Shown piece by piece: positions 1 to 64,000 of a stretch of DNA of 64,000 nt; within the stretch, counting starts at the first letter, position 1; each line of letters starts with the position of its first letter. A model generated the notes under the pieces. It saw nothing but the letters and a program-made list of their open reading frames with translations, did no database searches and had not been told where the DNA came from. The position numbers and the translations under genes are program-made. The stretch covers positions 29,802 through 93,801 of IMG/VR virus record IMGVR_UViG_3300045996_002640. One strand, written 5' to 3'. This stretch comes from a virus.

Positions 1-110
1 GACGCTTCGCTCGGCGCCGTCAAGTCGTACGAAATCGCGAGGGAAGTGAATCGATCGAACGCACCGATCCCCTCGGCCTCGACTCGGACCGTGTCAGGGC
101 GTCGCTTCAT
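1..110 (-). CDS. Baseplate hub protein, Mu gpP/gp44-like (5' part only)
   Basis: Only the first 36 codons are inside the window. The frame starts at an ATG that overlaps the last codons of the preceding gene and reads MKRRPDTVRVEAEGIGAFDR and onward, a hydrophilic beta-type start resembling the gpP/gp44 baseplate hub family. In Mu this gene follows gpN (gp43), which is exactly the order here. The family forms the hub at the end of the contractile tail. The call rests mainly on synteny, since most of the protein lies outside the window. Confidence 0.55.
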   Translation of the reverse strand, partial: MKRRPDTVRVEAEGIGAFDRFTSLAISYDLTAPSEA

Positions 111-1044
111 TGGGCACCGGTAGGGTGATGACTGAGCCCTTCTCGACGAAGAGCGGATTGACTCCGGGGTTCAGCCGGATCAGGTCCTCCACGTTCTTGT
201 TCGTGTTCACGGCAATCGCGTAGAGGCTCGACGTGTCTTCGATCACGATGCGCGCGATCCCTTCCGGGCTGAGGTCTTTCTTCGCCTTGCGCGCAGTGCT
301 CTTGAGCTGGATCAGCTTCCGCTGCGTCACGCTCGCATCGGGGTCCGTGAGCTGCCGCCGCGCGCGCTCGGTGGGCCGCTCGGTGGTGAACGCGCGGAGC
401 ACGCGGTTCGTCGCCGCGACTACGATCCCCGCCTGAGCGTCCAGGTCCTGCACCGTGTCGCCCGGGAAGTTCGCGATTGCCTCGAGCTTCGCCGCCGACT
501 CGTTCAGGTCCGCCAGCGTCGAGTCCCAGGTGGCGTCGCTCGCCGCGCTGAACGTCGTCTGCTGCGCGAGGATGAGAGCCGTCGCCTTGACCGTGGGCGG
601 ATTGAACGCGCGCGCGCCGACCGCGTCTTCGTTGTCCTCGACCCAGGTGAACGTGGCCTTCGCCTCGTCCCGAACGTCGTACGCCTCGACCCTCGAGTAG
701 GTCAGCGCGCGCGCTCGGATCTTCCCGACCGTCGGTAGCGTCAGGTCACCGGTCTCGTGCAGATCAAACGATCGAATGAGGTCGTTCAGGATTGCCGGGT
801 ACAGGTCGGCCTTCATGCCGGGCTCGAGCACCGAGTTGTTGAAGATCACCTCGACACGCCAGCGCCGCGCCTTCGAGCCGGTGTCGTCGATCTTGGCGCC
901 GTCGCGGTACGGCCGCTCGCGCTCGACCAGGCGGTTCGCGCCGTCCTCGCTGATCGAAGTGCAAGCGAAGAAGAGCTCCTTGCTGGAGCTCACCTTCCAG
1001 CTCGCGGGAGGCATCGACTCGAAGAGGGTCATGCCCTCCCCCAT
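94..1044 (-). CDS. Mu gpN/gp43-like DNA circularization / tail protein
   Basis: 316 aa. The N-terminal 120 residues (WKVSSSKELFF, then RERPYRDGAKIDDTG) match the style of the DNA circularization N-terminal domain of Mu-like gp43, a baseplate or tail component. The C-terminal 50 residues (SLYAIAVNTNKNVEDLIRLN, then GSVITLPVP) look like a LysM-type repeat, common at the end of tail proteins that contact peptidoglycan. It lies 5 bp downstream of the tape measure gene. A second in-frame ATG 12 bases later is an alternative start. The family call is from motif and position. Confidence 0.65.
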   Translation of the reverse strand: MGEGMTLFESMPPASWKVSSSKELFFACTSISEDGANRLVERERPYRDGAKIDDTGSKARRWRVEVIFNNSVLEPGMKADLYPAILNDLIRSFDLHETGDLTLPTVGKIRARALTYSRVEAYDVRDEAKATFTWVEDNEDAVGARAFNPPTVKATALILAQQTTFSAASDATWDSTLADLNESAAKLEAIANFPGDTVQDLDAQAGIVVAATNRVLRAFTTERPTERARRQLTDPDASVTQRKLIQLKSTARKAKKDLSPEGIARIVIEDTSSLYAIAVNTNKNVEDLIRLNPGVNPLFVEKGSVITLPVPNEATP

Positions 1045-1049
1045 AACAC

Positions 1050-3041
1050 TCAGCCGGGGGTCGGTGCGTGCCCTGGCGTGCCACCGCCGCGCGGAGTCGG
1101 GGGGCCCTTGCTCGTCCCCGTCGGGGTGCCCTGAGGCACCGAAATGTTGTCGAGCGACGCGCCCAGGCGAGCCACGGCCTTCGCCGCCTTGTCAGACGAC
1201 GCCGCCAGCTCGTCTTGCTTCTTGCGCGCGTTGTCGGCCTCGAGCGTCGCGAGCGAGGTCTTCAGCTTCGAAAGCTGTTCGTTGAACTCGGTAACCGGGT
1301 GCTTCACGTCGCCGAACTTGGTCGCCCACGAACCGAAGAGATCAGCAGCGACTCCCGGGCCGCCCTCTTTCTCCATCGTCTTGATCTTGCGCTTGAGCGC
1401 CTCGGCTGCCTCCTCGCGCTCTTTCATCGAACCGACTCCGTGCGACACCATCGAGTCCGCGGTTGCTGCGGCGTTCGAACGGTCGAGCTTCTTGTCGAAG
1501 TGCTCGTCGAGCTCGGCGTCGATCGCTTCCTGACCGATCTTGTACGCAGCGATTGCGGCGCCAGCGATCATCCCGAAGTTCATCGCGAGACGCTTCCACC
1601 CACCGTTCTTCTCGACCGTGCCCATGAAGCCGTCGCCGGCTTTCTTGAGCCGCTCCTCCGTCCCGTCGGCAAGCTGGAGCTTCTCCATCATCTTCTCGCC
1701 GAAGCCCGACGCGAAGCCGCCAAGGGCGCCCATTCCGACCTTCGCGCCGATCGCCATACCGCCCGCCAGGAGCGGGTGCTTCGTGATGAAGTTCAGGAGC
1801 TTGATCAGGCCCTCGGCGAGCTGCGGGAGGTTGTCCGCAAGCTGGTCGATCGCGTCCATCATCTCGGGCTTTCGGAACGCCTGCTCGACCTTCTCAATCG
1901 CCATCTTGAGTCGGTTCGACGGGTCCTCGAGCTGCCCCGCCTTGCTCTCCTCGACCAGCTTCTCGTAGGTCAGGGTCGTCTTCGAAAGCTTGTGCATCGC
2001 CACGTCGAACGCCGCGAGGCCCTCGAGGGTCGCCTCCTTGGTCTTCATTCCCTGCTTTTTCGCGTCGTCGAACGCTTGCTGAAATGGCGCCGTGAGCTCG
2101 TCGAAGACCACGCGCTGCTCACCACCGAGCTTGCTCGTGATCGCCTTGCGACCCTTCTCGGTCTCGAGCAGCTTCCTGATCCGGTCCATGCCGGTCATCT
2201 GAGGATCGAACTTGATCCCCGCGTCCTTCTGGAGCGCCTTCAAGTCCTTCGACCCGGTCTTCAGAACCTGGAACAGCTTCTTGAGCGCGGGCTCCGCCTT
2301 CTCGCCCACGCGCGCGTTCAGCATCTCGAGCATCCCGAGCAGCGAGCTCAGGCCCTCGCTCCCCTCGAAGCCCGCGTCGACCGCCTCGCCGGCGAGCAGG
2401 CCGAACTTGGAGCCGAGCTCGTCCAGGCTGAGCCCGCCGGCGTCGCTCTTCTCGATGAACGCCGCGAGCATGTCGGGCAGCGCCGCTGCGTCCGCGCCAA
2501 ACTTGCGCCGGAGCATCGAGGCGACGTCCGCCAGCTTCCCGACCTCCTTGCCGCTCGCGCTCGCCGCGTGGCCGATCTGCTCCATGGCGAACCGGGCGAA
2601 GTCCGCGTCGCCGGTCTCAGCGAAGATCCGCTCCATCGCATCGGCGAGGTCGCTCGAGCTCTGGCCCGTCGCGTTCGCCGCGTCCTCGGCGTCCTTCATC
2701 AGGTCCGCCCAGCCCACGGTCACCTTGCCCGCCTTGTTCATGGCGAACTCGATGTCCCGGACCTTCTCTCGGAAGCTCACCGCGCGCGAGACCATCGACC
2801 CAATCCCGACCGCGCCGCCGAGCGTGGCCGCCGTCGCAAGGTGACCCTTGAGCATCCCGCCCACGTCCGAGAGGCTCTGCTTCATCCCGTTGAGCGCGCC
2901 CATGCCGCCGCTCGCGAACGCCTCGCCGAAGTTCTTGCGGATCGCCGATCCGAACTCGGACGTCTTCCGCTTCATGGCGTCCATGGTCGCGACGAAGCTC
3001 CCGCCGTTCAGCGTGAGCTTGATCATGGCTTCCTTCGACAT
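1050..3041 (-). CDS. Tail tape measure protein
   Basis: 663 aa, about the length expected for a short-to-medium contractile tail. It is Ala/Lys/Glu-rich and mostly helical, with hydrophobic stretches near residues 63-85 (LATAATLGGAVGIGSMV) and around 430-450 (GGMAIGAKVGMGALGG), and a Pro/Gly/Thr-rich C-terminus. Tape measures set tail length and line the tube. It lies directly after the frameshifted tail chaperone pair, the invariant position for this gene. A very strong ribosome-binding site (AGGAGGAGGT) lies 6 bases upstream of the ATG, formed by the last codons of the -1 frame chaperone product. Confidence 0.88.
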   Translation of the reverse strand: MSKEAMIKLTLNGGSFVATMDAMKRKTSEFGSAIRKNFGEAFASGGMGALNGMKQSLSDVGGMLKGHLATAATLGGAVGIGSMVSRAVSFREKVRDIEFAMNKAGKVTVGWADLMKDAEDAANATGQSSSDLADAMERIFAETGDADFARFAMEQIGHAASASGKEVGKLADVASMLRRKFGADAAALPDMLAAFIEKSDAGGLSLDELGSKFGLLAGEAVDAGFEGSEGLSSLLGMLEMLNARVGEKAEPALKKLFQVLKTGSKDLKALQKDAGIKFDPQMTGMDRIRKLLETEKGRKAITSKLGGEQRVVFDELTAPFQQAFDDAKKQGMKTKEATLEGLAAFDVAMHKLSKTTLTYEKLVEESKAGQLEDPSNRLKMAIEKVEQAFRKPEMMDAIDQLADNLPQLAEGLIKLLNFITKHPLLAGGMAIGAKVGMGALGGFASGFGEKMMEKLQLADGTEERLKKAGDGFMGTVEKNGGWKRLAMNFGMIAGAAIAAYKIGQEAIDAELDEHFDKKLDRSNAAATADSMVSHGVGSMKEREEAAEALKRKIKTMEKEGGPGVAADLFGSWATKFGDVKHPVTEFNEQLSKLKTSLATLEADNARKKQDELAASSDKAAKAVARLGASLDNISVPQGTPTGTSKGPPTPRGGGTPGHAPTPG

Positions 3042-3044
3042 GGG

Positions 3045-3919
3045 CTACCTCCTCCTGCGTTTCTTTCGTTCGGCGAGCGCCGCCCGCTTGGCTTCGATCT
3101 CGGCTTCGGCTTTCTTCTTCATCTCTCGCCAAATTCCAGCGAGCTCTGCCGCCGGCGAGGGATCGATCTCGATCGTGTTCTTCAGGACGTCGTGTCGGGC
3201 GGGCCCTCCGCTGAGGAGCTCCCAGAGCTCTCGGGTGTTGAGGAGTCCGGCGTCGAGGTCTCGGACGATGGCGATGACGATGGTGCGGTCATCAAGCTCC
3301 GCAGCAGGAGCGCCGTAGTAACTATGAAGGCGTTCTGCGTTGCGCCATCGATACCGACTAAAGGGCTGACATCCCTCCGTTCAGAAATGCTCGAGAGCAG
3401 CGCCATGTAGTCGCTGCGCGTGAGCTTCTTGACGTGGGGATTCAGCTGCTCGCGGTAGAAGTTCATCCGTTTCGCTACGAGCGTCAGCGAGTCTTCTTCG
3501 TACGTCCGCTCGAGCTCGAGCTCGTCCATGGTGAGCGACTCGTAGGGCGGAGTCGGAGAGCGGACCGCGCGCCAGAGGTTGCAGATCGTTTCGAGCGACG
3601 CGAACTCGAGCGGGTCGCGCTTCAAGTCGATCCCCTCCTGCGCCGCGAGCTCATGCGCGCGGATACGCGCCTTTCGGTTGTCGACCAGGCGAGGCACCCG
3701 CACCCGGATCGGGACCGACTCGAACTTGCCGTCCTTGCGCCGGCGGAGGATCTGATCCGGGAAGTAGAGGTAGCCCTGGTGCTCGACGATCTCGAGCTCG
3801 CTCCACGGCTTGGTCTCGATCGCCTTCGAGAAGATGTCCGAGCGCGCCGCGTCGATCTCGTCGTCGAGCGTCTCGTCCAGCACTTCCATCACTTCTTCGG
3901 GGGTCAATTCGCGGGGCAT
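3045..3919 (-). CDS. Tail assembly chaperone, -1 frameshift product (GT-like)
   Basis: Predicted long form made by -1 slippage at CCCTTTA (3359-3365). After the shift the frame reads PFSRYRWRNAERLHSYYG, then LDDRTIVIAIVRDLDAGLL, and ends KKRRR at a TAG 3 bases before the tape measure ATG. The added domain is 105 aa, the usual size for the T part of G/GT chaperones, and is clearly protein-like: mixed hydrophobic and charged residues, and a basic helical end. In this family the long and short forms coat the tape measure protein and recruit tube subunits. Slippage efficiency cannot be read from sequence. Confidence 0.75.
3182..3919 (-). CDS. Tail assembly chaperone, zero-frame product (gp41/G-like)
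   Basis: 245 aa. It lies between the tail tube and tape measure genes, as tail assembly chaperones do. The first ~185 residues are acidic and helical; after the slippery site the zero frame turns into a Ser/Pro/Thr/Glu-rich tail (TAPSSSPSSETSTPDSS), which looks like an unselected reading of DNA that mainly codes in the -1 frame. The start is preceded by CAGGAGACCCC, a good ribosome-binding site. A small inverted repeat (AAAAGCG/CGCTTTT at 3932-3955) lies just upstream of that site. Confidence 0.8.
   Translation of the reverse strand: MPRELTPEEVMEVLDETLDDEIDAARSDIFSKAIETKPWSELEIVEHQGYLYFPDQILRRRKDGKFESVPIRVRVPRLVDNRKARIRAHELAAQEGIDLKRDPLEFASLETICNLWRAVRSPTPPYESLTMDELELERTYEEDSLTLVAKRMNFYREQLNPHVKKLTRSDYMALLSSISERRDVSPLVGIDGATQNAFIVTTALLLRSLMTAPSSSPSSETSTPDSSTPESSGSSSAEGPPDTTS
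3359..3365 (-). promoter_or_regulatory. Programmed -1 ribosomal frameshift site CCCTTTA
   Basis: On the minus strand the chaperone gene reads C CCT TTA in the zero frame, a perfect X XXY YYZ heptamer. Slipping back one base gives CCC TTT AGT CGG, the entry to a 105-codon open frame. That frame is closed upstream by a TGA about 25 bases before the heptamer, so ribosomes must enter it near this point. Confidence 0.8.
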
Positions 3920-4012
3920 CGGGGTCTCCTGAAAAGCGAAGGGCGGGCCGCTTTTGGCGACTCGCCCTCAGAACGCAGCTGCTTCGGGTGCTGAAGACGG
4001 CCGGCGTTCGTT

Positions 4013-4384
4013 TTAGTCCTCGAGGTGTCCGACCACGACGATGTTCTGTTTGATCGCGTCGTCGATCGGGAGCTCGGTGCCGACTTGCTTGATGGCACCG
4101 TTGATCGTGAACGTCTGGCCCGGGACCTTGATCCGGAGCTGGACGATCGCGCCTTGCTTCAGCTTCTTGAGCCAGTCGCGCTCCTGACCGTCTTCGCTCA
4201 CCACGAGGTCCATGGTGACCGTGGTCTCCTCGACGCCGAACGTGATCCCCGCACCCTTCTGCCGGATGGTGTGGACCTGCTTTGCGTTGTTGGTCGTGTC
4301 CATCTTGATGTTCACGGCCGTGACCAGGTCGCCCGTCTCCATGGCGACCTGACCGCGCGGAAAAACTTTTTGCTCTGCAGCCAT
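4013..4384 (-). CDS. Tail tube protein (Mu gpM-like)
   Basis: 123 aa. Small, beta-rich protein (VTAVNIKMDT, then TTVTMDLVVSEDGQE, then QTFTINGAIKQVG) of the size and composition of Mu-type tail tube proteins. It follows the sheath gene with a 14-bp gap and precedes the chaperone pair, the standard sheath-tube-chaperone order. Tube subunits polymerise into the inner tail cylinder through which DNA passes. No unusual features. Confidence 0.8.
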   Translation of the reverse strand: MAAEQKVFPRGQVAMETGDLVTAVNIKMDTTNNAKQVHTIRQKGAGITFGVEETTVTMDLVVSEDGQERDWLKKLKQGAIVQLRIKVPGQTFTINGAIKQVGTELPIDDAIKQNIVVVGHLED

Positions 4385-4398
4385 GGTCTCCTACTTCC

Positions 4399-5922
4399 TC
4401 AATTCGGGCGGCGCTGAACAACGACGCCGATCTTGGCGAGCGGCGCAATGATGGTGACCGGGACCACGATATCGACCTGAGTCGGGTCGCTCGCGTTCAC
4501 CTGGACGATGAGCTCGCCGTTCGCGATTGCGGTATCGAGCGCCGCGCGGAGCGCCACGCCCTGACGACACCAGAAGGCGATTCGCGAGATGACGAACGCC
4601 TTGATGTCGCGCTCCTCTACGACTCCCGGAGGCGGAGGCTCGGCGCCCGGCAGCGAATCCTTGGCGATCTTCGCGTTCGGGAACGCCGCGGGGAGCGCCG
4701 AGCGCAAGTCGCGAGCGATCACGTACGTCGAATCGACGTTCTGCACGTCGAGCAGCCGGCGGTCCGCTCCGCCCGCGCTGTCGATCGAGTAGTTCGTGAT
4801 CGGCCGCACGAGGTAGAGCTGCGACGAGGCGTTGAACGCGAGGATCGAAATCCCGTTGGTGAGCGCGTCCTCGAGCTCGGCCACCGTCGGGTTGTCCGCG
4901 ATGGTGTCGGCCGAACCGTAGACGTTGTCCATGAGCTCGCCGATCCGGTTGCCAGCCGGATCGATCGAGACCATCGCGAGGCGCCCGCCGAGCTCGCGCG
5001 CTGCCAACTCACCGGGAAGCGAGCGAGCAGCGAACGCGAACACCCACTCGAGCACCTGACTGTTCCGCCCGATAGCGGCCGTCTTGGTGTTCGTCATGGT
5101 CGTCGAAGTCGTGGCGATCACCGCTTGCTGGAGCTTGGCGTTCAGGCCCGAGTTGAAGTTACCGATATGGGTCAGCAGGCGAGCCACGTTCGAACCCGAG
5201 CCGGTCGTCTCGGCGTCCGTGTTCGAAAGGCACGGCAGGATGTACGCGTACTCGCGGCCGCTCGCATTCGAGAGAACCGTGGTGATGTCCGCGTCGGTCG
5301 TACCGCCCGAGAGGTTCGTGTAGACCACCGCGCCGGTAACCGTCTCGGTCCCAGTCTGCACCAGCAGGGTGACCTTGACCCGGATGTCGTTCGAGATCCG
5401 CCCGGTGGTCTTGCCCGTGATCGTGATGATCCCGACGCCGCCCGAGCTCGCCGTGACCGGCAAGTCCTGAGTCTTGGCAACGATCGCGTTGACCGCTCGG
5501 GTCTTGAAAGTGTCGGTGCTCTCGCCGCTGTTCCATTCGACGTCGAACTCGCGCCCGGCGATGTCGAAGTGCACTGCCGTGTTCCCGGTCGGCACGTTCG
5601 TCGCGGTGATGTTCAGCGTCGCTGCCGTCGCACCAGGGGTCGGAGAAGCGAAGTCGATCTGCGCGTCCGGCGCCTTGAGGTAGATCTGCTTCGCGGCGAG
5701 GTGCCCGATCGTACCGACGCCGAATGCGGTACCGGCCGACTCGGGACCAGCGCCCGCGCGGATCTCGGTGTCGTTCGTCAGCGTGCCGGCCGAGCCCTTC
5801 GGGGCGATCAGCAAAACGCGGAGGATGCCAGTACTCGGCGCCGCCGCGCCGGCCAGCAGGTTAATCGAGAGGTAAAGACCCGGCGTGACCTTCGCCGGGC
5901 TGACCGCGACCGGAATGCTCAT
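4399..5922 (-). CDS. Tail sheath protein (Mu gpL-like)
   Basis: 507 aa, the usual sheath length. The N-terminus (VSPAKVTPGLYLSINLLAG) and the C-terminal domain (DIKAFVISRIAFWCRQGVAL, ending with a Thr/Val-rich strand) match contractile-tail sheath architecture; the middle is a large beta-rich Thr/Gly/Ala insertion. The sheath contracts to drive the tube into the cell. It overlaps the upstream gp38-like gene by 4 bases. Its presence is the clearest evidence that the virion is a myovirus. Confidence 0.87.
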   Translation of the reverse strand: MSIPVAVSPAKVTPGLYLSINLLAGAAAPSTGILRVLLIAPKGSAGTLTNDTEIRAGAGPESAGTAFGVGTIGHLAAKQIYLKAPDAQIDFASPTPGATAATLNITATNVPTGNTAVHFDIAGREFDVEWNSGESTDTFKTRAVNAIVAKTQDLPVTASSGGVGIITITGKTTGRISNDIRVKVTLLVQTGTETVTGAVVYTNLSGGTTDADITTVLSNASGREYAYILPCLSNTDAETTGSGSNVARLLTHIGNFNSGLNAKLQQAVIATTSTTMTNTKTAAIGRNSQVLEWVFAFAARSLPGELAARELGGRLAMVSIDPAGNRIGELMDNVYGSADTIADNPTVAELEDALTNGISILAFNASSQLYLVRPITNYSIDSAGGADRRLLDVQNVDSTYVIARDLRSALPAAFPNAKIAKDSLPGAEPPPPGVVEERDIKAFVISRIAFWCRQGVALRAALDTAIANGELIVQVNASDPTQVDIVVPVTIIAPLAKIGVVVQRRPN

Positions 5923-6257
5923 TTGCCCTTCTCCTTGGACTTCTCAGCCGCAGCCACGGCCGTCTCTTCCGCCGCTTTCGCAGCCTTTGCCTCAGCCTCG
6001 GAAGCCGCCGCTTGCGCCGCGAGCCACGCTTCGTACGCCGCCTCGGTGCGAACGATCAGAACGCCCGCGTTGACGCAGCGCGTGTACTCCTTGAGGTAGG
6101 AGCTCCACTCGCCGAGCGGGATCTTCACGACCTCGTCCGCGTTGAACGTGCTCTCGCCCGTCGCGAGGTTCACGGTCGCGCCGATGTGAGAGCGCGTTCC
6201 GTAGCGCGAGACGAGCGCGCCCGGCTTGCACGAAACGAACTTTGCTTCCTCGGGCAT
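5919..6257 (-). CDS. Mu gp38-like small tail protein
   Basis: 112 aa. The first ~75 residues are a compact domain (FVSCKPGALVSRYGT, then NADEVVKIPLGEWSSYL), followed by an Ala/Glu/Lys helix (KAAKAAEETAVAAAEKSKEK). Position immediately before the sheath gene, with an ATGA overlap, matches Mu gp38 (DUF2635-like). Function is unknown in the family; it may help initiate the sheath or neck. The similarity is positional more than motif-based. Confidence 0.5.
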   Translation of the reverse strand: MPEEAKFVSCKPGALVSRYGTRSHIGATVNLATGESTFNADEVVKIPLGEWSSYLKEYTRCVNAGVLIVRTEAAYEAWLAAQAAASEAEAKAAKAAEETAVAAAEKSKEKGK

Positions 6258-6326
6258 GGGGTATCCCCGCCCCTATCACTCGAGGTCAAGAGAACACAAG
6301 CGCGACCCGCGTTGGGCGCCCGACGC

Positions 6327-7421
6327 TCAGCGACGCGGACCGAGACCAGGCGCGAGGCGAAGCAGCGACATCCAATTGTGAGGGGTCGTGATCACCCGGC
6401 TCGGCACCTGAAGACCGCCCGAGCTCACCTGCGCGGCAGTGAAATACAGAAGCTTGCCGAAACGCGCGTCGGCCGTCGAGATCCAAGCCCCGCCGTCACC
6501 ATCGCAAACGACGCCCCACCCTTCGCCGTATGTGGCCGAGCTGTAGGTCATCGAGGCTTCGGGCGCTGGGTTCGAAGCGACGCTCGTAAGGGCCGCTACA
6601 GTCGCCGCGCTCCAGCGCTTGAGCGTGTTCGAAATGTAGTCGAACGCGTGCAGGCGCCCGGCGTGAAATGCGATCCCGCCGATACCCGTGTCGCCATCGG
6701 TCGAAGCGCTGACATTCGACCCCTGCATCACCTTAACCGCCGGCTGGACGCCACCCTGCTTGAGCTGCGCCGGCGAGAGCGCCCACAGCTTGTTGGCGGC
6801 GCCCATCCAAACGTTGCCCGCCGCATCGAGGCACGTGTCCCAGGAGTTGCCGTTCGAATCGCTCGTCTCGATGACCCCCTGCATCGGCCACGCGTCGTTG
6901 GTCAGCAGCTGGTCGCGCTGGATCAAGCAGAGCGCTCCGCGCGTCAGAACGATCTCACCAGTCAGAAGTTCGACCACCGAGCGGGCGCCGCGCGGAGAGA
7001 TCATCCCGAGCTGCTCGGTCGAGATCCGCCGCACCAGCGGCGAGACCATCCCACCGTTCCGGGCCGCTTCCGGGTGCACCGTCCAGCGCTCGTAATCGTT
7101 GCTGACCGGGTCAAGGAGCCCCTCGCTCATCGCGACGATTGCCGTGCCGTCCTGAGTGATGCAAAGGCCGTGGCCGACGCCCGACCAAGGCACCGTTTCG
7201 AAATCGAGCGTGATCGCCGGCGGCCCGCTGTAGGCAGCCTGCGTCATCTGGTCGTGCGTGTACCCGATGAGCTGGAGCCACGTGTCGTTCGAATTGTCGA
7301 GCCCCCACAACGCGACCGGTACCGCCGGCGCCGCCGCGGGAACCTCGGGATAAGGCCCCTGCTCGAACGGGTTCGCGGGCTCGATGATCAGGTCTCGAAC
7401 CAGGCGGGTCTTCGTTTTCAT
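6327..7421 (-). CDS. Beta-propeller-like tail protein
   Basis: 364 aa, starting at an ATG that overlaps the stop of the gp37-like gene (ATGA). Repeated short units of the type GLCITQDGTAIVA, DTCLDAAGNVWMGAANKLW, GIGGIAFHAGRLHAFDY and GVVCDGDGGAWIS look like the blades of an NHL/SMP-type propeller. There is no signal peptide, so it is probably a virion component, perhaps a tail-side decoration or receptor-binding part. This gene has no counterpart in the Mu order and appears to be inserted between gp37 and gp38. The fold is inferred from the repeats. Confidence 0.5.
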   Translation of the reverse strand: MKTKTRLVRDLIIEPANPFEQGPYPEVPAAAPAVPVALWGLDNSNDTWLQLIGYTHDQMTQAAYSGPPAITLDFETVPWSGVGHGLCITQDGTAIVAMSEGLLDPVSNDYERWTVHPEAARNGGMVSPLVRRISTEQLGMISPRGARSVVELLTGEIVLTRGALCLIQRDQLLTNDAWPMQGVIETSDSNGNSWDTCLDAAGNVWMGAANKLWALSPAQLKQGGVQPAVKVMQGSNVSASTDGDTGIGGIAFHAGRLHAFDYISNTLKRWSAATVAALTSVASNPAPEASMTYSSATYGEGWGVVCDGDGGAWISTADARFGKLLYFTAAQVSSGGLQVPSRVITTPHNWMSLLRLAPGLGPRR

Positions 7422-8353
7422 TCCTCGGCCTCGCCCTGCTCGAGATCGACCGTCGTGTTGAACCGCTTGAGCTCGGCGTACTCGCGTTCGTCGAGCCGCT
7501 CGATCGTCCGGGTGAGCGCGATCGTGATCCCGAAGAGCTGCATCTGCTGAGCGAGCTCGCGCGGCAGCGCGCCAGCCTTGCCCCGACTCCTGATCTGAAT
7601 GCCCGTCGGGTTCGAGATGATGACCGCTCCGTCCTCGATCGTCTGGCGGTCGGTGAGCCGCTCGGTCACCATGTCGACCAGGCGCACGCCCTCGTTCGCG
7701 CGCTCCTCGGCGCCGTCGTTCCGGTCGACCACGATGCAAACGACGAACGTCTCGGAGTAGATCTGAACGCCCTCACCAGCGCGCGAGCGAGCTCGAGCGA
7801 GAGTACTCGTCGCCAAACCGTCCGCCGGTTCCGAGCCCTGCCAGATCACGAAGATACCGGGCAGCGCGCCGAGGTAGGTGCGCCAGAGCTCGAGCGTGTT
7901 CAGCTGCGTCCCTGGCTCGCCGATCGCCGCGCCGCGGAGGAGCGGGCCGTCCTTCGGGTTTGCGTCGGTGCCCTGGGTGGTCGGGGCGACCACCCGGGCG
8001 ATCGGTTTGAAGCCAGGGACGGGCGGGTCGATCCGCATCTTGGTCCCGGGCTCCAGCGCCGCGTTAAAGCGCTTGCCGCCGAACATGGCCTTGGCCTGGA
8101 CCGTCCCCCCGTTCGGGAATTGGTAGGCCCCGCCGCGCCCGGCGTTGCCCATCGCCTGGGCCATGAACGCAAGGTCGTGCCTCAAGCCCCCGTTGACGAC
8201 CGGAACGAAGAACGTCCCGGGGAGGAACTTCCTCGGGTTCGAGTCGACCGGCGTGACCTCGATCTGGCAAACCGCCTGCTCGCCGGCGAGCGGCGCAGCG
8301 GTCGAAATCAGGCAGCGAGCGATATCGACCAGGTTGTTCGCGACGAACGCCAT
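7418..8353 (-). CDS. Mu gp37-like protein, possible tail terminator
   Basis: 311 aa. It sits between the gpG-like morphogenesis gene and the tail genes, where Mu has gp37 (DUF1834), a tail terminator candidate. The C-terminal part (IISNPTGIQIRSRGKAG, then MQLFGITIALTRTIERLDE) has the alternating strands expected for such a protein; the N-terminal part is longer than in Mu. The assignment is mostly positional. It starts 7 bp after the preceding gene. Confidence 0.45.
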   Translation of the reverse strand: MAFVANNLVDIARCLISTAAPLAGEQAVCQIEVTPVDSNPRKFLPGTFFVPVVNGGLRHDLAFMAQAMGNAGRGGAYQFPNGGTVQAKAMFGGKRFNAALEPGTKMRIDPPVPGFKPIARVVAPTTQGTDANPKDGPLLRGAAIGEPGTQLNTLELWRTYLGALPGIFVIWQGSEPADGLATSTLARARSRAGEGVQIYSETFVVCIVVDRNDGAEERANEGVRLVDMVTERLTDRQTIEDGAVIISNPTGIQIRSRGKAGALPRELAQQMQLFGITIALTRTIERLDEREYAELKRFNTTVDLEQGEAEE

Positions 8354-8360
8354 GTTGCGA

Positions 8361-8825
8361 TCATGCGCCTACCACCTGAGCAGCGATCAGGTCGACCGCG
8401 TCCTGTTGGATGAGCTCCATATCCACGTTGAAGAAATCGCGGAGCGGAATCACCTCGCGAGGCTCGGGGCTCACGTGGAAGACCGCGTACTCATTGTTCG
8501 TGAACGCCATCGCATAGTCGTCGCCGAAGTCGGGCATCACGCTTGCGGCCATCACGCCCGTGTCCTGGAGAATTTGGGCGCCCTTTCCTTCCTTGCGCCG
8601 GCGCTTGATCGTCTCGGGAGCGAGCTCCTTCCACTTCCCCGCCGGGCTCGCCGCGCCTTCGCTTTCGAAGTTCTCCTCTACCGCGCCGACCATGTCGCTC
8701 GCCACGATCTCGAGGACGTTCCGGAGGTTCTTGGCCTGACTCTGGATCTGCTTGAGGACCGCTTCTAGCGCCGAGGTGTCGGTGCCGACCGCAACCACGC
8801 CGTTCGCTTCGAAGACCATCGCCAT
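8361..8825 (-). CDS. Virion morphogenesis protein (Mu gpG-like)
   Basis: 154 aa. The centre carries the hallmark of the phage virion morphogenesis family: KWKELAPETIKRRRKEGKG followed by AQILQDTGVMAASV, then NNEYAVFHVSPEPREVIPLR. These proteins act in tail completion or head-tail joining. Order relative to the gp36-like and gp37-like genes matches Mu. The N-terminal 60 residues form a helix (ALEAVLKQIQSQAKNLRNVL), as in the family. Confidence 0.75.
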   Translation of the reverse strand: MAMVFEANGVVAVGTDTSALEAVLKQIQSQAKNLRNVLEIVASDMVGAVEENFESEGAASPAGKWKELAPETIKRRRKEGKGAQILQDTGVMAASVMPDFGDDYAMAFTNNEYAVFHVSPEPREVIPLRDFFNVDMELIQQDAVDLIAAQVVGA

Positions 8826-8828
8826 GGC

Positions 8829-9014
8829 TCACTCCTCGAGGTCGGGTTCGGTCAGCGGGAGCGGATGCTTCGAAGCCATCGGCTCAGTCGGGATCTCGTC
8901 TTCGTCGGTGTAGACCAAAGTGATGTGGCAGCGCGGGCACTCGCGCGGGAGCGGGAGCAAGATCGACAGCTCGCACACGTGGCACCGCTGCCAGCGATCG
9001 TCAGAAGCCACCAT
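8829..9014 (-). CDS. Small zinc-ribbon protein, Com-like pattern
   Basis: 61 aa with two CxxC knuckles, RCHVC and ECPRCHITL, separated by 13 residues. The spacing and the RCxxC...CPRC pattern recall Mu Com, a small zinc-ribbon translational regulator, but no mom-like gene is seen here, so the role is open. It overlaps the start-side neighbour by 14 bases and the gpG-like gene follows within 4 bases. It could also be a structural cofactor of the head-tail region. Confidence 0.5.
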   Translation of the reverse strand: MVASDDRWQRCHVCELSILLPLPRECPRCHITLVYTDEDEIPTEPMASKHPLPLTEPDLEE

Positions 9015-9618
9015 GACCCGTCGGGTTCCTCTTGTCCGGAGCGAAGATGAAGCGCGGCTCGCAGGGCGAGCTCAGCTGCGGGTTCACCGCACCGCCTTCC
9101 TGGACGCCGACGCCGACCCGGGTCTGAGCGTTCGTATGAAGCGCCGAGCGTGCGAGCCTGTCGAAGTAGTCGTTCGCGCGCTCGTACTGGGCCCAGTAGC
9201 GGCCCTTACCGTCCGAGCCAAGGAGCTGGCCGCGCTGCTCGACCGCGAGCTCCATCGCCACCCAGGCCGCGTGCCGGCGCGCCAGACGGTCGGTCCTACC
9301 GATCTCGTCGATCTGGTCCCGGACCGGCCAGGCCTTGAGCAGGTAGCTCGCCATGTGATCCTCCGCCGCGCAGAGGATCTCGATAAGTGGCATCGAGTCG
9401 CGGACCCCGTCGCCGTTGAAATCGAAGAGCTGGTCGATGACCGCCGCGCCGCCCGCAACGTTCTCGAGGTCCTTGGGCGTGAGGAACCGAGGAGTCGCGA
9501 CGAAGATCGGAGTCGGGTCGCCGAACGTCCGAACGCGAACGCGCGCGCGCCCGGTCGAGAAGAAGAAAGCCTTCCCCTTACCGAAGCCGCGAACGCCTAC
9601 TCGAGCGACGCCGCCCAT
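9001..9618 (-). CDS. Mu gp36-like head-tail connector protein (DUF1320)
   Basis: 205 aa. The segment FLTPKDLENVAGGAAVIDQ, then FDFNGDGVRD, then IEILCAAEDHMASYLL is the typical DUF1320/gp36 core: two helices around a short loop, here with an EF-hand-like DFNGDGVRD. The first 40 residues are basic and the last 40 are Pro/Gly-rich extensions. Mu gp36 is thought to work in the head-tail interface. Position between capsid and gpG-like genes agrees. Confidence 0.72.
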   Translation of the reverse strand: MGGVARVGVRGFGKGKAFFFSTGRARVRVRTFGDPTPIFVATPRFLTPKDLENVAGGAAVIDQLFDFNGDGVRDSMPLIEILCAAEDHMASYLLKAWPVRDQIDEIGRTDRLARRHAAWVAMELAVEQRGQLLGSDGKGRYWAQYERANDYFDRLARSALHTNAQTRVGVGVQEGGAVNPQLSSPCEPRFIFAPDKRNPTGHGGF

Positions 9619-9621
9619 GGC

Positions 9622-10077
9622 TCAGGCCGCCTCGTCTTCGACCTGCCACTCAGAGCCAAGCTCGCCCGCCTCAAACGCCGGCGTGGTGCCGTCGCTGATG
9701 GGGATCGCCGGATCGAGTTGCCCGCGCACCAGGACCGTCCCAGCGCCAGTGCCGAGCGTTCCGAACGAGAACCAGAGGCCCACGCTCGAGCCGCCGGTGC
9801 AGGGCGGGAACACGATCGGCGCCGCGTTCGTCACCACGTTTCCGACGACCGAGAAGCCCGCCGCCGAGCGCACGACCCCTACTCGGGCGTAGCCGGTGTA
9901 CGCGACCTCGTTCGTGGCCTGGCTTCCGTTCGGACCCGGGTCCGCGCTGTGAAGCGCGACGTAGAACTGGCCCGCTGCAGCCGAGGGCTGGAGGCCGTCC
10001 GAATCCCCGATGTCATCGAACGGGATGTTCTGAAAGAGGAGCTTGAGGAGCGCGGTAGCGCTGAGGTTGCCGAGCAT
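9622..10077 (-). CDS. Virion structural protein, small beta-rich type
   Basis: 151 aa. It contains the pattern QFYVALHSADPGPNGSQ and NEVAYTGYARVGVVRSAAGF, which recurs in a widespread family of small phage structural proteins with an aromatic-rich beta core. Its exact virion position is not known to me. It is separated from the upstream gene by an intrinsic terminator-like hairpin (10092-10127), so its level may be reduced relative to the capsid gene. Confidence 0.6.
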   Translation of the reverse strand: MLGNLSATALLKLLFQNIPFDDIGDSDGLQPSAAAGQFYVALHSADPGPNGSQATNEVAYTGYARVGVVRSAAGFSVVGNVVTNAAPIVFPPCTGGSSVGLWFSFGTLGTGAGTVLVRGQLDPAIPISDGTTPAFEAGELGSEWQVEDEAA

Positions 10078-10091
10078 GGTGGGGAGCCTCC

Positions 10092-10127
10092 AAACAGAAA
10101 GACCCGCTCAGGCATAACCCGAGCGGG
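10092..10127 (-). terminator. Terminator-like hairpin within the structural operon
   Basis: Minus-strand RNA would fold as CCCGCTCGGG-TTATG-CCTGAGCGGG (10 pairs, one G-U), followed by TCTTTCTGTTT. This is the shape of a rho-independent terminator. Because essential tail genes lie downstream, it more likely attenuates than stops transcription. Confidence 0.6.
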
Positions 10128-10154
10128 CCGATCTTGTCTCCTCCGCCTCGCGCT

Positions 10155-10565
10155 TTATTCGAGCTCGACCGCGTCGAGCTTGAGCAAGTGAGCGGCTTCC
10201 TCTTCCGAGCACTCGAACACGGTGCCGGCGGGAATGAAGCCGTCCTTGGCTGCCGGGTGAATCATGCGAATGTCGTTCTTCGCCTTCACCTTACCGGCGA
10301 ACACCTTGGATTTCGCTTTCGTCTTCTTGGGCGAGACCTTGGTGCTGAACACGGGAGGAACGTCGTCCGCGCGCGAAGCGGGCGGTGCCGGCGGAGGCGA
10401 ATCCTCCGATTCGGGAACCTCTTCCTCGGCCTCGGTCTCGAGCTCCTCGTCTTCCGTTTCAGCCTCGGGGGTCGCCGCTTGGGCGCCCTTTTCTTCGGGC
10501 TGGGTCTCGGGCTTGGTCTCGGCGCCGGCCTTCGGGGGCTGGGTCGCCGCTTTTCTCGTTGCCAT
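10155..10565 (-). CDS. Acidic linker protein with small C-terminal domain
   Basis: 136 aa. The first ~70 residues are very acidic and Pro/Ala/Glu-rich, the middle is Lys-rich (KVSPKKTKAKSKVF), and the last ~40 residues form a small domain ending FECSEEEAAHLLKLDAVELE. That ending resembles small proteins found next to major capsid genes in many phages. Likely a virion or head-assembly accessory; no catalytic motif. Confidence 0.55.
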   Translation of the reverse strand: MATRKAATQPPKAGAETKPETQPEEKGAQAATPEAETEDEELETEAEEEVPESEDSPPPAPPASRADDVPPVFSTKVSPKKTKAKSKVFAGKVKAKNDIRMIHPAAKDGFIPAGTVFECSEEEAAHLLKLDAVELE

Positions 10566-10587
10566 CAGATCTCCGTCGGGGGGTGTT

Positions 10588-10624
10588 GATAGGGGTCCGA
10601 ACCGCTCGGACTCAGACCCCTATC
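10588..10624 (-). promoter_or_regulatory. Perfect inverted repeat after the capsid gene
   Basis: GATAGGGGTC and GACCCCTATC form perfect 10-bp arms (10588-10597 and 10615-10624) around an inner TCCGA/TCGGA pair. It lies in the 67-bp gap between the capsid gene and the next gene. It lacks a T-tract, so RNA processing or stabilisation of capsid mRNA is as likely as termination. Confidence 0.5.
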
Positions 10625-10632
10625 ATGCCGGG

Positions 10633-11679
10633 TCACTGAATGACGCCGGAGATCAGACCGCCGACGACCGTGCTGGTCATCTTGGCGATGTCCGCCATGC
10701 TGGTCACGATCATCGTGCCGCCGAGCGGGCCGCGGTCGTTCACGAAGAACTCGCGCGTCTCGAAGCCGGTACCGCTCGGGCCCTTGCGACGGAAGGTGAA
10801 CGTGCTCGCGATGTCCTCGCCCGAGGTCGGAACGCCGGGCGGGGAGTGGGTGGCGACCACGTAGCTGTCCCCGAGGAAGGGAACGATCGAGCCCGCGGCG
10901 TTCCGGTACTTGGCGCCGCAGACGTGCACCACACCGACCGCCGGGATCACGAAGTCGATCATCCGATTGACCGCGCTCGCCTCGTTCAGGCTCTGGATCG
11001 TCGATGCCATCGCGGCGTCGCCGTTCATGAACCGGAAGTGATCGCGCACCTTGTCGTGGCGAATGAAGTAGTTCGCGACCTTCTGGTTCATCCAGAATTC
11101 GACCGGGCTCATGACCGAGCGATCAGCGATCGTCATCAGATCGAAAATCGGGTCGGAGCTCGCCCCGCCGTTCCACTGGAATCCGGCCGCCAGGGTGACC
11201 ACGTTGTTCGCGTTCCACGAACCGGACGTGGTGAGCAGCGTCCAGACGTCGAGCTCGCGGTCGATCTGGAGCGCGCGCTTGCAGCGCTGCATCGCGGCTT
11301 GGCGCGGCTTGAACGCCTTCACCGCGTTGAGCTCGGTCACGGTCGGAACGAACGCGCCGACGAGGCGGTCGACCACCTTGTAGCTCAAGAGCTCGGTCTT
11401 CGCGTCGACCTCGGGCACGCGCTGCTGGTGCGACGCCTTCACGTGCACCGGCTTGAACGCGTCGTCCGAGCTCATGCTCCGGTACTTGTCCTCGTCCACA
11501 TCGACGAGGATGATCTTGCTGGCTTCGTCCGCGCGGTAGTTCGGGACGTTGTAGCCGGCGAGATAGGTGGACATCTCCTCGGCCACGTGGACGTCGGACG
11601 GGCTGAGCGCCAGCGTGACCTTCTGGCCTGCCTTGCCGATCGGGCTGTCCTCGGCGAGGACGATCTCCATGCGTTCCAT
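10633..11679 (-). CDS. Major capsid protein
   Basis: 348 aa, length expected for an HK97-fold or Mu gpT-like coat protein. Features include an extended N-arm, a central helix with AVKAFKPRQAAMQRCKRAL, and a C-terminal beta domain (EDIASTFTFRRKGPSGTGF, then FVNDRGPLGG). It follows the protease/scaffold and decoration genes, the standard order. The assignment rests on size, fold-like pattern and synteny. Confidence 0.82.
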   Translation of the reverse strand: MERMEIVLAEDSPIGKAGQKVTLALSPSDVHVAEEMSTYLAGYNVPNYRADEASKIILVDVDEDKYRSMSSDDAFKPVHVKASHQQRVPEVDAKTELLSYKVVDRLVGAFVPTVTELNAVKAFKPRQAAMQRCKRALQIDRELDVWTLLTTSGSWNANNVVTLAAGFQWNGGASSDPIFDLMTIADRSVMSPVEFWMNQKVANYFIRHDKVRDHFRFMNGDAAMASTIQSLNEASAVNRMIDFVIPAVGVVHVCGAKYRNAAGSIVPFLGDSYVVATHSPPGVPTSGEDIASTFTFRRKGPSGTGFETREFFVNDRGPLGGTMIVTSMADIAKMTSTVVGGLISGVIQ

Positions 11680-11742
11680 TTTCTTTGCTCCTGAGAGGTT
11701 CGTTTTTTCCCGGCGCTCTGCCGGCCGATTTCTTTGGATAGA

Positions 11743-11764
11743 GCTCGGGTGTTGAGGCCCGAGC
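11743..11764. promoter_or_regulatory. Inverted repeat between decoration and capsid genes
   Basis: GCTCGGG and CCCGAGC are perfect 7-bp arms with an 8-nt loop, in the 93-bp gap after the decoration gene. There is no T-tract on either side. It may be an mRNA processing or stability element just upstream of the capsid ribosome-binding site. Confidence 0.35.
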
Positions 11765-11772
11765 CCTGTTGG

Positions 11773-12165
11773 TTAGTTCGCCTCGCCGCCCGGACCGGTG
11801 AGCTCGACTTCGAAGTACTCGGTGTTGGCGCCAGCGGTGAGCGCGGTGCCGATCGTGCTGTTGCCCGAGGCAGCGGCCACGCCGTCGCCATCTGCGTCGC
11901 TCGTGACCTGAGCGCCCTGCGCCACCACGCCGCCGCCGAGGACGATCGCGACTCCGCCGATCTGCACGTCGCCGTACTCACCGTTCGGGATGTCGGCCAT
12001 CGCCACGCCGTAGAGCGGGTCGGTCGCCGCCGCGCCCACGCGGATGGTGCCAGGCACGCCCGCGGAGTGGAGCTTGACGATCTTACCCTTGACGATCGTC
12101 GAACCCGAGTCGTTGTAACCCGCCCGGATTTCCGGGGCGATCACGCGTTCCTGATTGAGTCCCAT
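11773..12165 (-). CDS. Capsid decoration protein, DUF2190-like
   Basis: 130 aa. The sequence VIAPEIRAGYNDSGSTIVKG, then ATDPLYGVAMADIPNG, then GVAIVLGGGVVAQGAQVTSD is a clear match to the small beta-barrel DUF2190 head decoration/stabilisation family. Such proteins trimerise on the capsid surface. Position between protease/scaffold and major capsid is the family norm. Confidence 0.75.
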   Translation of the reverse strand: MGLNQERVIAPEIRAGYNDSGSTIVKGKIVKLHSAGVPGTIRVGAAATDPLYGVAMADIPNGEYGDVQIGGVAIVLGGGVVAQGAQVTSDADGDGVAAASGNSTIGTALTAGANTEYFEVELTGPGGEAN

Positions 12166-12217
12166 TTTCTAAATCCTCGTTCTGGAGAGCTGTAGTTTCG
12201 GTCGCCCAGGGTGACGC

Positions 12218-13003
12218 TCAGTCGGTGAACTGGACGCCGCTCGCACGGAGGCCGTGCGCCTCGGCGGTGACCGCATCCCAGTCGAGCTTCGGGTTCTGGG
12301 CCTTGACCCAGTTGCAAACGCGGTCGAAGGAGTTGAGCCCGGAGATCCCGGCGAGGCTCACGCTCTTCACGCCCTCGCCTGCATTGGCGCGACCGACCTG
12401 CTCGAGCCGCACGCCGCCGGCGCCGTCACTCACGAGCCGCGTCTCACCACCGAGCTTGCTCTTCGAAATGCTCTGCAGCAGGTGCGGAGCCTGGCCAGGG
12501 GTGATCGCGCCCGGTGCGGGCAACGGGTACTTCTCGAGGAACTTCGGCTTACCGAGCGTCTTGCGCTCGAGCTTGATCCCAGCGACGACCGACTTGCGGA
12601 ACGTCTCGGGCAAAGCGTCGAAGCCCGGCTGCGAAGCGGCCGCCTTCTCGGCGTCCTCTTCGATCTCCTTATCCTCGGCAGCCGCCTTGGCTTCGCGCAG
12701 CTCCTTGAGCTCGGGCATGAGCGCCTCGAGCTCCTTCACCTGCGTGAACATGTTCGCGATCTTGTCGGTCGCGCCCGCACTGTCCTCGATCCCGAGGGCC
12801 TTGCAGATGGCGCCGAGCTTCTCGACCGCCGACATGGCCTTCGAGGATTCCTCGAGGATCACGGCGTCGATCACGTTCGGCGAGAGGTGTAGGTTCTTCG
12901 CGAGCGCGATACGGAACGACAGAGTCGCATCCGCCGCTTCGAGAACGGCTGCTTCGGTGTCGATGACGCGGAAACGGGTGGCGAGAGCCTTGATGATCGT
13001 CAT
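12218..13003 (-). CDS. Nested scaffold protein (Mu gpZ-like) from internal start
   Basis: 261 aa in the same frame as the protease. The internal ATG at 13003 (MTIIKALATRFRVIDTEA) is preceded by GGAGAAGAAGAAC, a good ribosome-binding site that also codes the LEKKN linker. The product is a helical acidic protein lacking the protease domain, as in Mu gpZ. The start is inferred from this site and the domain boundary. Confidence 0.6.
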   Translation of the reverse strand: MTIIKALATRFRVIDTEAAVLEAADATLSFRIALAKNLHLSPNVIDAVILEESSKAMSAVEKLGAICKALGIEDSAGATDKIANMFTQVKELEALMPELKELREAKAAAEDKEIEEDAEKAAASQPGFDALPETFRKSVVAGIKLERKTLGKPKFLEKYPLPAPGAITPGQAPHLLQSISKSKLGGETRLVSDGAGGVRLEQVGRANAGEGVKSVSLAGISGLNSFDRVCNWVKAQNPKLDWDAVTAEAHGLRASGVQFTD

Positions 13004-14008
13004 GTTCTTCTTCTCCAGTACGGCCGGCGCTGGTTCGGCCGGGGAGGGTGCGGGAGCCGGAGCCGGCTCGGGGTTCTTGAGTGCTTCCTCTTCGAGGAGT
13101 CGCTGCAGCAGGTTCGCGCCCGCCGCGAAGACCTCCTCGTTCAAGGAGAGAGCGGGCAGATTGAAGATCTTGCGCATGGCGCCGACGAGCTCGTCGAGCT
13201 CCACGCCGAGGGGCGCCATCCCGGTCCCGACCCATTCCTGGACCAGACCGATCTGCTTGAGGACGTCGCCGATGCCCGCGGTGTTCGCGAGGCCGAACAG
13301 GTTCCGGAGCTTCTCGAGCGCGTCCTTCGGTGAGCTCGCGGCGTCGTAGTAGTAGTACCCGAGACGCGCTTCCGCGGGCTCGCGACGCTCAGCAGCGAGC
13401 GGCGTCATTCCCTCGATAAACGGCTTGTTCGTGAGCGCGATCGACGTCAGGTTCGCGCCGATGTCCGCGCCCGTGACCGGGTCGATCGAGTGGAACAGAA
13501 CTGTGACCGAACTCCACTGGTACCGGCCCTCTTTGACGTACGAGCGCGCCGGCTCGAGCCAAAGCGTGTACGCCCAGAGCTGCACCTTGCCGTCCGCGCC
13601 GACGCGAGTGTTGAGGTCGTAGACCCAGCCTTGCGCGGGGGCTCCGTTCACCGGGATCGAACCGCTCGTCGGGTTCATCTCGGAGGCGTGGTGGAAGTCC
13701 CAGGGAACGACCTTGCTCGCGCCGACGCCCAGTGCATCCGCCTTGTAGGCGGGGTGCGCTCGGAAGTTCTTGATGATCTGGTCGAAGACGCCCTGATCGA
13801 ACTTGAAGGCACCCGCTGAGTACCCGGCGTAGGTTCCCTCTTGCGCGACCTGGACCCACACCGGCTTGTTCTCGTCCGCCGCCGGGAGCGCCGTGGCGTC
13901 GAGCAAGATGGACGCGACCGCCGACATAGAGCCGGGCTTCGCCTTGAGCACCACCGGTTTCGGTTGGGCGCCCAACGCAATCGCGTGAGGGTTTCGGAAT
14001 CGGGGCAT
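12218..14008 (-). CDS. Capsid maturation protease with C-terminal scaffold (Mu gpI-like)
   Basis: 596 aa. The first ~230 residues are a Mu gpI-type prohead protease: PWDFHHASEMNPTSG, AQGWVYDLNTRVGADGK, then SYVKEGRYQWSSVTV. A Pro/Ala linker (~315-335) leads to a helical, Glu/Lys/Ala-rich scaffold domain. The likely catalytic His/Ser are in HHASE and the RYQWSS segment, by analogy. Mu-type phages make the scaffold as a nested in-frame product, and this gene has a well-placed internal start at 13003. Confidence 0.8.
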   Translation of the reverse strand: MPRFRNPHAIALGAQPKPVVLKAKPGSMSAVASILLDATALPAADENKPVWVQVAQEGTYAGYSAGAFKFDQGVFDQIIKNFRAHPAYKADALGVGASKVVPWDFHHASEMNPTSGSIPVNGAPAQGWVYDLNTRVGADGKVQLWAYTLWLEPARSYVKEGRYQWSSVTVLFHSIDPVTGADIGANLTSIALTNKPFIEGMTPLAAERREPAEARLGYYYYDAASSPKDALEKLRNLFGLANTAGIGDVLKQIGLVQEWVGTGMAPLGVELDELVGAMRKIFNLPALSLNEEVFAAGANLLQRLLEEEALKNPEPAPAPAPSPAEPAPAVLEKKNMTIIKALATRFRVIDTEAAVLEAADATLSFRIALAKNLHLSPNVIDAVILEESSKAMSAVEKLGAICKALGIEDSAGATDKIANMFTQVKELEALMPELKELREAKAAAEDKEIEEDAEKAAASQPGFDALPETFRKSVVAGIKLERKTLGKPKFLEKYPLPAPGAITPGQAPHLLQSISKSKLGGETRLVSDGAGGVRLEQVGRANAGEGVKSVSLAGISGLNSFDRVCNWVKAQNPKLDWDAVTAEAHGLRASGVQFTD

Positions 14009-14451
14009 CAGGAAGCCTGGTCAGCAGCAGCGAAGAAGACTTCGATCACGACCTCGCCGGCGGTGAGGCCGAGCAGCGTGTGGGCACCGTCCGGAGTGAA
14101 CGTCGCCTGGAGCAAGCGACCGCCCTGATCGCCGATTGCCACACCGGCAGTACCAGCGACCGGGTTCGCGCCGCCGGCGGTGCCGCCGAAGACGTCGAAC
14201 GTAGTGACCACTCGGTCCGGGTCCGCGGCGTCGCCGAGGATGAGGCCGACGGCCGAAGCCGCGCCGCCCGTGAACTGAGTCTTCAGGTCGATCGAGCGAC
14301 CGAGGATGACCGCGCCGGAAGGGAAGCGACCGAGGTCGAGCGCCTGAGCGGCACCGTTCGCCGCGGCAGTGAGGTCCGCGTGAGTGATCGTTCGCTTGAA
14401 CTTTCGGACGCGAGCGCCGTACGCCTGGTTGAGCCGTGCGAAGATGTTCAT
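14008..14451 (-). CDS. Small virion-associated beta protein
   Basis: 147 aa. It contains ITHADLTAAANGAAQALDLG, then FPSGAVILGRSIDLKTQF, then LLQATFTPDGAHTLLGLTAG, a pattern seen in many phage structural genes near capsid genes (beta sandwich; role not known to me). It abuts the protease gene by one base. Confidence 0.55.
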   Translation of the reverse strand: MNIFARLNQAYGARVRKFKRTITHADLTAAANGAAQALDLGRFPSGAVILGRSIDLKTQFTGGAASAVGLILGDAADPDRVVTTFDVFGGTAGGANPVAGTAGVAIGDQGGRLLQATFTPDGAHTLLGLTAGEVVIEVFFAAADQAS

Positions 14452-14503
14452 CAGGGTTTCTCCGGGCGTTCTCTAAAAACCGCCTCGAACTTCGCGAACC
14501 CAA

Positions 14504-15109
14504 TCACGCGCGAAGACTGCGTGTCAAGCGCGCTTGATCGACCGAGCGCGCGATCTCGATCAGCCACTCGGCGAACGCGGGAGGTGATTTGCGTCGCTGC
14601 TCGGCGCTGCAGACCTTGATTCCGTCGGGTACTGGACCGCGCGGAGCGTTGCGCGAGCCGCTCGCCCAGTGCGTCGGCACGCCTCCAGTGCGCACGCCTT
14701 GCTCCACGAAATCGCGTGGAGCTCCTACGATGTAGAGCCAGGTCTTTTTGCGAGCGACGTGCCCCCACGCGCATTGCTCGACCTGGATCGTGAAGCCGCC
14801 GTACGTGTCCATGAGCTCGCCGGGGCGAGGGAGCTCGACCAGCTTCCAGAGCGTCGAGTGAGCAGGGTGCTCGAGCACGCCTCCGAACACCCGCACCTGA
14901 GCCACAGCGATCAGCGCGCAATCGTTCTCAGCGCCTTGGTACAGCTGCTTGAGCTTCGAGTAGGGGCCGCACGGAGGATGCGCGACGACCGGCCAGGGCC
15001 CGGCGTACCCGCGCGCGTCGCGCTTCGCATCCCAGCAAAACGACGACCCGAGCAGCTCCGGGTAGGGGCCGTTCGGGTCGATGTAGAGCGCTGCAACTCG
15101 AGCGGTCAT
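14504..15109 (-). CDS. Degenerate cytosine-methyltransferase-like protein
   Basis: 201 aa, start chosen from the ATGA overlap with the portal stop. Residues VVAHPPCGPYSKLKQLYQG, then GVLEHPAHSTLWK, recall the PC loop and the ENP region of C5-cytosine methyltransferases, but the usual SAM motif and target-recognition domain are not obvious. It may be a short phage relative or an inactive version. Finding it between portal and protease genes is odd for a modification enzyme. Confidence 0.35.
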   Translation of the reverse strand: MTARVAALYIDPNGPYPELLGSSFCWDAKRDARGYAGPWPVVAHPPCGPYSKLKQLYQGAENDCALIAVAQVRVFGGVLEHPAHSTLWKLVELPRPGELMDTYGGFTIQVEQCAWGHVARKKTWLYIVGAPRDFVEQGVRTGGVPTHWASGSRNAPRGPVPDGIKVCSAEQRRKSPPAFAEWLIEIARSVDQARLTRSLRA

Positions 15110-17778
15110 TCCGGCGGGAACAAGACCGTCGCGTCGAACCCGTCGTCCGGCAGATCCTGAATCTCGGAGCCGGTCCGGATCGTCATTCCCTTGGCGCGCC
15201 TCGGGCTCATCGAGGCGACGCGGCACCGGCAATTGAAGCCCCACGGAGGCCCGCCCTTGGTTCGCCAGAACGAGTCGTCCGCTCTCAAGACCCAGCCGTG
15301 CACCGCGCCGTGCGTCTCGCGCTGCCGAGCGTCGCGCACGGTGTAAATCCGCCAGTAGGGCCGAGCCTCGATGCGCGCCGGCTGGCTCATCTCGGTGCGG
15401 CGTCCGACGTTGTAGGCGTCGACCACGTTCGTCCGGTAGACAGTCTCGAGGTGGCTCGGGTTGAGCGAGCTCATCCCCGCCGACTGGAACCTGTCCTTGA
15501 GGTCCTTGGCAAACGAGTCGAGCGACCGCCCCTCGCTGATGGCGCGGGTGAGCTCGGCCTGCGCGACCGCGAGCGCCTTGTCCGAGGCGAGCCCGGCGAC
15601 CGTGAACGCGCGCTGCTTCGCCGCCGACTGGAGCCGGTCGAAGACCGAGCGCGTAACCGGCTGCTTGCTCTTGAAGTAGCGAACCGCGTCGGCGTACGGC
15701 ATCCGGGTGAAGGTCGGCTTCTTCTGAGTGTTCGGGTCCGGCGCCGCGGGTTGGGCACCCGAGCCGTCGTCGTCCTCGTCATCGTCGCCGCCGCTCGCGA
15801 GCATCACGCGGAGCTCTTCGCGCCGCTCAGCCTCTGCCTTCTCGGTCTCGGGAGTCGGGAACTCCTCCGGCTCGACCACGATTTCGTTATCGGCTTCGTA
15901 CTGGCTATCCAGCATGCCGGTCATCGAGCCCTTATTCACAGCGCTGTTCACCAGGCGCGAGAACGGGAGGAGGTCCAGACGGGCGTGCGCTTTCTTGAGC
16001 GCTCGGTTGATGTCGCTCGCCTTGGTCTTTCCCTCGACTGCTTCGGCCAGCGCCGAAGCCCACCGATCGGTGACCAGGGAGGCCGAACGCACCGACCGCG
16101 TGATGATGTCCTCGAGCGAGCCGTGGATCGTCTCGGGCTGCTTGAGCGCGGGGCCCTTGGCGAGATGGACGTGGCCAGCGTGCGGGTCGCCCTCGAGGTT
16201 CGCGCCGAGACCGGCCATGCGAGCGACCAGCTGGTCGATCATTTCGGAGCTCAGGGCGACCGCTGCAGCGATCGAGATCGGGCCCACGTTGGGCAGCGTC
16301 TTGCTCGGGTCCTCCTCGGTGGGCTTGGCCTCGGTCGGAGCCGGCGAGGGCTCAGGCTCGGGCGTGGACGCCGGCGTGGGGGTCGGCTCCGGCTCGGGGT
16401 CCTCGCCCGGGAACACGACGGTCGGCTGGCGATTGCCGAGCCCGGTCGCGTCGACCATGACCAGCTTCGGTTCGTTCGCGGTCGGGCGCCGGAAGCCGGC
16501 GATCTCGTAAGCCTCGTCCAGCGAGATCTCGAGGCCAGCATTCAGGGCCGCCTGCAGGCGCTCGGTCTCGGCCTTCTGGTCCGTGGGGATCTCGGCCCGG
16601 ATGACGAACTTGGGCGCGTGGGTGAGCGCCGCCGCGCCGAAGTTCAGGGCGATGATCGGGTCGGTGAGCGTGTCCTCGACCGCGCTCGCGACCAGGTCGC
16701 AATCCCCGGTGAAGATCAGCAGCTGGTCGTCCTGCATGATCGAGCTCTGCATCCCAGCGCCGAGGCCGTTCGAGACCGCGTCGGTGGTGCCAGTCTGCCC
16801 GAGCACGAGCTTCGAGATCTGGCGGTCGCTCTCGGCGATGACGTCGCTATGCACCGCGCCGGCGGTCGTCCCCGGCTGCACCGTCTCGAGCTTGGTCCCG
16901 CGCGGCATGCGGACCGAGGTGTTCCCGCCCAGAGCGTCCGCCGCGCGCTCGGCGTCGATCAGGTCCTGCGGCCCCGCTTGACTCTCCTCGTCCACGGTCA
17001 CGATACGCCACGGCTTGCCGAAGAGCTCGAGCAGGATCATTCGGTCGCGCGCGCCGAAGCGCTTGAAGAACGACCAGTACATGCAGCGCGGCGCGAGGCC
17101 CTCGCGCTCCGGGTACTCACCGAAGAGCTGCGGCTTGAACTGGACGAACTTGGGCCAGAGCGCGTCGAGCTCGAGCCCGAGCGGGACGAAGCCACCGCCG
17201 AGGTAGTTGTCGTCCGAAAGCCTGAGCTCACGGCGCGGGCCGAAGTGCAGCCGGCGAGGGTGAATCCAGGAGAGCTCCGCGGCGTACCAGGTGACGCCGC
17301 GCTTGTCCGGCTCGCGCAACACCCACTGGGTCTCGAGCGCCGCGCGCGCGTCGAAGAGCCCCCATGCGAGCTGCCGAATCCCTTGGGCGAACTTCTCGAT
17401 CTTGAGGATCTGCTCCCTGACGATCTCGGCGTAGAGCTTGGCGGTACCGGGGTCGACGCCCGGTCCCTCGGCGGGGATCACGTCCCAGGGCGCCGCCGCG
17501 ATAGCGTTGAACCGCTTGTTGAGCACCGCGGTCAAGTGCGGGTCGAGCGCGCAAGTCTCACGGCTCAGGTCCGTGAGGTCCTTCATGTAGCCGGCCTGCG
17601 CGTTCCGGATGGCGATCTCGATCCGGTCGAGGTTCAGCGACCGGCCGTAGTAGGTGCGCCACTCCTCGGAGCGCGGGGGCTGCTGGTAGATCAGTCGCTT
17701 GAGCTCGTCGGGCGTCGCCGTCGAACGGATCTGACGAGTCTCGGGATAGGCAGTCGCGCGGATAGGATGGCGAGGCAT
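15106..17778 (-). CDS. Portal protein fused to MuF head-morphogenesis domain
   Basis: 890 aa. Residues ~1-480 are a Mu gp29-type portal (DUF935): LTAVLNKRFNAIAAAPWDV, VQFKPQLFGEYPER, and GAGMQSSIMQDDQLLIFTG. A Pro/Glu/Thr linker (~485-520) joins a C-terminal MuF/gp30-type domain with ETVYRTNVVDAYNVGRRTEM, ARPYWRIYTVRDARQRETHG and PPWGFNCRCRVASMSP, the typical end of the family. In Mu these are two genes, so this is a fusion. The portal forms the dodecameric DNA entry ring; MuF proteins are minor head components. The start is the ATG just after a perfect hairpin (17780-17806). Confidence 0.83.
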   Translation of the reverse strand: MPRHPIRATAYPETRQIRSTATPDELKRLIYQQPPRSEEWRTYYGRSLNLDRIEIAIRNAQAGYMKDLTDLSRETCALDPHLTAVLNKRFNAIAAAPWDVIPAEGPGVDPGTAKLYAEIVREQILKIEKFAQGIRQLAWGLFDARAALETQWVLREPDKRGVTWYAAELSWIHPRRLHFGPRRELRLSDDNYLGGGFVPLGLELDALWPKFVQFKPQLFGEYPEREGLAPRCMYWSFFKRFGARDRMILLELFGKPWRIVTVDEESQAGPQDLIDAERAADALGGNTSVRMPRGTKLETVQPGTTAGAVHSDVIAESDRQISKLVLGQTGTTDAVSNGLGAGMQSSIMQDDQLLIFTGDCDLVASAVEDTLTDPIIALNFGAAALTHAPKFVIRAEIPTDQKAETERLQAALNAGLEISLDEAYEIAGFRRPTANEPKLVMVDATGLGNRQPTVVFPGEDPEPEPTPTPASTPEPEPSPAPTEAKPTEEDPSKTLPNVGPISIAAAVALSSEMIDQLVARMAGLGANLEGDPHAGHVHLAKGPALKQPETIHGSLEDIITRSVRSASLVTDRWASALAEAVEGKTKASDINRALKKAHARLDLLPFSRLVNSAVNKGSMTGMLDSQYEADNEIVVEPEEFPTPETEKAEAERREELRVMLASGGDDDEDDDGSGAQPAAPDPNTQKKPTFTRMPYADAVRYFKSKQPVTRSVFDRLQSAAKQRAFTVAGLASDKALAVAQAELTRAISEGRSLDSFAKDLKDRFQSAGMSSLNPSHLETVYRTNVVDAYNVGRRTEMSQPARIEARPYWRIYTVRDARQRETHGAVHGWVLRADDSFWRTKGGPPWGFNCRCRVASMSPRRAKGMTIRTGSEIQDLPDDGFDATVLFPPE

Positions 17779-17779
17779 C

Positions 17780-17806
17780 GCGCCCGGGACGGTAACACCC
17801 GGGCGC
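17780..17806 (-). promoter_or_regulatory. Perfect hairpin touching the portal start codon
   Basis: GCGCCCGGG and CCCGGGCGC are perfect 9-bp arms with a 9-nt loop. On the minus strand the second arm ends one base before the portal ATG, so any ribosome-binding site lies inside the stem. This geometry could make portal translation dependent on unfolding or on a binding protein. Confidence 0.55.
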
Positions 17807-17821
17807 ACGCTCGAACAGGCA

Positions 17822-18259
17822 TCAACTCGCGACCTTGATCAACTCGACGAGCTGTCCAATCAACCCGCGCAGCTCCGCAACACCGCCATTCCGAGCGCGA
17901 CGCTTCGCTTTCGTGACCGGCTTTGCTTTCAACTTCGGTGCAGGCGCGGCGAGAATCGCCGCCTCTTCTTCTCGTTCGTCGCGCATGCGCTTCGCCGCCG
18001 GAAACAGTGCAAAGCCGAAATGCTCCCAGAGCTCGAGCGCCGTTCGAACCCTCGGCTGCACCGTCCAGCGCGGGTTGGTCGCGCTCTCGATCGCTTTCCA
18101 AAGATTCCCCGGATCGACAGGCCGCCCGACTAGGAACTCCAAGTTCACCGCGAGCTCTTTCTTCGTCAGCCGATATTCCAAACGCTTTGCCTCGAACATC
18201 TCAGCCGAGCTCTTAGCAAGTCGAATCCGACGGCCACCGTCAACGCTGATCAAGTTCAT
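17822..18259 (-). CDS. Possible DNA-binding regulator, unknown family
   Basis: 145 aa, start MNLISVDGG chosen from the AAGGACCAGGAC site just before it. The centre (SSAEMFEAKRLEYRLTKKEL, then LWKAIESATNPRWTVQPRVR) has the rhythm of helix-turn-helix segments; the last third is basic (KLKAKPVTKAKRRARNGG). It is the first gene before the portal, and a copy of a CTTAGTGCCA half-site lies about 65 bp upstream. I do not recognise the family; regulator is an inference. Confidence 0.5.
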   Translation of the reverse strand: MNLISVDGGRRIRLAKSSAEMFEAKRLEYRLTKKELAVNLEFLVGRPVDPGNLWKAIESATNPRWTVQPRVRTALELWEHFGFALFPAAKRMRDEREEEAAILAAPAPKLKAKPVTKAKRRARNGGVAELRGLIGQLVELIKVAS

Positions 18260-18303
18260 GTCCTGGTCCTTCTGGGCGTGCACCGCCCAACACCAGGTTG
18301 CCT

Positions 18304-18648
18304 CTACGCCGCGCGAGGTGGCCTTAGTGCCAACGGAAGGGACGAGAGACACCGAGCCGCCGGCGAGGCGTCGTCCGCCAGGAAGGCGAAAGCGGTGAAC
18401 GCCCCGCCGAGGTCGGGCTCGTGGAACAGGACGGGCCGGGCGCCCATCGCTCGGACCCGGGCGTGGGTAGCGCTGAGCCCGGCTTCCCCTCCCCGCTCGC
18501 CCAGGATGGCCACGTTCTGGCTTTCCCGGCGCCAGGCTAGCGCGTCCTCGGGCCTCAGGATGGCGAGCTCCACGGCCGCGTGTAACGCCTGGGCGAGCTC
18601 GAGCCCAGGGGCCAGGTCCTCGCGCACCACCACGTACAACTTCATCAT
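18304..18648 (-). CDS. Peptidyl-tRNA hydrolase, Pth2 type
   Basis: 114 aa. MKLYVVVREDLAPGLELAQ, then LHAAVELAILRPED, then SQNVAILG, and EPDLGGAFTAFAFLADD match the archaeal/eukaryal-type Pth2 family, which releases tRNA from stalled peptidyl-tRNA. The length is full for the domain. It lies directly downstream of two tRNA-like genes, which suggests a linked translation-support function. The catalytic pattern was read by eye and not aligned. Confidence 0.7.
   Translation of the reverse strand: MMKLYVVVREDLAPGLELAQALHAAVELAILRPEDALAWRRESQNVAILGERGGEAGLSATHARVRAMGARPVLFHEPDLGGAFTAFAFLADDASPAARCLSSLPLALRPPRAA
18323..18332. promoter_or_regulatory. CTTAGTGCCA half-site upstream of regulator-like gene
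   Basis: This exact 10-mer also forms one arm of the perfect inverted repeat at 29817-29851, and TTAGTGCC occurs again at 58847. Here it lies about 65 bp upstream of the gene at 17822-18259, within the last codons of the Pth2 gene. It may be a single operator half-site. Confidence 0.3.
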
Positions 18649-18700
18649 GGTCGGTTCCTTTCCGTGAAGGTCGGCTCGAGCCCGAGGCTCGGCTTCACGT

Positions 18701-18778
18701 TGGAGGGCTGAGAGGGATTCGAACCCTCGACCTCCGGGTTCATTACGCCCGGCGCTCTACCACTGAGACTACCAGCCC
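18701..18778 (-). tRNA. tRNA-like gene, isotype uncertain
   Basis: 78 nt. A 7-bp acceptor stem (GGGCTGG with TCAGCCC), a D-arm around CTCAGTGGTAGAG, a 5-bp T-stem with loop TTCGAAT, a 5-nt variable loop and an encoded CCA are all present. The anticodon stem CCGGG/CCCGG encloses 9 nt, CGTAATGAA, instead of 7, so the anticodon cannot be assigned safely (AAT if the loop is trimmed to GTAATGA). Confidence 0.7.
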
Positions 18779-18785
18779 GAAGAAA

Positions 18786-18872
18786 TGGGCGCCCGATTGA
18801 GGACTCGAACCTCCGGCCTACGGTTGCGCGATTACGGCGCTCCCGTCGCTCTGCCGCTGAGCTACTCGGGCG
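18786..18872 (-). tRNA. tRNA-like gene with enlarged anticodon arm
   Basis: 87 nt. Acceptor CGCCCGA/TCGGGCG with encoded CCA, D-arm AGCTCAGCGGCAGAGC and T-loop TTCGAGT are clear. The region between D-arm and T-arm is about 10 nt longer than usual: ACGG and CCGT pair around an inner GCG-CCGTAAT-CGC hairpin. The anticodon is not assignable by eye; like its neighbour it contains CGTAAT. It may be a degenerate or unusually folded tRNA. Confidence 0.6.
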
Positions 18873-18964
18873 AAGCGTTGCGGTCGCCACGACCAGGGCG
18901 ACGAGCGCCGCTGCTCGTCGGATTCTCCTGGGCTCAATGACTACCGCAATGCACGAACCAGACC
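18873..18964. other. Gap upstream of the tRNA pair
   Basis: The 316-bp interval between the Pth2 gene and the next upstream gene (18649-18964) holds the two tRNA-like genes. The remaining ~90 bp here show no open frame and no clear promoter or terminator that I can identify. Confidence 0.4.
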
Positions 18965-19651
18965 CTAACGATTCCGATCGTGCTGGTCAAGCGCGGCGAG
19001 CTCGCGATCCAAATCGGTGAGCTCCTCGGCGAGCGAGCGAGGTACCGCCGGCGGCAGCCAGCGCTCAGGCCAGAGCGTGATCGCGCCCATGAACTGTGCC
19101 GGCGAGACCATGGTGTAGACGCCGGTGTAAGGCGGGGGCCAGTGCGTATTCAGATCGAGCCCGAGAAACTCGTCGCGGCGAGTCGCCCAGACGTTGAGCG
19201 CGCTCGCGAAGAACCGGAGCTCCTCGCGCGCCATCGCGCAAACCTCGGGCGAGTAGTCGCGCGAGATATCGAACACCATCCCCTGAGCGACCTCGACGTA
19301 CTCCTCGGTTTGCGTCCGGAGGAGCCGCTGCCGATGCGCGTCCGGGAACCAAACGCCGAGGAGCGCCGAGCGGATGAGCAACTCCGCAGCGCGCGTCGCA
19401 ACCGGGTCGGCCGCATTCTCCAGCTCGGGCGCGGTGAACAGCGACTCCTCTTTCAGCATGTCGTGCGCGTAGCGAACCGCGAGCTCGATCGTGCGTTCGT
19501 TCGATTCATCTTTGCCGGCCACGTTGAAAGTATAGCCCCCGGCTTGGACGCCACCTTGAGGGTTCCCCATCCTGCCGTACATCGAGTTGGTCACGATCTT
19601 GAGGACCGAACCATTGTAGTGCACGCCGAGGCGCTGGCCGTCGTCGCTCAA
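18965..19651 (-). CDS. Unknown protein with degenerate C-terminal tag
   Basis: 228 aa, no recognised family. The N-terminus (VLKIVTNSMYGRMGNPQGG) is followed by long helices. The C-terminus LTDLDRELAALDQ is a weak version of the LGAELDRMELP tail found on its neighbours, followed by six more residues. The start overlaps the upstream gene by ATGA. It is the last member of the first tagged-gene cluster. Confidence 0.6.
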   Translation of the reverse strand: MSDDGQRLGVHYNGSVLKIVTNSMYGRMGNPQGGVQAGGYTFNVAGKDESNERTIELAVRYAHDMLKEESLFTAPELENAADPVATRAAELLIRSALLGVWFPDAHRQRLLRTQTEEYVEVAQGMVFDISRDYSPEVCAMAREELRFFASALNVWATRRDEFLGLDLNTHWPPPYTGVYTMVSPAQFMGAITLWPERWLPPAVPRSLAEELTDLDRELAALDQHDRNR

Positions 19652-20148
19652 TTGGGGAGCTCCATCTTCTCGAGCTCGGCGTCGAGCTCATCGATCGCCT
19701 TCGGGTCGCCCTTGCCACGTGGCAACACCGGCTGAGCCTTGAACCCGCGCGGGGGCTTGGTCTCGGTGAACGTGACGCTCTCGGAATAATAGCCGTTCGA
19801 GCTCCCGAACCAGCGAATCGAGACCGTGCCTTTGACGGTACCGAACCGGTAGTAGGTCCAGGTGAACGACTCGTATCCATCGGCGGGCGGGAAATCGACG
19901 CCGCTTGTGACCTCCTCGGCGAGCACGAGCGGGTGCCCAATGAGGTCGTCCAGGTCGCCGGCGATGTCCTCGACCGAGCACGTGGCGCAGCAATCGGCCT
20001 CGTAGTGAAAGCGGAACTTCCACCCGTCCTGGGTCTCGATCGTCATGTCCTCGCTGCCGACTGCTCCGCCGTCAATTGAGGTGACGACCTTGCCGATCAT
20101 GTTCTCGAAGGTGGTGGCGTCGATTTTGGTCATTCCGATTTGGGTCAT
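19648..20148 (-). CDS. DUF7448-like protein with C-terminal tag
   Basis: 166 aa. The core QDGWKFRFHYEADCCATC, then SVEDIAGDLDDLIGHPLV, then FTWTYYRFGTVKGTVSIRW and SNGYYSESVTF matches a small phage/plasmid family annotated as DUF7448 (function unknown; acidic cleft and paired cysteines). The protein ends DELDAELEKMELPN, the shared tail. The CTGGAGCTCCC site that starts this gene codes the LELP of the preceding protein. Confidence 0.65.
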   Translation of the reverse strand: MTQIGMTKIDATTFENMIGKVVTSIDGGAVGSEDMTIETQDGWKFRFHYEADCCATCSVEDIAGDLDDLIGHPLVLAEEVTSGVDFPPADGYESFTWTYYRFGTVKGTVSIRWFGSSNGYYSESVTFTETKPPRGFKAQPVLPRGKGDPKAIDELDAELEKMELPN

Positions 20149-20660
20149 GGGAGCTCCAGGCGCTCAAGCTCGCGGCCGAGTGCCTCGTAGTCTTCAGGCG
20201 TGTCGGGATTGAGAATGCCCGCCGGCGTCCGCCGCTGAGCGTCGAGCTCCAGGTACTCACCCCACCGGTCGACAACGCTATGCACCTCGTCGACCTGGAG
20301 ATCGTGGCGCCAGCCAGAGAGATCGATACGAGCAAAGTCCTCGTTCGCAATCGCCACGCCGTGGATTGCAAATTGTTGGGCCGCCCAGAGCGTGCGCCGC
20401 ACCTCGATACCCGCGCCCTGTTGCAAGAACTCGTCGAGCCGATTGAGGACGAAGATCGCTTTTGCAGCGAAGTCGCCAAGGAGTCCGCTCAGGGCCAGCC
20501 GCACGTGCTCGTCCTCGACATCGGCATGGGCGTGCACCAGCATCCCAGCGACGAAGCCTTCTGCACCGCGGTAAGACGGGGGGAGATCTGGCTCCGCTTC
20601 CATTCGCCGGCGCGCCTCGAAGAGCGCGTGCATCCGGTCGCCGATCGTGTCCAAGCTCAT
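20145..20660 (-). CDS. Unknown helical protein with C-terminal tag
   Basis: 171 aa, no recognised family; mostly helical with a Gly/Ala-rich centre. The last 21 residues (ILNPDTPEDY, then EALGRELERLELP) are nearly the same as those of the next upstream gene product although the rest of the two proteins differs. ATGA overlaps join it to both neighbours, so the three genes are probably translationally coupled. Confidence 0.6.
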   Translation of the reverse strand: MSLDTIGDRMHALFEARRRMEAEPDLPPSYRGAEGFVAGMLVHAHADVEDEHVRLALSGLLGDFAAKAIFVLNRLDEFLQQGAGIEVRRTLWAAQQFAIHGVAIANEDFARIDLSGWRHDLQVDEVHSVVDRWGEYLELDAQRRTPAGILNPDTPEDYEALGRELERLELP

Positions 20661-21199
20661 GAGGGGAGGGTCAGCCGATCGAGCTCGCGGCCCAGCGCCA
20701 CGTAGTCCTCGGCCGTATCTGGTTCCAGAATGCCTTCGAGGAACGCGACCCGATTCAGGAAAGCGTCAGGCGAGCACGACTGCCAAGCGGCGCCCCACGC
20801 GAAATGGCGAGCGACGTAGAGCTCGTCGTGGCGGCGGTCCCAAAAGAACGAGCACACGGTACCAGTCGCGAGATCGTGATTTGCCGCCTGGACGATCGTC
20901 TGGAAAATGAAGAACGGCATCGGGCGATCCAAGTTCATGGCGAGCTGATTCAGCGCCCACTCCTTATCGCCCGCGATCCGTCCAGGCAGCGCGAACGCGT
21001 CGTCTGGGTCCTTGATCACGTACCCGCTCATAAGCGCGTAGGTCTCAGCGACCAGGCGCTCCGCGCTCAGGTGGAAACGAGCCTTCGCGATCTTGAGGTA
21101 CAGGCCGACCTGCTCGGCCGCCCAAGAGACCTTGATGTCCGTCACGGGCCCGCCGGCGAGCGCGGTTCGGTCGGGGTAGTCGTCGCTTAGCAAGCTCAC
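20657..21199 (-). CDS. Unknown protein with C-terminal tag
   Basis: 180 aa, GTG start chosen from the GTGA overlap with the upstream stop. Aromatic, alpha-helical body (FHLSAERLVAETYALMSGY, then FFIFQTIVQAANHDLATG) with no recognised motif. It ends ILEPDTAEDY, then VALGRELDRLTLPS, a close relative of its downstream neighbour's tail. Confidence 0.58.
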   Translation of the reverse strand: MSLLSDDYPDRTALAGGPVTDIKVSWAAEQVGLYLKIAKARFHLSAERLVAETYALMSGYVIKDPDDAFALPGRIAGDKEWALNQLAMNLDRPMPFFIFQTIVQAANHDLATGTVCSFFWDRRHDELYVARHFAWGAAWQSCSPDAFLNRVAFLEGILEPDTAEDYVALGRELDRLTLPS

Positions 21200-21726
21200 G
21201 ACGGCATCATGCCGTCGAGTTGGGCGCCCAATTGTTCGAGGTAGGCGGTGCCCTCCTCGGCCGTCAGGACGACTCTGCTCTTGGCGACTTGCTGGCCCCA
21301 CCGATAGAGCTCCTCGAGGAACTCGGAAGCGTTCAAGAACGCCTGATAGGCGACGATCGTCGCCATCGGAAAGTCTGAATTGAACCCGGGGTCCCTGGCC
21401 CAAAAGTGAACCGCCGCGAGCGAGCGCGCCAACACGCGCGGTTCGATCCCGAGGTCATCGAAAACCGTCAGCGCGATCTTGTCATACGAGTGGCCCGGGT
21501 TCTCGTTCTCGAGGTGTCGGACCATCTTGAAGACCGACTCGCGCGGGCAACGGCTATTCGCCTGAACGATGACCGCCGCGGCGACCGCAACCGGCGTAAT
21601 CTCGGCGAGGAAGCGGTCGCCTTTCTTCTTCAGATCTCGCACCCGCTGCGTCACCTCGGCGAGCTCGACCAGCATTGCGGCGAGCTGCTGTTCCGCGGTC
21701 TGCATCGGGTACCGCAGAACTGTCAC
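21196..21726 (-). CDS. Unknown helical protein with C-terminal tag
   Basis: 176 aa, GTG start in a GTGA overlap. The N-terminal third is a coiled-coil-like helix (LVELAEVTQRVRDLKKKGDR), the rest is helical and unfamiliar. The C-terminus YLEQLGAQLDGMMPS is a tag variant, coded through the palindrome GTTGGGCGCCCAA. Confidence 0.57.
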   Translation of the reverse strand: MTVLRYPMQTAEQQLAAMLVELAEVTQRVRDLKKKGDRFLAEITPVAVAAAVIVQANSRCPRESVFKMVRHLENENPGHSYDKIALTVFDDLGIEPRVLARSLAAVHFWARDPGFNSDFPMATIVAYQAFLNASEFLEELYRWGQQVAKSRVVLTAEEGTAYLEQLGAQLDGMMPS

Positions 21727-22088
21727 CTCGGGAGCTCCATCTCGTCGAGCGCCGCCTGCAGTTTCGGGAACGGGTCCTCGAACTCGACCGGGTCCGCACG
21801 CCGCGCGAAGAGCTGCACCGGCGCGCGCGAGAACCCGACCATGTAGGCGCGGCAGTGATCTCGGCCTTGCAGGATGAACGTGTTCACGCGCTCCTTGAAG
21901 ACCAGATCCAACCACTGGGCCTGGCTCGCGACCAGGACCGCCGTCAGGTTGCGGTCCTGGGTCAGCTGCCACCCGGCGATCTGGAGTCCAAGCGTCGTGG
22001 CGAGCTCGATCAGGTACTGAGGATCGAACGGCTCGCCGCGCGCGTTGAAAGCCAGGAGCCCGGGGATCACGCTCGGCCCTCGCGCCAT
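21723..22088 (-). CDS. Small unknown protein with C-terminal tag
   Basis: 121 aa, a compact alpha/beta protein (YLIELATTLGLQIAGWQLT, then AVLVASQAQWLDLVFKE) of unknown family. The C-terminus KLQAALDEMELPR is a shortened tag that keeps the MELP end. Confidence 0.55.
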   Translation of the reverse strand: MARGPSVIPGLLAFNARGEPFDPQYLIELATTLGLQIAGWQLTQDRNLTAVLVASQAQWLDLVFKERVNTFILQGRDHCRAYMVGFSRAPVQLFARRADPVEFEDPFPKLQAALDEMELPR

Positions 22089-22405
22089 CGAGAGAGCCCG
22101 ACGCGCGTCGGCACGTAGCGGTAAGGCGGGGAGCCATCGCGCACGATCAGGCGCTGCCGCTCGAGCTCAAGCAGCGACGTGTGGATGTTCGCCTTCCAGG
22201 GCTCGGCGTCGAACACCTCGGTCAGCACGCGCGCGCCCGCCTCGTGGAGCTCCTTGGCCGTGACCCCGAAGCCTTCCTCCTGGGCGTGCGCGATGATCCC
22301 GCCGAGCGCGATCCACTCGTGCCAGCAGATCCCGTAGTCGTGCCGGATACGTTCGTCCCGCGCGCGCTTGCGAGCGCCGGCGGCCCTCAGATCAAGAGCC
22401 CCCAT
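22067..22405 (-). CDS. Small winged-helix-like protein
   Basis: 112 aa. The central helices and the segment ANIHTSLLELERQRLIVRDG, then YRYVPTRVGLSR, look like a winged-helix recognition helix plus wing, suggesting DNA binding. The start is uncertain because an upstream gene overlaps by 14 bases; the downstream neighbour overlaps by 22. No tag. Confidence 0.5.
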   Translation of the reverse strand: MGALDLRAAGARKRARDERIRHDYGICWHEWIALGGIIAHAQEEGFGVTAKELHEAGARVLTEVFDAEPWKANIHTSLLELERQRLIVRDGSPPYRYVPTRVGLSRWREGRA

Positions 22406-22637
22406 TGACCCGCTTCTCCCAGGCTAGGTAGTCCCGGCTCGCGCGCTTCCGCTCTTCGAGCTTGGTGAGCGCCAGGCCGAGCCGCTCGATCCGGTCGCGG
22501 AGGAAGCGGTATCGGGACGGGCGGTTCATCACCATGGTCGGGTTCTGACGGAGCTCCTCCTCGTGAGCCGCCTTCTCAAGGCGGGTAGATTGGATATCGG
22601 CTTCAAGCTCGCCGAGAGTCGTGTCGGTGCTGCTCAT
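22392..22637 (-). CDS. Small coiled-coil protein
   Basis: 81 aa, almost entirely one charged helix pair (LEADIQSTRLEKAAHEEEL, then FLRDRIERLGLALTKLEER). It resembles small phage accessory proteins; no function can be assigned. Overlaps both neighbours. Confidence 0.5.
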   Translation of the reverse strand: MSSTDTTLGELEADIQSTRLEKAAHEEELRQNPTMVMNRPSRYRFLRDRIERLGLALTKLEERKRASRDYLAWEKRVNGGS

Positions 22638-22974
22638 GTAGGGTCCTCGGGCTGGTCAAGATGACGGTTGGAATTGGGCGACCAGGTCGCCAAGTCGTGG
22701 CGACGAATCTTGCCCGGTCGAACCAGGCGGTGCACTCGGGCGTGACGATGCGAGTGGCGAACTCCATACCGGGCGCATCCGAGCACCGGTAGTTGCTTGT
22801 CGCTGGCAGGTCGGGCAACGCAGGAAAGTTGCCGATGTGCTCGAGCTCTAGAATCCTCCCGCTTTCAAGCTCGATGAACGCCGCAGGGAGCGCCCAGCCT
22901 CCGGCGAACGAGTAGGCCTTCCGCGGCATGAGCGCCAGCGCGAGTGCGCCGGTTAGGAGCGAGCGGCGGTTCAT
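22603..22974 (-). CDS. Small exported protein with twin-arginine-like signal
   Basis: 123 aa. The N-terminus MNRRSLLTGALALALMPRK has a twin-arginine motif and hydrophobic stretch followed by an AYS cleavage-like site, so Tat or Sec export is plausible. The mature part has two or three cysteines and is unfamiliar. The start is an ATGA overlap. Its last codons overlap the next gene by 35 bases. Confidence 0.5.
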   Translation of the reverse strand: MNRRSLLTGALALALMPRKAYSFAGGWALPAAFIELESGRILELEHIGNFPALPDLPATSNYRCSDAPGMEFATRIVTPECTAWFDRARFVATTWRPGRPIPTVILTSPRTLHEQHRHDSRRA

Positions 22975-23246
22975 GTGGCGGGCCTCGAGAACTTCGGACG
23001 TGGCTCCTCGCGGCGAGCGTCGATGATCTCGACAGGGACGAGCTCGCGGTCGATCCCGAGCTGCTCGAGCCAGGCCTCCGCGTGGCCGGCGCTGACGTCG
23101 CACTCGACCTCGGCCACCGCATTCGGGTAGCCCTCGGGGAACTGCGGGGGCCCCTCGATCCGGAAGCTCACCCGGTCCTTGCCGCCGTTCGGCATGCGCA
23201 CGATCTGGATCGAGAGCACGCAAAGAAAGTGCACCACGCGGCTCAT
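22971..23246 (-). CDS. Small unknown protein
   Basis: 91 aa. A hydrophobic N-terminus (VVHFLCVLSIQIVRM) could be a strand or a short membrane segment; the remainder is acidic (AVAEVECDVSAGHAEAWLEQ). No family recognised. Joined by ATGA overlaps to both neighbours. Confidence 0.5.
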   Translation of the reverse strand: MSRVVHFLCVLSIQIVRMPNGGKDRVSFRIEGPPQFPEGYPNAVAEVECDVSAGHAEAWLEQLGIDRELVPVEIIDARREEPRPKFSRPAT

Positions 23247-23419
23247 TTCGTCACCGCCGGGTCGAGCTCGCCCCGATCGATCATCTCCTCGATCTCGCGC
23301 TTGGTGTGCTCGGTCTCGACCAGCACCTTCCGAACCGCGGCGAGCGCCGACGAGTAGCTATTCCAGGTCCCTCGCTTCTGGAGCCGGCGAGCCAGACTCG
23401 TGTCGATATCCCGGCTCAC
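23243..23419 (-). CDS. Small helical protein
   Basis: 58 aa from a GTG start that overlaps the upstream stop as GTGA. Charged helix (ALAAVRKVLVETEHTKREIE). No family recognised; included because of the coupled start and its place in a gapless run of genes. Confidence 0.45.
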   Translation of the reverse strand: MSRDIDTSLARRLQKRGTWNSYSSALAAVRKVLVETEHTKREIEEMIDRGELDPAVTK

Positions 23420-23625
23420 GAGGTCCTCGCTTTCCGAGTCTTCGCCATCGAGTCGAGGATCGCCTTCACCTCGTCCTTGCGCTCCGCGCGGTACGCCTCG
23501 CTCGCGAAGAACAGGAAAAGCAGGCACAGGACGATCCCGCCAATCCCGCGCTCTGACCAGGCGCTCCAAAACGACGCGCCCGCAGCGAACAGCCAGAACG
23601 AGCTCCAGCGCACCAGCTGCGTCAC
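23416..23625 (-). CDS. Small membrane protein
   Basis: 69 aa with one or two hydrophobic segments (WSSFWLFAAGASFW, then GIGGIVLCLLFLFF) followed by a charged cytoplasmic tail. It could be a holin-like or accessory membrane protein, but there is no lysis cassette around it. Confidence 0.5.
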   Translation of the reverse strand: MTQLVRWSSFWLFAAGASFWSAWSERGIGGIVLCLLFLFFASEAYRAERKDEVKAILDSMAKTRKARTS

Positions 23626-23924
23626 TTGCCCCTCCGCGCCCGGCTAGCTTTCTTGCGCGCGCGCCGCGCCGCCTTGTTCTTGTTCTTGAGCTTCCGGTAC
23701 GCCTCTTTCACGATCTCGTCCTCTCGGTTCTTGGCCATGTGGTTCTTCAGCCAGGCGCGCCGCTCATCGGGCGTCATCTGGGAGACGGCCTCGGCTTCAT
23801 CAGGCGGGACCGGGACCAGGCCCTTGCTCTTCGCCTGAGCCTTCTGCTCCTCCGCCGTCCCTTCGAGAATGTGCAGGTTCGCTTTTCGAGTCGTGTCCAT
23901 CGACCGGAGAATGCCGCGCGACAT
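23622..23924 (-). CDS. Small basic protein
   Basis: 100 aa. The N-terminal half is acidic-neutral and the C-terminal half is very basic (KLKNKNKAARRARKKASRAR), typical of small nucleic-acid-binding proteins. A later ATG at 23900 is an alternative start. It overlaps the upstream membrane-protein gene by about 125 bases in another frame, which is unusual for this genome. Confidence 0.5.
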   Translation of the reverse strand: MSRGILRSMDTTRKANLHILEGTAEEQKAQAKSKGLVPVPPDEAEAVSQMTPDERRAWLKNHMAKNREDEIVKEAYRKLKNKNKAARRARKKASRARRGK

Positions 23925-24249
23925 CGATCGACTGCACCTGAAAACCCCACTGCTCGAAGCGCGTCTGCAGCGCGCGCTCCAAGAAACGGTTCTTCTTCTG
24001 GGCCTCGATCATGCGCGCGTTCATTCGCCCGAGCTCGACCCAGAGCCCGACCAAACCCATCGGCCACGCGAACACCGCGAAGACCATCATCAGGCTTTCG
24101 GCAAGCGCCTCGTTCCAGCCCCTCGGGTAACCCATCTCGCCCGGCCGATTCTCGATCGCAGCGCTCGCTGCGTACATGGCGGTAACGACGCCGGCGCCGA
24201 AGAGCAGGTAGCCCCCGGCGATTGCCGTCAGGATCTCGCGGTCTGTCAT
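23800..24249 (-). CDS. Membrane protein with two TM segments
   Basis: 149 aa. Two hydrophobic helices (LTAIAGGYLLFGAGVVTAMY; SLMMVFAVFAWPMGLVGLWV) precede a charged helix and a low-complexity Gly/Glu/Ser tail. The tail lies in the overlap with the next gene and may not be constrained. Function unknown. Confidence 0.5.
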   Translation of the reverse strand: MTDREILTAIAGGYLLFGAGVVTAMYAASAAIENRPGEMGYPRGWNEALAESLMMVFAVFAWPMGLVGLWVELGRMNARMIEAQKKNRFLERALQTRFEQWGFQVQSIDVARHSPVDGHDSKSEPAHSRRDGGGAEGSGEEQGPGPGPA

Positions 24250-24253
24250 GCGG

Positions 24254-24643
24254 CTATGATGCCGCGCCGAAGTACCGATCGATCAGGTCATCTTCAGGAA
24301 GCCGGCGCGCAGCGCGAGACCGAGCCTTGCGGTTCTGCTTCCAGCGCTTTCGCTTCCTGGCTTTCTTGGACCGCCTCGCGACCGCCGCGAGCGATCGCTG
24401 CTCCATCGGTCGGAACCACGAGAACACGAGCAGCGCGCCCTTGATGCGATTGCACTCGGCGCACGCTGGAACGAGGTTGTAGGCGTCGCCGCCTCCGCCC
24501 CCTCGGCTCCTCGGAATCACGTGGTCACGAGTCGTCGCTTCAGCCCTCAGGCAATACGAGCAGCGCGCGCCGTTCAGGCGCACGTCTCGGTTGGCAACGT
24601 CGACCGAGCGCCACCGAAACTCGCTCAGCCCGAGCGGTCTCAC
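24254..24643 (-). CDS. HNH endonuclease
   Basis: 129 aa from a GTG start overlapping the upstream stop (GTGA). It has the HNH core CSYC, then RDHVIPRSRGGGGGDAYNLV, then PACAECNRIKG, with the two CxxC zinc knuckles around it, followed by a very basic tail (KKARKRKRWKQNRKARSRAA). Free-standing HNH nucleases in phages act as homing enzymes or in packaging. There is no intron nearby. Confidence 0.75.
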   Translation of the reverse strand: MRPLGLSEFRWRSVDVANRDVRLNGARCSYCLRAEATTRDHVIPRSRGGGGGDAYNLVPACAECNRIKGALLVFSWFRPMEQRSLAAVARRSKKARKRKRWKQNRKARSRAARRLPEDDLIDRYFGAAS

Positions 24644-25125
24644 GGCAGGTCCATGCGGTCCAGTTGGGCGCCCAACTCGTCGAGCAAGCCGTCCGGGATC
24701 GGCTCGGGCGGCGCCTTCCGCGGGATCGACAACTCGGCGATGATGATCCGCTCCAGCACGACCGGCTCGCCGGTGATGACCGCGGCTGCCGTCTGGCGCG
24801 TGAACTTGATCGAGTCGCCGAGGTCGATCCCGAGCCCGGGGATTCCGCACCGGCTAAGCTCGTCAATGATCCGGCTCCGCATCTGAGGCGTCAGGTTCGG
24901 AAGCAAGACCTCGGGGTAGCACGGCTCGTTCGACCGCCAGGTGAGCGTCCAGCCCGGGTAGCCCGTGCGCTGCATCGCCTTGGTGACCGCCTGAGTGATC
25001 TCGTACTGGGTGTCCCCATCGGAGCGCTGCGGCCCGAGCCCGAGCGCGCGCCGAATGTCGTCGAGCGGGTTCCCTGGTTTCGTATTCCAGCCGATCACCT
25101 CTTCCGCGAACCTCGGCAACGTCAT
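24640..25125 (-). CDS. Unknown protein with C-terminal tag
   Basis: 161 aa. Unfamiliar alpha/beta body. It ends LLDELGAQLDRMDLP, one of the clearest tag copies; codons GAG TTG GGC GCC CAA CTG give the palindrome CAGTTGGGCGCCCAACTC. Here the tail lacks a GGAG ribosome-binding site, so the peptide is kept without that DNA constraint. Confidence 0.58.
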   Translation of the reverse strand: MTLPRFAEEVIGWNTKPGNPLDDIRRALGLGPQRSDGDTQYEITQAVTKAMQRTGYPGWTLTWRSNEPCYPEVLLPNLTPQMRSRIIDELSRCGIPGLGIDLGDSIKFTRQTAAAVITGEPVVLERIIIAELSIPRKAPPEPIPDGLLDELGAQLDRMDLP

Positions 25126-25697
25126 CGCTTCGCGAGCTCCTCGAGGAACAACCGAGCGACCGCGCCGAGCAGCGAAGGCTTGGCCTTGACCTGCTGAGCA
25201 GTGAGCCCGCTCACTTCGGCAAGCTTCGCAGCGAACACGTGGTCACCCTGCACCGCTTGCTGCAGCAGCGCGCGCGACGCGTTCTCGAGAACCTCGGCCG
25301 CTTGCTTCGGGAACGCGAGCGGGTGATCTTTCACCTGGACGAGCGCGTTCGCCATGTCCGCCCACGAGAGCACCAACTTCGGTTCGACCGGGGGCTCGTC
25401 TTTCTCGCTCGCAAGCGTCGCCATCAACGCCGCCTTGGTCTGCTCGGCGTTCGACGCCGCCTTGCTCGCCGCCTGGTCAAGAAGCGCCGCGAGCTGCGGT
25501 GCCGACTGGTCCGCCTTCATCTGACCGGCGAGGTCGGTCATCACCTGGGCCGCTTGGCGCTGAGCCTTGGCGATCCCGAGCGCCTCACCAGCGCGGTAGA
25601 GCGCGAGCTCGCGCGGGCTCATGACCAGGGTCTCGGCTCCCTCAGGGATCTGGAATTGGGCGGCGTTCGGCTTCGGGGTCGTCATGCCCCCCATCAT
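25122..25697 (-). CDS. Helical unknown protein
   Basis: 191 aa, Ala/Gln-rich helices (IAKAQRQAAQVMTDLAGQMK, then SKAASNAEQTKAALMATLAS). Start chosen at the ATGATG overlap; MTTPKP at 25685 is an alternative. No tag and no recognised family. Confidence 0.5.
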   Translation of the reverse strand: MMGGMTTPKPNAAQFQIPEGAETLVMSPRELALYRAGEALGIAKAQRQAAQVMTDLAGQMKADQSAPQLAALLDQAASKAASNAEQTKAALMATLASEKDEPPVEPKLVLSWADMANALVQVKDHPLAFPKQAAEVLENASRALLQQAVQGDHVFAAKLAEVSGLTAQQVKAKPSLLGAVARLFLEELAKR

Positions 25698-26188
25698 GCC
25701 AGACGGAAGACCCGCCCTTCGAGCATCCCGAGCCCCCGAGCGACCAGGCCCTTGGCGTACTCGAGCTCGAACCGCTCGATCGGGGTTGCCCCGCCGTGGG
25801 CCCTGGCTCGCCCTACAATCGCTTTCTGCTTTTGGGATAGCCAGCGCTCCGCCGGAGGCCTCGCCGGCGCGGGGCGCCTCGGCCTGGTCGGTCTGGGAGC
25901 GGGTTGCGCCGGTACCGCCCGAAGGCCGTGCGCGTTCCACCGATGGGCGCCCAACGCGCTCTTCGTCGCGAAGCTCGAGCCGCACGCGCAACGGTAATCG
26001 GTGGGGAGCGGGGCCGGCTGGTTCCCCTTCCAATCGCTAGCAGCGACCTCGGGCTCGAGATGAACCGTCGCCCCGCCAGGCGCACGCGTCAGCGTCAGCA
26101 CCTCAGTCCATCCGCGTCGGGCGTCGCCCTTGGTCTGCGCCTCAGCAAAGAGCTCCAGGATGTCGAGCCTGAGCGCAGGGTAGTTCAT
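25694..26188 (-). CDS. Zinc-finger protein (C2H2-like)
   Basis: 164 aa. The segment YRCACGSSFATKSALGAHRW followed by NAH is a C2H2-type finger (spacing C-x-C rather than C-x2-C). A Pro/Ala/Arg linker and a C-terminal helical part (RFELEYAKGLVARGLGMLEG) follow. Single-finger proteins of this kind are scattered in phages of high-GC hosts; DNA binding is likely but untested. Confidence 0.6.
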   Translation of the reverse strand: MNYPALRLDILELFAEAQTKGDARRGWTEVLTLTRAPGGATVHLEPEVAASDWKGNQPAPLPTDYRCACGSSFATKSALGAHRWNAHGLRAVPAQPAPRPTRPRRPAPARPPAERWLSQKQKAIVGRARAHGGATPIERFELEYAKGLVARGLGMLEGRVFRLA

Positions 26189-26208
26189 CGGCGAGCGGTC
26201 ACCATAAC

Positions 26209-26622
26209 TCAGGGCTGGTCGAGCTTGGCGAGCTCTTCGTCGAGCCGCTCGTAATCCTCGAGGGTGTCCGCTGGTGGGGCTGGGCGAACCGACGCAATCC
26301 CGAACGCCTCGGCAAGCACGCGCATGTGCAGCGGGAGACCAACGACCCCACCCGACACGCGCCAGATCATGTCGCGCACCGCTTCATCGACCGTTTCGAT
26401 CAGCAGGTCGTCCTCGTCCTGCCTGAGCGCATACACGTCCTCGGGCGTGAACGTCGCGAGGTGCTGGTCATCGACCAAGATTCTGACCTTGGTGATCGTG
26501 CCACTCGCGCGCGCCGCACCGTAGAACCCGCCACGCGACTCGTCCCAACGAAGCACCGCAAGCGTCGTCTTGTCGCTCTGGTCCCGAGCCAGCAGGGTGA
26601 CTCGCTCCTTACCCTGAGCCAT
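26209..26622 (-). CDS. Unknown protein with C-terminal tag
   Basis: 137 aa, start from the TGATG junction with the upstream gene. Beta-rich first half (VTLLARDQSDKTTLAVLRWD), helical second half. Ends TLEDYERLDEELAKLDQP, matching the EDY-xxL variant of the tag on the 20-21 kb genes. Confidence 0.57.
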   Translation of the reverse strand: MAQGKERVTLLARDQSDKTTLAVLRWDESRGGFYGAARASGTITKVRILVDDQHLATFTPEDVYALRQDEDDLLIETVDEAVRDMIWRVSGGVVGLPLHMRVLAEAFGIASVRPAPPADTLEDYERLDEELAKLDQP

Positions 26623-27200
26623 CAGGGAAGCTCCATCCGGTCGAGCTCGGCGCCAAGCTCGGCGCACCGGCGCTCGCCTTCGACACGCTGCACCTCGCGC
26701 ATGCTCGCTCGATCCGCTTCGCTCACCGGAGGCTCGTCCACCAACTTGCTCGCCTCTGAAAACTTCCGTAAGTACTTGGCGAATGGCGAGTCGCCGATCT
26801 CTCGCGGCGGTGTTGGCGTCCCTCGGTACTGAGTGGTGAAGCCCTGACCAGTGCTCGGCGGGTTGAAGCTCGGACGATGCATCGAGTGCATCGAGACGTA
26901 CCGTTCGTAGGCCTCGCAGATATCGGCATCCGACACGCCCGCTTCCTTGAGGCGCTGGACCGCTTCGTTCGCACTCAATCGCTCGAACGCCATCGAGATG
27001 TCCCGGCGGGAGACAATTGCATCGCGAGTCGCTGTCTCACGCACCCGGCGCTCGAGCTCGGCAAGCTTCGCCATTGCAGCCTGCGTGTCGTCCGAGGAGC
27101 CGAACGCCGCGAGCGCGCGCTTCATGTGCGAGCCCACGGCGTCCAGCTTGCTCGAGTCGATCCCGATACTGAACCGCGGCTTGCCGTCGTCTTTCGCCAT
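26622..27200 (-). CDS. Unknown helical protein with C-terminal tag
   Basis: 192 aa. Long helices with a Pro/Gly-rich linker (~120-145). Ends CAELGAELDRMELP, the consensus tag. The codons ATG GAG CTT CCC double as the GGAGCT ribosome-binding site of the next gene, whose ATG overlaps the stop. Confidence 0.6.
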   Translation of the reverse strand: MAKDDGKPRFSIGIDSSKLDAVGSHMKRALAAFGSSDDTQAAMAKLAELERRVRETATRDAIVSRRDISMAFERLSANEAVQRLKEAGVSDADICEAYERYVSMHSMHRPSFNPPSTGQGFTTQYRGTPTPPREIGDSPFAKYLRKFSEASKLVDEPPVSEADRASMREVQRVEGERRCAELGAELDRMELP

Positions 27201-27215
27201 CGCTTCGAGAATGCC

Positions 27216-27674
27216 CTACTCGGTTGGGTTCATCTTCTCGAGCTCGGCGCCGAGCCGGTCGATCTGGTCCGGGTCGGGAACCAGCTTCTTGGCGCGCGCC
27301 GCGAGGATTGCGTTCGACACCAGCATGTTCGCCATCCGGAGCCGCTTGCCGGCGAGCTGCTCGGGCTGAGGCTTGAGCGTGATCACCGCGATGAGCGGGC
27401 CGAGCCCGAAGCCGATGTGGACCATGGTCGGGTCGTTCTTGTCGATATCGACGACGATGTTCTCGCGCACCGACGGGAGCGTCTCGTGCACCGCAAGGAA
27501 CGTCGGCACCCCGGTCTCAATGATCGTACCCTCGATCGCCGCCATCCGCGGCACGTACTCGTCCGCGCCAAACTCGAAGTCGGCAAGCGCGATCGTATTG
27601 CCGAGCGCGCCAGCAGCCTTGTACTCCGCCGGCGTGGGGACCGGACCGCTCTTCACCAGAACCAGGTACTTCAT
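27216..27674 (-). CDS. Unknown protein with C-terminal tag
   Basis: 152 aa. Alternating strands and helices (KYLVLVKSGPVPTPAEYKAA, then PLIAVITLKPQPEQLAGK), no recognised family. Ends QIDRLGAELEKMNPTE, the tag with an altered end; the next gene is not overlapping here, so the MELP coding is not tied to a ribosome-binding site. Confidence 0.58.
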   Translation of the reverse strand: MKYLVLVKSGPVPTPAEYKAAGALGNTIALADFEFGADEYVPRMAAIEGTIIETGVPTFLAVHETLPSVRENIVVDIDKNDPTMVHIGFGLGPLIAVITLKPQPEQLAGKRLRMANMLVSNAILAARAKKLVPDPDQIDRLGAELEKMNPTE

Positions 27675-28021
27675 TTCGTCGTCTCCTCGAGGGCCGCGAA
27701 CGCGGCGTTCAATCCAGTCATCGCTTCCAGCACTGGGTCGTCCGACTCGCGATAGACCGAGATCTTGATCAGGTGGGACACCAAGACCGGCATCTTGCCG
27801 CGCACGTCCGAGACCAGCGCATGGCAAAGGACCGTGTCCGCGTCATCGGTCACGATGATCTGGAGCTCAGCGAATGCGTCCGGTGCCTGCAGCGCGCGCG
27901 CCGCGACGACCTTGAGCCCGAGCAGCTGAGCGCTCAGCCCAGCCTGCGTGCAGACCGCCTGGCACGCAGCTCGCGCGGCGATGACGTCGGTTGGCGAAAC
28001 GGACACGTCGTTCAATCCCAT
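27671..28021 (-). CDS. Small unknown protein
   Basis: 116 aa, Ala-rich mixed alpha/beta (VIAARAACQAVCTQAGLSAQ, then AELQIIVTDDADTVLCHALV). No tag. It overlaps its upstream neighbour by 10 bases and its downstream neighbour by ATGA. Confidence 0.5.
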   Translation of the reverse strand: MGLNDVSVSPTDVIAARAACQAVCTQAGLSAQLLGLKVVAARALQAPDAFAELQIIVTDDADTVLCHALVSDVRGKMPVLVSHLIKISVYRESDDPVLEAMTGLNAAFAALEETTK

Positions 28022-28734
28022 GGGCGGTCCATCTTCTCGAGTTGGGCGCCCAACTCGTCCAACAAATGAGGGTCGAGGCGCACTCGCTTACTCGGTACCG
28101 GCTTGCTCACCATGCCCTGCAGCGCGCGCGCGACCAGCGCGAACGGGACCTCAACGTTCCCCTCGCCATCGTCGGCCAGGCTGTCTTCGAGGGGCACCGT
28201 ACGCGTCGTGCTGCCGAAGCCGCCAGGCGCGCCGCTCTGAATCATCAGGTGCGTCGGGGCAATCGCCGAGATGATGCGCCCTCGCCAGACCGGAAAGTCC
28301 CGGTCGGGACCGGCGCAATAGAAGTTGAACGGCACCGTGATCGGGCGAGGCTTCTCCGTCATGACGCCAGGCGCGGCGAGCTCGACCGTAGTCTTTTCGA
28401 TCGCGACGCCATTGATGGCGCCGGCCGCACGCACGGCCCCGAGCTTTGCAAGCACCCAGTGCAGGTAGACCCGGTGCGTTCCGAAATTCTCGACGTGCGC
28501 ACCCGGGTCAAGAGGCGTCGAAAAGAGCACGTCCTTGGCGAGCACCGCGGGCTCGTTCTGTCTCGTCAGGCTGAGCTTACCGAACGTCGCCGAGACTGGT
28601 ATTCCCTGTCGCTCTCCGGCGCCGATGTAGTTGCCGGTGCTATCCAGCACCGTGAGCGAGATCGTGCGATTCGCGGAGTCGGTCAAGAAGACGCCGAGCC
28701 CGTCCAGCTCGACCAGGTTCTTAGTCCTGGTCAA
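28012..28734 (-). CDS. Unknown beta-rich protein with C-terminal tag
   Basis: 240 aa. Beta-type body (RTISLTVLDSTGNYIGAG, then PRPITVPFNFYCAGPDRD). Ends LLDELGAQLEKMDRPWD, the tag with three extra residues, coded through the GTTGGGCGCCCAAC palindrome. No family recognised. Confidence 0.58.
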   Translation of the reverse strand: MTRTKNLVELDGLGVFLTDSANRTISLTVLDSTGNYIGAGERQGIPVSATFGKLSLTRQNEPAVLAKDVLFSTPLDPGAHVENFGTHRVYLHWVLAKLGAVRAAGAINGVAIEKTTVELAAPGVMTEKPRPITVPFNFYCAGPDRDFPVWRGRIISAIAPTHLMIQSGAPGGFGSTTRTVPLEDSLADDGEGNVEVPFALVARALQGMVSKPVPSKRVRLDPHLLDELGAQLEKMDRPWD

Positions 28735-29222
28735 AGCAAGACCCCGGTGTCCTTGATCGGGCCGACGACCGTGCCCTCGGCGCGCAAGCGGTAAGCTTGG
28801 CCGAGCTGGTAGTACTCGCGCGGGAAGCCCTCACGCGGCTCGCCATCAAAGCCCTTCTCGAACGCGTTGGTCTGGTCGATCCAGTCGACGATCGAACCGC
28901 CGAGGAGCCGAGTGAACGCGCGCGCCGATTCGTCCGACATCGGGTAGGCGTCGAAAAACATCTTCAGCACCGCCACGTTCGACCGGATCGCCGCCATCCG
29001 GTTCGCCGCCGTCCAGCCCGCGCGCCTGGCCTTCGCCTCGGTGCTGGCCAGGTTCGCCATAAGCGTGACCGCTCCCATCGGGCAGCAGCGGCCGTAGGTG
29101 ACCGGCGCGTCCCGCCCGAGATGGGCGCCCATCGCGCCGGCGAGCAAGCAAGCGTCCGCGACCTTGGCGGCGAACCGCCGGAACTTCTCATCGTTGGGCC
29201 AGGCCCGAGCTCGTCGTCCCAT
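28731..29222 (-). CDS. Unknown helical protein
   Basis: 163 aa, helical, with two cysteines in YGRCCPMGAV. It is the first gene of the accessory run after the terminator at 29240-29278. No tag and no recognised family. Confidence 0.55.
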   Translation of the reverse strand: MGRRARAWPNDEKFRRFAAKVADACLLAGAMGAHLGRDAPVTYGRCCPMGAVTLMANLASTEAKARRAGWTAANRMAAIRSNVAVLKMFFDAYPMSDESARAFTRLLGGSIVDWIDQTNAFEKGFDGEPREGFPREYYQLGQAYRLRAEGTVVGPIKDTGVLL

Positions 29223-29239
29223 GGCTCGAGAATGCCCCG

Positions 29240-29278
29240 AACGAAAGAAAGCCCCCGAGGACCATCAACCTCGGGGGC
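29240..29278 (-). terminator. Strong intrinsic terminator after lipoprotein gene
   Basis: Minus-strand RNA forms GCCCCCGAGG-TTGATGGT-CCTCGGGGGC, ten perfect G/C-rich pairs, followed by TTTCTTTCGTTC. This is a textbook rho-independent terminator and closes the lipoprotein unit. Confidence 0.85.
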
Positions 29279-29305
29279 CTTCCGCGCCTGGCCCGCAAAC
29301 TGTCT

Positions 29306-29328
29306 CCTGGTTCCTAACACGAACCAGG
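29306..29328. repeat. Perfect inverted repeat between lipoprotein gene and terminator
   Basis: CCTGGTTC and GAACCAGG, 8-bp arms with a 7-nt loop, lie between the lipoprotein stop and the main terminator. No T-tract. It may protect the 3' end of the transcript or be a remnant of an insertion. Confidence 0.5.
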
Positions 29329-29339
29329 CGCTGCGGACA

Positions 29340-29798
29340 TCACTCGATCGTCTCGGCCGCGAGCCAGTCGCCCGAGCTCGCGCCGAACGCGACCACCGTC
29401 ACCATCTGGCCGGTGCGGTTCTCGTACTCGAGATCGGGCGAGACCATGTCCGAGCTCCCGTCGAGCACCCGGAACGCGAGCTGCTCGCCGCTGGTGAAGA
29501 ACCGCGCGCGGCGATTCGGCGGGACGACGAACTTGAAGAACGTCCCGTCTGCGTCGCAAGGCTCAGCGACCGTGACCGCCGTGCTCCAGTTCTGGCCGAC
29601 CACAATCTCGGCCTCGCAGGAGAAGCAGCTGTCGGGAACGTACTCGGGAGCGTCCGAGCATGCACCCGAGCAATCGATCTGAGCGAAGCCGTCCGGGGTC
29701 GCGCAGGCGAGCGGCTCGCCAATCGACCCAGCGAGCTCGCCCGCGACCGAGCACCCAACCAATCCAAGAACCATCGAAACCAGGAGGAGCGTTTTCAT
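29340..29798 (-). CDS. Cysteine-rich lipoprotein (probable moron)
   Basis: 152 aa. MKTLLLVSMVLGLVGCSVAG is a lipoprotein signal peptide with lipobox LVGC. The mature protein is Cys- and acid-rich at first (ATPDGFAQIDCSGACSDAP, then SCFSCEAEIVVG), followed by a beta domain. Such proteins are exported and anchored by a lipid; phage examples often block superinfection. The gene is flanked by an inverted-repeat operator upstream and a strong terminator downstream, the layout of a moron. Its role is inferred. Confidence 0.7.
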   Translation of the reverse strand: MKTLLLVSMVLGLVGCSVAGELAGSIGEPLACATPDGFAQIDCSGACSDAPEYVPDSCFSCEAEIVVGQNWSTAVTVAEPCDADGTFFKFVVPPNRRARFFTSGEQLAFRVLDGSSDMVSPDLEYENRTGQMVTVVAFGASSGDWLAAETIE

Positions 29799-29816
29799 GT
29801 GGTCCAGGATGCCCAT

Positions 29817-29851
29817 CTTAGTGCCAAGTGCAACACCTTTTTGGCACTAAG
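29817..29851. promoter_or_regulatory. Perfect inverted repeat, putative operator of the lipoprotein gene
   Basis: CTTAGTGCCA and TGGCACTAAG are perfect 10-bp arms separated by 15 nt, lying 19 bp upstream of the lipoprotein ATG. Related TTAGTGCC sites occur at 18323 and 58847. A regulator binding site is the simplest reading; an extended hairpin is an alternative. Confidence 0.55.
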
Positions 29852-30644
29852 CGCCGCCCGGCCCGGCAAGCTCGAGAGAAACGGCATGCGAGGCACAGGC
29901 CCAGATGTAGGCACCGCGCGAGCCGCGCCCGGGGAGCCGAGCTCGGGCGACCCCTGGGCACTTCGGCTTCGTGCAGTAAAAAATCTCGATCCTGCCCTTA
30001 CTGCCGCCGTAGCCGCCGCGCCCGCGCGTCCGGCGGTACCCGATGACCAGGCACTTCGCGCATTGGAAGACGCGGCCCTTGGGCTCGGCGGGGAGCGGGT
30101 AATCGCGCCAGGCGTGGTCGCAATGAGTGTGGTCGGGCTGGGCTGATTCCTCGAGCGCCTCGAGCGCCGGCGAGCCTTTCGATTCTGAAACCTCGGGGCC
30201 GACCTCGGGCGCGTCCTCGAGCGCAACGTGGGCGACCGCCTGAGGCTCGGCTTCACGTTCTTCGGGGGAGACCCCGGAAACCCCGGAGTTGCCCTCGAGC
30301 GGTCCTCGAGCGAGGTCGGCCGACCTTTCTGGGTAATCCACAGCGGACCCCCCGGTATCCAGGCCAGGGCCCTCGAGCGCCCTCGAGCGGTCCTCGTTTG
30401 GGTTGGCCGACCGCAAACGTACGCCCGACGTCGGTTCGCTCCTGAGCTCGTAGTGCACCGGCTCGCGCGGGGTCGCCCGGATGTCCTCGCTCGGGTTCAC
30501 GTTGATGACCGCGCCTTGGATGACCTGGACCTCGGTGGTGCCGTCCTTGCGCCGGCGGACGACCCTGAGCGGGGGGATCAACCCGAGCCCCCGGAGCAAC
30601 GTCGTCTGCTCGCCCTCGTTCAACCGACCAAACGGGATACGCAT
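29847..30644 (-). CDS. Zinc-ribbon protein next to terminase
   Basis: 265 aa. The N-terminal ~60 residues (FGRLNEGEQTTLLRGLGLIP, then TEVQVIQGAVINVNPSED) form a small domain; a long Glu/Pro/Ser-rich linker follows; the C-terminal part has HCDHAWRDYPLP, then FQCAKCLVIGYRRTRG, and CTKPKCPGVA, a zinc-binding pattern. It starts 2 bp after the terminase stop. It may bind DNA or act in packaging, but no family is recognised. Confidence 0.55.
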   Translation of the reverse strand: MRIPFGRLNEGEQTTLLRGLGLIPPLRVVRRRKDGTTEVQVIQGAVINVNPSEDIRATPREPVHYELRSEPTSGVRLRSANPNEDRSRALEGPGLDTGGSAVDYPERSADLARGPLEGNSGVSGVSPEEREAEPQAVAHVALEDAPEVGPEVSESKGSPALEALEESAQPDHTHCDHAWRDYPLPAEPKGRVFQCAKCLVIGYRRTRGRGGYGGSKGRIEIFYCTKPKCPGVARARLPGRGSRGAYIWACASHAVSLELAGPGGA

Positions 30645-30645
30645 C

Positions 30646-32268
30646 TTAGAACCCTCCGCCTTGTGACTTGGTCGGGCTGCCTGCATGGGCGCCCGAAGTT
30701 TGCTCTGCTGGGTTGGCGAGCCCTTGCCTCGCGAGCCAGAGCGACGCGAGATGGTCGCCCATGTGGGTGCGCGAGCTGTAGCCCATGCACTCGTCGCCCA
30801 GCTGCTTCATCACCTGAGCGGGCTCGCCCTCGCTCGGGCACGGCCACTCCCAGAGCCCCTGCATGAGCTCGAAGAACACGCGCTCCACGCCGTTCTGGTG
30901 ATCGCTCTTGGAGCCGTGGGTCGTGTAGAAATAGACGACCGGAATCCGCTTGTCGCTCGCCTTGAGGTGGTCGGCCACGAAGCGCTGCGCGGCGTTCGAC
31001 TCGACGAAGACCTTGGAGTCGTAGCGCAAGGCCTCCTCCTTGATTCGGCGCACGAGCTCGGGCCCGTTCCAGCGTCCGCTCTGGAGGTTCACGATCCGGC
31101 GCTGCTGGTTCTCCTGGACCTCGACCGTGCAGATTGAGCTGAGGTCGCTCTTATCGCCGCCGAGCCCGCCAACGTCCACGCCCGTGTAGTGGCGCAGGCC
31201 GTTCGGCTCGAGCTTGCGTCCGAGCTCGAGCCCGCGTCCCTGCTCGTAAGCCTCCAAGATCCAAGCGCGCTCGCAGCGCGAGGCCTCGTCCGCGAACGGG
31301 TCGCAGAGGTACATGCGGGCCCAGACCGCCGGGAGGAACTCGTTCTTCAGCGCCTCGATCGCCGCCTTGCTCCCGTACCTCGAGTGGCCGGGCCAGAGGA
31401 CGGACAGGACTTTCTTCGTAGGGGCCGCCGGCGAGCGCAGGCGCCAGAGCTCGGGGTGCTTCGGCACCTGAACGATCAGGTCCCCGTACGCCTCCTTGAT
31501 CTGGTCGACGCTCAGGCCCTCGACGACGATCTGGCCGTTCACGTCCATGGTGAGCGTCGGCCAGACTCGGGCGTAGCGATAGGTCAGGTCGTCCGGGTTC
31601 CAGGGCGTGTTGGTGATCGCGATCCGCTGCGGCCCTTGGTCAACGCGCGTGACGAAGTCGTTCTGGAACTTCCGCGCGAGCTCGTCGCGCTGCTCGAGCG
31701 TGGTGGTGTTCTCCTCGTTCAGAACATCGTCCGCGTAGAGGTGCGTGAGCCGGGCGCCCAAGACGCGCGTGCCGAGACCGAACGCCCTGAGGCTCGGGTC
31801 CTTGGCGACGCGCCTGCGCTCGACCTCGAGCACCGTGTCAGACCACTTCGCGTTCGGGTCGGGATGCTTCCGGAGCTTCGGGAAGACGAGCCGCAGTGAA
31901 AGGCCCTCCTCGACGTAGCTCTTGAAGATCTTCACCGGCATCGAGGCCTGCGCCTCGCTCGCGCTCACGATACCGACACGGGCTTGTGGGTCCCGACCGA
32001 GCTGGTGCGTGAGGTGCGACGAAAGCAGGAACGTCTTCGAGGCGCCCGTCGGCATCCTGATCACGCTCCGGCGATTGTCGTCCATGAACCTGAGGACCAG
32101 GTGCTGGTGCGGGACGAGCCGAACGGGATCGCCGCTCTCGGTGTTCATGGCGAACTCGGCCATGACCGCAGGGTCTTCTCGGGCCTCGCCCGCGTAGGTG
32201 GCGACGGCCGTTAGCAACTTCGCTTGCTCCTCAGGCGTCAACGCCAGGAGCGGGTTGGGAGCGCTCAC
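30646..32268 (-). CDS. Terminase large subunit
   Basis: 540 aa, GTG start within the first unit of the 50-bp array. ATPase domain: variant Walker A RMPTGASKT at 71-79, Walker B LTHLYADDVL at 174-183. Nuclease domain: GVDVGG at 363-368, VFVESNAA at ~420-427, and the final acidic residue in HMGDHLASLW (~502-511). These match TerL proteins that cut and pump DNA into the prohead. The gene lies ~13 kb from the portal rather than beside it, and 50-bp repeats sit just upstream. GTG is preceded by weak ribosome-binding sequence only. Confidence 0.85.
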   Translation of the reverse strand: MSAPNPLLALTPEEQAKLLTAVATYAGEAREDPAVMAEFAMNTESGDPVRLVPHQHLVLRFMDDNRRSVIRMPTGASKTFLLSSHLTHQLGRDPQARVGIVSASEAQASMPVKIFKSYVEEGLSLRLVFPKLRKHPDPNAKWSDTVLEVERRRVAKDPSLRAFGLGTRVLGARLTHLYADDVLNEENTTTLEQRDELARKFQNDFVTRVDQGPQRIAITNTPWNPDDLTYRYARVWPTLTMDVNGQIVVEGLSVDQIKEAYGDLIVQVPKHPELWRLRSPAAPTKKVLSVLWPGHSRYGSKAAIEALKNEFLPAVWARMYLCDPFADEASRCERAWILEAYEQGRGLELGRKLEPNGLRHYTGVDVGGLGGDKSDLSSICTVEVQENQQRRIVNLQSGRWNGPELVRRIKEEALRYDSKVFVESNAAQRFVADHLKASDKRIPVVYFYTTHGSKSDHQNGVERVFFELMQGLWEWPCPSEGEPAQVMKQLGDECMGYSSRTHMGDHLASLWLARQGLANPAEQTSGAHAGSPTKSQGGGF

Positions 32269-32830
32269 TCTCGGAATAGAAGCAGAGCGGGTGTCAGCGC
32301 ACAAGCCCGGCGAGTGAATTCCAGAATTGACCGGAACGCCGCGCGAGGCGACGCGAGCTCGAGCTCACTTCCGAAATGGGCGCCCGTCGCACCGATGCTG
32401 CGCGCGCTCCGAGCTCACTTCCGGAATGCTCCGCTTACTTCGCGGGAGTCTCGGAAGCATTCGATCACTTCCGAAAGTCGCTCCGAAGTATCGGCAGTGG
32501 CGAGCAGGTTCCGGCGACTTTCGGAATTGGCGAACGGCGCTCGTGACCTCACGCAAAAACGGAGGCACTTCCGGAATGCCCTCCAGTTTTTCGCAGCGGT
32601 ACCGTGCTCGCCATCGGCTTTCAGAATTCGGGCCCGAGGCGCGCGGGTCGGGCCCGAGCCCGGCTCACTTCCGAAAGCTCCGCTTACTTCGAGCCACTCC
32701 GAGCGCAGGTTCAGCGACTTTCGGAATCGGTCGGTTTGCTGCGCGGAGTGCCGAGCAGGTTCCGCGACTTTCGGAATTGGCGAGTACTCGTCGCCGCGCC
32801 TGGTGATGGCGAGGGCAATTCCGAAATGAG
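32267..32830. repeat. Array of 12 TTYCGRAA motifs at exact 50-bp spacing
   Basis: Motifs of the type ACTTCCGAAAT, ACTTCCGGAATG or ACTTTCGGAATT begin at 32267, 32317, 32367 and then every 50 bp to 32817. Spacing is invariant across the run, while the ~37 bp between motifs vary. The core TTYCGRAA is palindromic. The array fills the gap between terL and the gene at 32924 and includes the terL start codon. Frames through it are uncoupled because 50 is not a multiple of 3. Protein-binding array or structured RNA is inferred; the remaining bases to 32923 are motif-poor. Confidence 0.9.
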
Positions 32831-32923
32831 GTCGGCCCCCGGCGAGCGGCGCTAATAGGGCGGGCTCATTCGGGGGCCGGTGCTGGGCAAAAGTCGAGTT
32901 GCCCACTGCGATGTGTCTTTCCG

Positions 32924-33187
32924 TTATTCGAGCTTCGGCTTCGTCAGGTGTAGCCAGACCTCGACCTGATTCAGAAGTCGGTCGAGTCTTGCGTGCTCGG
33001 CTTCGAGGAACGAGCGCATTCTATCTTTCGAGACTGGTGAGCATGCGATGAGCAACCCGCCTGTTGGCGTTACGGAAACCTGGGTGGTTCCGATGCGGGC
33101 GTGCTGGTTCATGCCGGTCTCTTTTGCTCGGTCTCGGAGGTCGAGGGCGGCGAGGATCTGGACGTCCTCTTCCGAGAAGTTGGGCAT
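32924..33187 (-). CDS. Small unknown protein upstream of the array
   Basis: 87 aa. Mixed alpha/beta (NFSEEDVQILAALDLRDRAK, then FLEAEHARLDRLLNQVEVWL). Its coding DNA carries weak copies of the 50-bp motif. No family recognised. Confidence 0.5.
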   Translation of the reverse strand: MPNFSEEDVQILAALDLRDRAKETGMNQHARIGTTQVSVTPTGGLLIACSPVSKDRMRSFLEAEHARLDRLLNQVEVWLHLTKPKLE

Positions 33188-33190
33188 CTT

Positions 33191-33610
33191 TCAGCGCCTC
33201 CGCTTCGGGCGCTTCGCGCGTTTCGTTTTCACCTTGGTTTTCTTCCGCGCCGGCCCGAGCACTTTGGCTTTTCGTTTTGCGGCCAGCGTTTTGCGGCGCG
33301 AGACCGGGACGAGGGGGTTGACGAGAATCGGCTCCTGGGCGAGCTGCCAGAGCCGGTCGATCTTCGCATTCAGAGAAGCGGCCGCTTCTCGCGCCATCTG
33401 ACGCGCTCGCTCCTTGGCTTCCGAAAGTAGCTCGTGAGCATCGCGGCCCATCAAGTGAGAGCCGGTCACTTTCCGAATGCCCTCGCCGATCACGCGCCGA
33501 GGCTGGACGTACGCGCGATTCGGAAAGACGCCCTGCTCGAACTCGACCATGATGATCCCGCGGGTCAATGCGTACTTGGTCGAGTAGCCGATGAAGAAGT
33601 GCGTGCTCAT
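33191..33610 (-). CDS. Basic-tailed protein, possible DNA-binding
   Basis: 139 aa. A small N-terminal domain is followed by a helix (LLSEAKERARQMAREAAASL) and a strongly basic end (KTKVKTKRAKRPKRRR) typical of DNA-binding tails. It lies between the array and a Band-7-like gene and could bind the array. The reading is an inference. Confidence 0.5.
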   Translation of the reverse strand: MSTHFFIGYSTKYALTRGIIMVEFEQGVFPNRAYVQPRRVIGEGIRKVTGSHLMGRDAHELLSEAKERARQMAREAAASLNAKIDRLWQLAQEPILVNPLVPVSRRKTLAAKRKAKVLGPARKKTKVKTKRAKRPKRRR

Positions 33611-34065
33611 GGCTCGGCTTTCGGAAGCTCGGGCGCCGGCGCGAGGCGCTGAGCCTCGAGGATCGGGAGGTTCGCTTCCGTCGGCACGTAGATCGTGTCG
33701 TTCTTGCCGCTCTCGAGCGTCTGAATCCAGAGGTACCGGAGGTAGGCGTCGTTGCCCTTGAGGCTCTCGCCGATGATCTGGTTCGCCTGAGCGACGCCGC
33801 GAGCCCGCACGACCTCGGCCTCGGCGAGCTTGGACGCGCTGTCGAGCTTCGCCTGAGCCTCGAGCACCGAAACCCGGCGAGTACTCTCGGCCTCGGCGAG
33901 CGCCGCTTCACCCGAGGAGCGGGCTGCGTAGATCCGGTAGTGCTGGCAGCCGGTGAAGGCGCCGACGACCAGCAGGCAAAAGATGACGAGCGCGCCGAGC
34001 AGCGTGAGGCCTGAGGGGCCGTCGCCGTTCGATTGGTTGGAGTCGGGTCGGGGGATGGTTTTCAT
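33607..34065 (-). CDS. Truncated Band-7/SPFH-like membrane protein
   Basis: 152 aa. One TM helix (LTLLGALVIFCLLVVGAF) near residue 20-40 is followed by the C-terminal part of a Band-7 type protein: LAEAEVVRARGVAQANQI, then IGESLKGNDAYLRYLWIQ, then IYVPTEANLPILEAQRLA. The usual N-terminal SPFH domain is missing, so the helical arm and end are kept alone. Such short forms are known in phages; the role is unknown. Confidence 0.6.
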   Translation of the reverse strand: MKTIPRPDSNQSNGDGPSGLTLLGALVIFCLLVVGAFTGCQHYRIYAARSSGEAALAEAESTRRVSVLEAQAKLDSASKLAEAEVVRARGVAQANQIIGESLKGNDAYLRYLWIQTLESGKNDTIYVPTEANLPILEAQRLAPAPELPKAEP

Positions 34066-34355
34066 TTCGCGGGGTTCCTTTCACCGAACGCGCTGCGCAG
34101 CGCTCGGTACAAGAGATCGACAGCGTAGAGGCGCAGCCTCGGGAATTCTTTCACCTCACCTCGGCGAACGACGTTCTTCACTTCGACGGCTGCAATCTGG
34201 CGGTCGGTCGCCTTGAAGCCGCCCTTGCACGAAAACAGGTACTCGTACTCGCCCGTCGAACCATCGCCGCCCGTGTTGTGAATGATGCCCTCGTGGAGCA
34301 CGCGAGCGCGCGCCTTGTTGCCCTGAGGCCAAAGCTCGAGCCTGATGTAGATCAC
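34062..34355 (-). CDS. Conserved small phage protein
   Basis: 97 aa. MIYIRLELWPQGNKARARVL with a following HNTGGDG-type turn and FKATDRQIAAVEVKNVVRRG is the pattern of a short protein common in proteobacterial phages. The central ELWP and Asn-Thr-Gly segments are its signature. Function unknown to me; ATGA overlap with both neighbours. Confidence 0.6.
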   Translation of the reverse strand: MIYIRLELWPQGNKARARVLHEGIIHNTGGDGSTGEYEYLFSCKGGFKATDRQIAAVEVKNVVRRGEVKEFPRLRLYAVDLLYRALRSAFGERNPAK

Positions 34356-35068
34356 TCGTCGTTCTCCTTGAGCCAGCGTTCAGCTGCCTCGATTGCAGGT
34401 AGGTACGAGACGCCCGAGCGGGCGCCGACGACCAGGTTCCGGATCACGTCGCGCGCGTCCCTGGCGGTCGCCTCGGCCTTGTGAAGTAGGTCGAGCGCCT
34501 CAGGGTGCAGCTTGGTCCTGAGGACCTCGTCGTACGCCGCGCGCGGGACGTACTCGGTCGGGGGGTTCGGCATTTCCTCGCCCTGGAACGGGAAGCACGT
34601 CGCTCCCATGAACTCGCCCGTGACCGGCTCGCGCTGCACCCACACGGCCTTCCAGCGCTTGCCCTCGAGGACGGCCGTCGCCTCGGGAATGGTCGGGCCG
34701 CCGAATCCCTTGGGCGCCCAAGGCAAGGGTGGCGGGGGAGGTAGCGGGGTCGGAACGAAGCCCCCCGAGCGCGGAGGGGGTGCGTTCGGCTCAGGTCGCT
34801 CCGTGTCGCCCTCGTCGCCCGCCTTGATGGCCCGGCCGATGTAGCGCCAGTCGCCCGCGTGGCAGGCGCACGGGCAAGGCGTGACCCGGCAATAGGGCGA
34901 GCCTCGGCGCCGGCACTCGTCGCAAGGGGTTGGACAGCTGGTGCACATCACGGTCCGGACGGCCTCGCCGTCCTTGCTGAGCGCCATCTCGTGCGTGTCC
35001 GAGCACGTGACGCAAACTGGGTCTTTCGGTAACTCGCTCACAATCCACCTCCGCCGAACATCAGCCAT
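34352..35068 (-). CDS. Cysteine-rich unknown protein
   Basis: 238 aa. The N-terminal 65 residues have ~10 cysteines (DPVCVTCSDTHE, then MCTSCPTPCDECRRRGSPYC, then TPCPCACH), suggesting bound zinc. A proline-rich linker and a C-terminal helical domain follow. A GTG at VSELPKDP is an alternative start. Confidence 0.55.
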   Translation of the reverse strand: MADVRRRWIVSELPKDPVCVTCSDTHEMALSKDGEAVRTVMCTSCPTPCDECRRRGSPYCRVTPCPCACHAGDWRYIGRAIKAGDEGDTERPEPNAPPPRSGGFVPTPLPPPPPLPWAPKGFGGPTIPEATAVLEGKRWKAVWVQREPVTGEFMGATCFPFQGEEMPNPPTEYVPRAAYDEVLRTKLHPEALDLLHKAEATARDARDVIRNLVVGARSGVSYLPAIEAAERWLKENDE

Positions 35069-35375
35069 CCGCCTTTGCTGGGAGCTCGTAAGCCCTGACC
35101 CGCGTCGCGAGCTCGGCAAGGTCGCTCGCTCGCTGCATGAGCTGCTTCGACCACTCGACGTGTTGGACGCCCATCTCGAGCAAGACGTCAGCGACCACAC
35201 CTGGTGCGCGCTTGAGCGCTGCATCGCGCCGGCGCACGCCGAGGTTGTACCAGGACCACGAGTACTTGGTCCCGTCGAGCTTGATCTCCTGGACTCCAAC
35301 CTCGTAGGTGCCGTCACGAGACGGGCGGACGATCACATCAACGCCGCAGAACTCGGTTCGGATATCCCGGCTCAT
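35061..35375 (-). CDS. Small unknown protein
   Basis: 104 aa. Beta-rich first half (VIVRPSRDGTYEVGVQEIKL), helical second half. ATG overlaps the upstream stop as ATGA. No family recognised. Confidence 0.52.
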   Translation of the reverse strand: MSRDIRTEFCGVDVIVRPSRDGTYEVGVQEIKLDGTKYSWSWYNLGVRRRDAALKRAPGVVADVLLEMGVQHVEWSKQLMQRASDLAELATRVRAYELPAKADG

Positions 35376-36097
35376 CGAACTTCCAAGGTCTGCGCGATGG
35401 TAGTCAACCAGTCGAGCTCGCCGAGCGCCCGCTGCTCGGCCCGCTTCGCTTCCCTGAGCGCGATCACCTCGACCAGCTGCCCGAGCCGGTGCTTCAAGAT
35501 CCCGGTGCACAGGACCTCGACCTTGCTCGCCTGAAACGAGCTCTTGATCCGGAGGAGCTCCGGTACCGCCGGAGCGCCGAGACCGCCCGAACACTCGATC
35601 TCGAAGTCGACCGCACCCACCTTTGGCAAGCTCGGCGTCGCCAGGAACCGAGTGGTTGCGACCGAGCGGTGTTCGACCCACGTGATCTTCGATCGGAGGG
35701 TCCAGTCGGTGATCACGTCGACCACCCGGATCGTCAGCGTCTCACGCGCCTTGGCGAGCGCCGCCGGGTCGGGCGGGGGCTCGGGCTCCTTGGGCGCCGG
35801 CGGGACCGCGCGCGCCGCCTTGTTCAGACGGTCGATCGCCATCTTGGTCCCGGCGGAGAGCTGCTCGCTCTTGACCGTGACGCCCTTGCCGATCGGGCCA
35901 AACTTCACGTCCACACCGTTCGCGCTGCGCTCGAGATCTTCGAAGCTCAGCGAGGTGCTCGGCTTGAAGATGTATTCGCCGTTTGCGTTCTTGTCCCAGG
36001 TGAACGACTTGGTCGGGCTATCCTGGAGCAGGCGCTTGAGCTCGTCCTCCGTCGGGACGATCGGGTGCTTACCCGGCTTCGTGCCTTCCTTGCTCAA
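35372..36097 (-). CDS. Unknown protein of mixed fold
   Basis: 241 aa. Disordered start, a beta-rich centre (ETLTIRVVDVITDWTLRSKI), and a helical end (LRIKSSFQASKVEVLCTGIL, then LVEVIALREAKRAEQRALG). No family recognised; ATGA overlaps with both neighbours. Confidence 0.52.
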   Translation of the reverse strand: MSKEGTKPGKHPIVPTEDELKRLLQDSPTKSFTWDKNANGEYIFKPSTSLSFEDLERSANGVDVKFGPIGKGVTVKSEQLSAGTKMAIDRLNKAARAVPPAPKEPEPPPDPAALAKARETLTIRVVDVITDWTLRSKITWVEHRSVATTRFLATPSLPKVGAVDFEIECSGGLGAPAVPELLRIKSSFQASKVEVLCTGILKHRLGQLVEVIALREAKRAEQRALGELDWLTTIAQTLEVR

Positions 36098-36288
36098 GGG
36101 GCCTCCGTGGCCGTCTCGGAATCCCGAGCATCGTGGTCAATCAAGAGGAGCTCGAGAGCGACCGTCGCCGCCCGAGCTCGCGCGAGGAGCTCCTCCACGT
36201 TCTTGCGGACGGTGAAGCCGCTATCGAACAGAACGATCAGCGCAGCGGTGCCGATCTCGAGGGGTAGCGCTGCTAGTTTGGCAATCAC
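36094..36288 (-). CDS. Small hydrophobic-N-terminus protein
   Basis: 64 aa from a GTG start with AAAGGA upstream. The first 24 residues are hydrophobic (IAKLAALPLEIGTAALIVLF), followed by a charged helix. Function unknown; overlaps the upstream gene by 68 bases. Confidence 0.45.
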   Translation of the reverse strand: MIAKLAALPLEIGTAALIVLFDSGFTVRKNVEELLARARAATVALELLLIDHDARDSETATEAP

Positions 36289-36520
36289 TCGGGCGTTCCT
36301 TTCGCACCTCGTCGCCGCCCAGCATGAGCGAGCCGACGAGGTACCCGAATGATGCCAGCATGAACAGGAGAACCACCGCGATGATCAGCCGCTGGATCGC
36401 CGACTGGACCTGGACATCGTGAGCGAGCTCCGCCCGCTGCTCGGCGTTCAGGCGCTCGCGCAAGTCGGGATCGCGCTCGAGCAGTTTCTGCACCCAGTCG
36501 TGGTCGAAATCGGTCTTCAT
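36221..36520 (-). CDS. Small single-TM protein
   Basis: 99 aa. A charged N-terminal helix (LERDPDLRERLNAEQRAELA) precedes one TM segment (IIAVVLLFMLASFGYLVGSL) and a polar tail. Topology is like some spanin or holin accessories, but no lysis enzyme is near. The last 25 codons lie in the overlap with the next gene. Confidence 0.5.
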   Translation of the reverse strand: MKTDFDHDWVQKLLERDPDLRERLNAEQRAELAHDVQVQSAIQRLIIAVVLLFMLASFGYLVGSLMLGGDEVRKERPSDCQTSSATPRDRHRCADRSVR

Positions 36521-36990
36521 GGCAGAACCATCAGGTCGAGTTGGGCGCCCAACCGGTCGATGTCCTCGGGCTCGCCGCCGCTCGGGACCGACCGCCAGAT
36601 CCCGTGCAGCATTTCCTGCATCGCCAGGTATGGCGATGACCAGCCTTCGAGCACGAGCGTGTTCTTCAGGTCGATCAGCGTGTTGACGTTCTGATCGTAG
36701 AACGTGCCGGGGCTTTTACTCGAAATGAGATCGGCGCACGCCTCTTCGATCGACATACCGGTTCCCATGCTCGAGACCCGGTTGGGGCCCATATCCATCA
36801 CGACGACCCAAACCCCGAACGCATCGCGGTCGAGACCCGCCGGGTAGATCATCGCGTTCGTACATCGCGCCTGAACCAGCATCCACGCGTAGTTCAGCTC
36901 CGCGGTTCGACCCAGGCTCGGGAACGGCTTGTTCCGCAGGCCCTTCATGATCGTCGCCGCGAGAGGGCTCAGGTACGTCGCGTCAGCCAC
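36517..36990 (-). CDS. Unknown protein with C-terminal tag
   Basis: 157 aa, GTG start with GGAGCTC just upstream inside the previous gene's tail. Mixed body (NYAWMLVQARCTNAMIYPAG). It ends DIDRLGAQLDLMVLP, a tag in the second cluster, coded through GTTGGGCGCCCAAC. The MVLP end shows the peptide is kept without a GGAG. Confidence 0.56.
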   Translation of the reverse strand: MADATYLSPLAATIMKGLRNKPFPSLGRTAELNYAWMLVQARCTNAMIYPAGLDRDAFGVWVVVMDMGPNRVSSMGTGMSIEEACADLISSKSPGTFYDQNVNTLIDLKNTLVLEGWSSPYLAMQEMLHGIWRSVPSGGEPEDIDRLGAQLDLMVLP

Positions 36991-37579
36991 CGAGCTCCAT
37001 CCGGTCGAGCTCGGCGGTGAGCCGGTCGAAATCGGCAAGCTCGGCGGGGAGCGGCTCGGTCCAGAACCAGTCGAGGAACTGCTTCGGCCCGACCCCGTCC
37101 ATGCGGTCCAGCCAGGTCTCGATCGGCCATCGCGACTGCACGCCGTCGATCGGGAGCGCCACCATCTTGTCCCGGAAGTCGAAGTTCAGCCGGAGCTCCT
37201 GGAGCCCGAGCTGCGCCGCGTAGACCGCCGTCGCCGCCTTGGCGGCCTCCTGGTTCATCGCACCGTTCCAGGTGTTACCCGAGACCCCCGTGCCGGCGCT
37301 CAAGTAGGCGTTCGCGACGACGCCCCACCACGTGTCCGCTTGACCCTCGATCCTCACCCGAGTGCCCTTGCACTCGGTCGCCGCCGTCAAATGGAAAAGC
37401 CTTGCACCGTCAAACCTCATCGAGAGTCGATGATCGAACCGCGGGTTGATCATCGACATCAAGGTCCAGGCCGCGCGCTGCGCCAGCGGTGCGTCGCCGA
37501 GGCCCTTCTCACTCGGCCGCTCGCCACCCTCGATCATCTTCCGCGCGAGCGAAAACGACACCACGATCTTGGTGTTCAC
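36983..37579 (-). CDS. Unknown protein with C-terminal tag
   Basis: 198 aa, GTG start in a GTGA overlap. Mostly alpha/beta with a Trp-rich segment. Ends DFDRLTAELDRMELGG, the tag with GG at the end. Confidence 0.56.
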   Translation of the reverse strand: MNTKIVVSFSLARKMIEGGERPSEKGLGDAPLAQRAAWTLMSMINPRFDHRLSMRFDGARLFHLTAATECKGTRVRIEGQADTWWGVVANAYLSAGTGVSGNTWNGAMNQEAAKAATAVYAAQLGLQELRLNFDFRDKMVALPIDGVQSRWPIETWLDRMDGVGPKQFLDWFWTEPLPAELADFDRLTAELDRMELGG

Positions 37580-38190
37580 GGCAGCTCCATCTGGTCGAGC
37601 GCCTCGCCGAGCGCGTCGGTCGACGAGGTGCGCGACCCGCCAGGGAGGCAACCCCACACCGCGAAGCAGACACCGTCGGGCGAGAGCTCGCGCCTGAGCT
37701 TGTCCTTCAAGCGCCGCTCAGACGTCGGCAGCATGAGAGCGCCGCCGAAGCGGTCGTAGGCGACGAGCTCGTCGCGCTCGCGCTCGAACTGGACCGGGTC
37801 CTTCGGGTCGCCCTTCGAGAAGCAGCAAGCGACCGCGAACGCGAGCGAGCGCGTGTAGGGCAGCACCCTGCGGTCGGCGGCCAGCGCGCCGTTCATCCGC
37901 TCGGTCACCACCGTCAACGCCGAATCGAACCACTCATCGAGGCGCGCCGGTGCGAGGTCGTAGACCATCGCGTTGTCGCCCTTCTGAATCACTCGAAAGC
38001 CGGTGAGCGCGGTGCCCTGGAGGTCGGGTAGGTTGTCGTGCCAACCGACGCTCCATCGCTCGTCGAGCTCGGACACCTGAACCAAGGCCCAGATAGCGGC
38101 CGCCTCCGCCGAACCCTTCGTCGGCTTCGCCTTGGCAATGTCCGGGAGGATCGTCCGGAGCTCCTCAAACAGTCGGGGGATCGCGATCAT
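37576..38190 (-). CDS. Unknown protein with C-terminal tag
   Basis: 204 aa, helical and cysteine-containing (FAVACCFSKGDPKDPVQFER). Ends TDALGEALDQMELP, the tag with a one-residue change of register. No family recognised. Confidence 0.57.
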   Translation of the reverse strand: MIAIPRLFEELRTILPDIAKAKPTKGSAEAAAIWALVQVSELDERWSVGWHDNLPDLQGTALTGFRVIQKGDNAMVYDLAPARLDEWFDSALTVVTERMNGALAADRRVLPYTRSLAFAVACCFSKGDPKDPVQFERERDELVAYDRFGGALMLPTSERRLKDKLRRELSPDGVCFAVWGCLPGGSRTSSTDALGEALDQMELP

Positions 38191-38217
38191 GCTTCGACCG
38201 CATCATGCCCCGGTGCC

Positions 38218-38553
38218 TCAGCGCGGGAGCTCCATCCGGTCGAGCTCGTCGCCGAGACGGGCCAGGTCCTCGGCCGCTTGCTTGCGCGCTAGACGCCCGC
38301 GCGACCGCTTGTTCGGCTTGGCCTTACCCAACTCGATCTTGACGTTATCGACCTGGAGCTTGGTCAGCTTCCCGTCACTATCGTAATAGACGAGCTCGCC
38401 CTTCAAGATCAGCTCGTCCGTCTCGAACAGACCGTACGAAAGATCGGCGGCGCCGAGGGCACCAACCCCCCGATCCGCCATGGTCAACTCGACTACGACC
38501 TTCCCATCGGCCGCGTCCTTGATGGCCGTCCCGACCGGCTCACGCTTGCTCAT
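38218..38553 (-). CDS. Small unknown protein with C-terminal tag
   Basis: 111 aa. Beta-rich body (ELILKGELVYYDSDGKLTKL), basic linker (KPNKRSRGRLARKQ) and tag ARLGDELDRMELPR. ATGA overlap with its upstream neighbour. Confidence 0.58.
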   Translation of the reverse strand: MSKREPVGTAIKDAADGKVVVELTMADRGVGALGAADLSYGLFETDELILKGELVYYDSDGKLTKLQVDNVKIELGKAKPNKRSRGRLARKQAAEDLARLGDELDRMELPR

Positions 38554-38942
38554 TTTGGAAGCTCCATCTGGTCCAGTTGGGCGCCCAATTCTTCCACCTG
38601 AGCCTCTGCCTCAGCCCGGTCAAACGCCCGCGGTCGGCCCCTTGGGCGCCGGGGCTCGGGCGGTGTCATGTCGACGCCGTAAGTCGCGTTCTCCTCAGCC
38701 TTGAACCAGCGCTGACCATCGGCCGATTTCATCAGGACGGCCCGGTGCCCCGACCGGAACTCGGCCTCGTACTCGAGCACGGCCGGGCCAAAGCTGACCA
38801 TGCCGCCACGTCCGTACACCGTCGATGACTTGTCCGAAACGCTCAGCGAGGTGCACTCCCACTCGTCGCCAAGCTCGTCGGGCCATCGAGCGCCGTAGCG
38901 CTCGAAATGGTCCCGGCCTGCCTCATACACCAGGTTTGGCAT
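38550..38942 (-). CDS. Small unknown protein with C-terminal tag
   Basis: 130 aa. Start MPNLVYEAG chosen from the overlap with the upstream stop. Contains a beta-type core and a basic Pro/Arg linker (RRPRGRPRAFDR). Ends VEELGAQLDQMELPK, one of the best tag copies, with the GTTGGGCGCCCAA palindrome. Confidence 0.58.
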   Translation of the reverse strand: MPNLVYEAGRDHFERYGARWPDELGDEWECTSLSVSDKSSTVYGRGGMVSFGPAVLEYEAEFRSGHRAVLMKSADGQRWFKAEENATYGVDMTPPEPRRPRGRPRAFDRAEAEAQVEELGAQLDQMELPK

Positions 38943-39561
38943 CGTCGACCGCCTCGCCGCTCGCAAGGAGCTCAGCGCGCACACCAATCGCGGGCCGCTC
39001 GCCGCGGAGGAGAGCCGCGATGTTTTCGCTCCCGAGCGAGGCCACGACCTGCTGGAGCGTGCGCTCGACCTCGGCGCTCAGCCCACCGAGATTGACCTGC
39101 ACCGGGGCATACGTGCCCATGATCTTCGCGACCTCGCGTTCCGCCGCGACGACCGCCGAATGGTCGCCCGCCGCCTTCGCCTTGACGATCGTGTCCTCGA
39201 GGCGGATCAGCTGCCGTCCCTTGGCGAGCTCGCGCGACTGACGCGCGTAGCCGTAGATCTGGAGCTCGGCCTCCTCGATCACGCGCTTGAGCCTGTCCTC
39301 CTCGTCCTTCGGAAGCGTCACCTTGGCCGGTGGGTTCTTCTGATCGGCGCCCGCCATCTGAAGACGCAGCTGGTGCAGCACGTCCTCCATCGCCGCGGTG
39401 TGAGCAATCAGGTTGCGGGCCTGCCTGACGAGCTCGCGAAACTCGAGAGGCTCGCGCTTCGGCGCCTTCATCATCGGGCGAGCGCCTTGGTAGGAGCTCG
39501 CAGGCGCGTTCGCTTTTCGCTTCGTCTTCGGTGGGGGTACCGCAACCTGGGTCGCCATCAA
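38923..39561 (-). CDS. Possible small terminase-like protein
   Basis: 212 aa. Basic N-terminus, then helices. The segment AAGDHSAVVAAEREVAKIMG followed by TYAPVQVNL resembles the C-terminal end of some small terminase-like proteins, which bind packaging sites. It lies ~7 kb upstream of terL, so this is tentative; it could equally be an unrelated helical protein. Confidence 0.35.
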   Translation of the reverse strand: MMATQVAVPPPKTKRKANAPASSYQGARPMMKAPKREPLEFRELVRQARNLIAHTAAMEDVLHQLRLQMAGADQKNPPAKVTLPKDEEDRLKRVIEEAELQIYGYARQSRELAKGRQLIRLEDTIVKAKAAGDHSAVVAAEREVAKIMGTYAPVQVNLGGLSAEVERTLQQVVASLGSENIAALLRGERPAIGVRAELLASGEAVDDAKPGV

Positions 39562-39791
39562 CTCACACTCCGGTCCATGACTTTGACGGGTCCGCTGAAG
39601 ACCCGGTCGAGCGCCGCGACGACCAGCCTTTCGACGCGAGCTCGGTCGATCCGGTAGAGGCGCGCCAGCATGGCCAAGGCCAAGGTCGCCGTCTGGAGCT
39701 GCAGCGCTTTCGCCGCCGCACCGGCTCGGACCTTGGCCGTGCTTTGCACCACGCTCGCGGCGTTCTTCACCGCGAGCTCATCGAGGATCAC
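39558..39791 (-). CDS. Small helical protein
   Basis: 77 aa from a GTG that overlaps the upstream stop (GTGA). Ala/Leu-rich helices (QLQTATLALAMLARLYRIDR). No family recognised; supported by coupling and lack of gaps. Confidence 0.48.
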   Translation of the reverse strand: MILDELAVKNAASVVQSTAKVRAGAAAKALQLQTATLALAMLARLYRIDRARVERLVVAALDRVFSGPVKVMDRSVS

Positions 39792-40468
39792 CAGCTCAGC
39801 CAATCGGAAGTCGTCTCCTCGGCCCAACGCCGCGGGCCGCGTCGCTCCCAGTAGATTACCGCATACTCGTAGTTGTCGGTACCCCCACCCGTGAAGCTCG
39901 GTCGCTCGACCACGAAATCGACGTGCTTGGGCCGCCGCTTCCGGAACAGATCGTACCGGTCGCTCGTGTGCAGGAAGCTCGCGCGCAGGAGGACCGAGCA
40001 CACGCCGTCGACCGCGAGCCGGTCGAGCATGCGCTCCACGTGGGACCGCGCGATCGGCTCGCGCTTCACCTTGCCCTTGGCGTTCCGCATGACCTCCTTC
40101 GTGGTCGGGTCGCGCAGCGGACGGCTGAACGGCGGGTTGCCGGCGATGAGCTCGTACTCATTCGAGCCGAGACCGAGCTCCAGGAAGTCGCCGTGAAAGA
40201 AGATCGCGCCGTAGCTCTTGGCGTACTCCTCGGCAGCGGGGTCAAGATCGATCGCGTGGATCTTGATGTCCTGGCCCCAACACCCTCGAGCTGCCGCGAT
40301 GTAGGAGCCCTTCCCGCTCGAAGGCTCGAGCATGAGCGTCGCCGAGCTCGCGCAACCAAAGCTCCGCGCGCGAATCATCTGCGCCTGAGCCAGCCTCGTA
40401 TCCGTGTAGTAGCGGTCGAGCTCGTCCCGCTCGGCCGCTTCGTCGTCGTTTGCCATCCCGACCATCAT
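39788..40468 (-). CDS. N6-adenine-type DNA methyltransferase
   Basis: 226 aa. SAM region ATLMLEPSSGKGSYIAAARG and catalytic NPPF (ELIAGNPPFSRPLRD) mark a class I amino-methyltransferase of the gamma order. The target domain is short. It is the third methylase in this region and may protect phage DNA. Start ATGATG overlaps the upstream stop. Confidence 0.75.
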   Translation of the reverse strand: MMVGMANDDEAAERDELDRYYTDTRLAQAQMIRARSFGCASSATLMLEPSSGKGSYIAAARGCWGQDIKIHAIDLDPAAEEYAKSYGAIFFHGDFLELGLGSNEYELIAGNPPFSRPLRDPTTKEVMRNAKGKVKREPIARSHVERMLDRLAVDGVCSVLLRASFLHTSDRYDLFRKRRPKHVDFVVERPSFTGGGTDNYEYAVIYWERRGPRRWAEETTSDWLSW

Positions 40469-40971
40469 GCCGCGGTCAGGTACAACACGTAGCCGGCGCC
40501 GAGCTCCTCGAGGCGTTCGAACCGAAAGATGGCGAGCTCGCCTGCCATGGTGATCACGAGCGGCTCGCCCAGATGGGCGCCCAAGCCGCGCGCCTGGACG
40601 CCGATGCACCACGGCTGGTTGTTCTTTCGGAACATGAGCAGCGGCACCCGCTTCTCCTCGCTCGCTGCCGCGGTGCACTGTTCCCACCAATCCCAAGCGC
40701 GGTGCTTCTCGCCTGCAAGGAGCTTGGACCACTTCCAGTTCTGCTCCCGCTTGACCTCGACCGAGAACGGCCAGATCAGGGAAGTCGTCATCAGGTCGCC
40801 AGCCGCGTTATAGGCCGCGCGAATCGCAGGCGTCGACCACCCACCGCTCAGCGGCGTCGAGACGAACTTCGTACCGGGCTCGACAGGCTCCCACCACGCC
40901 GCGAGAACGCGGGCAGCTTCGCGCTCGCCCGCTTTTCCTTTTGCCCGCCCGTTGATGCGGCCCGATTTCAC
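40465..40971 (-). CDS. PD-(D/E)XK-like nuclease, resolvase-type
   Basis: 168 aa. Pattern AKGKAGEREAARVLAAWW, then GDLMTTS-LIWPFSVEVKRE, then WWEQCTAAASEEKRVPLLMF fits Hjc/PD-(D/E)XK enzymes: an early Glu, an Asp, and the E-x-K of SVEVKRE. It follows the 49-bp array by 11 bp. Likely acts on recombination or packaging intermediates. Confidence 0.6.
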   Translation of the reverse strand: MKSGRINGRAKGKAGEREAARVLAAWWEPVEPGTKFVSTPLSGGWSTPAIRAAYNAAGDLMTTSLIWPFSVEVKREQNWKWSKLLAGEKHRAWDWWEQCTAAASEEKRVPLLMFRKNNQPWCIGVQARGLGAHLGEPLVITMAGELAIFRFERLEELGAGYVLYLTAA

Positions 40972-40981
40972 AACGCACCCG

Positions 40982-41390
40982 CTTTCGGAAGTGCCCCGCG
41001 AATTCGGCGAGCAAACTCCGAACCGAGGCGATTTAGGAAGTGCCCCGCGTAAACGACGAGCAAACTCGAAACGACCTCGGGTTCTGGAAGTCGCTCCGGT
41101 TTTTGCGGCGCAAACTCAGAACCGACCTCATTTTGGAATTGCCCGCGAAAAATCGGAGGCAATTCCAAAACCCGACGCGTTTTGGAAGTCGGCACCAAAT
41201 TCGCGCGGCAAATCCAAAACCGACCGTCTTTCGGAAGTCGCTCGCAAAAATCGGAGGCAATTCCAAAATCGGAGCCGTTTGGGAAGTCGCGCTCGTTTTT
41301 GCGCCGGTCTTTCCGAACGCGCGCCTTTTCGGAAGTGCGGCTCGTATACGGGGCGCAAACTCGAAACCGCCCGCGTTCAGAAAGTAGCCC
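40982..41390. repeat. Array of 9 TTYCGGAAGT units at 49-bp spacing
   Basis: TTTCGGAAGT-type motifs start at 40983, 41032, 41082, 41131, 41180, 41229, 41278, 41327 and 41376. A second, roughly inverted motif (GCAAACTCCGAAACC-type) follows each at +28, from 41011 to 41355. Each unit could fold as a hairpin or bind a dimer twice. The array lies between a methylase gene and a nuclease gene. Several overlapping frames are open only because the units lack stops, so it is best seen as non-coding. Confidence 0.9.
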
Positions 41391-41458
41391 GCGAATTCGC
41401 GCGCCGAAAAAGAAAGCGCGTCCCTCGTCGTTTTCGCCCTGGTTTTCCTGAGCGAAAC

Positions 41459-42592
41459 TCATCGGCAGCAGCCAGGTGAGAAGTAGATCGCCTCCTCCGC
41501 CTTGGTCTTGTTCGAGCCCATGGTCGAGCGCGTTCGCTCCCAGAGAAAGACCTCCCAGCCAGGGAGGTCGTAGTCGCCGGCATGACCGCAGATCGCGACG
41601 CGCATCTTCGGGTTCTCGCGAGCCCAGTCGCAGACAGCCTGAGCGACGACGCCCGCGCGGTACACGCCCTCGTAGCCCTCGTAGGGCGGGTCGAGGAAGA
41701 CGGCCGTCTCGTCGCCGCCGTACGACGAATTGAGGCAGCGGTCCCAAGACCCGTGGATCACGCGCACTCGCTCGAGCCGCGTTGCGATCCGTCGCAGCCA
41801 GAAGAACGCCTGGTAGCCAGCGCTCGTCCACGCCTTGATGTCGCCGCCCGAACTCGAGAAGGCCCCGCGCTTCGCCTGGACGCCGCGCCCGGCATTCCCG
41901 GTGTGAGGGACCGAGCCCTTGCCCTCGGGACCCTTGCCGCCGCGCCCGCGCGCCTGAATGCCCGAGCCGCCGCCGGCGACCGCGGGGATCTTACCCCTGG
42001 CCTTCACGCTCGCGCCGTCCGCGCCGATGGCGAGCAGGCCACGCCCGGTCGAGGCGTGCTCAGGGACGCGGCCGCGCGCCTGGATACCCTGGCCAGCTGC
42101 CGTCACGCGGGGGATCTGAGCGGGGTCCTGGAGCGCAGGCTCAGGCGCGCCGCCCCGATCCCATTCGCACCAGCCCGAACCGATCCACGCGCACTGCCCG
42201 TAGAGCCACCACCCGGCGACCTTGGCGTCGCCTGGCCAGTTGGGGTCCTGGAGCTCGGCCGCGAGTCTCTCGCGCTGCTCCATGAGCCAGCCGTGCCGCG
42301 CGCCGATGTCCACGTGGCTCACCGGGTAGTCCGCGTACTTGGCGACCTCGTCGTTCTGGTAGACGACCGCTCGCCAGAAGTTCGCGATAAAGCCGTTCCA
42401 GTCACCCACCACCTCGAGCGGGCAAGGCGCCGGCGCGGCGAGCAGCACCGCGGCACTCCCGCAGAACGGTTCGAGGTACTGCTTCGGCCTTCCGAACCGA
42501 TCCCAGACGATCGGTGCGACGTCGCGCTTGCCCCCGAAGTAGGGGAACGGAGCCCTAAGAGGCTCGTTTGATTCGGTTGACGGCTTTGCCAT
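41459..42592 (-). CDS. Dam-type DNA adenine methylase with repeat insert
   Basis: 377 aa. APFPYFGGKRDVAPIVWDR, YLEPFCGSAAVLLAAP and AVFLDPPYEGYEG are the three Dam/D12-class motifs. Between ~150 and ~250 is a Gly/Ala/Arg insert with repeats such as GQGIQARGRVP and GSGIQARGRGG, a feature of some phage Dam enzymes. It overlaps the ParB-domain gene by 38 bases and ends at the 49-bp array. Confidence 0.8.
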   Translation of the reverse strand: MAKPSTESNEPLRAPFPYFGGKRDVAPIVWDRFGRPKQYLEPFCGSAAVLLAAPAPCPLEVVGDWNGFIANFWRAVVYQNDEVAKYADYPVSHVDIGARHGWLMEQRERLAAELQDPNWPGDAKVAGWWLYGQCAWIGSGWCEWDRGGAPEPALQDPAQIPRVTAAGQGIQARGRVPEHASTGRGLLAIGADGASVKARGKIPAVAGGGSGIQARGRGGKGPEGKGSVPHTGNAGRGVQAKRGAFSSSGGDIKAWTSAGYQAFFWLRRIATRLERVRVIHGSWDRCLNSSYGGDETAVFLDPPYEGYEGVYRAGVVAQAVCDWARENPKMRVAICGHAGDYDLPGWEVFLWERTRSTMGSNKTKAEEAIYFSPGCCR

Positions 42593-43169
42593 CCTTCGAC
42601 TTTCCCATCAAGAAGTGATGCCCGCACGACGGACACTCGACCTCGGTCTCGGCCTTGATCGTCGTCTTCGAATTCTCGGGCGGCAACGTCTGCGGAGCCG
42701 AGAGCGCCGCGAGCGCTGAGTCGTCGATCCCGATCGAGAGCGCAAACATCGGGTCGCCCGTGTTGATCTCGGCGATGAGCGCCGCGAGCGGCTCCTGCTG
42801 GAACGACCCCCGGCGAGCGTCGAGCTTGACCGTGAGGGCCATCGCCTGCGCGCGCGTCAGGCCGTGTAGGAAGACCATCGGGCCTTCGTCGTAACCAACG
42901 TCTCGAGCGAGCTCCCACCGGTGCTCGCCGTCGATGATCACGTTCTGGACGTTGCCCTTCTCGTCGGTGCCCCAAATCGTGAGCGCGTGGCTCGCGAGCC
43001 AACCGTCGGTGAGAAGCCCGTACCGAGTGCTTTCCTTCTGGAACTCGGTCATTTCGTTGGGGTTCCAGTCGTTCGGCTGCACCAGCTCGAGCGGCTTCAC
43101 CTCGACTATGCCCTCAATACGAGGGCCTTGCTTCGGCGCCTTGCTGGCGCGCTTCGATGCTTTCGGCAT
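42555..43169 (-). CDS. ParB-domain protein with zinc ribbon
   Basis: 204 aa. The N-terminal part has PLELVQPNDWNPNEM and VIIDGEHRWELARDVGYD, the ParB/Srx-type nucleotide-binding core, then a helix. The C-terminus has a zinc ribbon start, ECPSCGHHFLMGK. In phages such proteins often sit beside DNA methylases, as here. It is also the nearest candidate DNA-binding protein to the 49-bp array. Confidence 0.7.
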   Translation of the reverse strand: MPKASKRASKAPKQGPRIEGIVEVKPLELVQPNDWNPNEMTEFQKESTRYGLLTDGWLASHALTIWGTDEKGNVQNVIIDGEHRWELARDVGYDEGPMVFLHGLTRAQAMALTVKLDARRGSFQQEPLAALIAEINTGDPMFALSIGIDDSALAALSAPQTLPPENSKTTIKAETEVECPSCGHHFLMGKSKDGKAVNRIKRAS

Positions 43170-43173
43170 GCGA

Positions 43174-45033
43174 TCAGACTACCAGGCGAGACCCGTGTTC
43201 GTCTGCGATGATCTCGAGCCGGCGCGGGATCGCGTCGAGCACGTCGTCTTGGTGCGCGGTGATGAACGCCTGCTCGAAGCCGTAGCGACCCGAGAGCATC
43301 GTCACCAGGTGCGCCGCGAAGAGACGACGGTTCGCCTTGTCGAGCGCACCAAACGGTTCGTCGATGAGCGCGACTGACCAAGGCGCTGCACGCCGAGCGC
43401 GGAGGTAGCTCGCCGCCGATAGCTGCAGCGCCGCGCCTGCGAGATCCTCGGCGGCGCCTGAGATCCGCGAGAGCTCAAAGAACGGCTTCTCCTTGATGGC
43501 GAGCCCGCGCGCCGCGCCGCACTCGCACGTCTTGACCTTGTGGCTCTTCGGGAACCCTCGACCGCAAACCGCGCACGAGCTCGCTGGCTTCTTGCCCTCG
43601 GCCTCGAACCGCGCAGCGAGCCGGAGGTCGATGCCCGACTCCTCGAGCATGGCGTTCGCCCCGACCTCGACGAGATGGGCGCCCTTCTGGGCGACCTTGC
43701 GCTGAGCTTTCTTGCAGACCTCGAGAGCGAGCCCCGCCGCTCGCGCGGTCCGCGCCTTAGCGACAAGCTCAGCTTCGAGGAGCGCGAGCCGCTCGACTAC
43801 CCCATCGGCCATCGCAAGGTCAGTCTTCAGCTTCGCCACCTTTTCTGCAGCGATTCGCTGGGAGGTTACTCGAGCGGTGACATCCGGGGTCGGCCGACCC
43901 TTGGCCTCGAGCTGCAGTGCTTTCGCCTGCTCCCGCAGTGCATCGAGCCGCGCGTTCGCCTTCTCCCAGGCGCGCTCCTGCTCGGCCGCCAGCGTCTCCT
44001 CTTGAGCCAGTGCCGCGAGCTCGGTCTGCAAGATCGCGAGCTCATGGTCGAGAGCTGCACGTTGCTCGAGATCGCCGGCGCTGCGCGCACGCACCCACTC
44101 GGCGCTCGGGCACTCGGCTTGCGTGACCGGGCAAGCGCCATCGAAGCCGTGGTCGATCCGTTCCTGGATCGTCTCGCGCTCGGCGTTCGCGACCGCCCAT
44201 TCGCTGTCGAGCTCCTTGCGCCGAACAAGGCGCTCGGGCGGGATCACTGTTCTGGGAAGCGCGTCGAGTGCCTTGCGCCCGGCTGCCCCATTCGCGTCGA
44301 GTTGATCGAACGACGCCTTCTTTCGGTCGAGCTCAAGCTCCCTGGTCTCCTTCGCGAGCTCGGCCTCCGCCTCTGCGAGCTTGGTGCGGAGCGTCTCGAC
44401 CAGCGTCTCGGCGGGCCCGTAATGCTCGAGCGTAGCGAGCTGCCGCTTCGCCAGGTCAATGAGCTTCACGTGATCCTCGGCCGCGAGCTGCGCACGCTCC
44501 TGCTCGGTCTCGGCCCGCTCGATCGCCTCCTCGCCTTGCTGCAGGTCGAACCAGGCCGTGTACCGCTTCATGCGCTCGGTCGAGCCCTCGGTCGCCAGCC
44601 GGGCGATCTCCTTCTGCTTGGCGAAACAGGTCGAGAAGAAGTCGATCTCTCCGAGTCCGGTCCGCTTGGCCACCTCGATCTGAGCCGGCGGCCCACCACA
44701 CGTCTCGTTCGTGTTCGAGTCGCTGAAGACCAGCTGCGTGCTCTTGCCGCGCGAGCGCGAGCGCACCGCGTGCGTCCCGTCGCTGAAGTGCAGCGTGACC
44801 GAGGTCAGGTCCTCGTCCCACGAAATCACGTCGTCCTCACTCGGCGCCAGATGCCAGCCGAAAAGCACGTACGGAATCATCGAGAGAAACCAGCTCTTGC
44901 CCGCCCAGTTGCTCCGATCGGCGTCTGCCTCGTACCGCGCGACGATCGCGTAGCACCCCGGCTCGAGCTCGATGGATTGCCCGCCGAGGTAGGGCCCGAA
45001 GTTCAAGCTGTCGATCTGGGTGATGTGGGTCAC
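43174..45033 (-). CDS. SbcC/Rad50-like ATPase
   Basis: 619 aa, GTG start chosen from the GTGA overlap. Head motifs: variant Walker A SNWAGKSWFLS near residue 40, and a C-terminal signature plus Walker B region (LQLSAASYLRAR, then SVALIDEPFGALDKANRRL). Long coiled-coil arms flank a CPVTQAEC-type hook, and a second CxxC pair is in SCAVCGRGFPKSHKVKTCEC. It pairs with the SbcD-like gene to process DNA ends. Shorter than bacterial SbcC, like T4 gp46. Confidence 0.82.
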   Translation of the reverse strand: MTHITQIDSLNFGPYLGGQSIELEPGCYAIVARYEADADRSNWAGKSWFLSMIPYVLFGWHLAPSEDDVISWDEDLTSVTLHFSDGTHAVRSRSRGKSTQLVFSDSNTNETCGGPPAQIEVAKRTGLGEIDFFSTCFAKQKEIARLATEGSTERMKRYTAWFDLQQGEEAIERAETEQERAQLAAEDHVKLIDLAKRQLATLEHYGPAETLVETLRTKLAEAEAELAKETRELELDRKKASFDQLDANGAAGRKALDALPRTVIPPERLVRRKELDSEWAVANAERETIQERIDHGFDGACPVTQAECPSAEWVRARSAGDLEQRAALDHELAILQTELAALAQEETLAAEQERAWEKANARLDALREQAKALQLEAKGRPTPDVTARVTSQRIAAEKVAKLKTDLAMADGVVERLALLEAELVAKARTARAAGLALEVCKKAQRKVAQKGAHLVEVGANAMLEESGIDLRLAARFEAEGKKPASSCAVCGRGFPKSHKVKTCECGAARGLAIKEKPFFELSRISGAAEDLAGAALQLSAASYLRARRAAPWSVALIDEPFGALDKANRRLFAAHLVTMLSGRYGFEQAFITAHQDDVLDAIPRRLEIIADEHGSRLVV

Positions 45034-45197
45034 TTCGCCACTTTCTTCCGAGGCTTGAGAATGAGCGTCCTCAGGTGCTCGGCGAGCGCGTCGCCCACCT
45101 GGTCCAAGATCCAGGAGTGAGTCGCGGTTCGCTTGTCGACCAACCGGAGCAAGTAAAGCGTTCGGCGCACGGTCAAGGGTTTGGGTCGATTGCTCAT
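45030..45197 (-). CDS. Small basic protein between SbcC and SbcD genes
   Basis: 55 aa: MSNRPKPLTVRRTLYLLR and onward to RKKVAK. It starts in an ATGA overlap with the SbcD-like stop and ends in a GTGA overlap with the SbcC-like start, so the three genes are coupled. Basic and helical; no family recognised. Confidence 0.6.
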   Translation of the reverse strand: MSNRPKPLTVRRTLYLLRLVDKRTATHSWILDQVGDALAEHLRTLILKPRKKVAK

Positions 45198-46210
45198 GCG
45201 GCTGCCTCATCGATCGCCACGTCAACCAGCTTCCGAAGCTCGGCCTCGAGGTCCTCGTCTCCAAATTGCCAGGTCGCCGCGAGCGCGCGCGCGACGTCCG
45301 CGAAGCTATCGCGATCCTCAGCCACCGGTGCGGCTGGCTGGTACTCCTTGCTCGAGACCGTGCCATCGATGCCAGCCGCGCGAAGCGCACTCTCAGCAAG
45401 CTCCACGTTCTCGTCGTTGGCGAGCACCACCCGAACGATGTCCCCGGGCTTGGCCTGGTCGAGCTCAGACGCCGAGAGCGAGAACACGCGCCGCGCGGGG
45501 AGCTTGTGGCTCTCGAGCTTGGTCGTGCGCGAGTCGGTGTCCGCGACCAGCAGGCGCGGCTCGCTGTCCTCCTCGGCGAAGTTTAGGCGCGCGCTCGAGC
45601 CGATGATCTCGACGCCCTTGTAGAACTGGGCCTTGTGGTAGTGCCCGCCGATGGCGAGCGCTTGCGGGAGGCACGCCTTGATCTTGTCGACCGGCCAGAA
45701 CACCTCCCGCCCGCGCGGCATGCTCGTCGTCTCGCTGCCCGGCGTGATCCCCTTGAGGTTCAGGTGCCCGACAACCAGGCGCACGCCGCTGCCGAACTCG
45801 GCCGTCTGCTCCACGATCGCGCTCGGGTCGTAGGCGAGCGCTCGTGCGGTGAACGGCAGCCACAACACCTCGCCCGAGCACGTGACGTCCGGCTGCGAGA
45901 TGACCGAGTAACCAGCGGCGCCGATCGGGTCGAGCGTGCTCGCGCCGGTGCCGTCCTCGACGACGTCATGGTTCCCGGTGACCCAGATGGACGGTACCGG
46001 AGCCTGCTCGGCGAACCGGATGGCGCGCGCAACGCAGCGATGGGCGCCCATCCCAGGGTCGCACAGGTCGCCCGCGAACACGATCTGGTCGACCTTGAGC
46101 ACCGCGGCTTGCTCGCAAGTGAGCTCGAGCGAGTCGCTCAGCTCCTCGAAACGCGGAACGCCCGCAGTGCGGGCGTCCAGGTGTAAATCGGAAATGAACA
46201 GGTACCTCAC
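45194..46210 (-). CDS. SbcD/Mre11-like nuclease
   Basis: 338 aa. Phosphoesterase motifs FISDLHLDA, IVFAGDLCDPG, WVTGNHDVVED, VVGHLN and GGHYHKAQ give the metal-binding residues of the Mre11/SbcD family. It partners the SbcC-like ATPase in end resection. It overlaps the recombinase gene by 4 bases. Confidence 0.88.
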   Translation of the reverse strand: MRYLFISDLHLDARTAGVPRFEELSDSLELTCEQAAVLKVDQIVFAGDLCDPGMGAHRCVARAIRFAEQAPVPSIWVTGNHDVVEDGTGASTLDPIGAAGYSVISQPDVTCSGEVLWLPFTARALAYDPSAIVEQTAEFGSGVRLVVGHLNLKGITPGSETTSMPRGREVFWPVDKIKACLPQALAIGGHYHKAQFYKGVEIIGSSARLNFAEEDSEPRLLVADTDSRTTKLESHKLPARRVFSLSASELDQAKPGDIVRVVLANDENVELAESALRAAGIDGTVSSKEYQPAAPVAEDRDSFADVARALAATWQFGDEDLEAELRKLVDVAIDEAAA

Positions 46211-47493
46211 GGCTTCTCGACTTTCTTCCTCCGAATCGGCACCGGCGCCGGTGGGGGTTGGCTTGATGATGCCGCGAGCTGCTCGCGCAACGGCTTGGCG
46301 GTGAGCCGAGGATCGTCCTCAGGCGCCGGGCGAGCTGCGTCGTGCGCGAGCGCCTCCGCCTCTGCTTCCTCGGGCACCTCGCCCTCGCCGAGGATCAGCG
46401 ACTCTTGAATCGCCGCGAGCTCGAGCGGGTGCGCGTGCAGGTACTTGAGCGCCTCGATCTCGCTCCTGCCGATGATCTCGCCCTTGTAGGCGTGGACGCC
46501 CTTACCCTTCTCTTGCTCGATGATCCTCAGGCGCTTGGCCACCTCGAGCGTGTCGTAGGCCTGGTCAAAGCCCTCCGGGAACATGGCCCCGTTGCTCGTG
46601 TAAAAGAAGCAGTCGGTGTACTTGCCTTCGAGCGCGCTGAGCTTCGTCTTCACGATCCTGACGCGGTGCCGCTCGCCGATGATCTGTCCCGGACCAGTTT
46701 TCGTTTTGCCGACCTCGGTCCAGCCGTCGCGCTCGACTCGCATCACCAGCGACGAGTCGAAGTAAATCGCGCGGCCGCCCTGGACCTTGTAGTCCGGCGA
46801 GTACTTGTTCGCCTTGTCGACGTTCTCGCTCTCTCGAGCGATGAGCAAGATCGAAGCGTTCGCGCGGTAGGCGAGCGGCACGAGCTCGTCCATCCATTGC
46901 CCGTTGAGCGCCGCCTTCATCATCGCGCCGCGACCCTTGGCACCATCCACGCCGCCTTCCTCTTTGAGGATCTTGGCGAGCAGGTTCTCGGGCACGAGTT
47001 TTCGAACCGAGTCGACGACGACCAGGGCCGGCGTGCTCTCCGGGATCTCGCCTGAGTCGCGAGCCTCCTGGATCTTCACGCAGAACTCGCGCACGCCCTC
47101 GACGACCTCTTCGTACGAAAGCGGCCGCATCGCGACGAAGCCGGGGTGGTGAGCGAGCTCCTCGCCCATGAGCTTCGTGATCCAGTCCTCGGGCGTCGTC
47201 ATCTCGGCGTCCACGAAGCCGTAGAAGCCATCCGCCTCGAGGAAGCTCTGCCCGATCCCGTGCGAGAGGACGGTCTTGCCGTGCCCCGACGGACCGTGCA
47301 CCAGCACGATCCGTTGCAAGGGCCACCCGCCAAGGCGAGTGGCTCGGTTCAGCTGCGGGAACCGGGTGCGGACGATCTTGACCTTCGTCAGCACCTGGGT
47401 CGCCGGCTGCCATTTCTCAAATCGGCCGGCGACCCTCGCGAATGCTTCCAACCGGTTGGTTGCTTGCACTCGCTTGCTCGGGACTCTCACCAC
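46207..47493 (-). CDS. RecA/UvsX-like recombinase
   Basis: 428 aa. Walker A VHGPSGHGKTVLS near residue 65, Walker B ALVVVDSVRKLV, and the DNA-binding loop region GAKGRGAMMKAALN followed by LLIARESE are those of phage RecA/UvsX proteins. The last ~80 residues are a polar extension. It forms filaments on ssDNA for strand exchange, with the ssDNA-binding and SbcCD genes alongside. Confidence 0.85.
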   Translation of the reverse strand: MVRVPSKRVQATNRLEAFARVAGRFEKWQPATQVLTKVKIVRTRFPQLNRATRLGGWPLQRIVLVHGPSGHGKTVLSHGIGQSFLEADGFYGFVDAEMTTPEDWITKLMGEELAHHPGFVAMRPLSYEEVVEGVREFCVKIQEARDSGEIPESTPALVVVDSVRKLVPENLLAKILKEEGGVDGAKGRGAMMKAALNGQWMDELVPLAYRANASILLIARESENVDKANKYSPDYKVQGGRAIYFDSSLVMRVERDGWTEVGKTKTGPGQIIGERHRVRIVKTKLSALEGKYTDCFFYTSNGAMFPEGFDQAYDTLEVAKRLRIIEQEKGKGVHAYKGEIIGRSEIEALKYLHAHPLELAAIQESLILGEGEVPEEAEAEALAHDAARPAPEDDPRLTAKPLREQLAASSSQPPPAPVPIRRKKVEKP

Positions 47494-49046
47494 GTGATCT
47501 CGTCCCCTTCTGCGGGCGCTGCCTCGCCGCCATCGGCCTCGGCGGGCGCCGGCTCATCCGGGGTCATCGCGTACTGCACGCCGCACCCGGGGCATTTGGT
47601 GTCGGTCTTTCGCATCGCATGCCCGCAATCTTCGCAAGGGTCACCGAGCTCCTCGGGCGGGATCGCAGGCGCCGCCTTGATCCGAGTGGTCGGAGGCTTC
47701 GGCGGGGGAGCCTTTGCCTGGGCCGCTGCCGCCGGTTTGGCGGGGGGAGGCGGTGCCTTGGCGGCCGCCGGAGCCGGCTTCGGCGCCGGCGCGGGAGCGG
47801 GCTTACCAGCGGCCACCGTGGGGGGCTTGGCCGGCGCGGGAGCGAGCTTGCCAGCGGGGGCCGGCGCGCGGGGCGCGGCCGCCGGTTTGGCGGGAGGAGG
47901 CGCCGCCTTGGCGCGCGCCGGAGCCGGCGGAGGGGTAGGCGCCGGTGGGGGCTCGGGCTCGCCACCAACCTCGGGCACGAGGCCATCGTCCGCACCCGCG
48001 ACGTTCGCGCCGTAGTCGAACGAGGTGTCCGGCTCGCCCGGTTCCTTCGCCTGCATCGCCTCGGCCGCCGCGAAGAAGTCGTCAAACGGCATCTCGATCG
48101 CGGCGAACTGCTCCATCTGAATCCGGAGCGCTGAGGCGTCGCCCACCCGACACGTCTTCTCGAGGCTCGGCGGGTCGAGGTCGACGATCAGCTCCCGGAT
48201 CGCTTCGGGGATCTCGTCGACCTCGAGCTCGACCACGTCGTACTTCTTCGAGAACTCGGTCTCGTTCTTGTGATACTCCCAGCGGAAAGGCGTGGGGTTC
48301 TGGAAAGGCGAGCCCTTCTCCTTCGAGCGGGTGCGCTTGATGCGATGCGCGATAGCGCTCTTCATCTTCTCGCCGAGCGCCGTCGTCTCGACCGCAATTT
48401 GGATCCCGTTCTCCGGCCTGTCGTTGTCAGCGATGACGAACACGTAGTTGCACTTAGCCGCGTAGTTGTCGCGCCAGGCGCCGTCGTCGCCACCGATGTT
48501 GATCCCTGCCTGCTTGATGCGAGCGAAGTCCGCGTCGCTGAGCTTGTCCTTTTTGAACTGACCGATCATCGCGCCGGCGTAGATCACGCGCTCGCGGTCG
48601 CTCTTCGGGTGCGCGCCCTCGTCGATCTGGAAATGGAAGATCGGCTGCAGGATGTCGATCTCGCGAGCCGCAACCAGCTGCCGCACCCACTCGCGCAGCT
48701 TGCAGACCGGGCAGATGACCGGCGGGTTCTCGCGCATGCCGGAGTCCCGGTCGATCCGGTACTGGTCGATGAGCACCGACTCGTCTTCCCAGCAGTTGAA
48801 CTCGCGACTCCAGATCGCCCGCACCGGCTCGTGCGTGTCCTTATCGTCCCAGCTCTGGAGCTGAACGATATTGTGCTGCCAGAGCGCCGCGAACGGGGCT
48901 CGGGTATGGAGCCACACGTCGATCTGCGGAGGCTCGAACTTCTTCCAGCCCTTGAGAAACTGGGTCTTGCCGAACGAGTTGGTCGAGTGACCGAGGTACT
49001 CGTCCAGGTCCATGACCCGAAGGCCGCCCTTGGTAATCGTCGTCAT
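47487..49046 (-). CDS. Putative single-stranded DNA-binding protein
   Basis: 519 aa. The N-terminal ~300 residues are a mixed domain with CPVCKLREWVRQLV and other aromatic-rich parts; a long Pro/Ala linker (~360-450) follows, then a zinc ribbon (PCEDCGHAMRKTDTKCPGCG) and an acidic end closing DEITW. Acidic tail plus zinc site, and position between recombinase and polymerase genes, suggest a gp32-type SSB. The call is inferred. Confidence 0.5.
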   Translation of the reverse strand: MTTITKGGLRVMDLDEYLGHSTNSFGKTQFLKGWKKFEPPQIDVWLHTRAPFAALWQHNIVQLQSWDDKDTHEPVRAIWSREFNCWEDESVLIDQYRIDRDSGMRENPPVICPVCKLREWVRQLVAAREIDILQPIFHFQIDEGAHPKSDRERVIYAGAMIGQFKKDKLSDADFARIKQAGINIGGDDGAWRDNYAAKCNYVFVIADNDRPENGIQIAVETTALGEKMKSAIAHRIKRTRSKEKGSPFQNPTPFRWEYHKNETEFSKKYDVVELEVDEIPEAIRELIVDLDPPSLEKTCRVGDASALRIQMEQFAAIEMPFDDFFAAAEAMQAKEPGEPDTSFDYGANVAGADDGLVPEVGGEPEPPPAPTPPPAPARAKAAPPPAKPAAAPRAPAPAGKLAPAPAKPPTVAAGKPAPAPAPKPAPAAAKAPPPPAKPAAAAQAKAPPPKPPTTRIKAAPAIPPEELGDPCEDCGHAMRKTDTKCPGCGVQYAMTPDEPAPAEADGGEAAPAEGDEITW

Positions 49047-49075
49047 TCTGTTTTCTTTCCCTTCGTTCCTTGAAA

Positions 49076-49669
49076 TCAGCGGCTACCGCCAACCATCGCC
49101 GAGAGGCTGTAGCGGCGGCCACTCCAGAGCTCGGACATCTTGTCGCAGAGCTTCACCGTCTGTTCGCCCTTGAGCAGGCGTTCGTTCACCTCGCGCCACT
49201 CGTCCGGGTACATGGACGCCGCGCGGCCGGTGACGTCCGCGTCGGTGATCTGCTTCGAGCGCTTGCCGGTCTCCTTTTCGACCTGGAGCGCCGCGATGGC
49301 CTGGTCTCGCATCGCGCCGATCGCGACGTCGAAATCGACGCGCATCGCCTCGAGGGCCCACTTCGCGTTGATGTAGAGCCGGTGTGCCCTGAGCGCGAAC
49401 CGCTCGACCTTGTTCAGGGCCTCGCGCGTCACCTGAGCGGGCGCGTTCTCGACGAGCTCGAGCTCCGCCTCCAACTCGGTATACTCGGCCACGATATCGA
49501 TCTGGTCGTTGATCACGATCTCGGCGAGCCGGCCGTGGTCGTCGCGGAGCTGAGGGGTCTTCGAGTAGGGGGCGTTGCTCGGCGCGCTCGCCCGCGGCTT
49601 GTATTCCATTTCGTCGACCGCCGCGTTCGCGGCCAGGTCCTTCGCGTCGTTCGCTTTCACTCTCGGCAT
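49076..49669 (-). CDS. Unknown helical protein in recombination cluster
   Basis: 197 aa. Helical, charged (EYTELEAELELVENAPAQVT, then LQVEKETGKRSKQITDADVT). It sits between the SSB-like gene and the polymerase gene, where a recombination mediator could be expected, but no motif confirms that. Confidence 0.5.
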   Translation of the reverse strand: MPRVKANDAKDLAANAAVDEMEYKPRASAPSNAPYSKTPQLRDDHGRLAEIVINDQIDIVAEYTELEAELELVENAPAQVTREALNKVERFALRAHRLYINAKWALEAMRVDFDVAIGAMRDQAIAALQVEKETGKRSKQITDADVTGRAASMYPDEWREVNERLLKGEQTVKLCDKMSELWSGRRYSLSAMVGGSR

Positions 49670-49733
49670 GCGATCTCCTTGGTCACCGCATCATGCCCAC
49701 CTGATCGTCGGTCGGGCGGACGGAGATCGCCTC

Positions 49734-49756
49734 GCTCGGTCAACCTATGACCGAGC
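49734..49756. promoter_or_regulatory. Perfect inverted repeat at polymerase stop
   Basis: GCTCGGTCA and TGACCGAGC, 9-bp arms with a 5-nt loop, overlap the polymerase stop codon. No T-tract follows on the minus strand; it may stabilise the mRNA end or be a weak terminator. Confidence 0.5.
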
Positions 49757-52282
49757 ACTGAGCGGCGCGAAGAGGTCCGTCTGTCCTGCCTCGGCGGCCT
49801 TCGCCGCGCGTGCCTTCGCCTGGCTCTGACCTCGGACCTTGGGCGGCCGAACCTTGACCCATTTCTCCCAGCCAGCCTTCGGGAACGCCGCCTCGAGCAA
49901 GCGCTGCGCGGCCGGGAAGACCTTGCCCTCCCAGAGCTCGTAGCGATCAACCGTGCCGTCCCAATCCTCGGCCGGTATGTATTTCTTCGGCGAGCTCGAG
50001 CCATCGACGCACAAGTAGAAAATCTTCGTGCCCTCGCGCACCTCGCGCCCGCGCTTCTTGAGCTCCTTGGCCACCATCACGTGCGGGGGTTGGGCGCCCA
50101 TCGAGCCGTCCTTTTTCTCCTTGGCCTTGTACTCGTTCAGCGGCTTCGCGAGCCCCTGGCTCTGGACGACGTCGCCGAGCTCGAGCGGCTCGTCGAGCAC
50201 CCGAGTCTTCCAGCGTTCGACGATCGCGACCGCCTGGTCCAGGTCCGGGTCCTGATCCTCCTGCATCACGTGGAGAATCACCTCGAGCTGGAAATCCCGG
50301 GTCATCTTGAGCGCGTCGCCGCGCTTGTACTCGAGACCCCGGATCTCGGGCTTAGCATCCGGCTTCGGCGCCTTGCCCTTGTAATGCAAGTAGCGGCCGG
50401 TGTAACGCTTCGCTGAGACGAACGTCAGCCTGGAGAACGCTTTCTCGTACGCCAGGGAGACCGTGTTCTTGGCGCAGCCGCGCTCGGCGAGAAGCTTGGG
50501 GTAGAGCTCGGCATTGCACCACTCGACGAACCGGGCGTACTCGTCGACCGTGCATCCGATCGCGAAGACCGAGTCGGTGTCCGCGTAGATCGCCTTCATG
50601 CCGCGAGCCTCGGCCGCCTTGATCGTCTCGAGGATCAGCCAGGCGCCTGCCTGGCTCACGCTCTCCGCCGCATCTCGATCGAAGAACCGCGAGGTCGGTG
50701 CGCCGACGACGCCGTAGAACGAGTTGGCAGCGATCTTGTAAGCGGTCGTCCGGCGGTCAGCGTCCTTCCACTCGGGCGAGTTGGGCGGGAAGCTCGCTTT
50801 CTTCTTGTTCCAGACCTTGCGGAGCTCGAGCATGCTCGCAATCGCCTCGGGCAGGATCCCCTGCTCCGACTGATCGAACGGAACGCACGTGATTGGCACG
50901 AGCGCGCAGCCCGGCGGGATCGCCTTCTCGGGGTCCCAAGGCACTCGCGGGAGGTAGTGCGGGCGGGAATCGTTCGGGTCCTTCGCCTTCTCGCGCTTGG
51001 TCTCAGGGCTGATGTTGAACGAGATCACGATCGACGGGTACATCGAGGCAAAGTCGCAAACGTGGACGTCGCGCTGGATCCCCTTGCCCCGAGGCTCCAT
51101 CACGTACGCGCCTCGGAACTTGTCGCTCGCGCCTTCGTTGTAAACCTTGGTCTTCGGCTTGAGCCCGCGGCGCTTGTAGAGCCGCATCATCAGGGCCTCG
51201 ACCTGGTACTGAGGGTTGGTCGCTCGCGAGTCCGGGAACACGCCGCAGACCTCAGCGATGGTACCGAGCAGCGCCAGGTACCCGGTCTCGGCCTCGATCC
51301 GCGGCATGAGCATCGTGTCCTGCACGCAGTAATCGAGCAGTCGGATTCGTTCGTCGCCACCGGCCTCCCAGGCCTCCCAGGTTCGCGAGGCGTCGAAGTC
51401 GTGCTTACCCTCGCCGAGGATGGCGTGCGCGATGGCATCGAGCGCGTAGCTCTGCTTCTCGTCGCCCGACTCGGCCGCCATCTTGTTCGCCCGCTCGAAC
51501 TGCTCCAGATGGTCGAGATAGAGCCAGCGCTTCGGCTGCACCGCGATGCGATGCTTCATCGACCTCGCGACGATCATCGGGAAGTCGTAGGTGTCCCCGG
51601 ACCAGGATCTGATCTGCTGGTAAGGCAGGAGCGCGCGCCAGAGCGCCACGAGGAGCTCGCGCTCTGACTCGTCGGTGTCCTCGGCGAGCAGGCCCTTCGC
51701 AACCACCCGGCAATCCTCGTCGACCAGGACCCAGCACAAGATCCGGGCCTGTTCCTTCTGGCTGAACGGCACCCGGGAGTCGGCTTCGATGTCCAGGTAC
51801 ACCGCGCGAGGTAGCGCGATGGCCGGCTCATGATCGACCAGATACCGAGTGACCGCGTTGACGTCGCCCTCGTAGGTCTGGATCTTGGCCTTCTCGAGCA
51901 GCCAAGCGCAGCCCTTGCGACGCACGTCCCAGTCGCGCCAATCGATCCGGGTCCACTCGCCCTCGCGCTCCATGGCGAGCACCGAGGGGCTTTTGCGGAG
52001 CGCGCGCTGCGTGTCGTCGTCGAGCTCGCTCGAACGCACGTAGCAGCTCAGGCGCGCCGGCGCGCGCTTCACCGTCCCATCTGCCCCGACCAGATGCAGC
52101 GCGTTGCCGGAGACGTAGATGTTCACCAACGCATCGACCGGCGGAGCGCTCGGCACCTCGGGGGGAGGAGGCGCCGTGAGCGCTGCGCCGGTCGTTAGTT
52201 TGACGCGCCGAAGCTTCAGGGGCGTGGTCGAAGGGGCGGCTTCGGCTTCGGGCGCGGTGTGTCCAAGGCGAATGCGGGGCAT
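49745..52282 (-). CDS. DNA polymerase, family B
   Basis: 845 aa. Exonuclease motifs: ExoI DIEAD (164-168), ExoII SWSGDTYDFP (226-235), ExoIII YCVQDTML (318-325). Polymerase motifs: A DFASMYPSI (410-418), B KIAANSFYG (516-524), C YADTDS (566-571). All catalytic acidic residues are present, so it is a proofreading replicative enzyme. The first ~50 residues are a low-complexity extension. It follows the zinc-ribbon gene by 33 bp. Confidence 0.92.
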   Translation of the reverse strand: MPRIRLGHTAPEAEAAPSTTPLKLRRVKLTTGAALTAPPPPEVPSAPPVDALVNIYVSGNALHLVGADGTVKRAPARLSCYVRSSELDDDTQRALRKSPSVLAMEREGEWTRIDWRDWDVRRKGCAWLLEKAKIQTYEGDVNAVTRYLVDHEPAIALPRAVYLDIEADSRVPFSQKEQARILCWVLVDEDCRVVAKGLLAEDTDESERELLVALWRALLPYQQIRSWSGDTYDFPMIVARSMKHRIAVQPKRWLYLDHLEQFERANKMAAESGDEKQSYALDAIAHAILGEGKHDFDASRTWEAWEAGGDERIRLLDYCVQDTMLMPRIEAETGYLALLGTIAEVCGVFPDSRATNPQYQVEALMMRLYKRRGLKPKTKVYNEGASDKFRGAYVMEPRGKGIQRDVHVCDFASMYPSIVISFNISPETKREKAKDPNDSRPHYLPRVPWDPEKAIPPGCALVPITCVPFDQSEQGILPEAIASMLELRKVWNKKKASFPPNSPEWKDADRRTTAYKIAANSFYGVVGAPTSRFFDRDAAESVSQAGAWLILETIKAAEARGMKAIYADTDSVFAIGCTVDEYARFVEWCNAELYPKLLAERGCAKNTVSLAYEKAFSRLTFVSAKRYTGRYLHYKGKAPKPDAKPEIRGLEYKRGDALKMTRDFQLEVILHVMQEDQDPDLDQAVAIVERWKTRVLDEPLELGDVVQSQGLAKPLNEYKAKEKKDGSMGAQPPHVMVAKELKKRGREVREGTKIFYLCVDGSSSPKKYIPAEDWDGTVDRYELWEGKVFPAAQRLLEAAFPKAGWEKWVKVRPPKVRGQSQAKARAAKAAEAGQTDLFAPLSARS

Positions 52283-52315
52283 GTCCAGCGACGGATCATG
52301 CCCCCTAACACGGGG

Positions 52316-53527
52316 CTACTCGCCACGTCGCCTGGTGATCACCAGCTGCAGCGCGTTGCCGTCATCCACGATCATGTAGCGGGTGACCGTTCCATTCTCG
52401 TGGTGCTCTTCGCACCAGGGCTTGTCGCTCAGCGCCTCGGCCGGCTTCGGCTTCTTGCCGCCGCGCGCCGTCGCCTTGAAGAGCGGTAGCTTGATCGGCT
52501 CGTCCGAAACCCGCACCAAGATCGAGACCGCGTTCAGCACGTCGCCCGGCGTGACCTCGGACGCGCCGCCGCGCTTGGTCCGCACGCTGTCCCTGAGCTC
52601 GCGCACGCTCGAGCCCTGAGCCGCCTCGGCCGCCTTCTGCTTCCTCAGGTCCTCGGGCAGGCCGACGATGACGCGGCACTTCTCCATCCCGTACGCCTCG
52701 ACCTGATCGGCCGTAAACGTCTGGGAAACCTCCATCAGCGAGTAGGCGGTCTCCTTCTCGAGCCCGAGCTCCTCCTTCACGAACGCGCTGAACACGCGGT
52801 ACTTCGGCGCGCCCTTCTCGTCCTTGCGCTCGTGCCAGAGGTTGTTGTCCTTGATGAACCGGAGCCGGTCGCCGAGCTTCCAGAGCGCTTCCGTCGTCGA
52901 CTGCTTGAGCGCTCGCACCTCGTCCATGATCTTGTCGAGCGCCGACTCCCGCTCAGAAAGCTCGAGCCCGTCGGCCGCCTTGACGATCGCGGTCGTTGCC
53001 TCCTTGGCAGCCTTCGCCGCCTTGGCCGGCTTTGGGGGCTTGGCCTTGCCTACCGCCTTGTCCTTGGCGATCTGTTCGGCCTTGGCCTTCGACTCCTTGA
53101 CCTCCTTGCTCTTGGAGACCGACTCACCCTTGCCCTTCACCAGCGCGAGCTTCGGCGCCGCCGCCGGCGCGGGGGCACTCGTCTCCTCGACCACCTCGGC
53201 GCTGGTCTCGATCTCGGTGACCGCCTCGGGCGCTTCCGCCTCGGGCGCTTCCGCCTCGACACCATCCGGCGGTTCCGACTCGCCAGCGTCGCCGCAATAC
53301 GGGCAGCACGCGTAGTCGCTCAGGCTCGCGCCGTTGCAAGCCGTGCACATCATCAGGAGCTCGGGGTCCGACTCCGCCTTCTCGGCAAAATGCTTCCGGA
53401 GCACTGCCGCCGTCGCCATCACCGTGCGCTCCGGCTTGAGCCCGTAGTGCTTGCAAGCCTCGGCCATCACGTCGGCCTTCATCACCGAAAAAACTGGCGC
53501 CTTCGTTGCTGCAGCTGCTTCCGTCAT
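52316..53527 (-). CDS. Zinc-ribbon protein with helical domain
   Basis: 403 aa. An N-terminal domain has two CxxC pairs (MCTACNGASLSDYACCPYCG), a Glu/Ala/Lys linker spans ~90-180, and a helical domain (KYRVFSAFVKEELGLEKETA, then FTADQVEAYGMEKCRVIVGL) resembles plasmid partition or replication accessory proteins. Possible role in replication initiation; family not certain. Confidence 0.5.
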   Translation of the reverse strand: MTEAAAATKAPVFSVMKADVMAEACKHYGLKPERTVMATAAVLRKHFAEKAESDPELLMMCTACNGASLSDYACCPYCGDAGESEPPDGVEAEAPEAEAPEAVTEIETSAEVVEETSAPAPAAAPKLALVKGKGESVSKSKEVKESKAKAEQIAKDKAVGKAKPPKPAKAAKAAKEATTAIVKAADGLELSERESALDKIMDEVRALKQSTTEALWKLGDRLRFIKDNNLWHERKDEKGAPKYRVFSAFVKEELGLEKETAYSLMEVSQTFTADQVEAYGMEKCRVIVGLPEDLRKQKAAEAAQGSSVRELRDSVRTKRGGASEVTPGDVLNAVSILVRVSDEPIKLPLFKATARGGKKPKPAEALSDKPWCEEHHENGTVTRYMIVDDGNALQLVITRRRGE

Positions 53528-54114
53528 TTTCCGTCACTCCTCATTTGGTTGATCTCAGTTTTCACGAACCGACGTGCATCGCCCGGTTCATAGAACCGGT
53601 AGTAGAGCGAGAGACGCGGGTCCTCGTAAATCGATTGTGCGGCGAGGTCCAAGTCTCCCTCTGCCGAGATGACCGCTGCAAGCGCGATCGAACCGCTGCG
53701 CGTCGAAATCTGATCGATGAGCCGCCGGAGCTCGCTCCTGGCCTCGACCGACTTATCGGGTCGCTGCGTGCTTTCGTGCTCGAAATGATCCAGGTCAACG
53801 TCACCAACAACCTCAGGGGTTCCCGCGCGTCCGCCACGCCGGAGCTGCCGCCGCAACCATCGGTTGGTCCGAGCGACCGCCTGGAAGATCAGGTACCGGT
53901 CTGGGTTGCTTGAGCGTTTCGCGTCGTAGCTCTTGAGCGCACGCCAGGCCACGAGCTGGAGCTCCTGCCGAATGTCGTCCTCGCCGATACCCGGAATCTC
54001 GGGCGCACGCTTTAGGACGTACCGAGCGACCCGATCCCAGTCAGACCGGGTGCGCTGGAAGAATTCGTGCGGGCCCTCGTGGCCCTCAACTACCAGGGAA
54101 GCATTCAGAGTCAC
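53524..54114 (-). CDS. Sigma-70-region-2-like protein
   Basis: 196 aa. Residues ~40-95 (IGEDDIRQELQLVAWRALKS, then YLIFQAVARTNRWLRRQLRR) fit region 2 of sigma factors, the part that binds RNA polymerase and the -10 element. The C-terminal half could carry a region-4-like domain but is divergent. It may direct transcription of late genes. It overlaps its downstream neighbour by ATGA. Confidence 0.55.
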   Translation of the reverse strand: MTLNASLVVEGHEGPHEFFQRTRSDWDRVARYVLKRAPEIPGIGEDDIRQELQLVAWRALKSYDAKRSSNPDRYLIFQAVARTNRWLRRQLRRGGRAGTPEVVGDVDLDHFEHESTQRPDKSVEARSELRRLIDQISTRSGSIALAAVISAEGDLDLAAQSIYEDPRLSLYYRFYEPGDARRFVKTEINQMRSDGK

Positions 54115-54117
54115 AGA

Positions 54118-54729
54118 TCACCATTTCCCCGGCTCATCGCCGGAAAAGAACGAATCGAGCTTCTCGAGCTCGCCCGCGAATTCCTCGAACGTTGGGGCCT
54201 CGGCCGCGACGATGTCGGCCAGCGAATCGCCGGCCTCCTCCTGGACGCGGTAGCCCGCGAGCCTGAGCGCTCGCACCATGAGCGGGGCCCCGATCGTTCC
54301 CGTGAGGTCGCCGCGCCTGAGGATCTCGCGCACCAGGTCAGCGGTGTAAATCTGGGTCAGGTCTGCAGCCGTCACCGGTGGCGCACCAGGCGCCGGCGCT
54401 GGTCGCTTAGGCCCTTGCCGAACGATCGCGCGAGCCTCGGCTGCCATCGCGTCGTCGAGCGCGTACCAAGCCTTCACGTTCCCGTCCCAGCGGCAGCCGA
54501 TTAACTTGAGCTCGTCCTTCACATCGAAGGTCCCGCGCCCGCGAATGTAGCGATCGAGCGGGACCCCAATGCTCGAAAGTTGGGCGCCCGGCGCGGCCGC
54601 GCGCGGAGGCGCAATCTGCGGGTAGCCCTTGGGAGGAGGCGCCGCGATAGGAGCCCGAGGCGGTGCCGACGAGAACAAGTCATCGATATCGGTGGCGTCG
54701 ATCACTTGGCTCAAGTCATCAAAGTCCAT
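54118..54729 (-). CDS. Protein with DUF5710-like domain
   Basis: 203 aa. Low-complexity Pro/Ala segments flank RGTFDVKDELKLIGCRWDG followed by NVKAWYAL, a short domain (DUF5710-like) found in primase- and topoisomerase-linked proteins. The end EEFAGELEKLDSFFSG has a weak tag-like helix before ~10 extra residues. Function unknown. Confidence 0.45.
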   Translation of the reverse strand: MDFDDLSQVIDATDIDDLFSSAPPRAPIAAPPPKGYPQIAPPRAAAPGAQLSSIGVPLDRYIRGRGTFDVKDELKLIGCRWDGNVKAWYALDDAMAAEARAIVRQGPKRPAPAPGAPPVTAADLTQIYTADLVREILRRGDLTGTIGAPLMVRALRLAGYRVQEEAGDSLADIVAAEAPTFEEFAGELEKLDSFFSGDEPGKW

Positions 54730-54758
54730 GCGCCTCGGGTTCCTTCCGCCTCAGGTCC

Positions 54759-56036
54759 TCAGTTGTCGATCCCGGTCGAGCCCCTCGCCGGCAAGGCGAA
54801 AGCCTTGGTCGCGTCGGTGAGCGCGCTCATGTAGTCGACGCTCGCCGCGTGCTGAGTGCTGCCAACGTTCACCACTCGCTTGGCGCGCGTAATCAGCGGG
54901 CTCGAAGCGGCGATCGTCGTTTCGATTGCCACCGTGTAGAGGTCGATCCCCTGCGCGGCCATCGCGTCCAGCGCCTGGTTCTGACCCTGGTGATTCTGAT
55001 CCTCGCCATCGGTCACCAGGATCACGTCCGCGCCGACGAAGCCCGCGGCCGCGAGGTCGCCCACCTCGTCCAGGCCGACGCGCAGGGCCTTGGCGATGTC
55101 CGTGCCGCCGCCGAGGCAAGAGCGCATCATGTCGAGGACCGCGCGGTGATCGCCCGGCGGGAGCTTGGTCACCTTGCAGCTCATCCCGTAGTGGACGACC
55201 GCCGCCATTCGGTTGCCGGCATGCGCGACGCGAGCCAGCGCGGTGCAGGCCGCTGCCGCCCAGACCGTGCGGTTCTCGTCCATCGAGTCCGACTCGTCCT
55301 TGAGCATCACCAGCGGGCCGCGCGTGCAGGGCACCGTCGTGGTCTGCTGGTACTGAATCGCCTGGTCCTCCATGAGGCGGATCGCCGCCGGGTCAGTGAG
55401 CGCGTCGTCGAAGAGCTGCGTGATCTCGGTCGCGACCAGCTTCTCGAGGTCGCCGCCCGTAGTGACCGAGCTCGTCTCCCCGTCGCCGTTGATGGTCATC
55501 GTCTGGCCGTCCTGGAGCGCCTCGTACATGCGGCCCGCCATCTCGGCGATCTTCACGACGTCTCGGATCTCGTCGTTGTCGAGCTTCGAAACCTCGATCG
55601 CCATTTCCCAGGAAGGCTCCGTGCCGGCCTGGCCATTGCCGTTCACCCCCATGTTCTTGTCGAACACGTGAGCGAGGTTCCGGCGCTGCTCGAAGGCTTC
55701 CCATGCCGCCTTCGCGAGCTCCTGGTTCGTGGGGGCCGCTCCGCGCGCGCCTTGAGCCTGGAGCGCCTTGGCGCGCCCGAGCTGCTCAATGATGCAGGCG
55801 AAGGCGAAAGCCGCGGCAATGGCGCTCAGGGCCTGGACGTGCGGCACCGCGGTGCTCGGCATCTGGACCTGCACCGCTGCCTCGAGGGTGTCGGGGTCGT
55901 AGCTCTGATCGCCGTGGCCGGTGATCGCGTTCCAAATCGACTCCCCTTCGTCCTGGAAACCCAGGATCGCCTTGCATGCCTCGGCCAGGTTATCGACCGT
56001 GCTGTGACGCCTGCGCGCTCGCTGAAAAGTCATCAT
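54759..56036 (-). CDS. VWA-domain protein, MoxR partner
   Basis: 425 aa. The C-terminal ~190 residues are a von Willebrand A domain with MIDAS pieces LKDESDSMDENR, GGGTDIAKAL and LVTDGEDQ. The rest is helical. VWA proteins of this type work with MoxR/RavA ATPases, here encoded just upstream, in assembling or remodelling partner proteins. Start at MMTF, preceded by AAGGAACC. Confidence 0.78.
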   Translation of the reverse strand: MMTFQRARRRHSTVDNLAEACKAILGFQDEGESIWNAITGHGDQSYDPDTLEAAVQVQMPSTAVPHVQALSAIAAAFAFACIIEQLGRAKALQAQGARGAAPTNQELAKAAWEAFEQRRNLAHVFDKNMGVNGNGQAGTEPSWEMAIEVSKLDNDEIRDVVKIAEMAGRMYEALQDGQTMTINGDGETSSVTTGGDLEKLVATEITQLFDDALTDPAAIRLMEDQAIQYQQTTTVPCTRGPLVMLKDESDSMDENRTVWAAAACTALARVAHAGNRMAAVVHYGMSCKVTKLPPGDHRAVLDMMRSCLGGGTDIAKALRVGLDEVGDLAAAGFVGADVILVTDGEDQNHQGQNQALDAMAAQGIDLYTVAIETTIAASSPLITRAKRVVNVGSTQHAASVDYMSALTDATKAFALPARGSTGIDN

Positions 56037-56073
56037 GATGGTTTGGTTCCTTTTTTCCTTCGTTCGAAATCGG

Positions 56074-57288
56074 TTATCGGGTCGCAACCTGAGGCTTCGG
56101 GCTCGCCGCCTTGATCAGCCCTTCCATCCGGTTCTTCTCGCGCTTGAACTCATCGATCAGCGGCTTGATCGTCTTCAGCCAGTTGGCCTCCCGGATCGCG
56201 TTCGCCTTGATAAATTCGTTGATCCGGAACGCCGCCTCGGTCGCCTGCTTGGCGAAGTTCGGGGCCTGGCTCGGGTCGGTCGCGTTCTTGCACTGGCGAA
56301 TCGCCGCGTTCAGCAAGTCGACGACGTGCTTGACGTTGTCCTGATCGACCCTCTGGGCGATCTTGTCGACCGCGGTGTACTGCGCCTCGGTTGCATCCCA
56401 GGCGCAGAACTTGATCACCTCGAAGTCGTCGACCTTGACCTTGTCGCGCCCGGCGAGCCAGGCGTTCGCCCTGAGGACCGCGAGCATGTTCACCAGGCGA
56501 CGGTCACTCACGTCGAGTTGAACCTGCAGCATCTGATCGGTGATGTGGAGGAGCTCTGAAAAGATCAGGTCCGGGATCGGAAGCTGGCTCGACTCCTCGA
56601 CGACCGCGTCGAGCTCGGTGAGCGAGACCGTGTGCCGAGGCGCGTAGCGAGGGGCCGTCGCGGCTTGCTGGAGCATCCGTAGCCGGTCCTTATTCGGCGC
56701 TTTCTTCTTCGCCACCTGAGGTTGGTTCGCCACCTGAGGATCTGGACCGGCTTCCAGCTTCTTGATCGGAACCCGGATCATGAGGCGGTCCCAGAACGCC
56801 GCCGCGTGCTCGGTCTTGGCGCGCACCTCGGGCCAATTGGTCGCCGCGCCGCAGCATCGCAGCGGGATCGGCTGGCCGTCGTACTCGCGCTCGTTCATCG
56901 CGGTGAGCATCGAGTTGATAGTCCCGGTGTTCGCCTTCAAGACCTCGTCCAGGATCGCGAGCTCGCAATCAGCAAGCCGGCCCGTCGTCGCTCGCTTCCA
57001 GCGGTTCTCCTTGAGCTCGCCGAGATCGACCGGGCCGAAGATCTTGTCCTCGGTGGCGAAGGCGCCGCAAAGCACCGAGAACGTCCGCGCGCCGGTGACG
57101 TGCGAGAAAGCCGCCTTCATGATCTGGGTCTTCGCCGTGCCGGGCGGCCCGACCAGGATGAAGTTCTGACCGGTGATCAGCGCGAGCAAGATCGCCCGCA
57201 CCGCTTCCTGGCGTTCCACGAACGCGCCGTTCAGCTGCGTTTCAATTTCGGCCAAGCGAACCCGTACTTTTTTGGTGTCGATACTCAC
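56074..57288 (-). CDS. MoxR/RavA-type AAA+ ATPase
   Basis: 404 aa. Walker A VGPPGTAKT near residue 45, Walker B CELAILDEVLKANTG, then the AMNEREYDG loop and a MoxR-type lid. The gene is coupled to a VWA-domain gene and a DUF6744-like gene. Such pairs act as ATP-driven chaperones; the phage target is unknown. Confidence 0.85.
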   Translation of the reverse strand: MSIDTKKVRVRLAEIETQLNGAFVERQEAVRAILLALITGQNFILVGPPGTAKTQIMKAAFSHVTGARTFSVLCGAFATEDKIFGPVDLGELKENRWKRATTGRLADCELAILDEVLKANTGTINSMLTAMNEREYDGQPIPLRCCGAATNWPEVRAKTEHAAAFWDRLMIRVPIKKLEAGPDPQVANQPQVAKKKAPNKDRLRMLQQAATAPRYAPRHTVSLTELDAVVEESSQLPIPDLIFSELLHITDQMLQVQLDVSDRRLVNMLAVLRANAWLAGRDKVKVDDFEVIKFCAWDATEAQYTAVDKIAQRVDQDNVKHVVDLLNAAIRQCKNATDPSQAPNFAKQATEAAFRINEFIKANAIREANWLKTIKPLIDEFKREKNRMEGLIKAASPKPQVATR

Positions 57289-58268
57289 TGCATCCTCCCG
57301 AGCTTCTCGAATTCGTCCGCGCTCGCGCGGCTCTGTTCCTCGATCATCGTGTTGAACTGGGTCATCGCCCGTTCGATGGTGCTTCCGAAAGAGACCGCCT
57401 TCTCGGCGAGCGCGAGGCGGTAAGCCTCGACCCGAATCATGAGCTCTTGGCAGTGCTCGATCCGGGTGATGATCCCCTTGCGCTGGAGCTTGCCGTCCTT
57501 GGCGAGCTCGATCCCTTCGAGGATCTCGTCGAGCTCGGCCTTCACCGCCTCAGCCGCTGCGCCGCCGATATTGCGCGCGGTGCGCCCTGAGTCATCGCCG
57601 AAGAGCGGCTGGATCGTCGCGAAGAACTCACCGAGCTTCTCGATCGAATCGAAGAGCTCCCGGATCGTTTCGGCCTTGGTCGCCGGGACCCAGTAGACGC
57701 CGCCTCGGCTCCGGAAGGGCGCCCAAAAACTCTCGTTGCCCGCCGCGACCAGGGCGTGGCTCAGCTCCTGGTTCTCGACGTGGTCGATGAGCTCATTCGC
57801 GCGCTTCGCGATGTCCTCGGCGACCCTGAGGCATTCCGGCAGCCCCGGCTTACCCTCGGGGGGAAGCGCGATTGCCGTGTCGGTTGCCGACTGGATTCGA
57901 ACCCGCGCGCCGCACACCAGGTCGTCGCCGCCCTCGCCCGGCTTGCCTTGGCGCTCGTACACCCCGATTGCGACCGGCGTGTCGCGGTTCGGACGTTCGA
58001 GCGGCCGTGCGACGATCCGCTCGCCGAACTTGATCCCGTTGACCGAGGCCGTCTGCAGCGCTCGCCCCGGCGAGCTCAGGTCCCAGGCCAGGCAGCTCTC
58101 GAAGCCGAGCCGGCGAAAGAGGTCGTGCACCGCCTTGCGAGGCGCCTTGAAAGCGCCGAAGCGCCAGGTCACCAGGTCGCCGAGGTAACCCCCGGTCGCC
58201 GCCGGCACCGGGCTGCGGCGCTGGCCAGTCTTGTGCAGGCCTCGCGCCTGCTGCGTTCCCGCGTTCAT
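57285..58268 (-). CDS. DUF6744-like protein
   Basis: 327 aa, start from the ATGA overlap. Segments VTWRFGAFKAPRKAVHDLF, then CLRVAEDIAKRANELIDHVE, then GVYWVPATKAETIRELFDSI suit a phage family (DUF6744-like) that commonly neighbours MoxR and VWA genes. It may be the substrate adaptor of the pair. Confidence 0.6.
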   Translation of the reverse strand: MNAGTQQARGLHKTGQRRSPVPAATGGYLGDLVTWRFGAFKAPRKAVHDLFRRLGFESCLAWDLSSPGRALQTASVNGIKFGERIVARPLERPNRDTPVAIGVYERQGKPGEGGDDLVCGARVRIQSATDTAIALPPEGKPGLPECLRVAEDIAKRANELIDHVENQELSHALVAAGNESFWAPFRSRGGVYWVPATKAETIRELFDSIEKLGEFFATIQPLFGDDSGRTARNIGGAAAEAVKAELDEILEGIELAKDGKLQRKGIITRIEHCQELMIRVEAYRLALAEKAVSFGSTIERAMTQFNTMIEEQSRASADEFEKLGRMQ

Positions 58269-58489
58269 GAAACCTCCAGAGTCGAGCGCCGCACTTCGTG
58301 CACGCCGCCGACCGTTCGAATGAAAACCCGTCCGCTGCTCGTGCCGTGCGGGAACACCGAAATCACCGTTCCCAGGCGCGCCGCGCTGAGCTCGCGCTTC
58401 GCTTCCTCGATCGCGACGTCCTCCGTCGCCTTCCTGGCGAGCCGCCTTGGCTCGTCCAGCCCGATCACAATATCGAAGCTCCCGATCAC
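58265..58489 (-). CDS. Small unknown protein
   Basis: 74 aa, beta-alpha-beta (FDIVIGLDEPRRLARKATED, then GTVISVFPHGTSSGRVFIRT). ATGA overlaps with both neighbours. No family recognised. Confidence 0.52.
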   Translation of the reverse strand: MIGSFDIVIGLDEPRRLARKATEDVAIEEAKRELSAARLGTVISVFPHGTSSGRVFIRTVGGVHEVRRSTLEVS

Positions 58490-58773
58490 TTGGAAGCCTC
58501 GTCGATCGGAACTTCGCGTCTCGAAATCCTACCCGTCGTCTTCGGGCGGGTATCGAGCCCGACCGTCTTCGCGAGCTCGTAAGCATCGAGGCCGTGCTGC
58601 ACACCGAGCCTCAAGATCTCTTCGGAACAATCGTCCAACCCGAGGAGCTCGGCGGGAACCTCCTGCATCGGGTCTGCGGCCAGCGCCTCGAGCAGCGCAA
58701 GGACCGCTTCCGCCACTTCCCGCCCTCGCTTCTCGGCGATTCGGGCAACCAACCCCTGATCGATCTCAGCCAA
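58486..58773 (-). CDS. Small acidic helical protein
   Basis: 95 aa from a TTG start with GGAGC upstream (another TTG lies 36 bases further on). Helical and acidic (EVAEAVLALLEALAADPMQE). It lies directly downstream of the inverted repeat at 58848-58866. Function unknown. Confidence 0.5.
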   Translation of the reverse strand: MAEIDQGLVARIAEKRGREVAEAVLALLEALAADPMQEVPAELLGLDDCSEEILRLGVQHGLDAYELAKTVGLDTRPKTTGRISRREVPIDEASK

Positions 58774-58847
58774 GCACCAGCTCCTGCCTTGAGCGATTCC
58801 GCGCAACACCGACCGCCGGTGCCCCGTTTCGCCGCAGGCAGGAGCAT

Positions 58848-58866
58848 TAGTGCCTCAGTGGCACTA
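58848..58866. promoter_or_regulatory. TAGTGCC/GGCACTA inverted repeat
   Basis: 7-bp perfect arms with a 5-nt loop in an 80-120-bp non-coding gap between small genes. The arms share the TTAGTGCC sequence with the operator-like repeat at 29817-29851 and the half-site at 18323. A common regulator is possible. Confidence 0.45.
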
Positions 58867-58891
58867 GGAATTCAACCCAATTCTGCTCTTT

Positions 58892-59164
58892 TTACGCAGC
58901 CGGCTCTGCCGCAGGACTCGGCCCGTTCATATTCCGACGAGCCAGCAGATCGGGCTTGATCAGTTTCGCGTTTTCGAGGGTCCGGACGTACCGGAATAGG
59001 CTCCGGCGGGTCACCCCGAGCGCTGTCATGAGCTCGGTCACCTTGGTCGTCCCAGGCTTACCCGCGGCGTCCTTGAGGAGCTTCGCGGCTTGCCGGTGAT
59101 CACCCTGCATCATCGCGATCTGAAACGCGCCGAGCTTCGTTGGTTTCTTGGTCGTCTTGGCCAT
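58892..59164 (-). CDS. Small HTH protein
   Basis: 90 aa. Start MAKTTKKP with GGGAGCG upstream. Residues KVTELMTALGVTRRSLFRYV followed by RTLENAKLIKP form a helix-turn-helix. Likely a transcriptional regulator of the phage. Its start lies inside the upstream gene. Confidence 0.6.
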   Translation of the reverse strand: MAKTTKKPTKLGAFQIAMMQGDHRQAAKLLKDAAGKPGTTKVTELMTALGVTRRSLFRYVRTLENAKLIKPDLLARRNMNGPSPAAEPAA

Positions 59165-59390
59165 CGTCGTCGCTCCCATAATGCCGCAGCCGCTGAGCCT
59201 GCAGGCGGATCTCGTTCACCATCTTCCAGTCGTCAAGCAAGTACACCAAGCGGTAAAGCTGCCGCCGCTCGATTCCAAGCAAGCGCGCCGCCGCGTCCAT
59301 CGTGTGCCCGACACGCATCGCCCACCGAAGATGCTCCTTCGCGCGCTCGGGGGCGGTCTGAACCAACGCGCCGAACCAGGAGTAGTTCAC
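59100..59390 (-). CDS. Small Fis-type HTH protein
   Basis: 96 aa from a GTG that overlaps the primase stop (GTGA). TMDAAARLLGIERRQLYRLV is an HTH_8/Fis-type DNA-binding helix pair. The last 20 codons overlap the next gene's start. Probably regulatory or replication-linked. Confidence 0.55.
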   Translation of the reverse strand: MNYSWFGALVQTAPERAKEHLRWAMRVGHTMDAAARLLGIERRQLYRLVYLLDDWKMVNEIRLQAQRLRHYGSDDDGQDDQETNEARRVSDRDDAG

Positions 59391-60328
59391 CAAAGCCTCG
59401 CGTAGAGCTCGTCCAACGGAATCGAGTCTGCGTCCTCGCCGGACGGGAGCTCGACCACTCGCAGCGACTTCCAGCGCTTGAGCGACGCCACGATCTGCTG
59501 TGCTGCTGAATCGCCCGCCGAGCCCGAGTCCTTCACGTACACGAATTCGTCGAAACGCTGGAGCTCGAGCAAGTGCTCCGGCGCGACCTGGCTCCCGCAA
59601 AGCGCGCCGATGAATTGGGCGCCCGCACGCTCGCACGCGAGGACCTTAAGCACGCCCTCGGCGAGCACCACCGTGCCGCCTTCCTCCGGCCAGTACTGCG
59701 CTCCGAAGATCGCCCACTCGACCGGGTTCTCTTCGCGCTTCGGCGTGAGGTACTTGGGCTCGCGACCGAGAAAAGAGCGCGCCTGGTAACTCTGGAGCGC
59801 GCCATCGCGCGCGTAGACCGGGAACACGAGGCGCCCGGTGAGCCGCCCGTACGCGCCGTAGGAAACGCTCCAGCGCTCGATCTGCTCGGGGGTCAAGCCT
59901 CGACCAAGCGCGTAGTCGCGAGCGCGCGGGAGCCACTCGTCAAACGGCTTCTCGATGAGCCCGCCCGGCAGCTTGAACGAGTGCTGAGCGCCGGTACCGA
60001 TCCAGGGCCGCTCCACCACCTCGGTCTCAGTCGCCACGAAGTCGTCGAGCAGCAGCCCGCTCGCGCGCATCCACTCAAACGCGTCGTCCAGCGTGCAACC
60101 GAAGACCGCCATCACCAGATCGCCAGGGAGACCGCCTCGATGACACGAGAAGCAATGGTGCCTGCCATGCCGATCGTTCGCCGGCTCGTTCCGGATCGAC
60201 CACGAGGCCTTGCGGTCGTCGTGGTCGGGGTACGGGCATTGCGCCCAAATCTCGTTGCGGCGACCTTTCTTCTCCCGGTCGGCAGCGATCCCGAGCGCCG
60301 CGAGCAGGCGCGGAACGTCCGCCTTCAC
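59387..60328 (-). CDS. DNA primase, CHC2-zinc type
   Basis: 313 aa, GTG start in a GTGA overlap. The N-terminal zinc pattern CPYPDHDDRKASW, then HHCFSCHRGGLPGDLV, is that of DnaG-type primases; a Toprim-like segment (TVVLAEGVLKVLACERAGAQ, then EFVYVKDSGSAGDSAAQQ) follows. It makes RNA primers beside the DnaB-like helicase. Shorter than bacterial DnaG because the helicase-binding domain is missing. Confidence 0.83.
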   Translation of the reverse strand: MKADVPRLLAALGIAADREKKGRRNEIWAQCPYPDHDDRKASWSIRNEPANDRHGRHHCFSCHRGGLPGDLVMAVFGCTLDDAFEWMRASGLLLDDFVATETEVVERPWIGTGAQHSFKLPGGLIEKPFDEWLPRARDYALGRGLTPEQIERWSVSYGAYGRLTGRLVFPVYARDGALQSYQARSFLGREPKYLTPKREENPVEWAIFGAQYWPEEGGTVVLAEGVLKVLACERAGAQFIGALCGSQVAPEHLLELQRFDEFVYVKDSGSAGDSAAQQIVASLKRWKSLRVVELPSGEDADSIPLDELYARLW

Positions 60329-60510
60329 AGCTTGATCCCGTAGCGAGCGAAGAACGCGCGGTCGGCTTCGACCCGATCTCGAAACGCCCTCGAGCGGCGG
60401 TTCAGCTGCCGCTCCTGACGCAGCTGCTGCTTCATGCGCGTGCGCGCCGCTTTCTTGGTCTCGGGCGTAAGGCTCTCGGCGTAGCTCAGGACGGAGTCGA
60501 AGCTCGGCAT
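60325..60510 (-). CDS. Small basic helical protein
   Basis: 61 aa, basic helix (KKAARTRMKQQLRQERQLNR). It sits between the methylase and primase genes with overlaps on the primase side. No family recognised. Confidence 0.5.
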   Translation of the reverse strand: MPSFDSVLSYAESLTPETKKAARTRMKQQLRQERQLNRRSRAFRDRVEADRAFFARYGIKL

Positions 60511-61509
60511 CTAAAATAGATTGCCCTGCCGACCAGTCACGTCGTGGCAATGCGGCGAGAACCAGATCTTCTCCTTGGCCCGGTTCTCGTTCTTGCCGTA
60601 CCCGCGGTTCGCCTGCCACGAGTATTCCTGCCACGATTTGGGCATCTCGTGCTCGCCCTCGAAGCCGCAAAGCGCGATCCGGAGGTCGGGGTCGTCGCCG
60701 TTCTCGAGGGCCCAGGTTCGGACCGCAACCGAGATCCCGCGTTGATCCACGCCATAGAGGTCGGCATCCCTCAGGTCGAGGTCGTAGGGCGGGTCCAAGA
60801 ACACCGCGCATGGCCGGCGGCCCCCGACGAACTTGCCCTGCCCGAGCGCCGCCGGCGTGACGACGCGCTTCCAGTCGCCGGCGACCAGCCGGACGTGCCT
60901 CAGCCGCTGCTGCAGCGCCGCGAACCATTCGAGCGCCGGCGGCGCCGTCGCGCCTTCGAGGCCTCGGCTCGGTCCACCGATCTGAGGTTTCTGCTGCTTG
61001 GTCCCGTGCACGCCCCGGTCGTTGCCGATGGACGGCAGCCGGTTCACGCCCTTGCTCAACCCAGCAATGTGCGGCTTCTTGTGGCGCGCGCTTGCCTCGC
61101 TGCACCAGCCTGATCCGATCCACTGGTTGATGCCCCACACCCACCACCCGGCGACCTGGGCATCGAAGAAGTCTGGGTCGGTGAAGAGCCGCGAGCGGAG
61201 CTCAGGGAGCCGCTTCATGAGCCAGATGTGGCGAGCGCTCAGGTCTGGCTCCGAGACCGGCCAGTCGCACCAGCGCGCCGTCTCCTCCGGCGCCGCCCGC
61301 ACCGCGCGCCAGAAGTTCGAGACGAAGCAATCGCGGTCGTTGATGGTCTCGATCTTCCCAGCGCCGCCCGGCCGCTTGAGCAGCACCGCGAGCGAGCCCG
61401 CGAACGGTTCGACGTAATTCGGGACGTCGCCGAACGCACGCCAAACGACGTCGGCCACCTTCGTCTTGCCACCGAACCAGGGAAAGGGCGCCCTCAAGAG
61501 CTCGCTCAC
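60511..61509 (-). CDS. Dam-type DNA adenine methylase
   Basis: 332 aa. APFPWFGGKTKVADVVWRA, YVEPFAGSLAVLLKRPG and VFLDPPYDLDLRDADLYG are the Dam/D12 motifs. A ~70-residue insert has HIAGLSKGVNRLPSIG and QIGGPSRGLEG, a shorter form of the insert in the 41.5-kb methylase. The two enzymes are clear relatives but differ in length. Confidence 0.82.
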   Translation of the reverse strand: MSELLRAPFPWFGGKTKVADVVWRAFGDVPNYVEPFAGSLAVLLKRPGGAGKIETINDRDCFVSNFWRAVRAAPEETARWCDWPVSEPDLSARHIWLMKRLPELRSRLFTDPDFFDAQVAGWWVWGINQWIGSGWCSEASARHKKPHIAGLSKGVNRLPSIGNDRGVHGTKQQKPQIGGPSRGLEGATAPPALEWFAALQQRLRHVRLVAGDWKRVVTPAALGQGKFVGGRRPCAVFLDPPYDLDLRDADLYGVDQRGISVAVRTWALENGDDPDLRIALCGFEGEHEMPKSWQEYSWQANRGYGKNENRAKEKIWFSPHCHDVTGRQGNLF

Positions 61510-63083
61510 CGAGCTCCTCGCGCGCGCTTGGCCTTGAACTTGTCCTTCGGGTCCTCCATGTCCGCGAAGACGTCTCCCTGGCCCGTGTCGCCACCCGGCG
61601 GGTCGTAAGCGATCTTCCGACCGTTCTCGATCGAGCCGTGCTCGCCCGACCAGTCAAACTCGACCGCGAGCGGCCACTCACCATACCGCTGCTTGAGCAC
61701 GTCGACCTCGAGCACCTCGGCGTCGAGTCGCTTCCAAAGCCCCGGTCGGTGGATACCAAACATCGTGTCGACGACCTCGAACCAGGCGCTCGAACCCTTG
61801 ATGCCTTCGCGCGTCGGTCGCTTGTCGGCTCGAGCCTCGAGGTCCTTCGCGCGCTGCTGGTGCACCAACACGCCGTGCACGTTCGTCTCGAGCATGATCG
61901 CCTGCACGCGGTAGAGCGCTTGCTCCTCGTCGTCCGGGTCGGTCTCGCGCAGGCACCGTTTGAAGAGATCGAAGATCGCCATGTCGCAGCCGGCGTCGGC
62001 CACGTACCGGTGAACGATGTCCAGGTTTTCTTCGTTCGTGATCCGCTTCTTGGCGCCGTGCGCGCGCCCGAACGGCAGGTCCATGAACTTCACGTAGCCG
62101 GCGATCACGTCCATCTGCTCTTCGAGCAGCTCCTCCTCGCGAGGCGTGAGCTTCCCTTCGAGCAGCGCCGTTCGCGAGAGGCCGAGTCGGAACGCCGCGA
62201 GGAGCTCAAGTGCCGTCTCGCTCTTGATCTCCCAGGCGCCGTAGAGCACTCGGTTGCCGAGCTCAACCTGCCCGAGCGCGACCCTCAGGCTGAACACCGA
62301 CTTGCCCGAGCCAGGGACCCCGGTTACGAGCGAGAGCTGCCCCGGCGCTGCGCCCGGCGTGAGGATCGGGCGACCCGTCAAGCTGTCGACGTCGAGCCCC
62401 TCGATCCCGTAATTGAACCGCGCGCGCCCGTTCTTCCGCGCCTTCACCTCGGCGATCTGCGTCCGCACGAGCTCGTTCGGGTCCCTGAGGTACCGAAGCT
62501 CGCCGCCGGCCGCTTCGAACGCGAGCTGGATCGAGCGAGCCGCCGCGCGCACCGAATCCGGCGGAGTGGTCGGGTCCTGGAGCAACTTCAGGATTGCGGC
62601 GATCGGCCCGTTGACTGCCTCGATCCTCGCCTTGTCCCACGCGAGCGCGTCCAAATGGTGACCGAGGTTCGGCGGGAGCTGCTTGTAGCTCGCCAGCAGC
62701 TTGTCGACGTACCCACCGTCAGCCTTGCCGCCGGTCACCTGGTGCAGCGCCGCCGCTGAGTACTCGAGGTTCTTTCGGTCGAGCTCGATGTAGCCGCGCC
62801 AGATCTCGGCGTGCTTGTCGCCCAGGAACATCTCCGGCCGCGTCGCCCGGACGAGCTTCGCACGGGTATCCCGATCGCTCGCCGCTACGATGAGGACCTG
62901 TTCGTTCACCAGGTCGTGCGGGATCACCAACTTGTCGGGCTTGGGCGGCCCGCCTGGGCCTTTCCGTTGGGCGCCCGACGGAGCGCTCGGCGGATCAGCA
63001 GGGCGTTCGACAACGCGGGGGACTGGCCTTGGCGCAGCCGGCTTCGAGAGCGCCGTTGCGGTCGAGACTTTCACTCTCGGCAT
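61506..63083 (-). CDS. DnaB-like replicative helicase
   Basis: 525 aa. After a Pro-rich start, an N-terminal DnaB-type domain (PHDLVNEQVLIVAASDRDTR, then AEIWRGYIELDRKN) leads to the RecA core: Walker A VTGVPGSGKSVFSL, Walker B DMAIFDLFKR, and HQQRAKDLEARADKRPTREG. It unwinds DNA at the fork and overlaps the methylase gene. A loader protein is not evident. Confidence 0.85.
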   Translation of the reverse strand: MPRVKVSTATALSKPAAPRPVPRVVERPADPPSAPSGAQRKGPGGPPKPDKLVIPHDLVNEQVLIVAASDRDTRAKLVRATRPEMFLGDKHAEIWRGYIELDRKNLEYSAAALHQVTGGKADGGYVDKLLASYKQLPPNLGHHLDALAWDKARIEAVNGPIAAILKLLQDPTTPPDSVRAAARSIQLAFEAAGGELRYLRDPNELVRTQIAEVKARKNGRARFNYGIEGLDVDSLTGRPILTPGAAPGQLSLVTGVPGSGKSVFSLRVALGQVELGNRVLYGAWEIKSETALELLAAFRLGLSRTALLEGKLTPREEELLEEQMDVIAGYVKFMDLPFGRAHGAKKRITNEENLDIVHRYVADAGCDMAIFDLFKRCLRETDPDDEEQALYRVQAIMLETNVHGVLVHQQRAKDLEARADKRPTREGIKGSSAWFEVVDTMFGIHRPGLWKRLDAEVLEVDVLKQRYGEWPLAVEFDWSGEHGSIENGRKIAYDPPGGDTGQGDVFADMEDPKDKFKAKRARGAR

Positions 63084-63097
63084 GGGAGCGGGGGACC

Positions 63098-63616
63098 CTA
63101 CCTCGAGGCGCGCGTCTTCTGCGCGACCATGTAGTCGGTGTACATCGTTCGGGACGAGAACACGAGGCGCCAGCCCGGTCGGAAGTCACTCGGCGGCCGG
63201 CCGTTGTCCTTCGCCTTGGTGCGCTTGAACAACTCGCGCTTGAAGATCCAGTAGATGAAGCTCGCCATGTCGACCGGGTTCTCTCGGAACTCCTCCCGGA
63301 GCATCCGACGCGCCGCGCTCTCGGCGCCCTGCATGTTCTTGCGAGCGATCGGCGTCGAATCGGTGATCTCGCCGGGCGGGACGCCGTACAGCTTCTCGTG
63401 CATGATCGCGTAGTACATGACGAGGTGCCGAGCCGTCGCCTCGCTGAAATCACCAGCGATCATCGCCTCGGTCTGCTCACGCACCTTGTTCGAGCTCGCA
63501 CGCCGCGGCTTGCGCGTCGAGAGCTTCGAGACCAGCGCGTCCGTCGCCGCCTCCTGCTGCCGCCGGATCTCGTCCTGGCGAGCACGGTTCATCTGAGCGA
63601 CCGAGTAGCGCGGCAT
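63098..63616 (-). CDS. Unknown helical protein near helicase
   Basis: 172 aa. Helical, with FSEATARHLVMYYAIMHEKL and PVDMASFIYWIFKRELFKRT, aromatic in the second half. Found beside the helicase gene, so a replication accessory is possible. No family recognised. Confidence 0.52.
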   Translation of the reverse strand: MPRYSVAQMNRARQDEIRRQQEAATDALVSKLSTRKPRRASSNKVREQTEAMIAGDFSEATARHLVMYYAIMHEKLYGVPPGEITDSTPIARKNMQGAESAARRMLREEFRENPVDMASFIYWIFKRELFKRTKAKDNGRPPSDFRPGWRLVFSSRTMYTDYMVAQKTRASR

Positions 63617-63952
63617 CTACTTGGTCCGAACTTTCTGGGCCGCGCGCTGCACGCGCCCCATGAAGCCCTGTAGCTTGAGCTCGAACTGCGTCTCCACCAT
63701 CCGCTCGAGCCACGCCCAGCCGCGCGCATAGCACTCGTCCGGCGTTTCGTTCGGGGCGACGTCCATCACGATCTCGAGGTCGCCCACGTGAAAGCCGTTG
63801 TACTGGATCGGCTGAATGTGCTCGGAGCCCCATTTGATCGTGATGCGCCGAATACCCGAGGCGTTCACCTCGAGCGGGGCCTCGAGCGGATCGACGATGT
63901 CCGGGATCGGTTCAGGTTGCGGTGAAGTAGGACCAACTCGCGTTCGTGCCAT
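63617..63952 (-). CDS. Small unknown protein
   Basis: 111 aa. Beta-rich first half (RRITIKWGSEHIQPIQYNGF), helical end. It abuts the next gene by one base. Together with 63098-63616 it may form a small replication-linked pair. Confidence 0.52.
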   Translation of the reverse strand: MARTRVGPTSPQPEPIPDIVDPLEAPLEVNASGIRRITIKWGSEHIQPIQYNGFHVGDLEIVMDVAPNETPDECYARGWAWLERMVETQFELKLQGFMGRVQRAAQKVRTK

Positions 63953-63974
63953 GCCCTCGCATCATGCCCACCGA

Positions 63975-64000
63975 TCAAAGCAGGTCTTCGATCGAGAGGT
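63975..64000 (-). CDS. 3' end of an upstream gene (partial)
   Basis: The last codons in the window read LSIEDLL and a TGA at 63975; the rest lies outside. A different frame would end at 63962, so the stop used is not certain. No function can be given. Confidence 0.3.

Follow-up and report, generated by a model that had tools for sequence, protein, structure and literature searches.

A C-terminal tail common to unrelated small proteins of a contractile-tailed phage and its possible role as a docking helix

Encapsulin cargo-loading peptides and microcompartment encapsulation peptides are short, terminal sequences that dock cargo to a shell by way of a flexible linker; those of bacterial microcompartments are amphipathic helices. 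With gp33, gp55 and gp43 of phage T4, as with bacterial beta-clamp motifs, unrelated proteins carry a common C-terminal peptide that binds one hub, the sliding clamp. The internal proteins of the T-even phages are highly diverse defence proteins that have only a capsid-targeting sequence (CTS) in common, and foreign proteins can be loaded via this CTS (PMC3012670).

Here, we describe a tail found at the end of small proteins encoded by a single phage. T4-type internal proteins, with their CTS, are its closest working analogue: in both cases a short peptide is borne by diverse small phage accessory proteins. Because the T4 CTS is N-terminal, whereas all the tails of this phage are C-terminal, the tail is not a member of the CTS family, and we claim no sequence relation between the two. 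The likeness to encapsulin and microcompartment cargo lies in a terminal helix on a flexible linker, as predicted by AlphaFold2 for the protein encoded at 19648-20148 and, more weakly, for that of 24640-25125; the phage tail differs in sitting on 17 different bodies. Scanning a part of the genes against PHROGs and Pfam revealed no recognisable shell of the encapsulin or microcompartment kind. A reading of the tail as a sliding-clamp motif (QLxLF-like) was considered and rejected, as only 6 of 17 tails contain the conserved Gln and the terminal aromatic residue is missing; the polymerase of this phage has a separate, canonical-looking QTDLF motif.

Members and distribution of the tail

The window, i.e. 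the whole stretch of 64,000 nucleotides that was analysed, corresponds to positions 29,802-93,801 of a 93,801-base (93.8-kb) virus record. It comes from an uncultivated, contractile-tailed phage, and nearly all genes of the window lie on the minus strand. Read from right to left, the right part encodes a helicase, a primase, an ATPase, a B-family DNA polymerase, a UvsX-like recombinase, SbcD/SbcC and a methyltransferase; there follows an accessory region including the large terminase (30646-32304) and, beyond it, a tRNA-Ile, a portal fused to a MuF-like domain, the head maturation protease (12218-14008), the sheath, the baseplate and an endolysin. No DNA-level match to the region was found among the records of the phage collection, and searches with the DNA polymerase, the terminase and a candidate capsid protein turned up little in the way of nearer relatives. 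A search with the portal identified 17 loci, the best relatives being about 50-56% identical, and no tails were found in them.

The pattern [LIYVF]xxLGA[EQ]L[DE]xMELP ends 17 small ORFs, 15 within the window and two to its left. All 16 tails listed in the preliminary description were recovered by a motif scan at the corresponding stops on the minus strand, 15 of them strong and one weak. The leftmost strong tail of the window is AIDELDAELEKMELPN (19648..19701), which ends gene 19648-20148, the one with a DUF7448 body. It is followed by EDYEALGRELERLELP (20145..20198, gene 20145-20660), EDYVALGRELDRLTLPS (20657..20710, gene 20657-21199), YLEQLGAQLDGMMPS (21196..21249, gene 21196-21726), which is of the type containing the palindrome TTGGGCGCCCAA, and FPKLQAALDEMELPR (21723..21776, gene 21723-22088). 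Further to the right lie LLDELGAQLDRMDLP, again of the palindrome type (24640..24693, gene 24640-25125), EDYERLDEELAKLDQP (26209..26262, gene 26209-26622), CAELGAELDRMELP (26622..26675, gene 26622-27200), QIDRLGAELEKMNPTE (27216..27269, gene 27216-27674) and the palindrome-type tail LLDELGAQLEKMDRPWD (28012..28068, gene 28012-28734). On the other side of the terminase gene, DIDRLGAQLDLMVLP (36517..36570, gene 36517-37038) and QVEELGAQLDQMELPK (38550..38603, gene 38550-38987) are of the palindrome type, and between them are found DFDRLTAELDRMELGG (36983..37036, gene 36983-37657, whose true start is probably within the ORF), STDALGEALDQMELP (37576..37629, gene 37576-38190) and DLARLGDELDRMELPR (38218..38271, gene 38218-38553). 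Several ORF starts in the program-made list were too long; for example, the gene with its stop at 20657 starts at 21199 and that with its stop at 21196 starts at 21726.

The weak tail, LTDLDRELAALDQHDRNR (18965..19018, gene 18965-19651), had a profile score of 9.4 (per-gene p of about 0.005) and is plausibly a diverged, eighteenth member. The two strong tails outside the window, LGEALEKMELP and LGAQLDRMELP, are at positions 254 and 1413 of the record, respectively. In addition, a tail-like stretch, LVGAQLDGLELG, is present 32 codons upstream of the stop of the gene at 2271-2834 of the record and is likely a tail relict.

A profile was built from the tails themselves and compared with a background of 26,133 internal windows of genes of the same phage. 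This search of the phage's own genes, which the preliminary description had proposed, returned 17 strong C-termini, two of them beyond the window, with scores of 14.5-26.9, as compared with an internal-window maximum of 13.2 (n = 26,133) and a top score of 9.9 for untagged gene ends. When each tail was left out of the profile in turn, the scores were 10.9-26.2 and exceeded 13.2 in 16 of the 17 cases, the exception being 26209. The tail was C-terminal and in frame in 17/17, with no comparable internal match. We conclude that the pattern is real, unusual and beyond chance.

Tails were confined to accessory clusters (18965-28734 and 36517-38987 of the window, together with the record's left end), in which tagged and untagged genes are intermingled. 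These accessory regions flank the large terminase gene and precede that of the portal. In the profile scan of this phage, no tail was seen at the end of a recognised replication or structural gene, and none was present on its scaffold or capsid proteins.

The tail as an added module and a predicted helix

The bodies had been described as unrelated and, once the tails were removed, comparison of the bodies with each other by BLASTP and phmmer indeed gave no significant similarity. A single apparent match was traced to a neighbouring tail, whose DNA had been translated in a different frame. Only one body belongs to a known family: that of 19648-20148 is a DUF7448 domain (PF24240, phrog_2650), with 79.6 bits against a curated Pfam cut-off of 27. 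The other 17 bodies gave no matches in searches against phage records and, for some, also against plasmids, and a fold search with the DUF7448 model gave no significant match.

Relatives of the DUF7448 body, 38-53% identical to it, occur in many phages. All 41 that we examined end 7-30 residues past the NGYYS core and have neither linker nor tail, whereas the protein encoded at 19648-20148 continues for 43 residues past this core, these being the linker and the tail. Since the 41 relatives stop before the tail, the latter is a C-terminal module, joined to a known domain in at least one case; this comparison with untailed relatives was made on one body.

For the same protein, AlphaFold2 (34 sequences) predicted a body that was confident to about residue 130, an unstructured stretch (131-148) and a helix (149-161) corresponding to the tail, with a pLDDT of about 73-75. 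A single-sequence model of the 24640-25125 product, of low confidence, likewise showed an unstructured stretch followed by a helix (147-156). The hydrophobic residues of the tail are spaced i, i+3, i+7, i+10, as in the a/d positions of a heptad, and the mean hydrophobic moment was 0.48 for the tails versus 0.28 for background windows. The amphipathic helix proposed in the preliminary description is thus supported, as a prediction. Searching solved structures with the tail profile gave chance-level matches only, the best one being a leucine zipper (E 0.08).

Peptide-level and nucleotide-level conservation

We considered the possibility that the tails are something other than a docking peptide. 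One such explanation, that they are the remnant of a common ancestor, the tagged proteins being paralogues whose bodies have diverged past recognition, is improbable. The tagged proteins are of similar sizes (111-240 aa), and the neighbours ending at 20145 and 20657 have in common, besides the tail, a linker (GIL.PDT.EDY, continuing as GIL.PDT.EDY..LGREL), as would be expected of paralogues. Yet the bodies are not similar to one another, the predicted fold of the 19648 product is nearly all-beta whereas that of 24640 is mixed with helices (a low-confidence prediction), and the tail-less DUF7448 relatives indicate that in this instance the tail was added rather than left behind. Still less probable, and largely refuted, is that the only role of the tail is to provide the overlapping gene downstream with a ribosome-binding site (GGAG) or an RNA structure. 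Many of the genes do overlap as ATGA or GTGA, and in 10/17 tails GGAG precedes the next start by a few bases, but 7/17 lack it, so that the need for GGAG, suggested earlier as a possible sole reason for the tails, does not account for them. Furthermore, GGAG is downstream of the conserved LGAELD segment, overlapping genes that are untagged carry no tail, and 10 of 12 tail regions folded within about 1.8 standard deviations of shuffled sequences, with no common hairpin.

The main rival to a docking helix is a process acting on DNA, of which the tails would be a by-product and the peptide merely tolerated: a short segment from the 3' end of genes, with a palindrome (TTGGGCGCCCAA / GGCGCC) at its centre, might spread by recombination from one gene end to another, or the palindrome might be a DNA site bound by a protein. 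We consider this explanation unlikely, albeit clearly less so than the two preceding ones. In its favour, the 12-bp palindrome is identical in six tails, in which TTGGGCGCCCAACTS is unchanged, including the rare codons TTG (7% of Leu) and CAA (18% of Gln), while the codon after the constant stretch varies (CTG/CTC); Ala in the tails is encoded by GCC, despite the preference of the phage for GCG. More generally, synonymous codons agreed in 0.67 of same-residue pairs of tails, as compared with 0.505 ± 0.038 expected from the codon usage of the phage itself; the observed value was reached in 0/300 simulations. This excess indicates that the tails have a common DNA ancestry. Tail DNA was copied between gene ends, perhaps with a DNA-level signal also playing a part, and its conservation is in part not due to selection on the peptide. 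With the tails excluded, the 10-base core of the palindrome, TGGGCGCCCA, was present 8 times versus 0.7 expected after synonymous shuffling, in several reading frames, and TTGGGCGCCCAA 3 times versus 0.05; against this, many palindromes are mildly enriched across this genome.

What argues against a purely DNA-level origin is the behaviour of the leucines. Both core leucines are Leu in 17/17 strong tails, although four and three types of codons are used for them, respectively; with undirected change, Leu would be expected to remain in 10.8/17. As they are constant while their codons differ, the peptide appears to be selected, at least at these positions, which supports a peptide-level constraint at the core leucines. 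Moreover, the eleven tails without the palindrome keep the Leu, Leu, Met/Leu spacing, in frame and at the C terminus. The substitution ratios were less clear-cut. Over the nine core codons, pN/pS was 0.28/0.42 (about 0.68), and among the non-palindrome tails it was about 1.0, a figure weakened by the strong codon bias; at Gly column 1, pS was 0.06 and pN 0.33. A ratio near 1 had been named beforehand as an argument against selection, and the tails do not cleanly escape it. The earlier statement that the peptide is selected amid synonymous changes thus stands for the leucines, whereas the codons do not vary freely.

A possible docking helix and its implications

We favour, with a probability of about 0.6, the interpretation that the tail is a docking helix, portable between C termini, by which accessory proteins are collected on one putative partner. 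The helix would bind a single groove or helical surface on this partner and thereby bring diverse small proteins to the same place. If so, one short peptide would pick out a group of functionally linked genes from among phage genes that are otherwise anonymous, and the T4-type scheme, in which diverse proteins bear one address label, would gain a second example, this one C-terminal. The small helix could then also be used to load foreign proteins.

More tentatively, the partner may be a part involved in head assembly, such as the scaffold, the portal or the inner face of the capsid, and the tagged proteins may be carried inside the head and then injected, in the manner of the T4 internal proteins; such head loading would be the most likely use of the tail. 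Under such a plug-in delivery scheme, any small protein that acquires the helix would be loaded on a single partner in assembly, one probably located in the head, and then delivered. We regard the complete scheme as somewhat unlikely; were it correct, the proteins described above would make up a set of about 17 candidate injected proteins serving host takeover or anti-defence.

Searches of IMG/VR contigs and GTDB genomes, collections that may omit the nearest records, brought to light no instance of the tail at a C terminus, so that it need not be unique. With a strict pattern, the viral contigs gave 0 matches and the genome contigs 1, and a looser one gave 6 viral matches, none of them being a C-terminal tail. 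A stretch resembling the tail, PLGVELDELV, was noticed inside a protease-scaffold fusion; it is kept in relatives that have no tails and is therefore unlinked to the tail.

Looking for shared ends on unrelated bodies is applicable to any phage genome as a means of detecting cargo sets and their hubs. C-termini sharing KWWTTMHWLK were also encountered, in a related contig (G001); they belonged to ordinary paralogues with similar bodies.

A recurring palindrome in the phage record

The palindrome TGGGCGCCCA, the core of a 12-bp palindrome found in six of the tails, occurs 17 times in the 93.8 kb of the whole record, both in tails and elsewhere (e.g. window 13964 and 34710). With the tails left out, coding sequence holds 8 occurrences vs 0.7 expected. 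The palindrome was not found in any related contig checked. As judged from sequence, a protein-binding or highly iterated palindrome is a possible reading.

Promoter-like and direct repeats

At least six near-identical intergenic elements lie on the minus strand to the left of the window (locus L007, positions 4857-12910 of the phage record, G000), and a further copy is partial. Their promoter-like hexamers, TTGCAA-17-TAAGGT, flank the inverted repeat GTGCCAG-C-CTGGCAC, and several elements are preceded by a terminator-like hairpin and followed by small genes. An Rfam scan of the elements gave nothing exceeding the gathering score. By their sequence layout, they look like repeated regulated promoter cassettes. 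Within the window, a 56-nt repeat (TCCGAAC...TTTAGGAAGTGCCCCGC...AAACTC) is present as four irregularly spaced direct copies (40968-41367), which adjoin a methyltransferase gene.

Head genes, tRNA and paralogues in a relative

The portal carries a fused MuF-like head morphogenesis domain (window 15106-17808), and the head protease apparently has a scaffold-like C-terminal half joined to it (12218-14008); relatives of both fusions occur in the same contigs. A lone tRNA-Ile with anticodon AAT (18701-18778) separates the portal gene from the tagged cluster. In the closest long relative, three tandem paralogues (G001:43278-44787, locus L030) share the C-terminus (K/Q)WW..M.WLK; as their bodies are similar too, this was ascribed to ordinary duplication.

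Motif-like stretches in the polymerase and in a possible tail bearer

The B-family DNA polymerase (window 49745-52282) has the C-terminus GQTDLFAPLSARS. The enzyme's QTDLF resembles a bacterial beta-clamp-binding motif, a likeness suggesting that the clamp of the host may serve this phage enzyme. The doubtful tail bearer encoded at 18965-19651 carries KIVTNSMYGRMGN in its N-terminus, which recalls the B-family polymerase motif; its match to PF00136 is weak (E 0.4).
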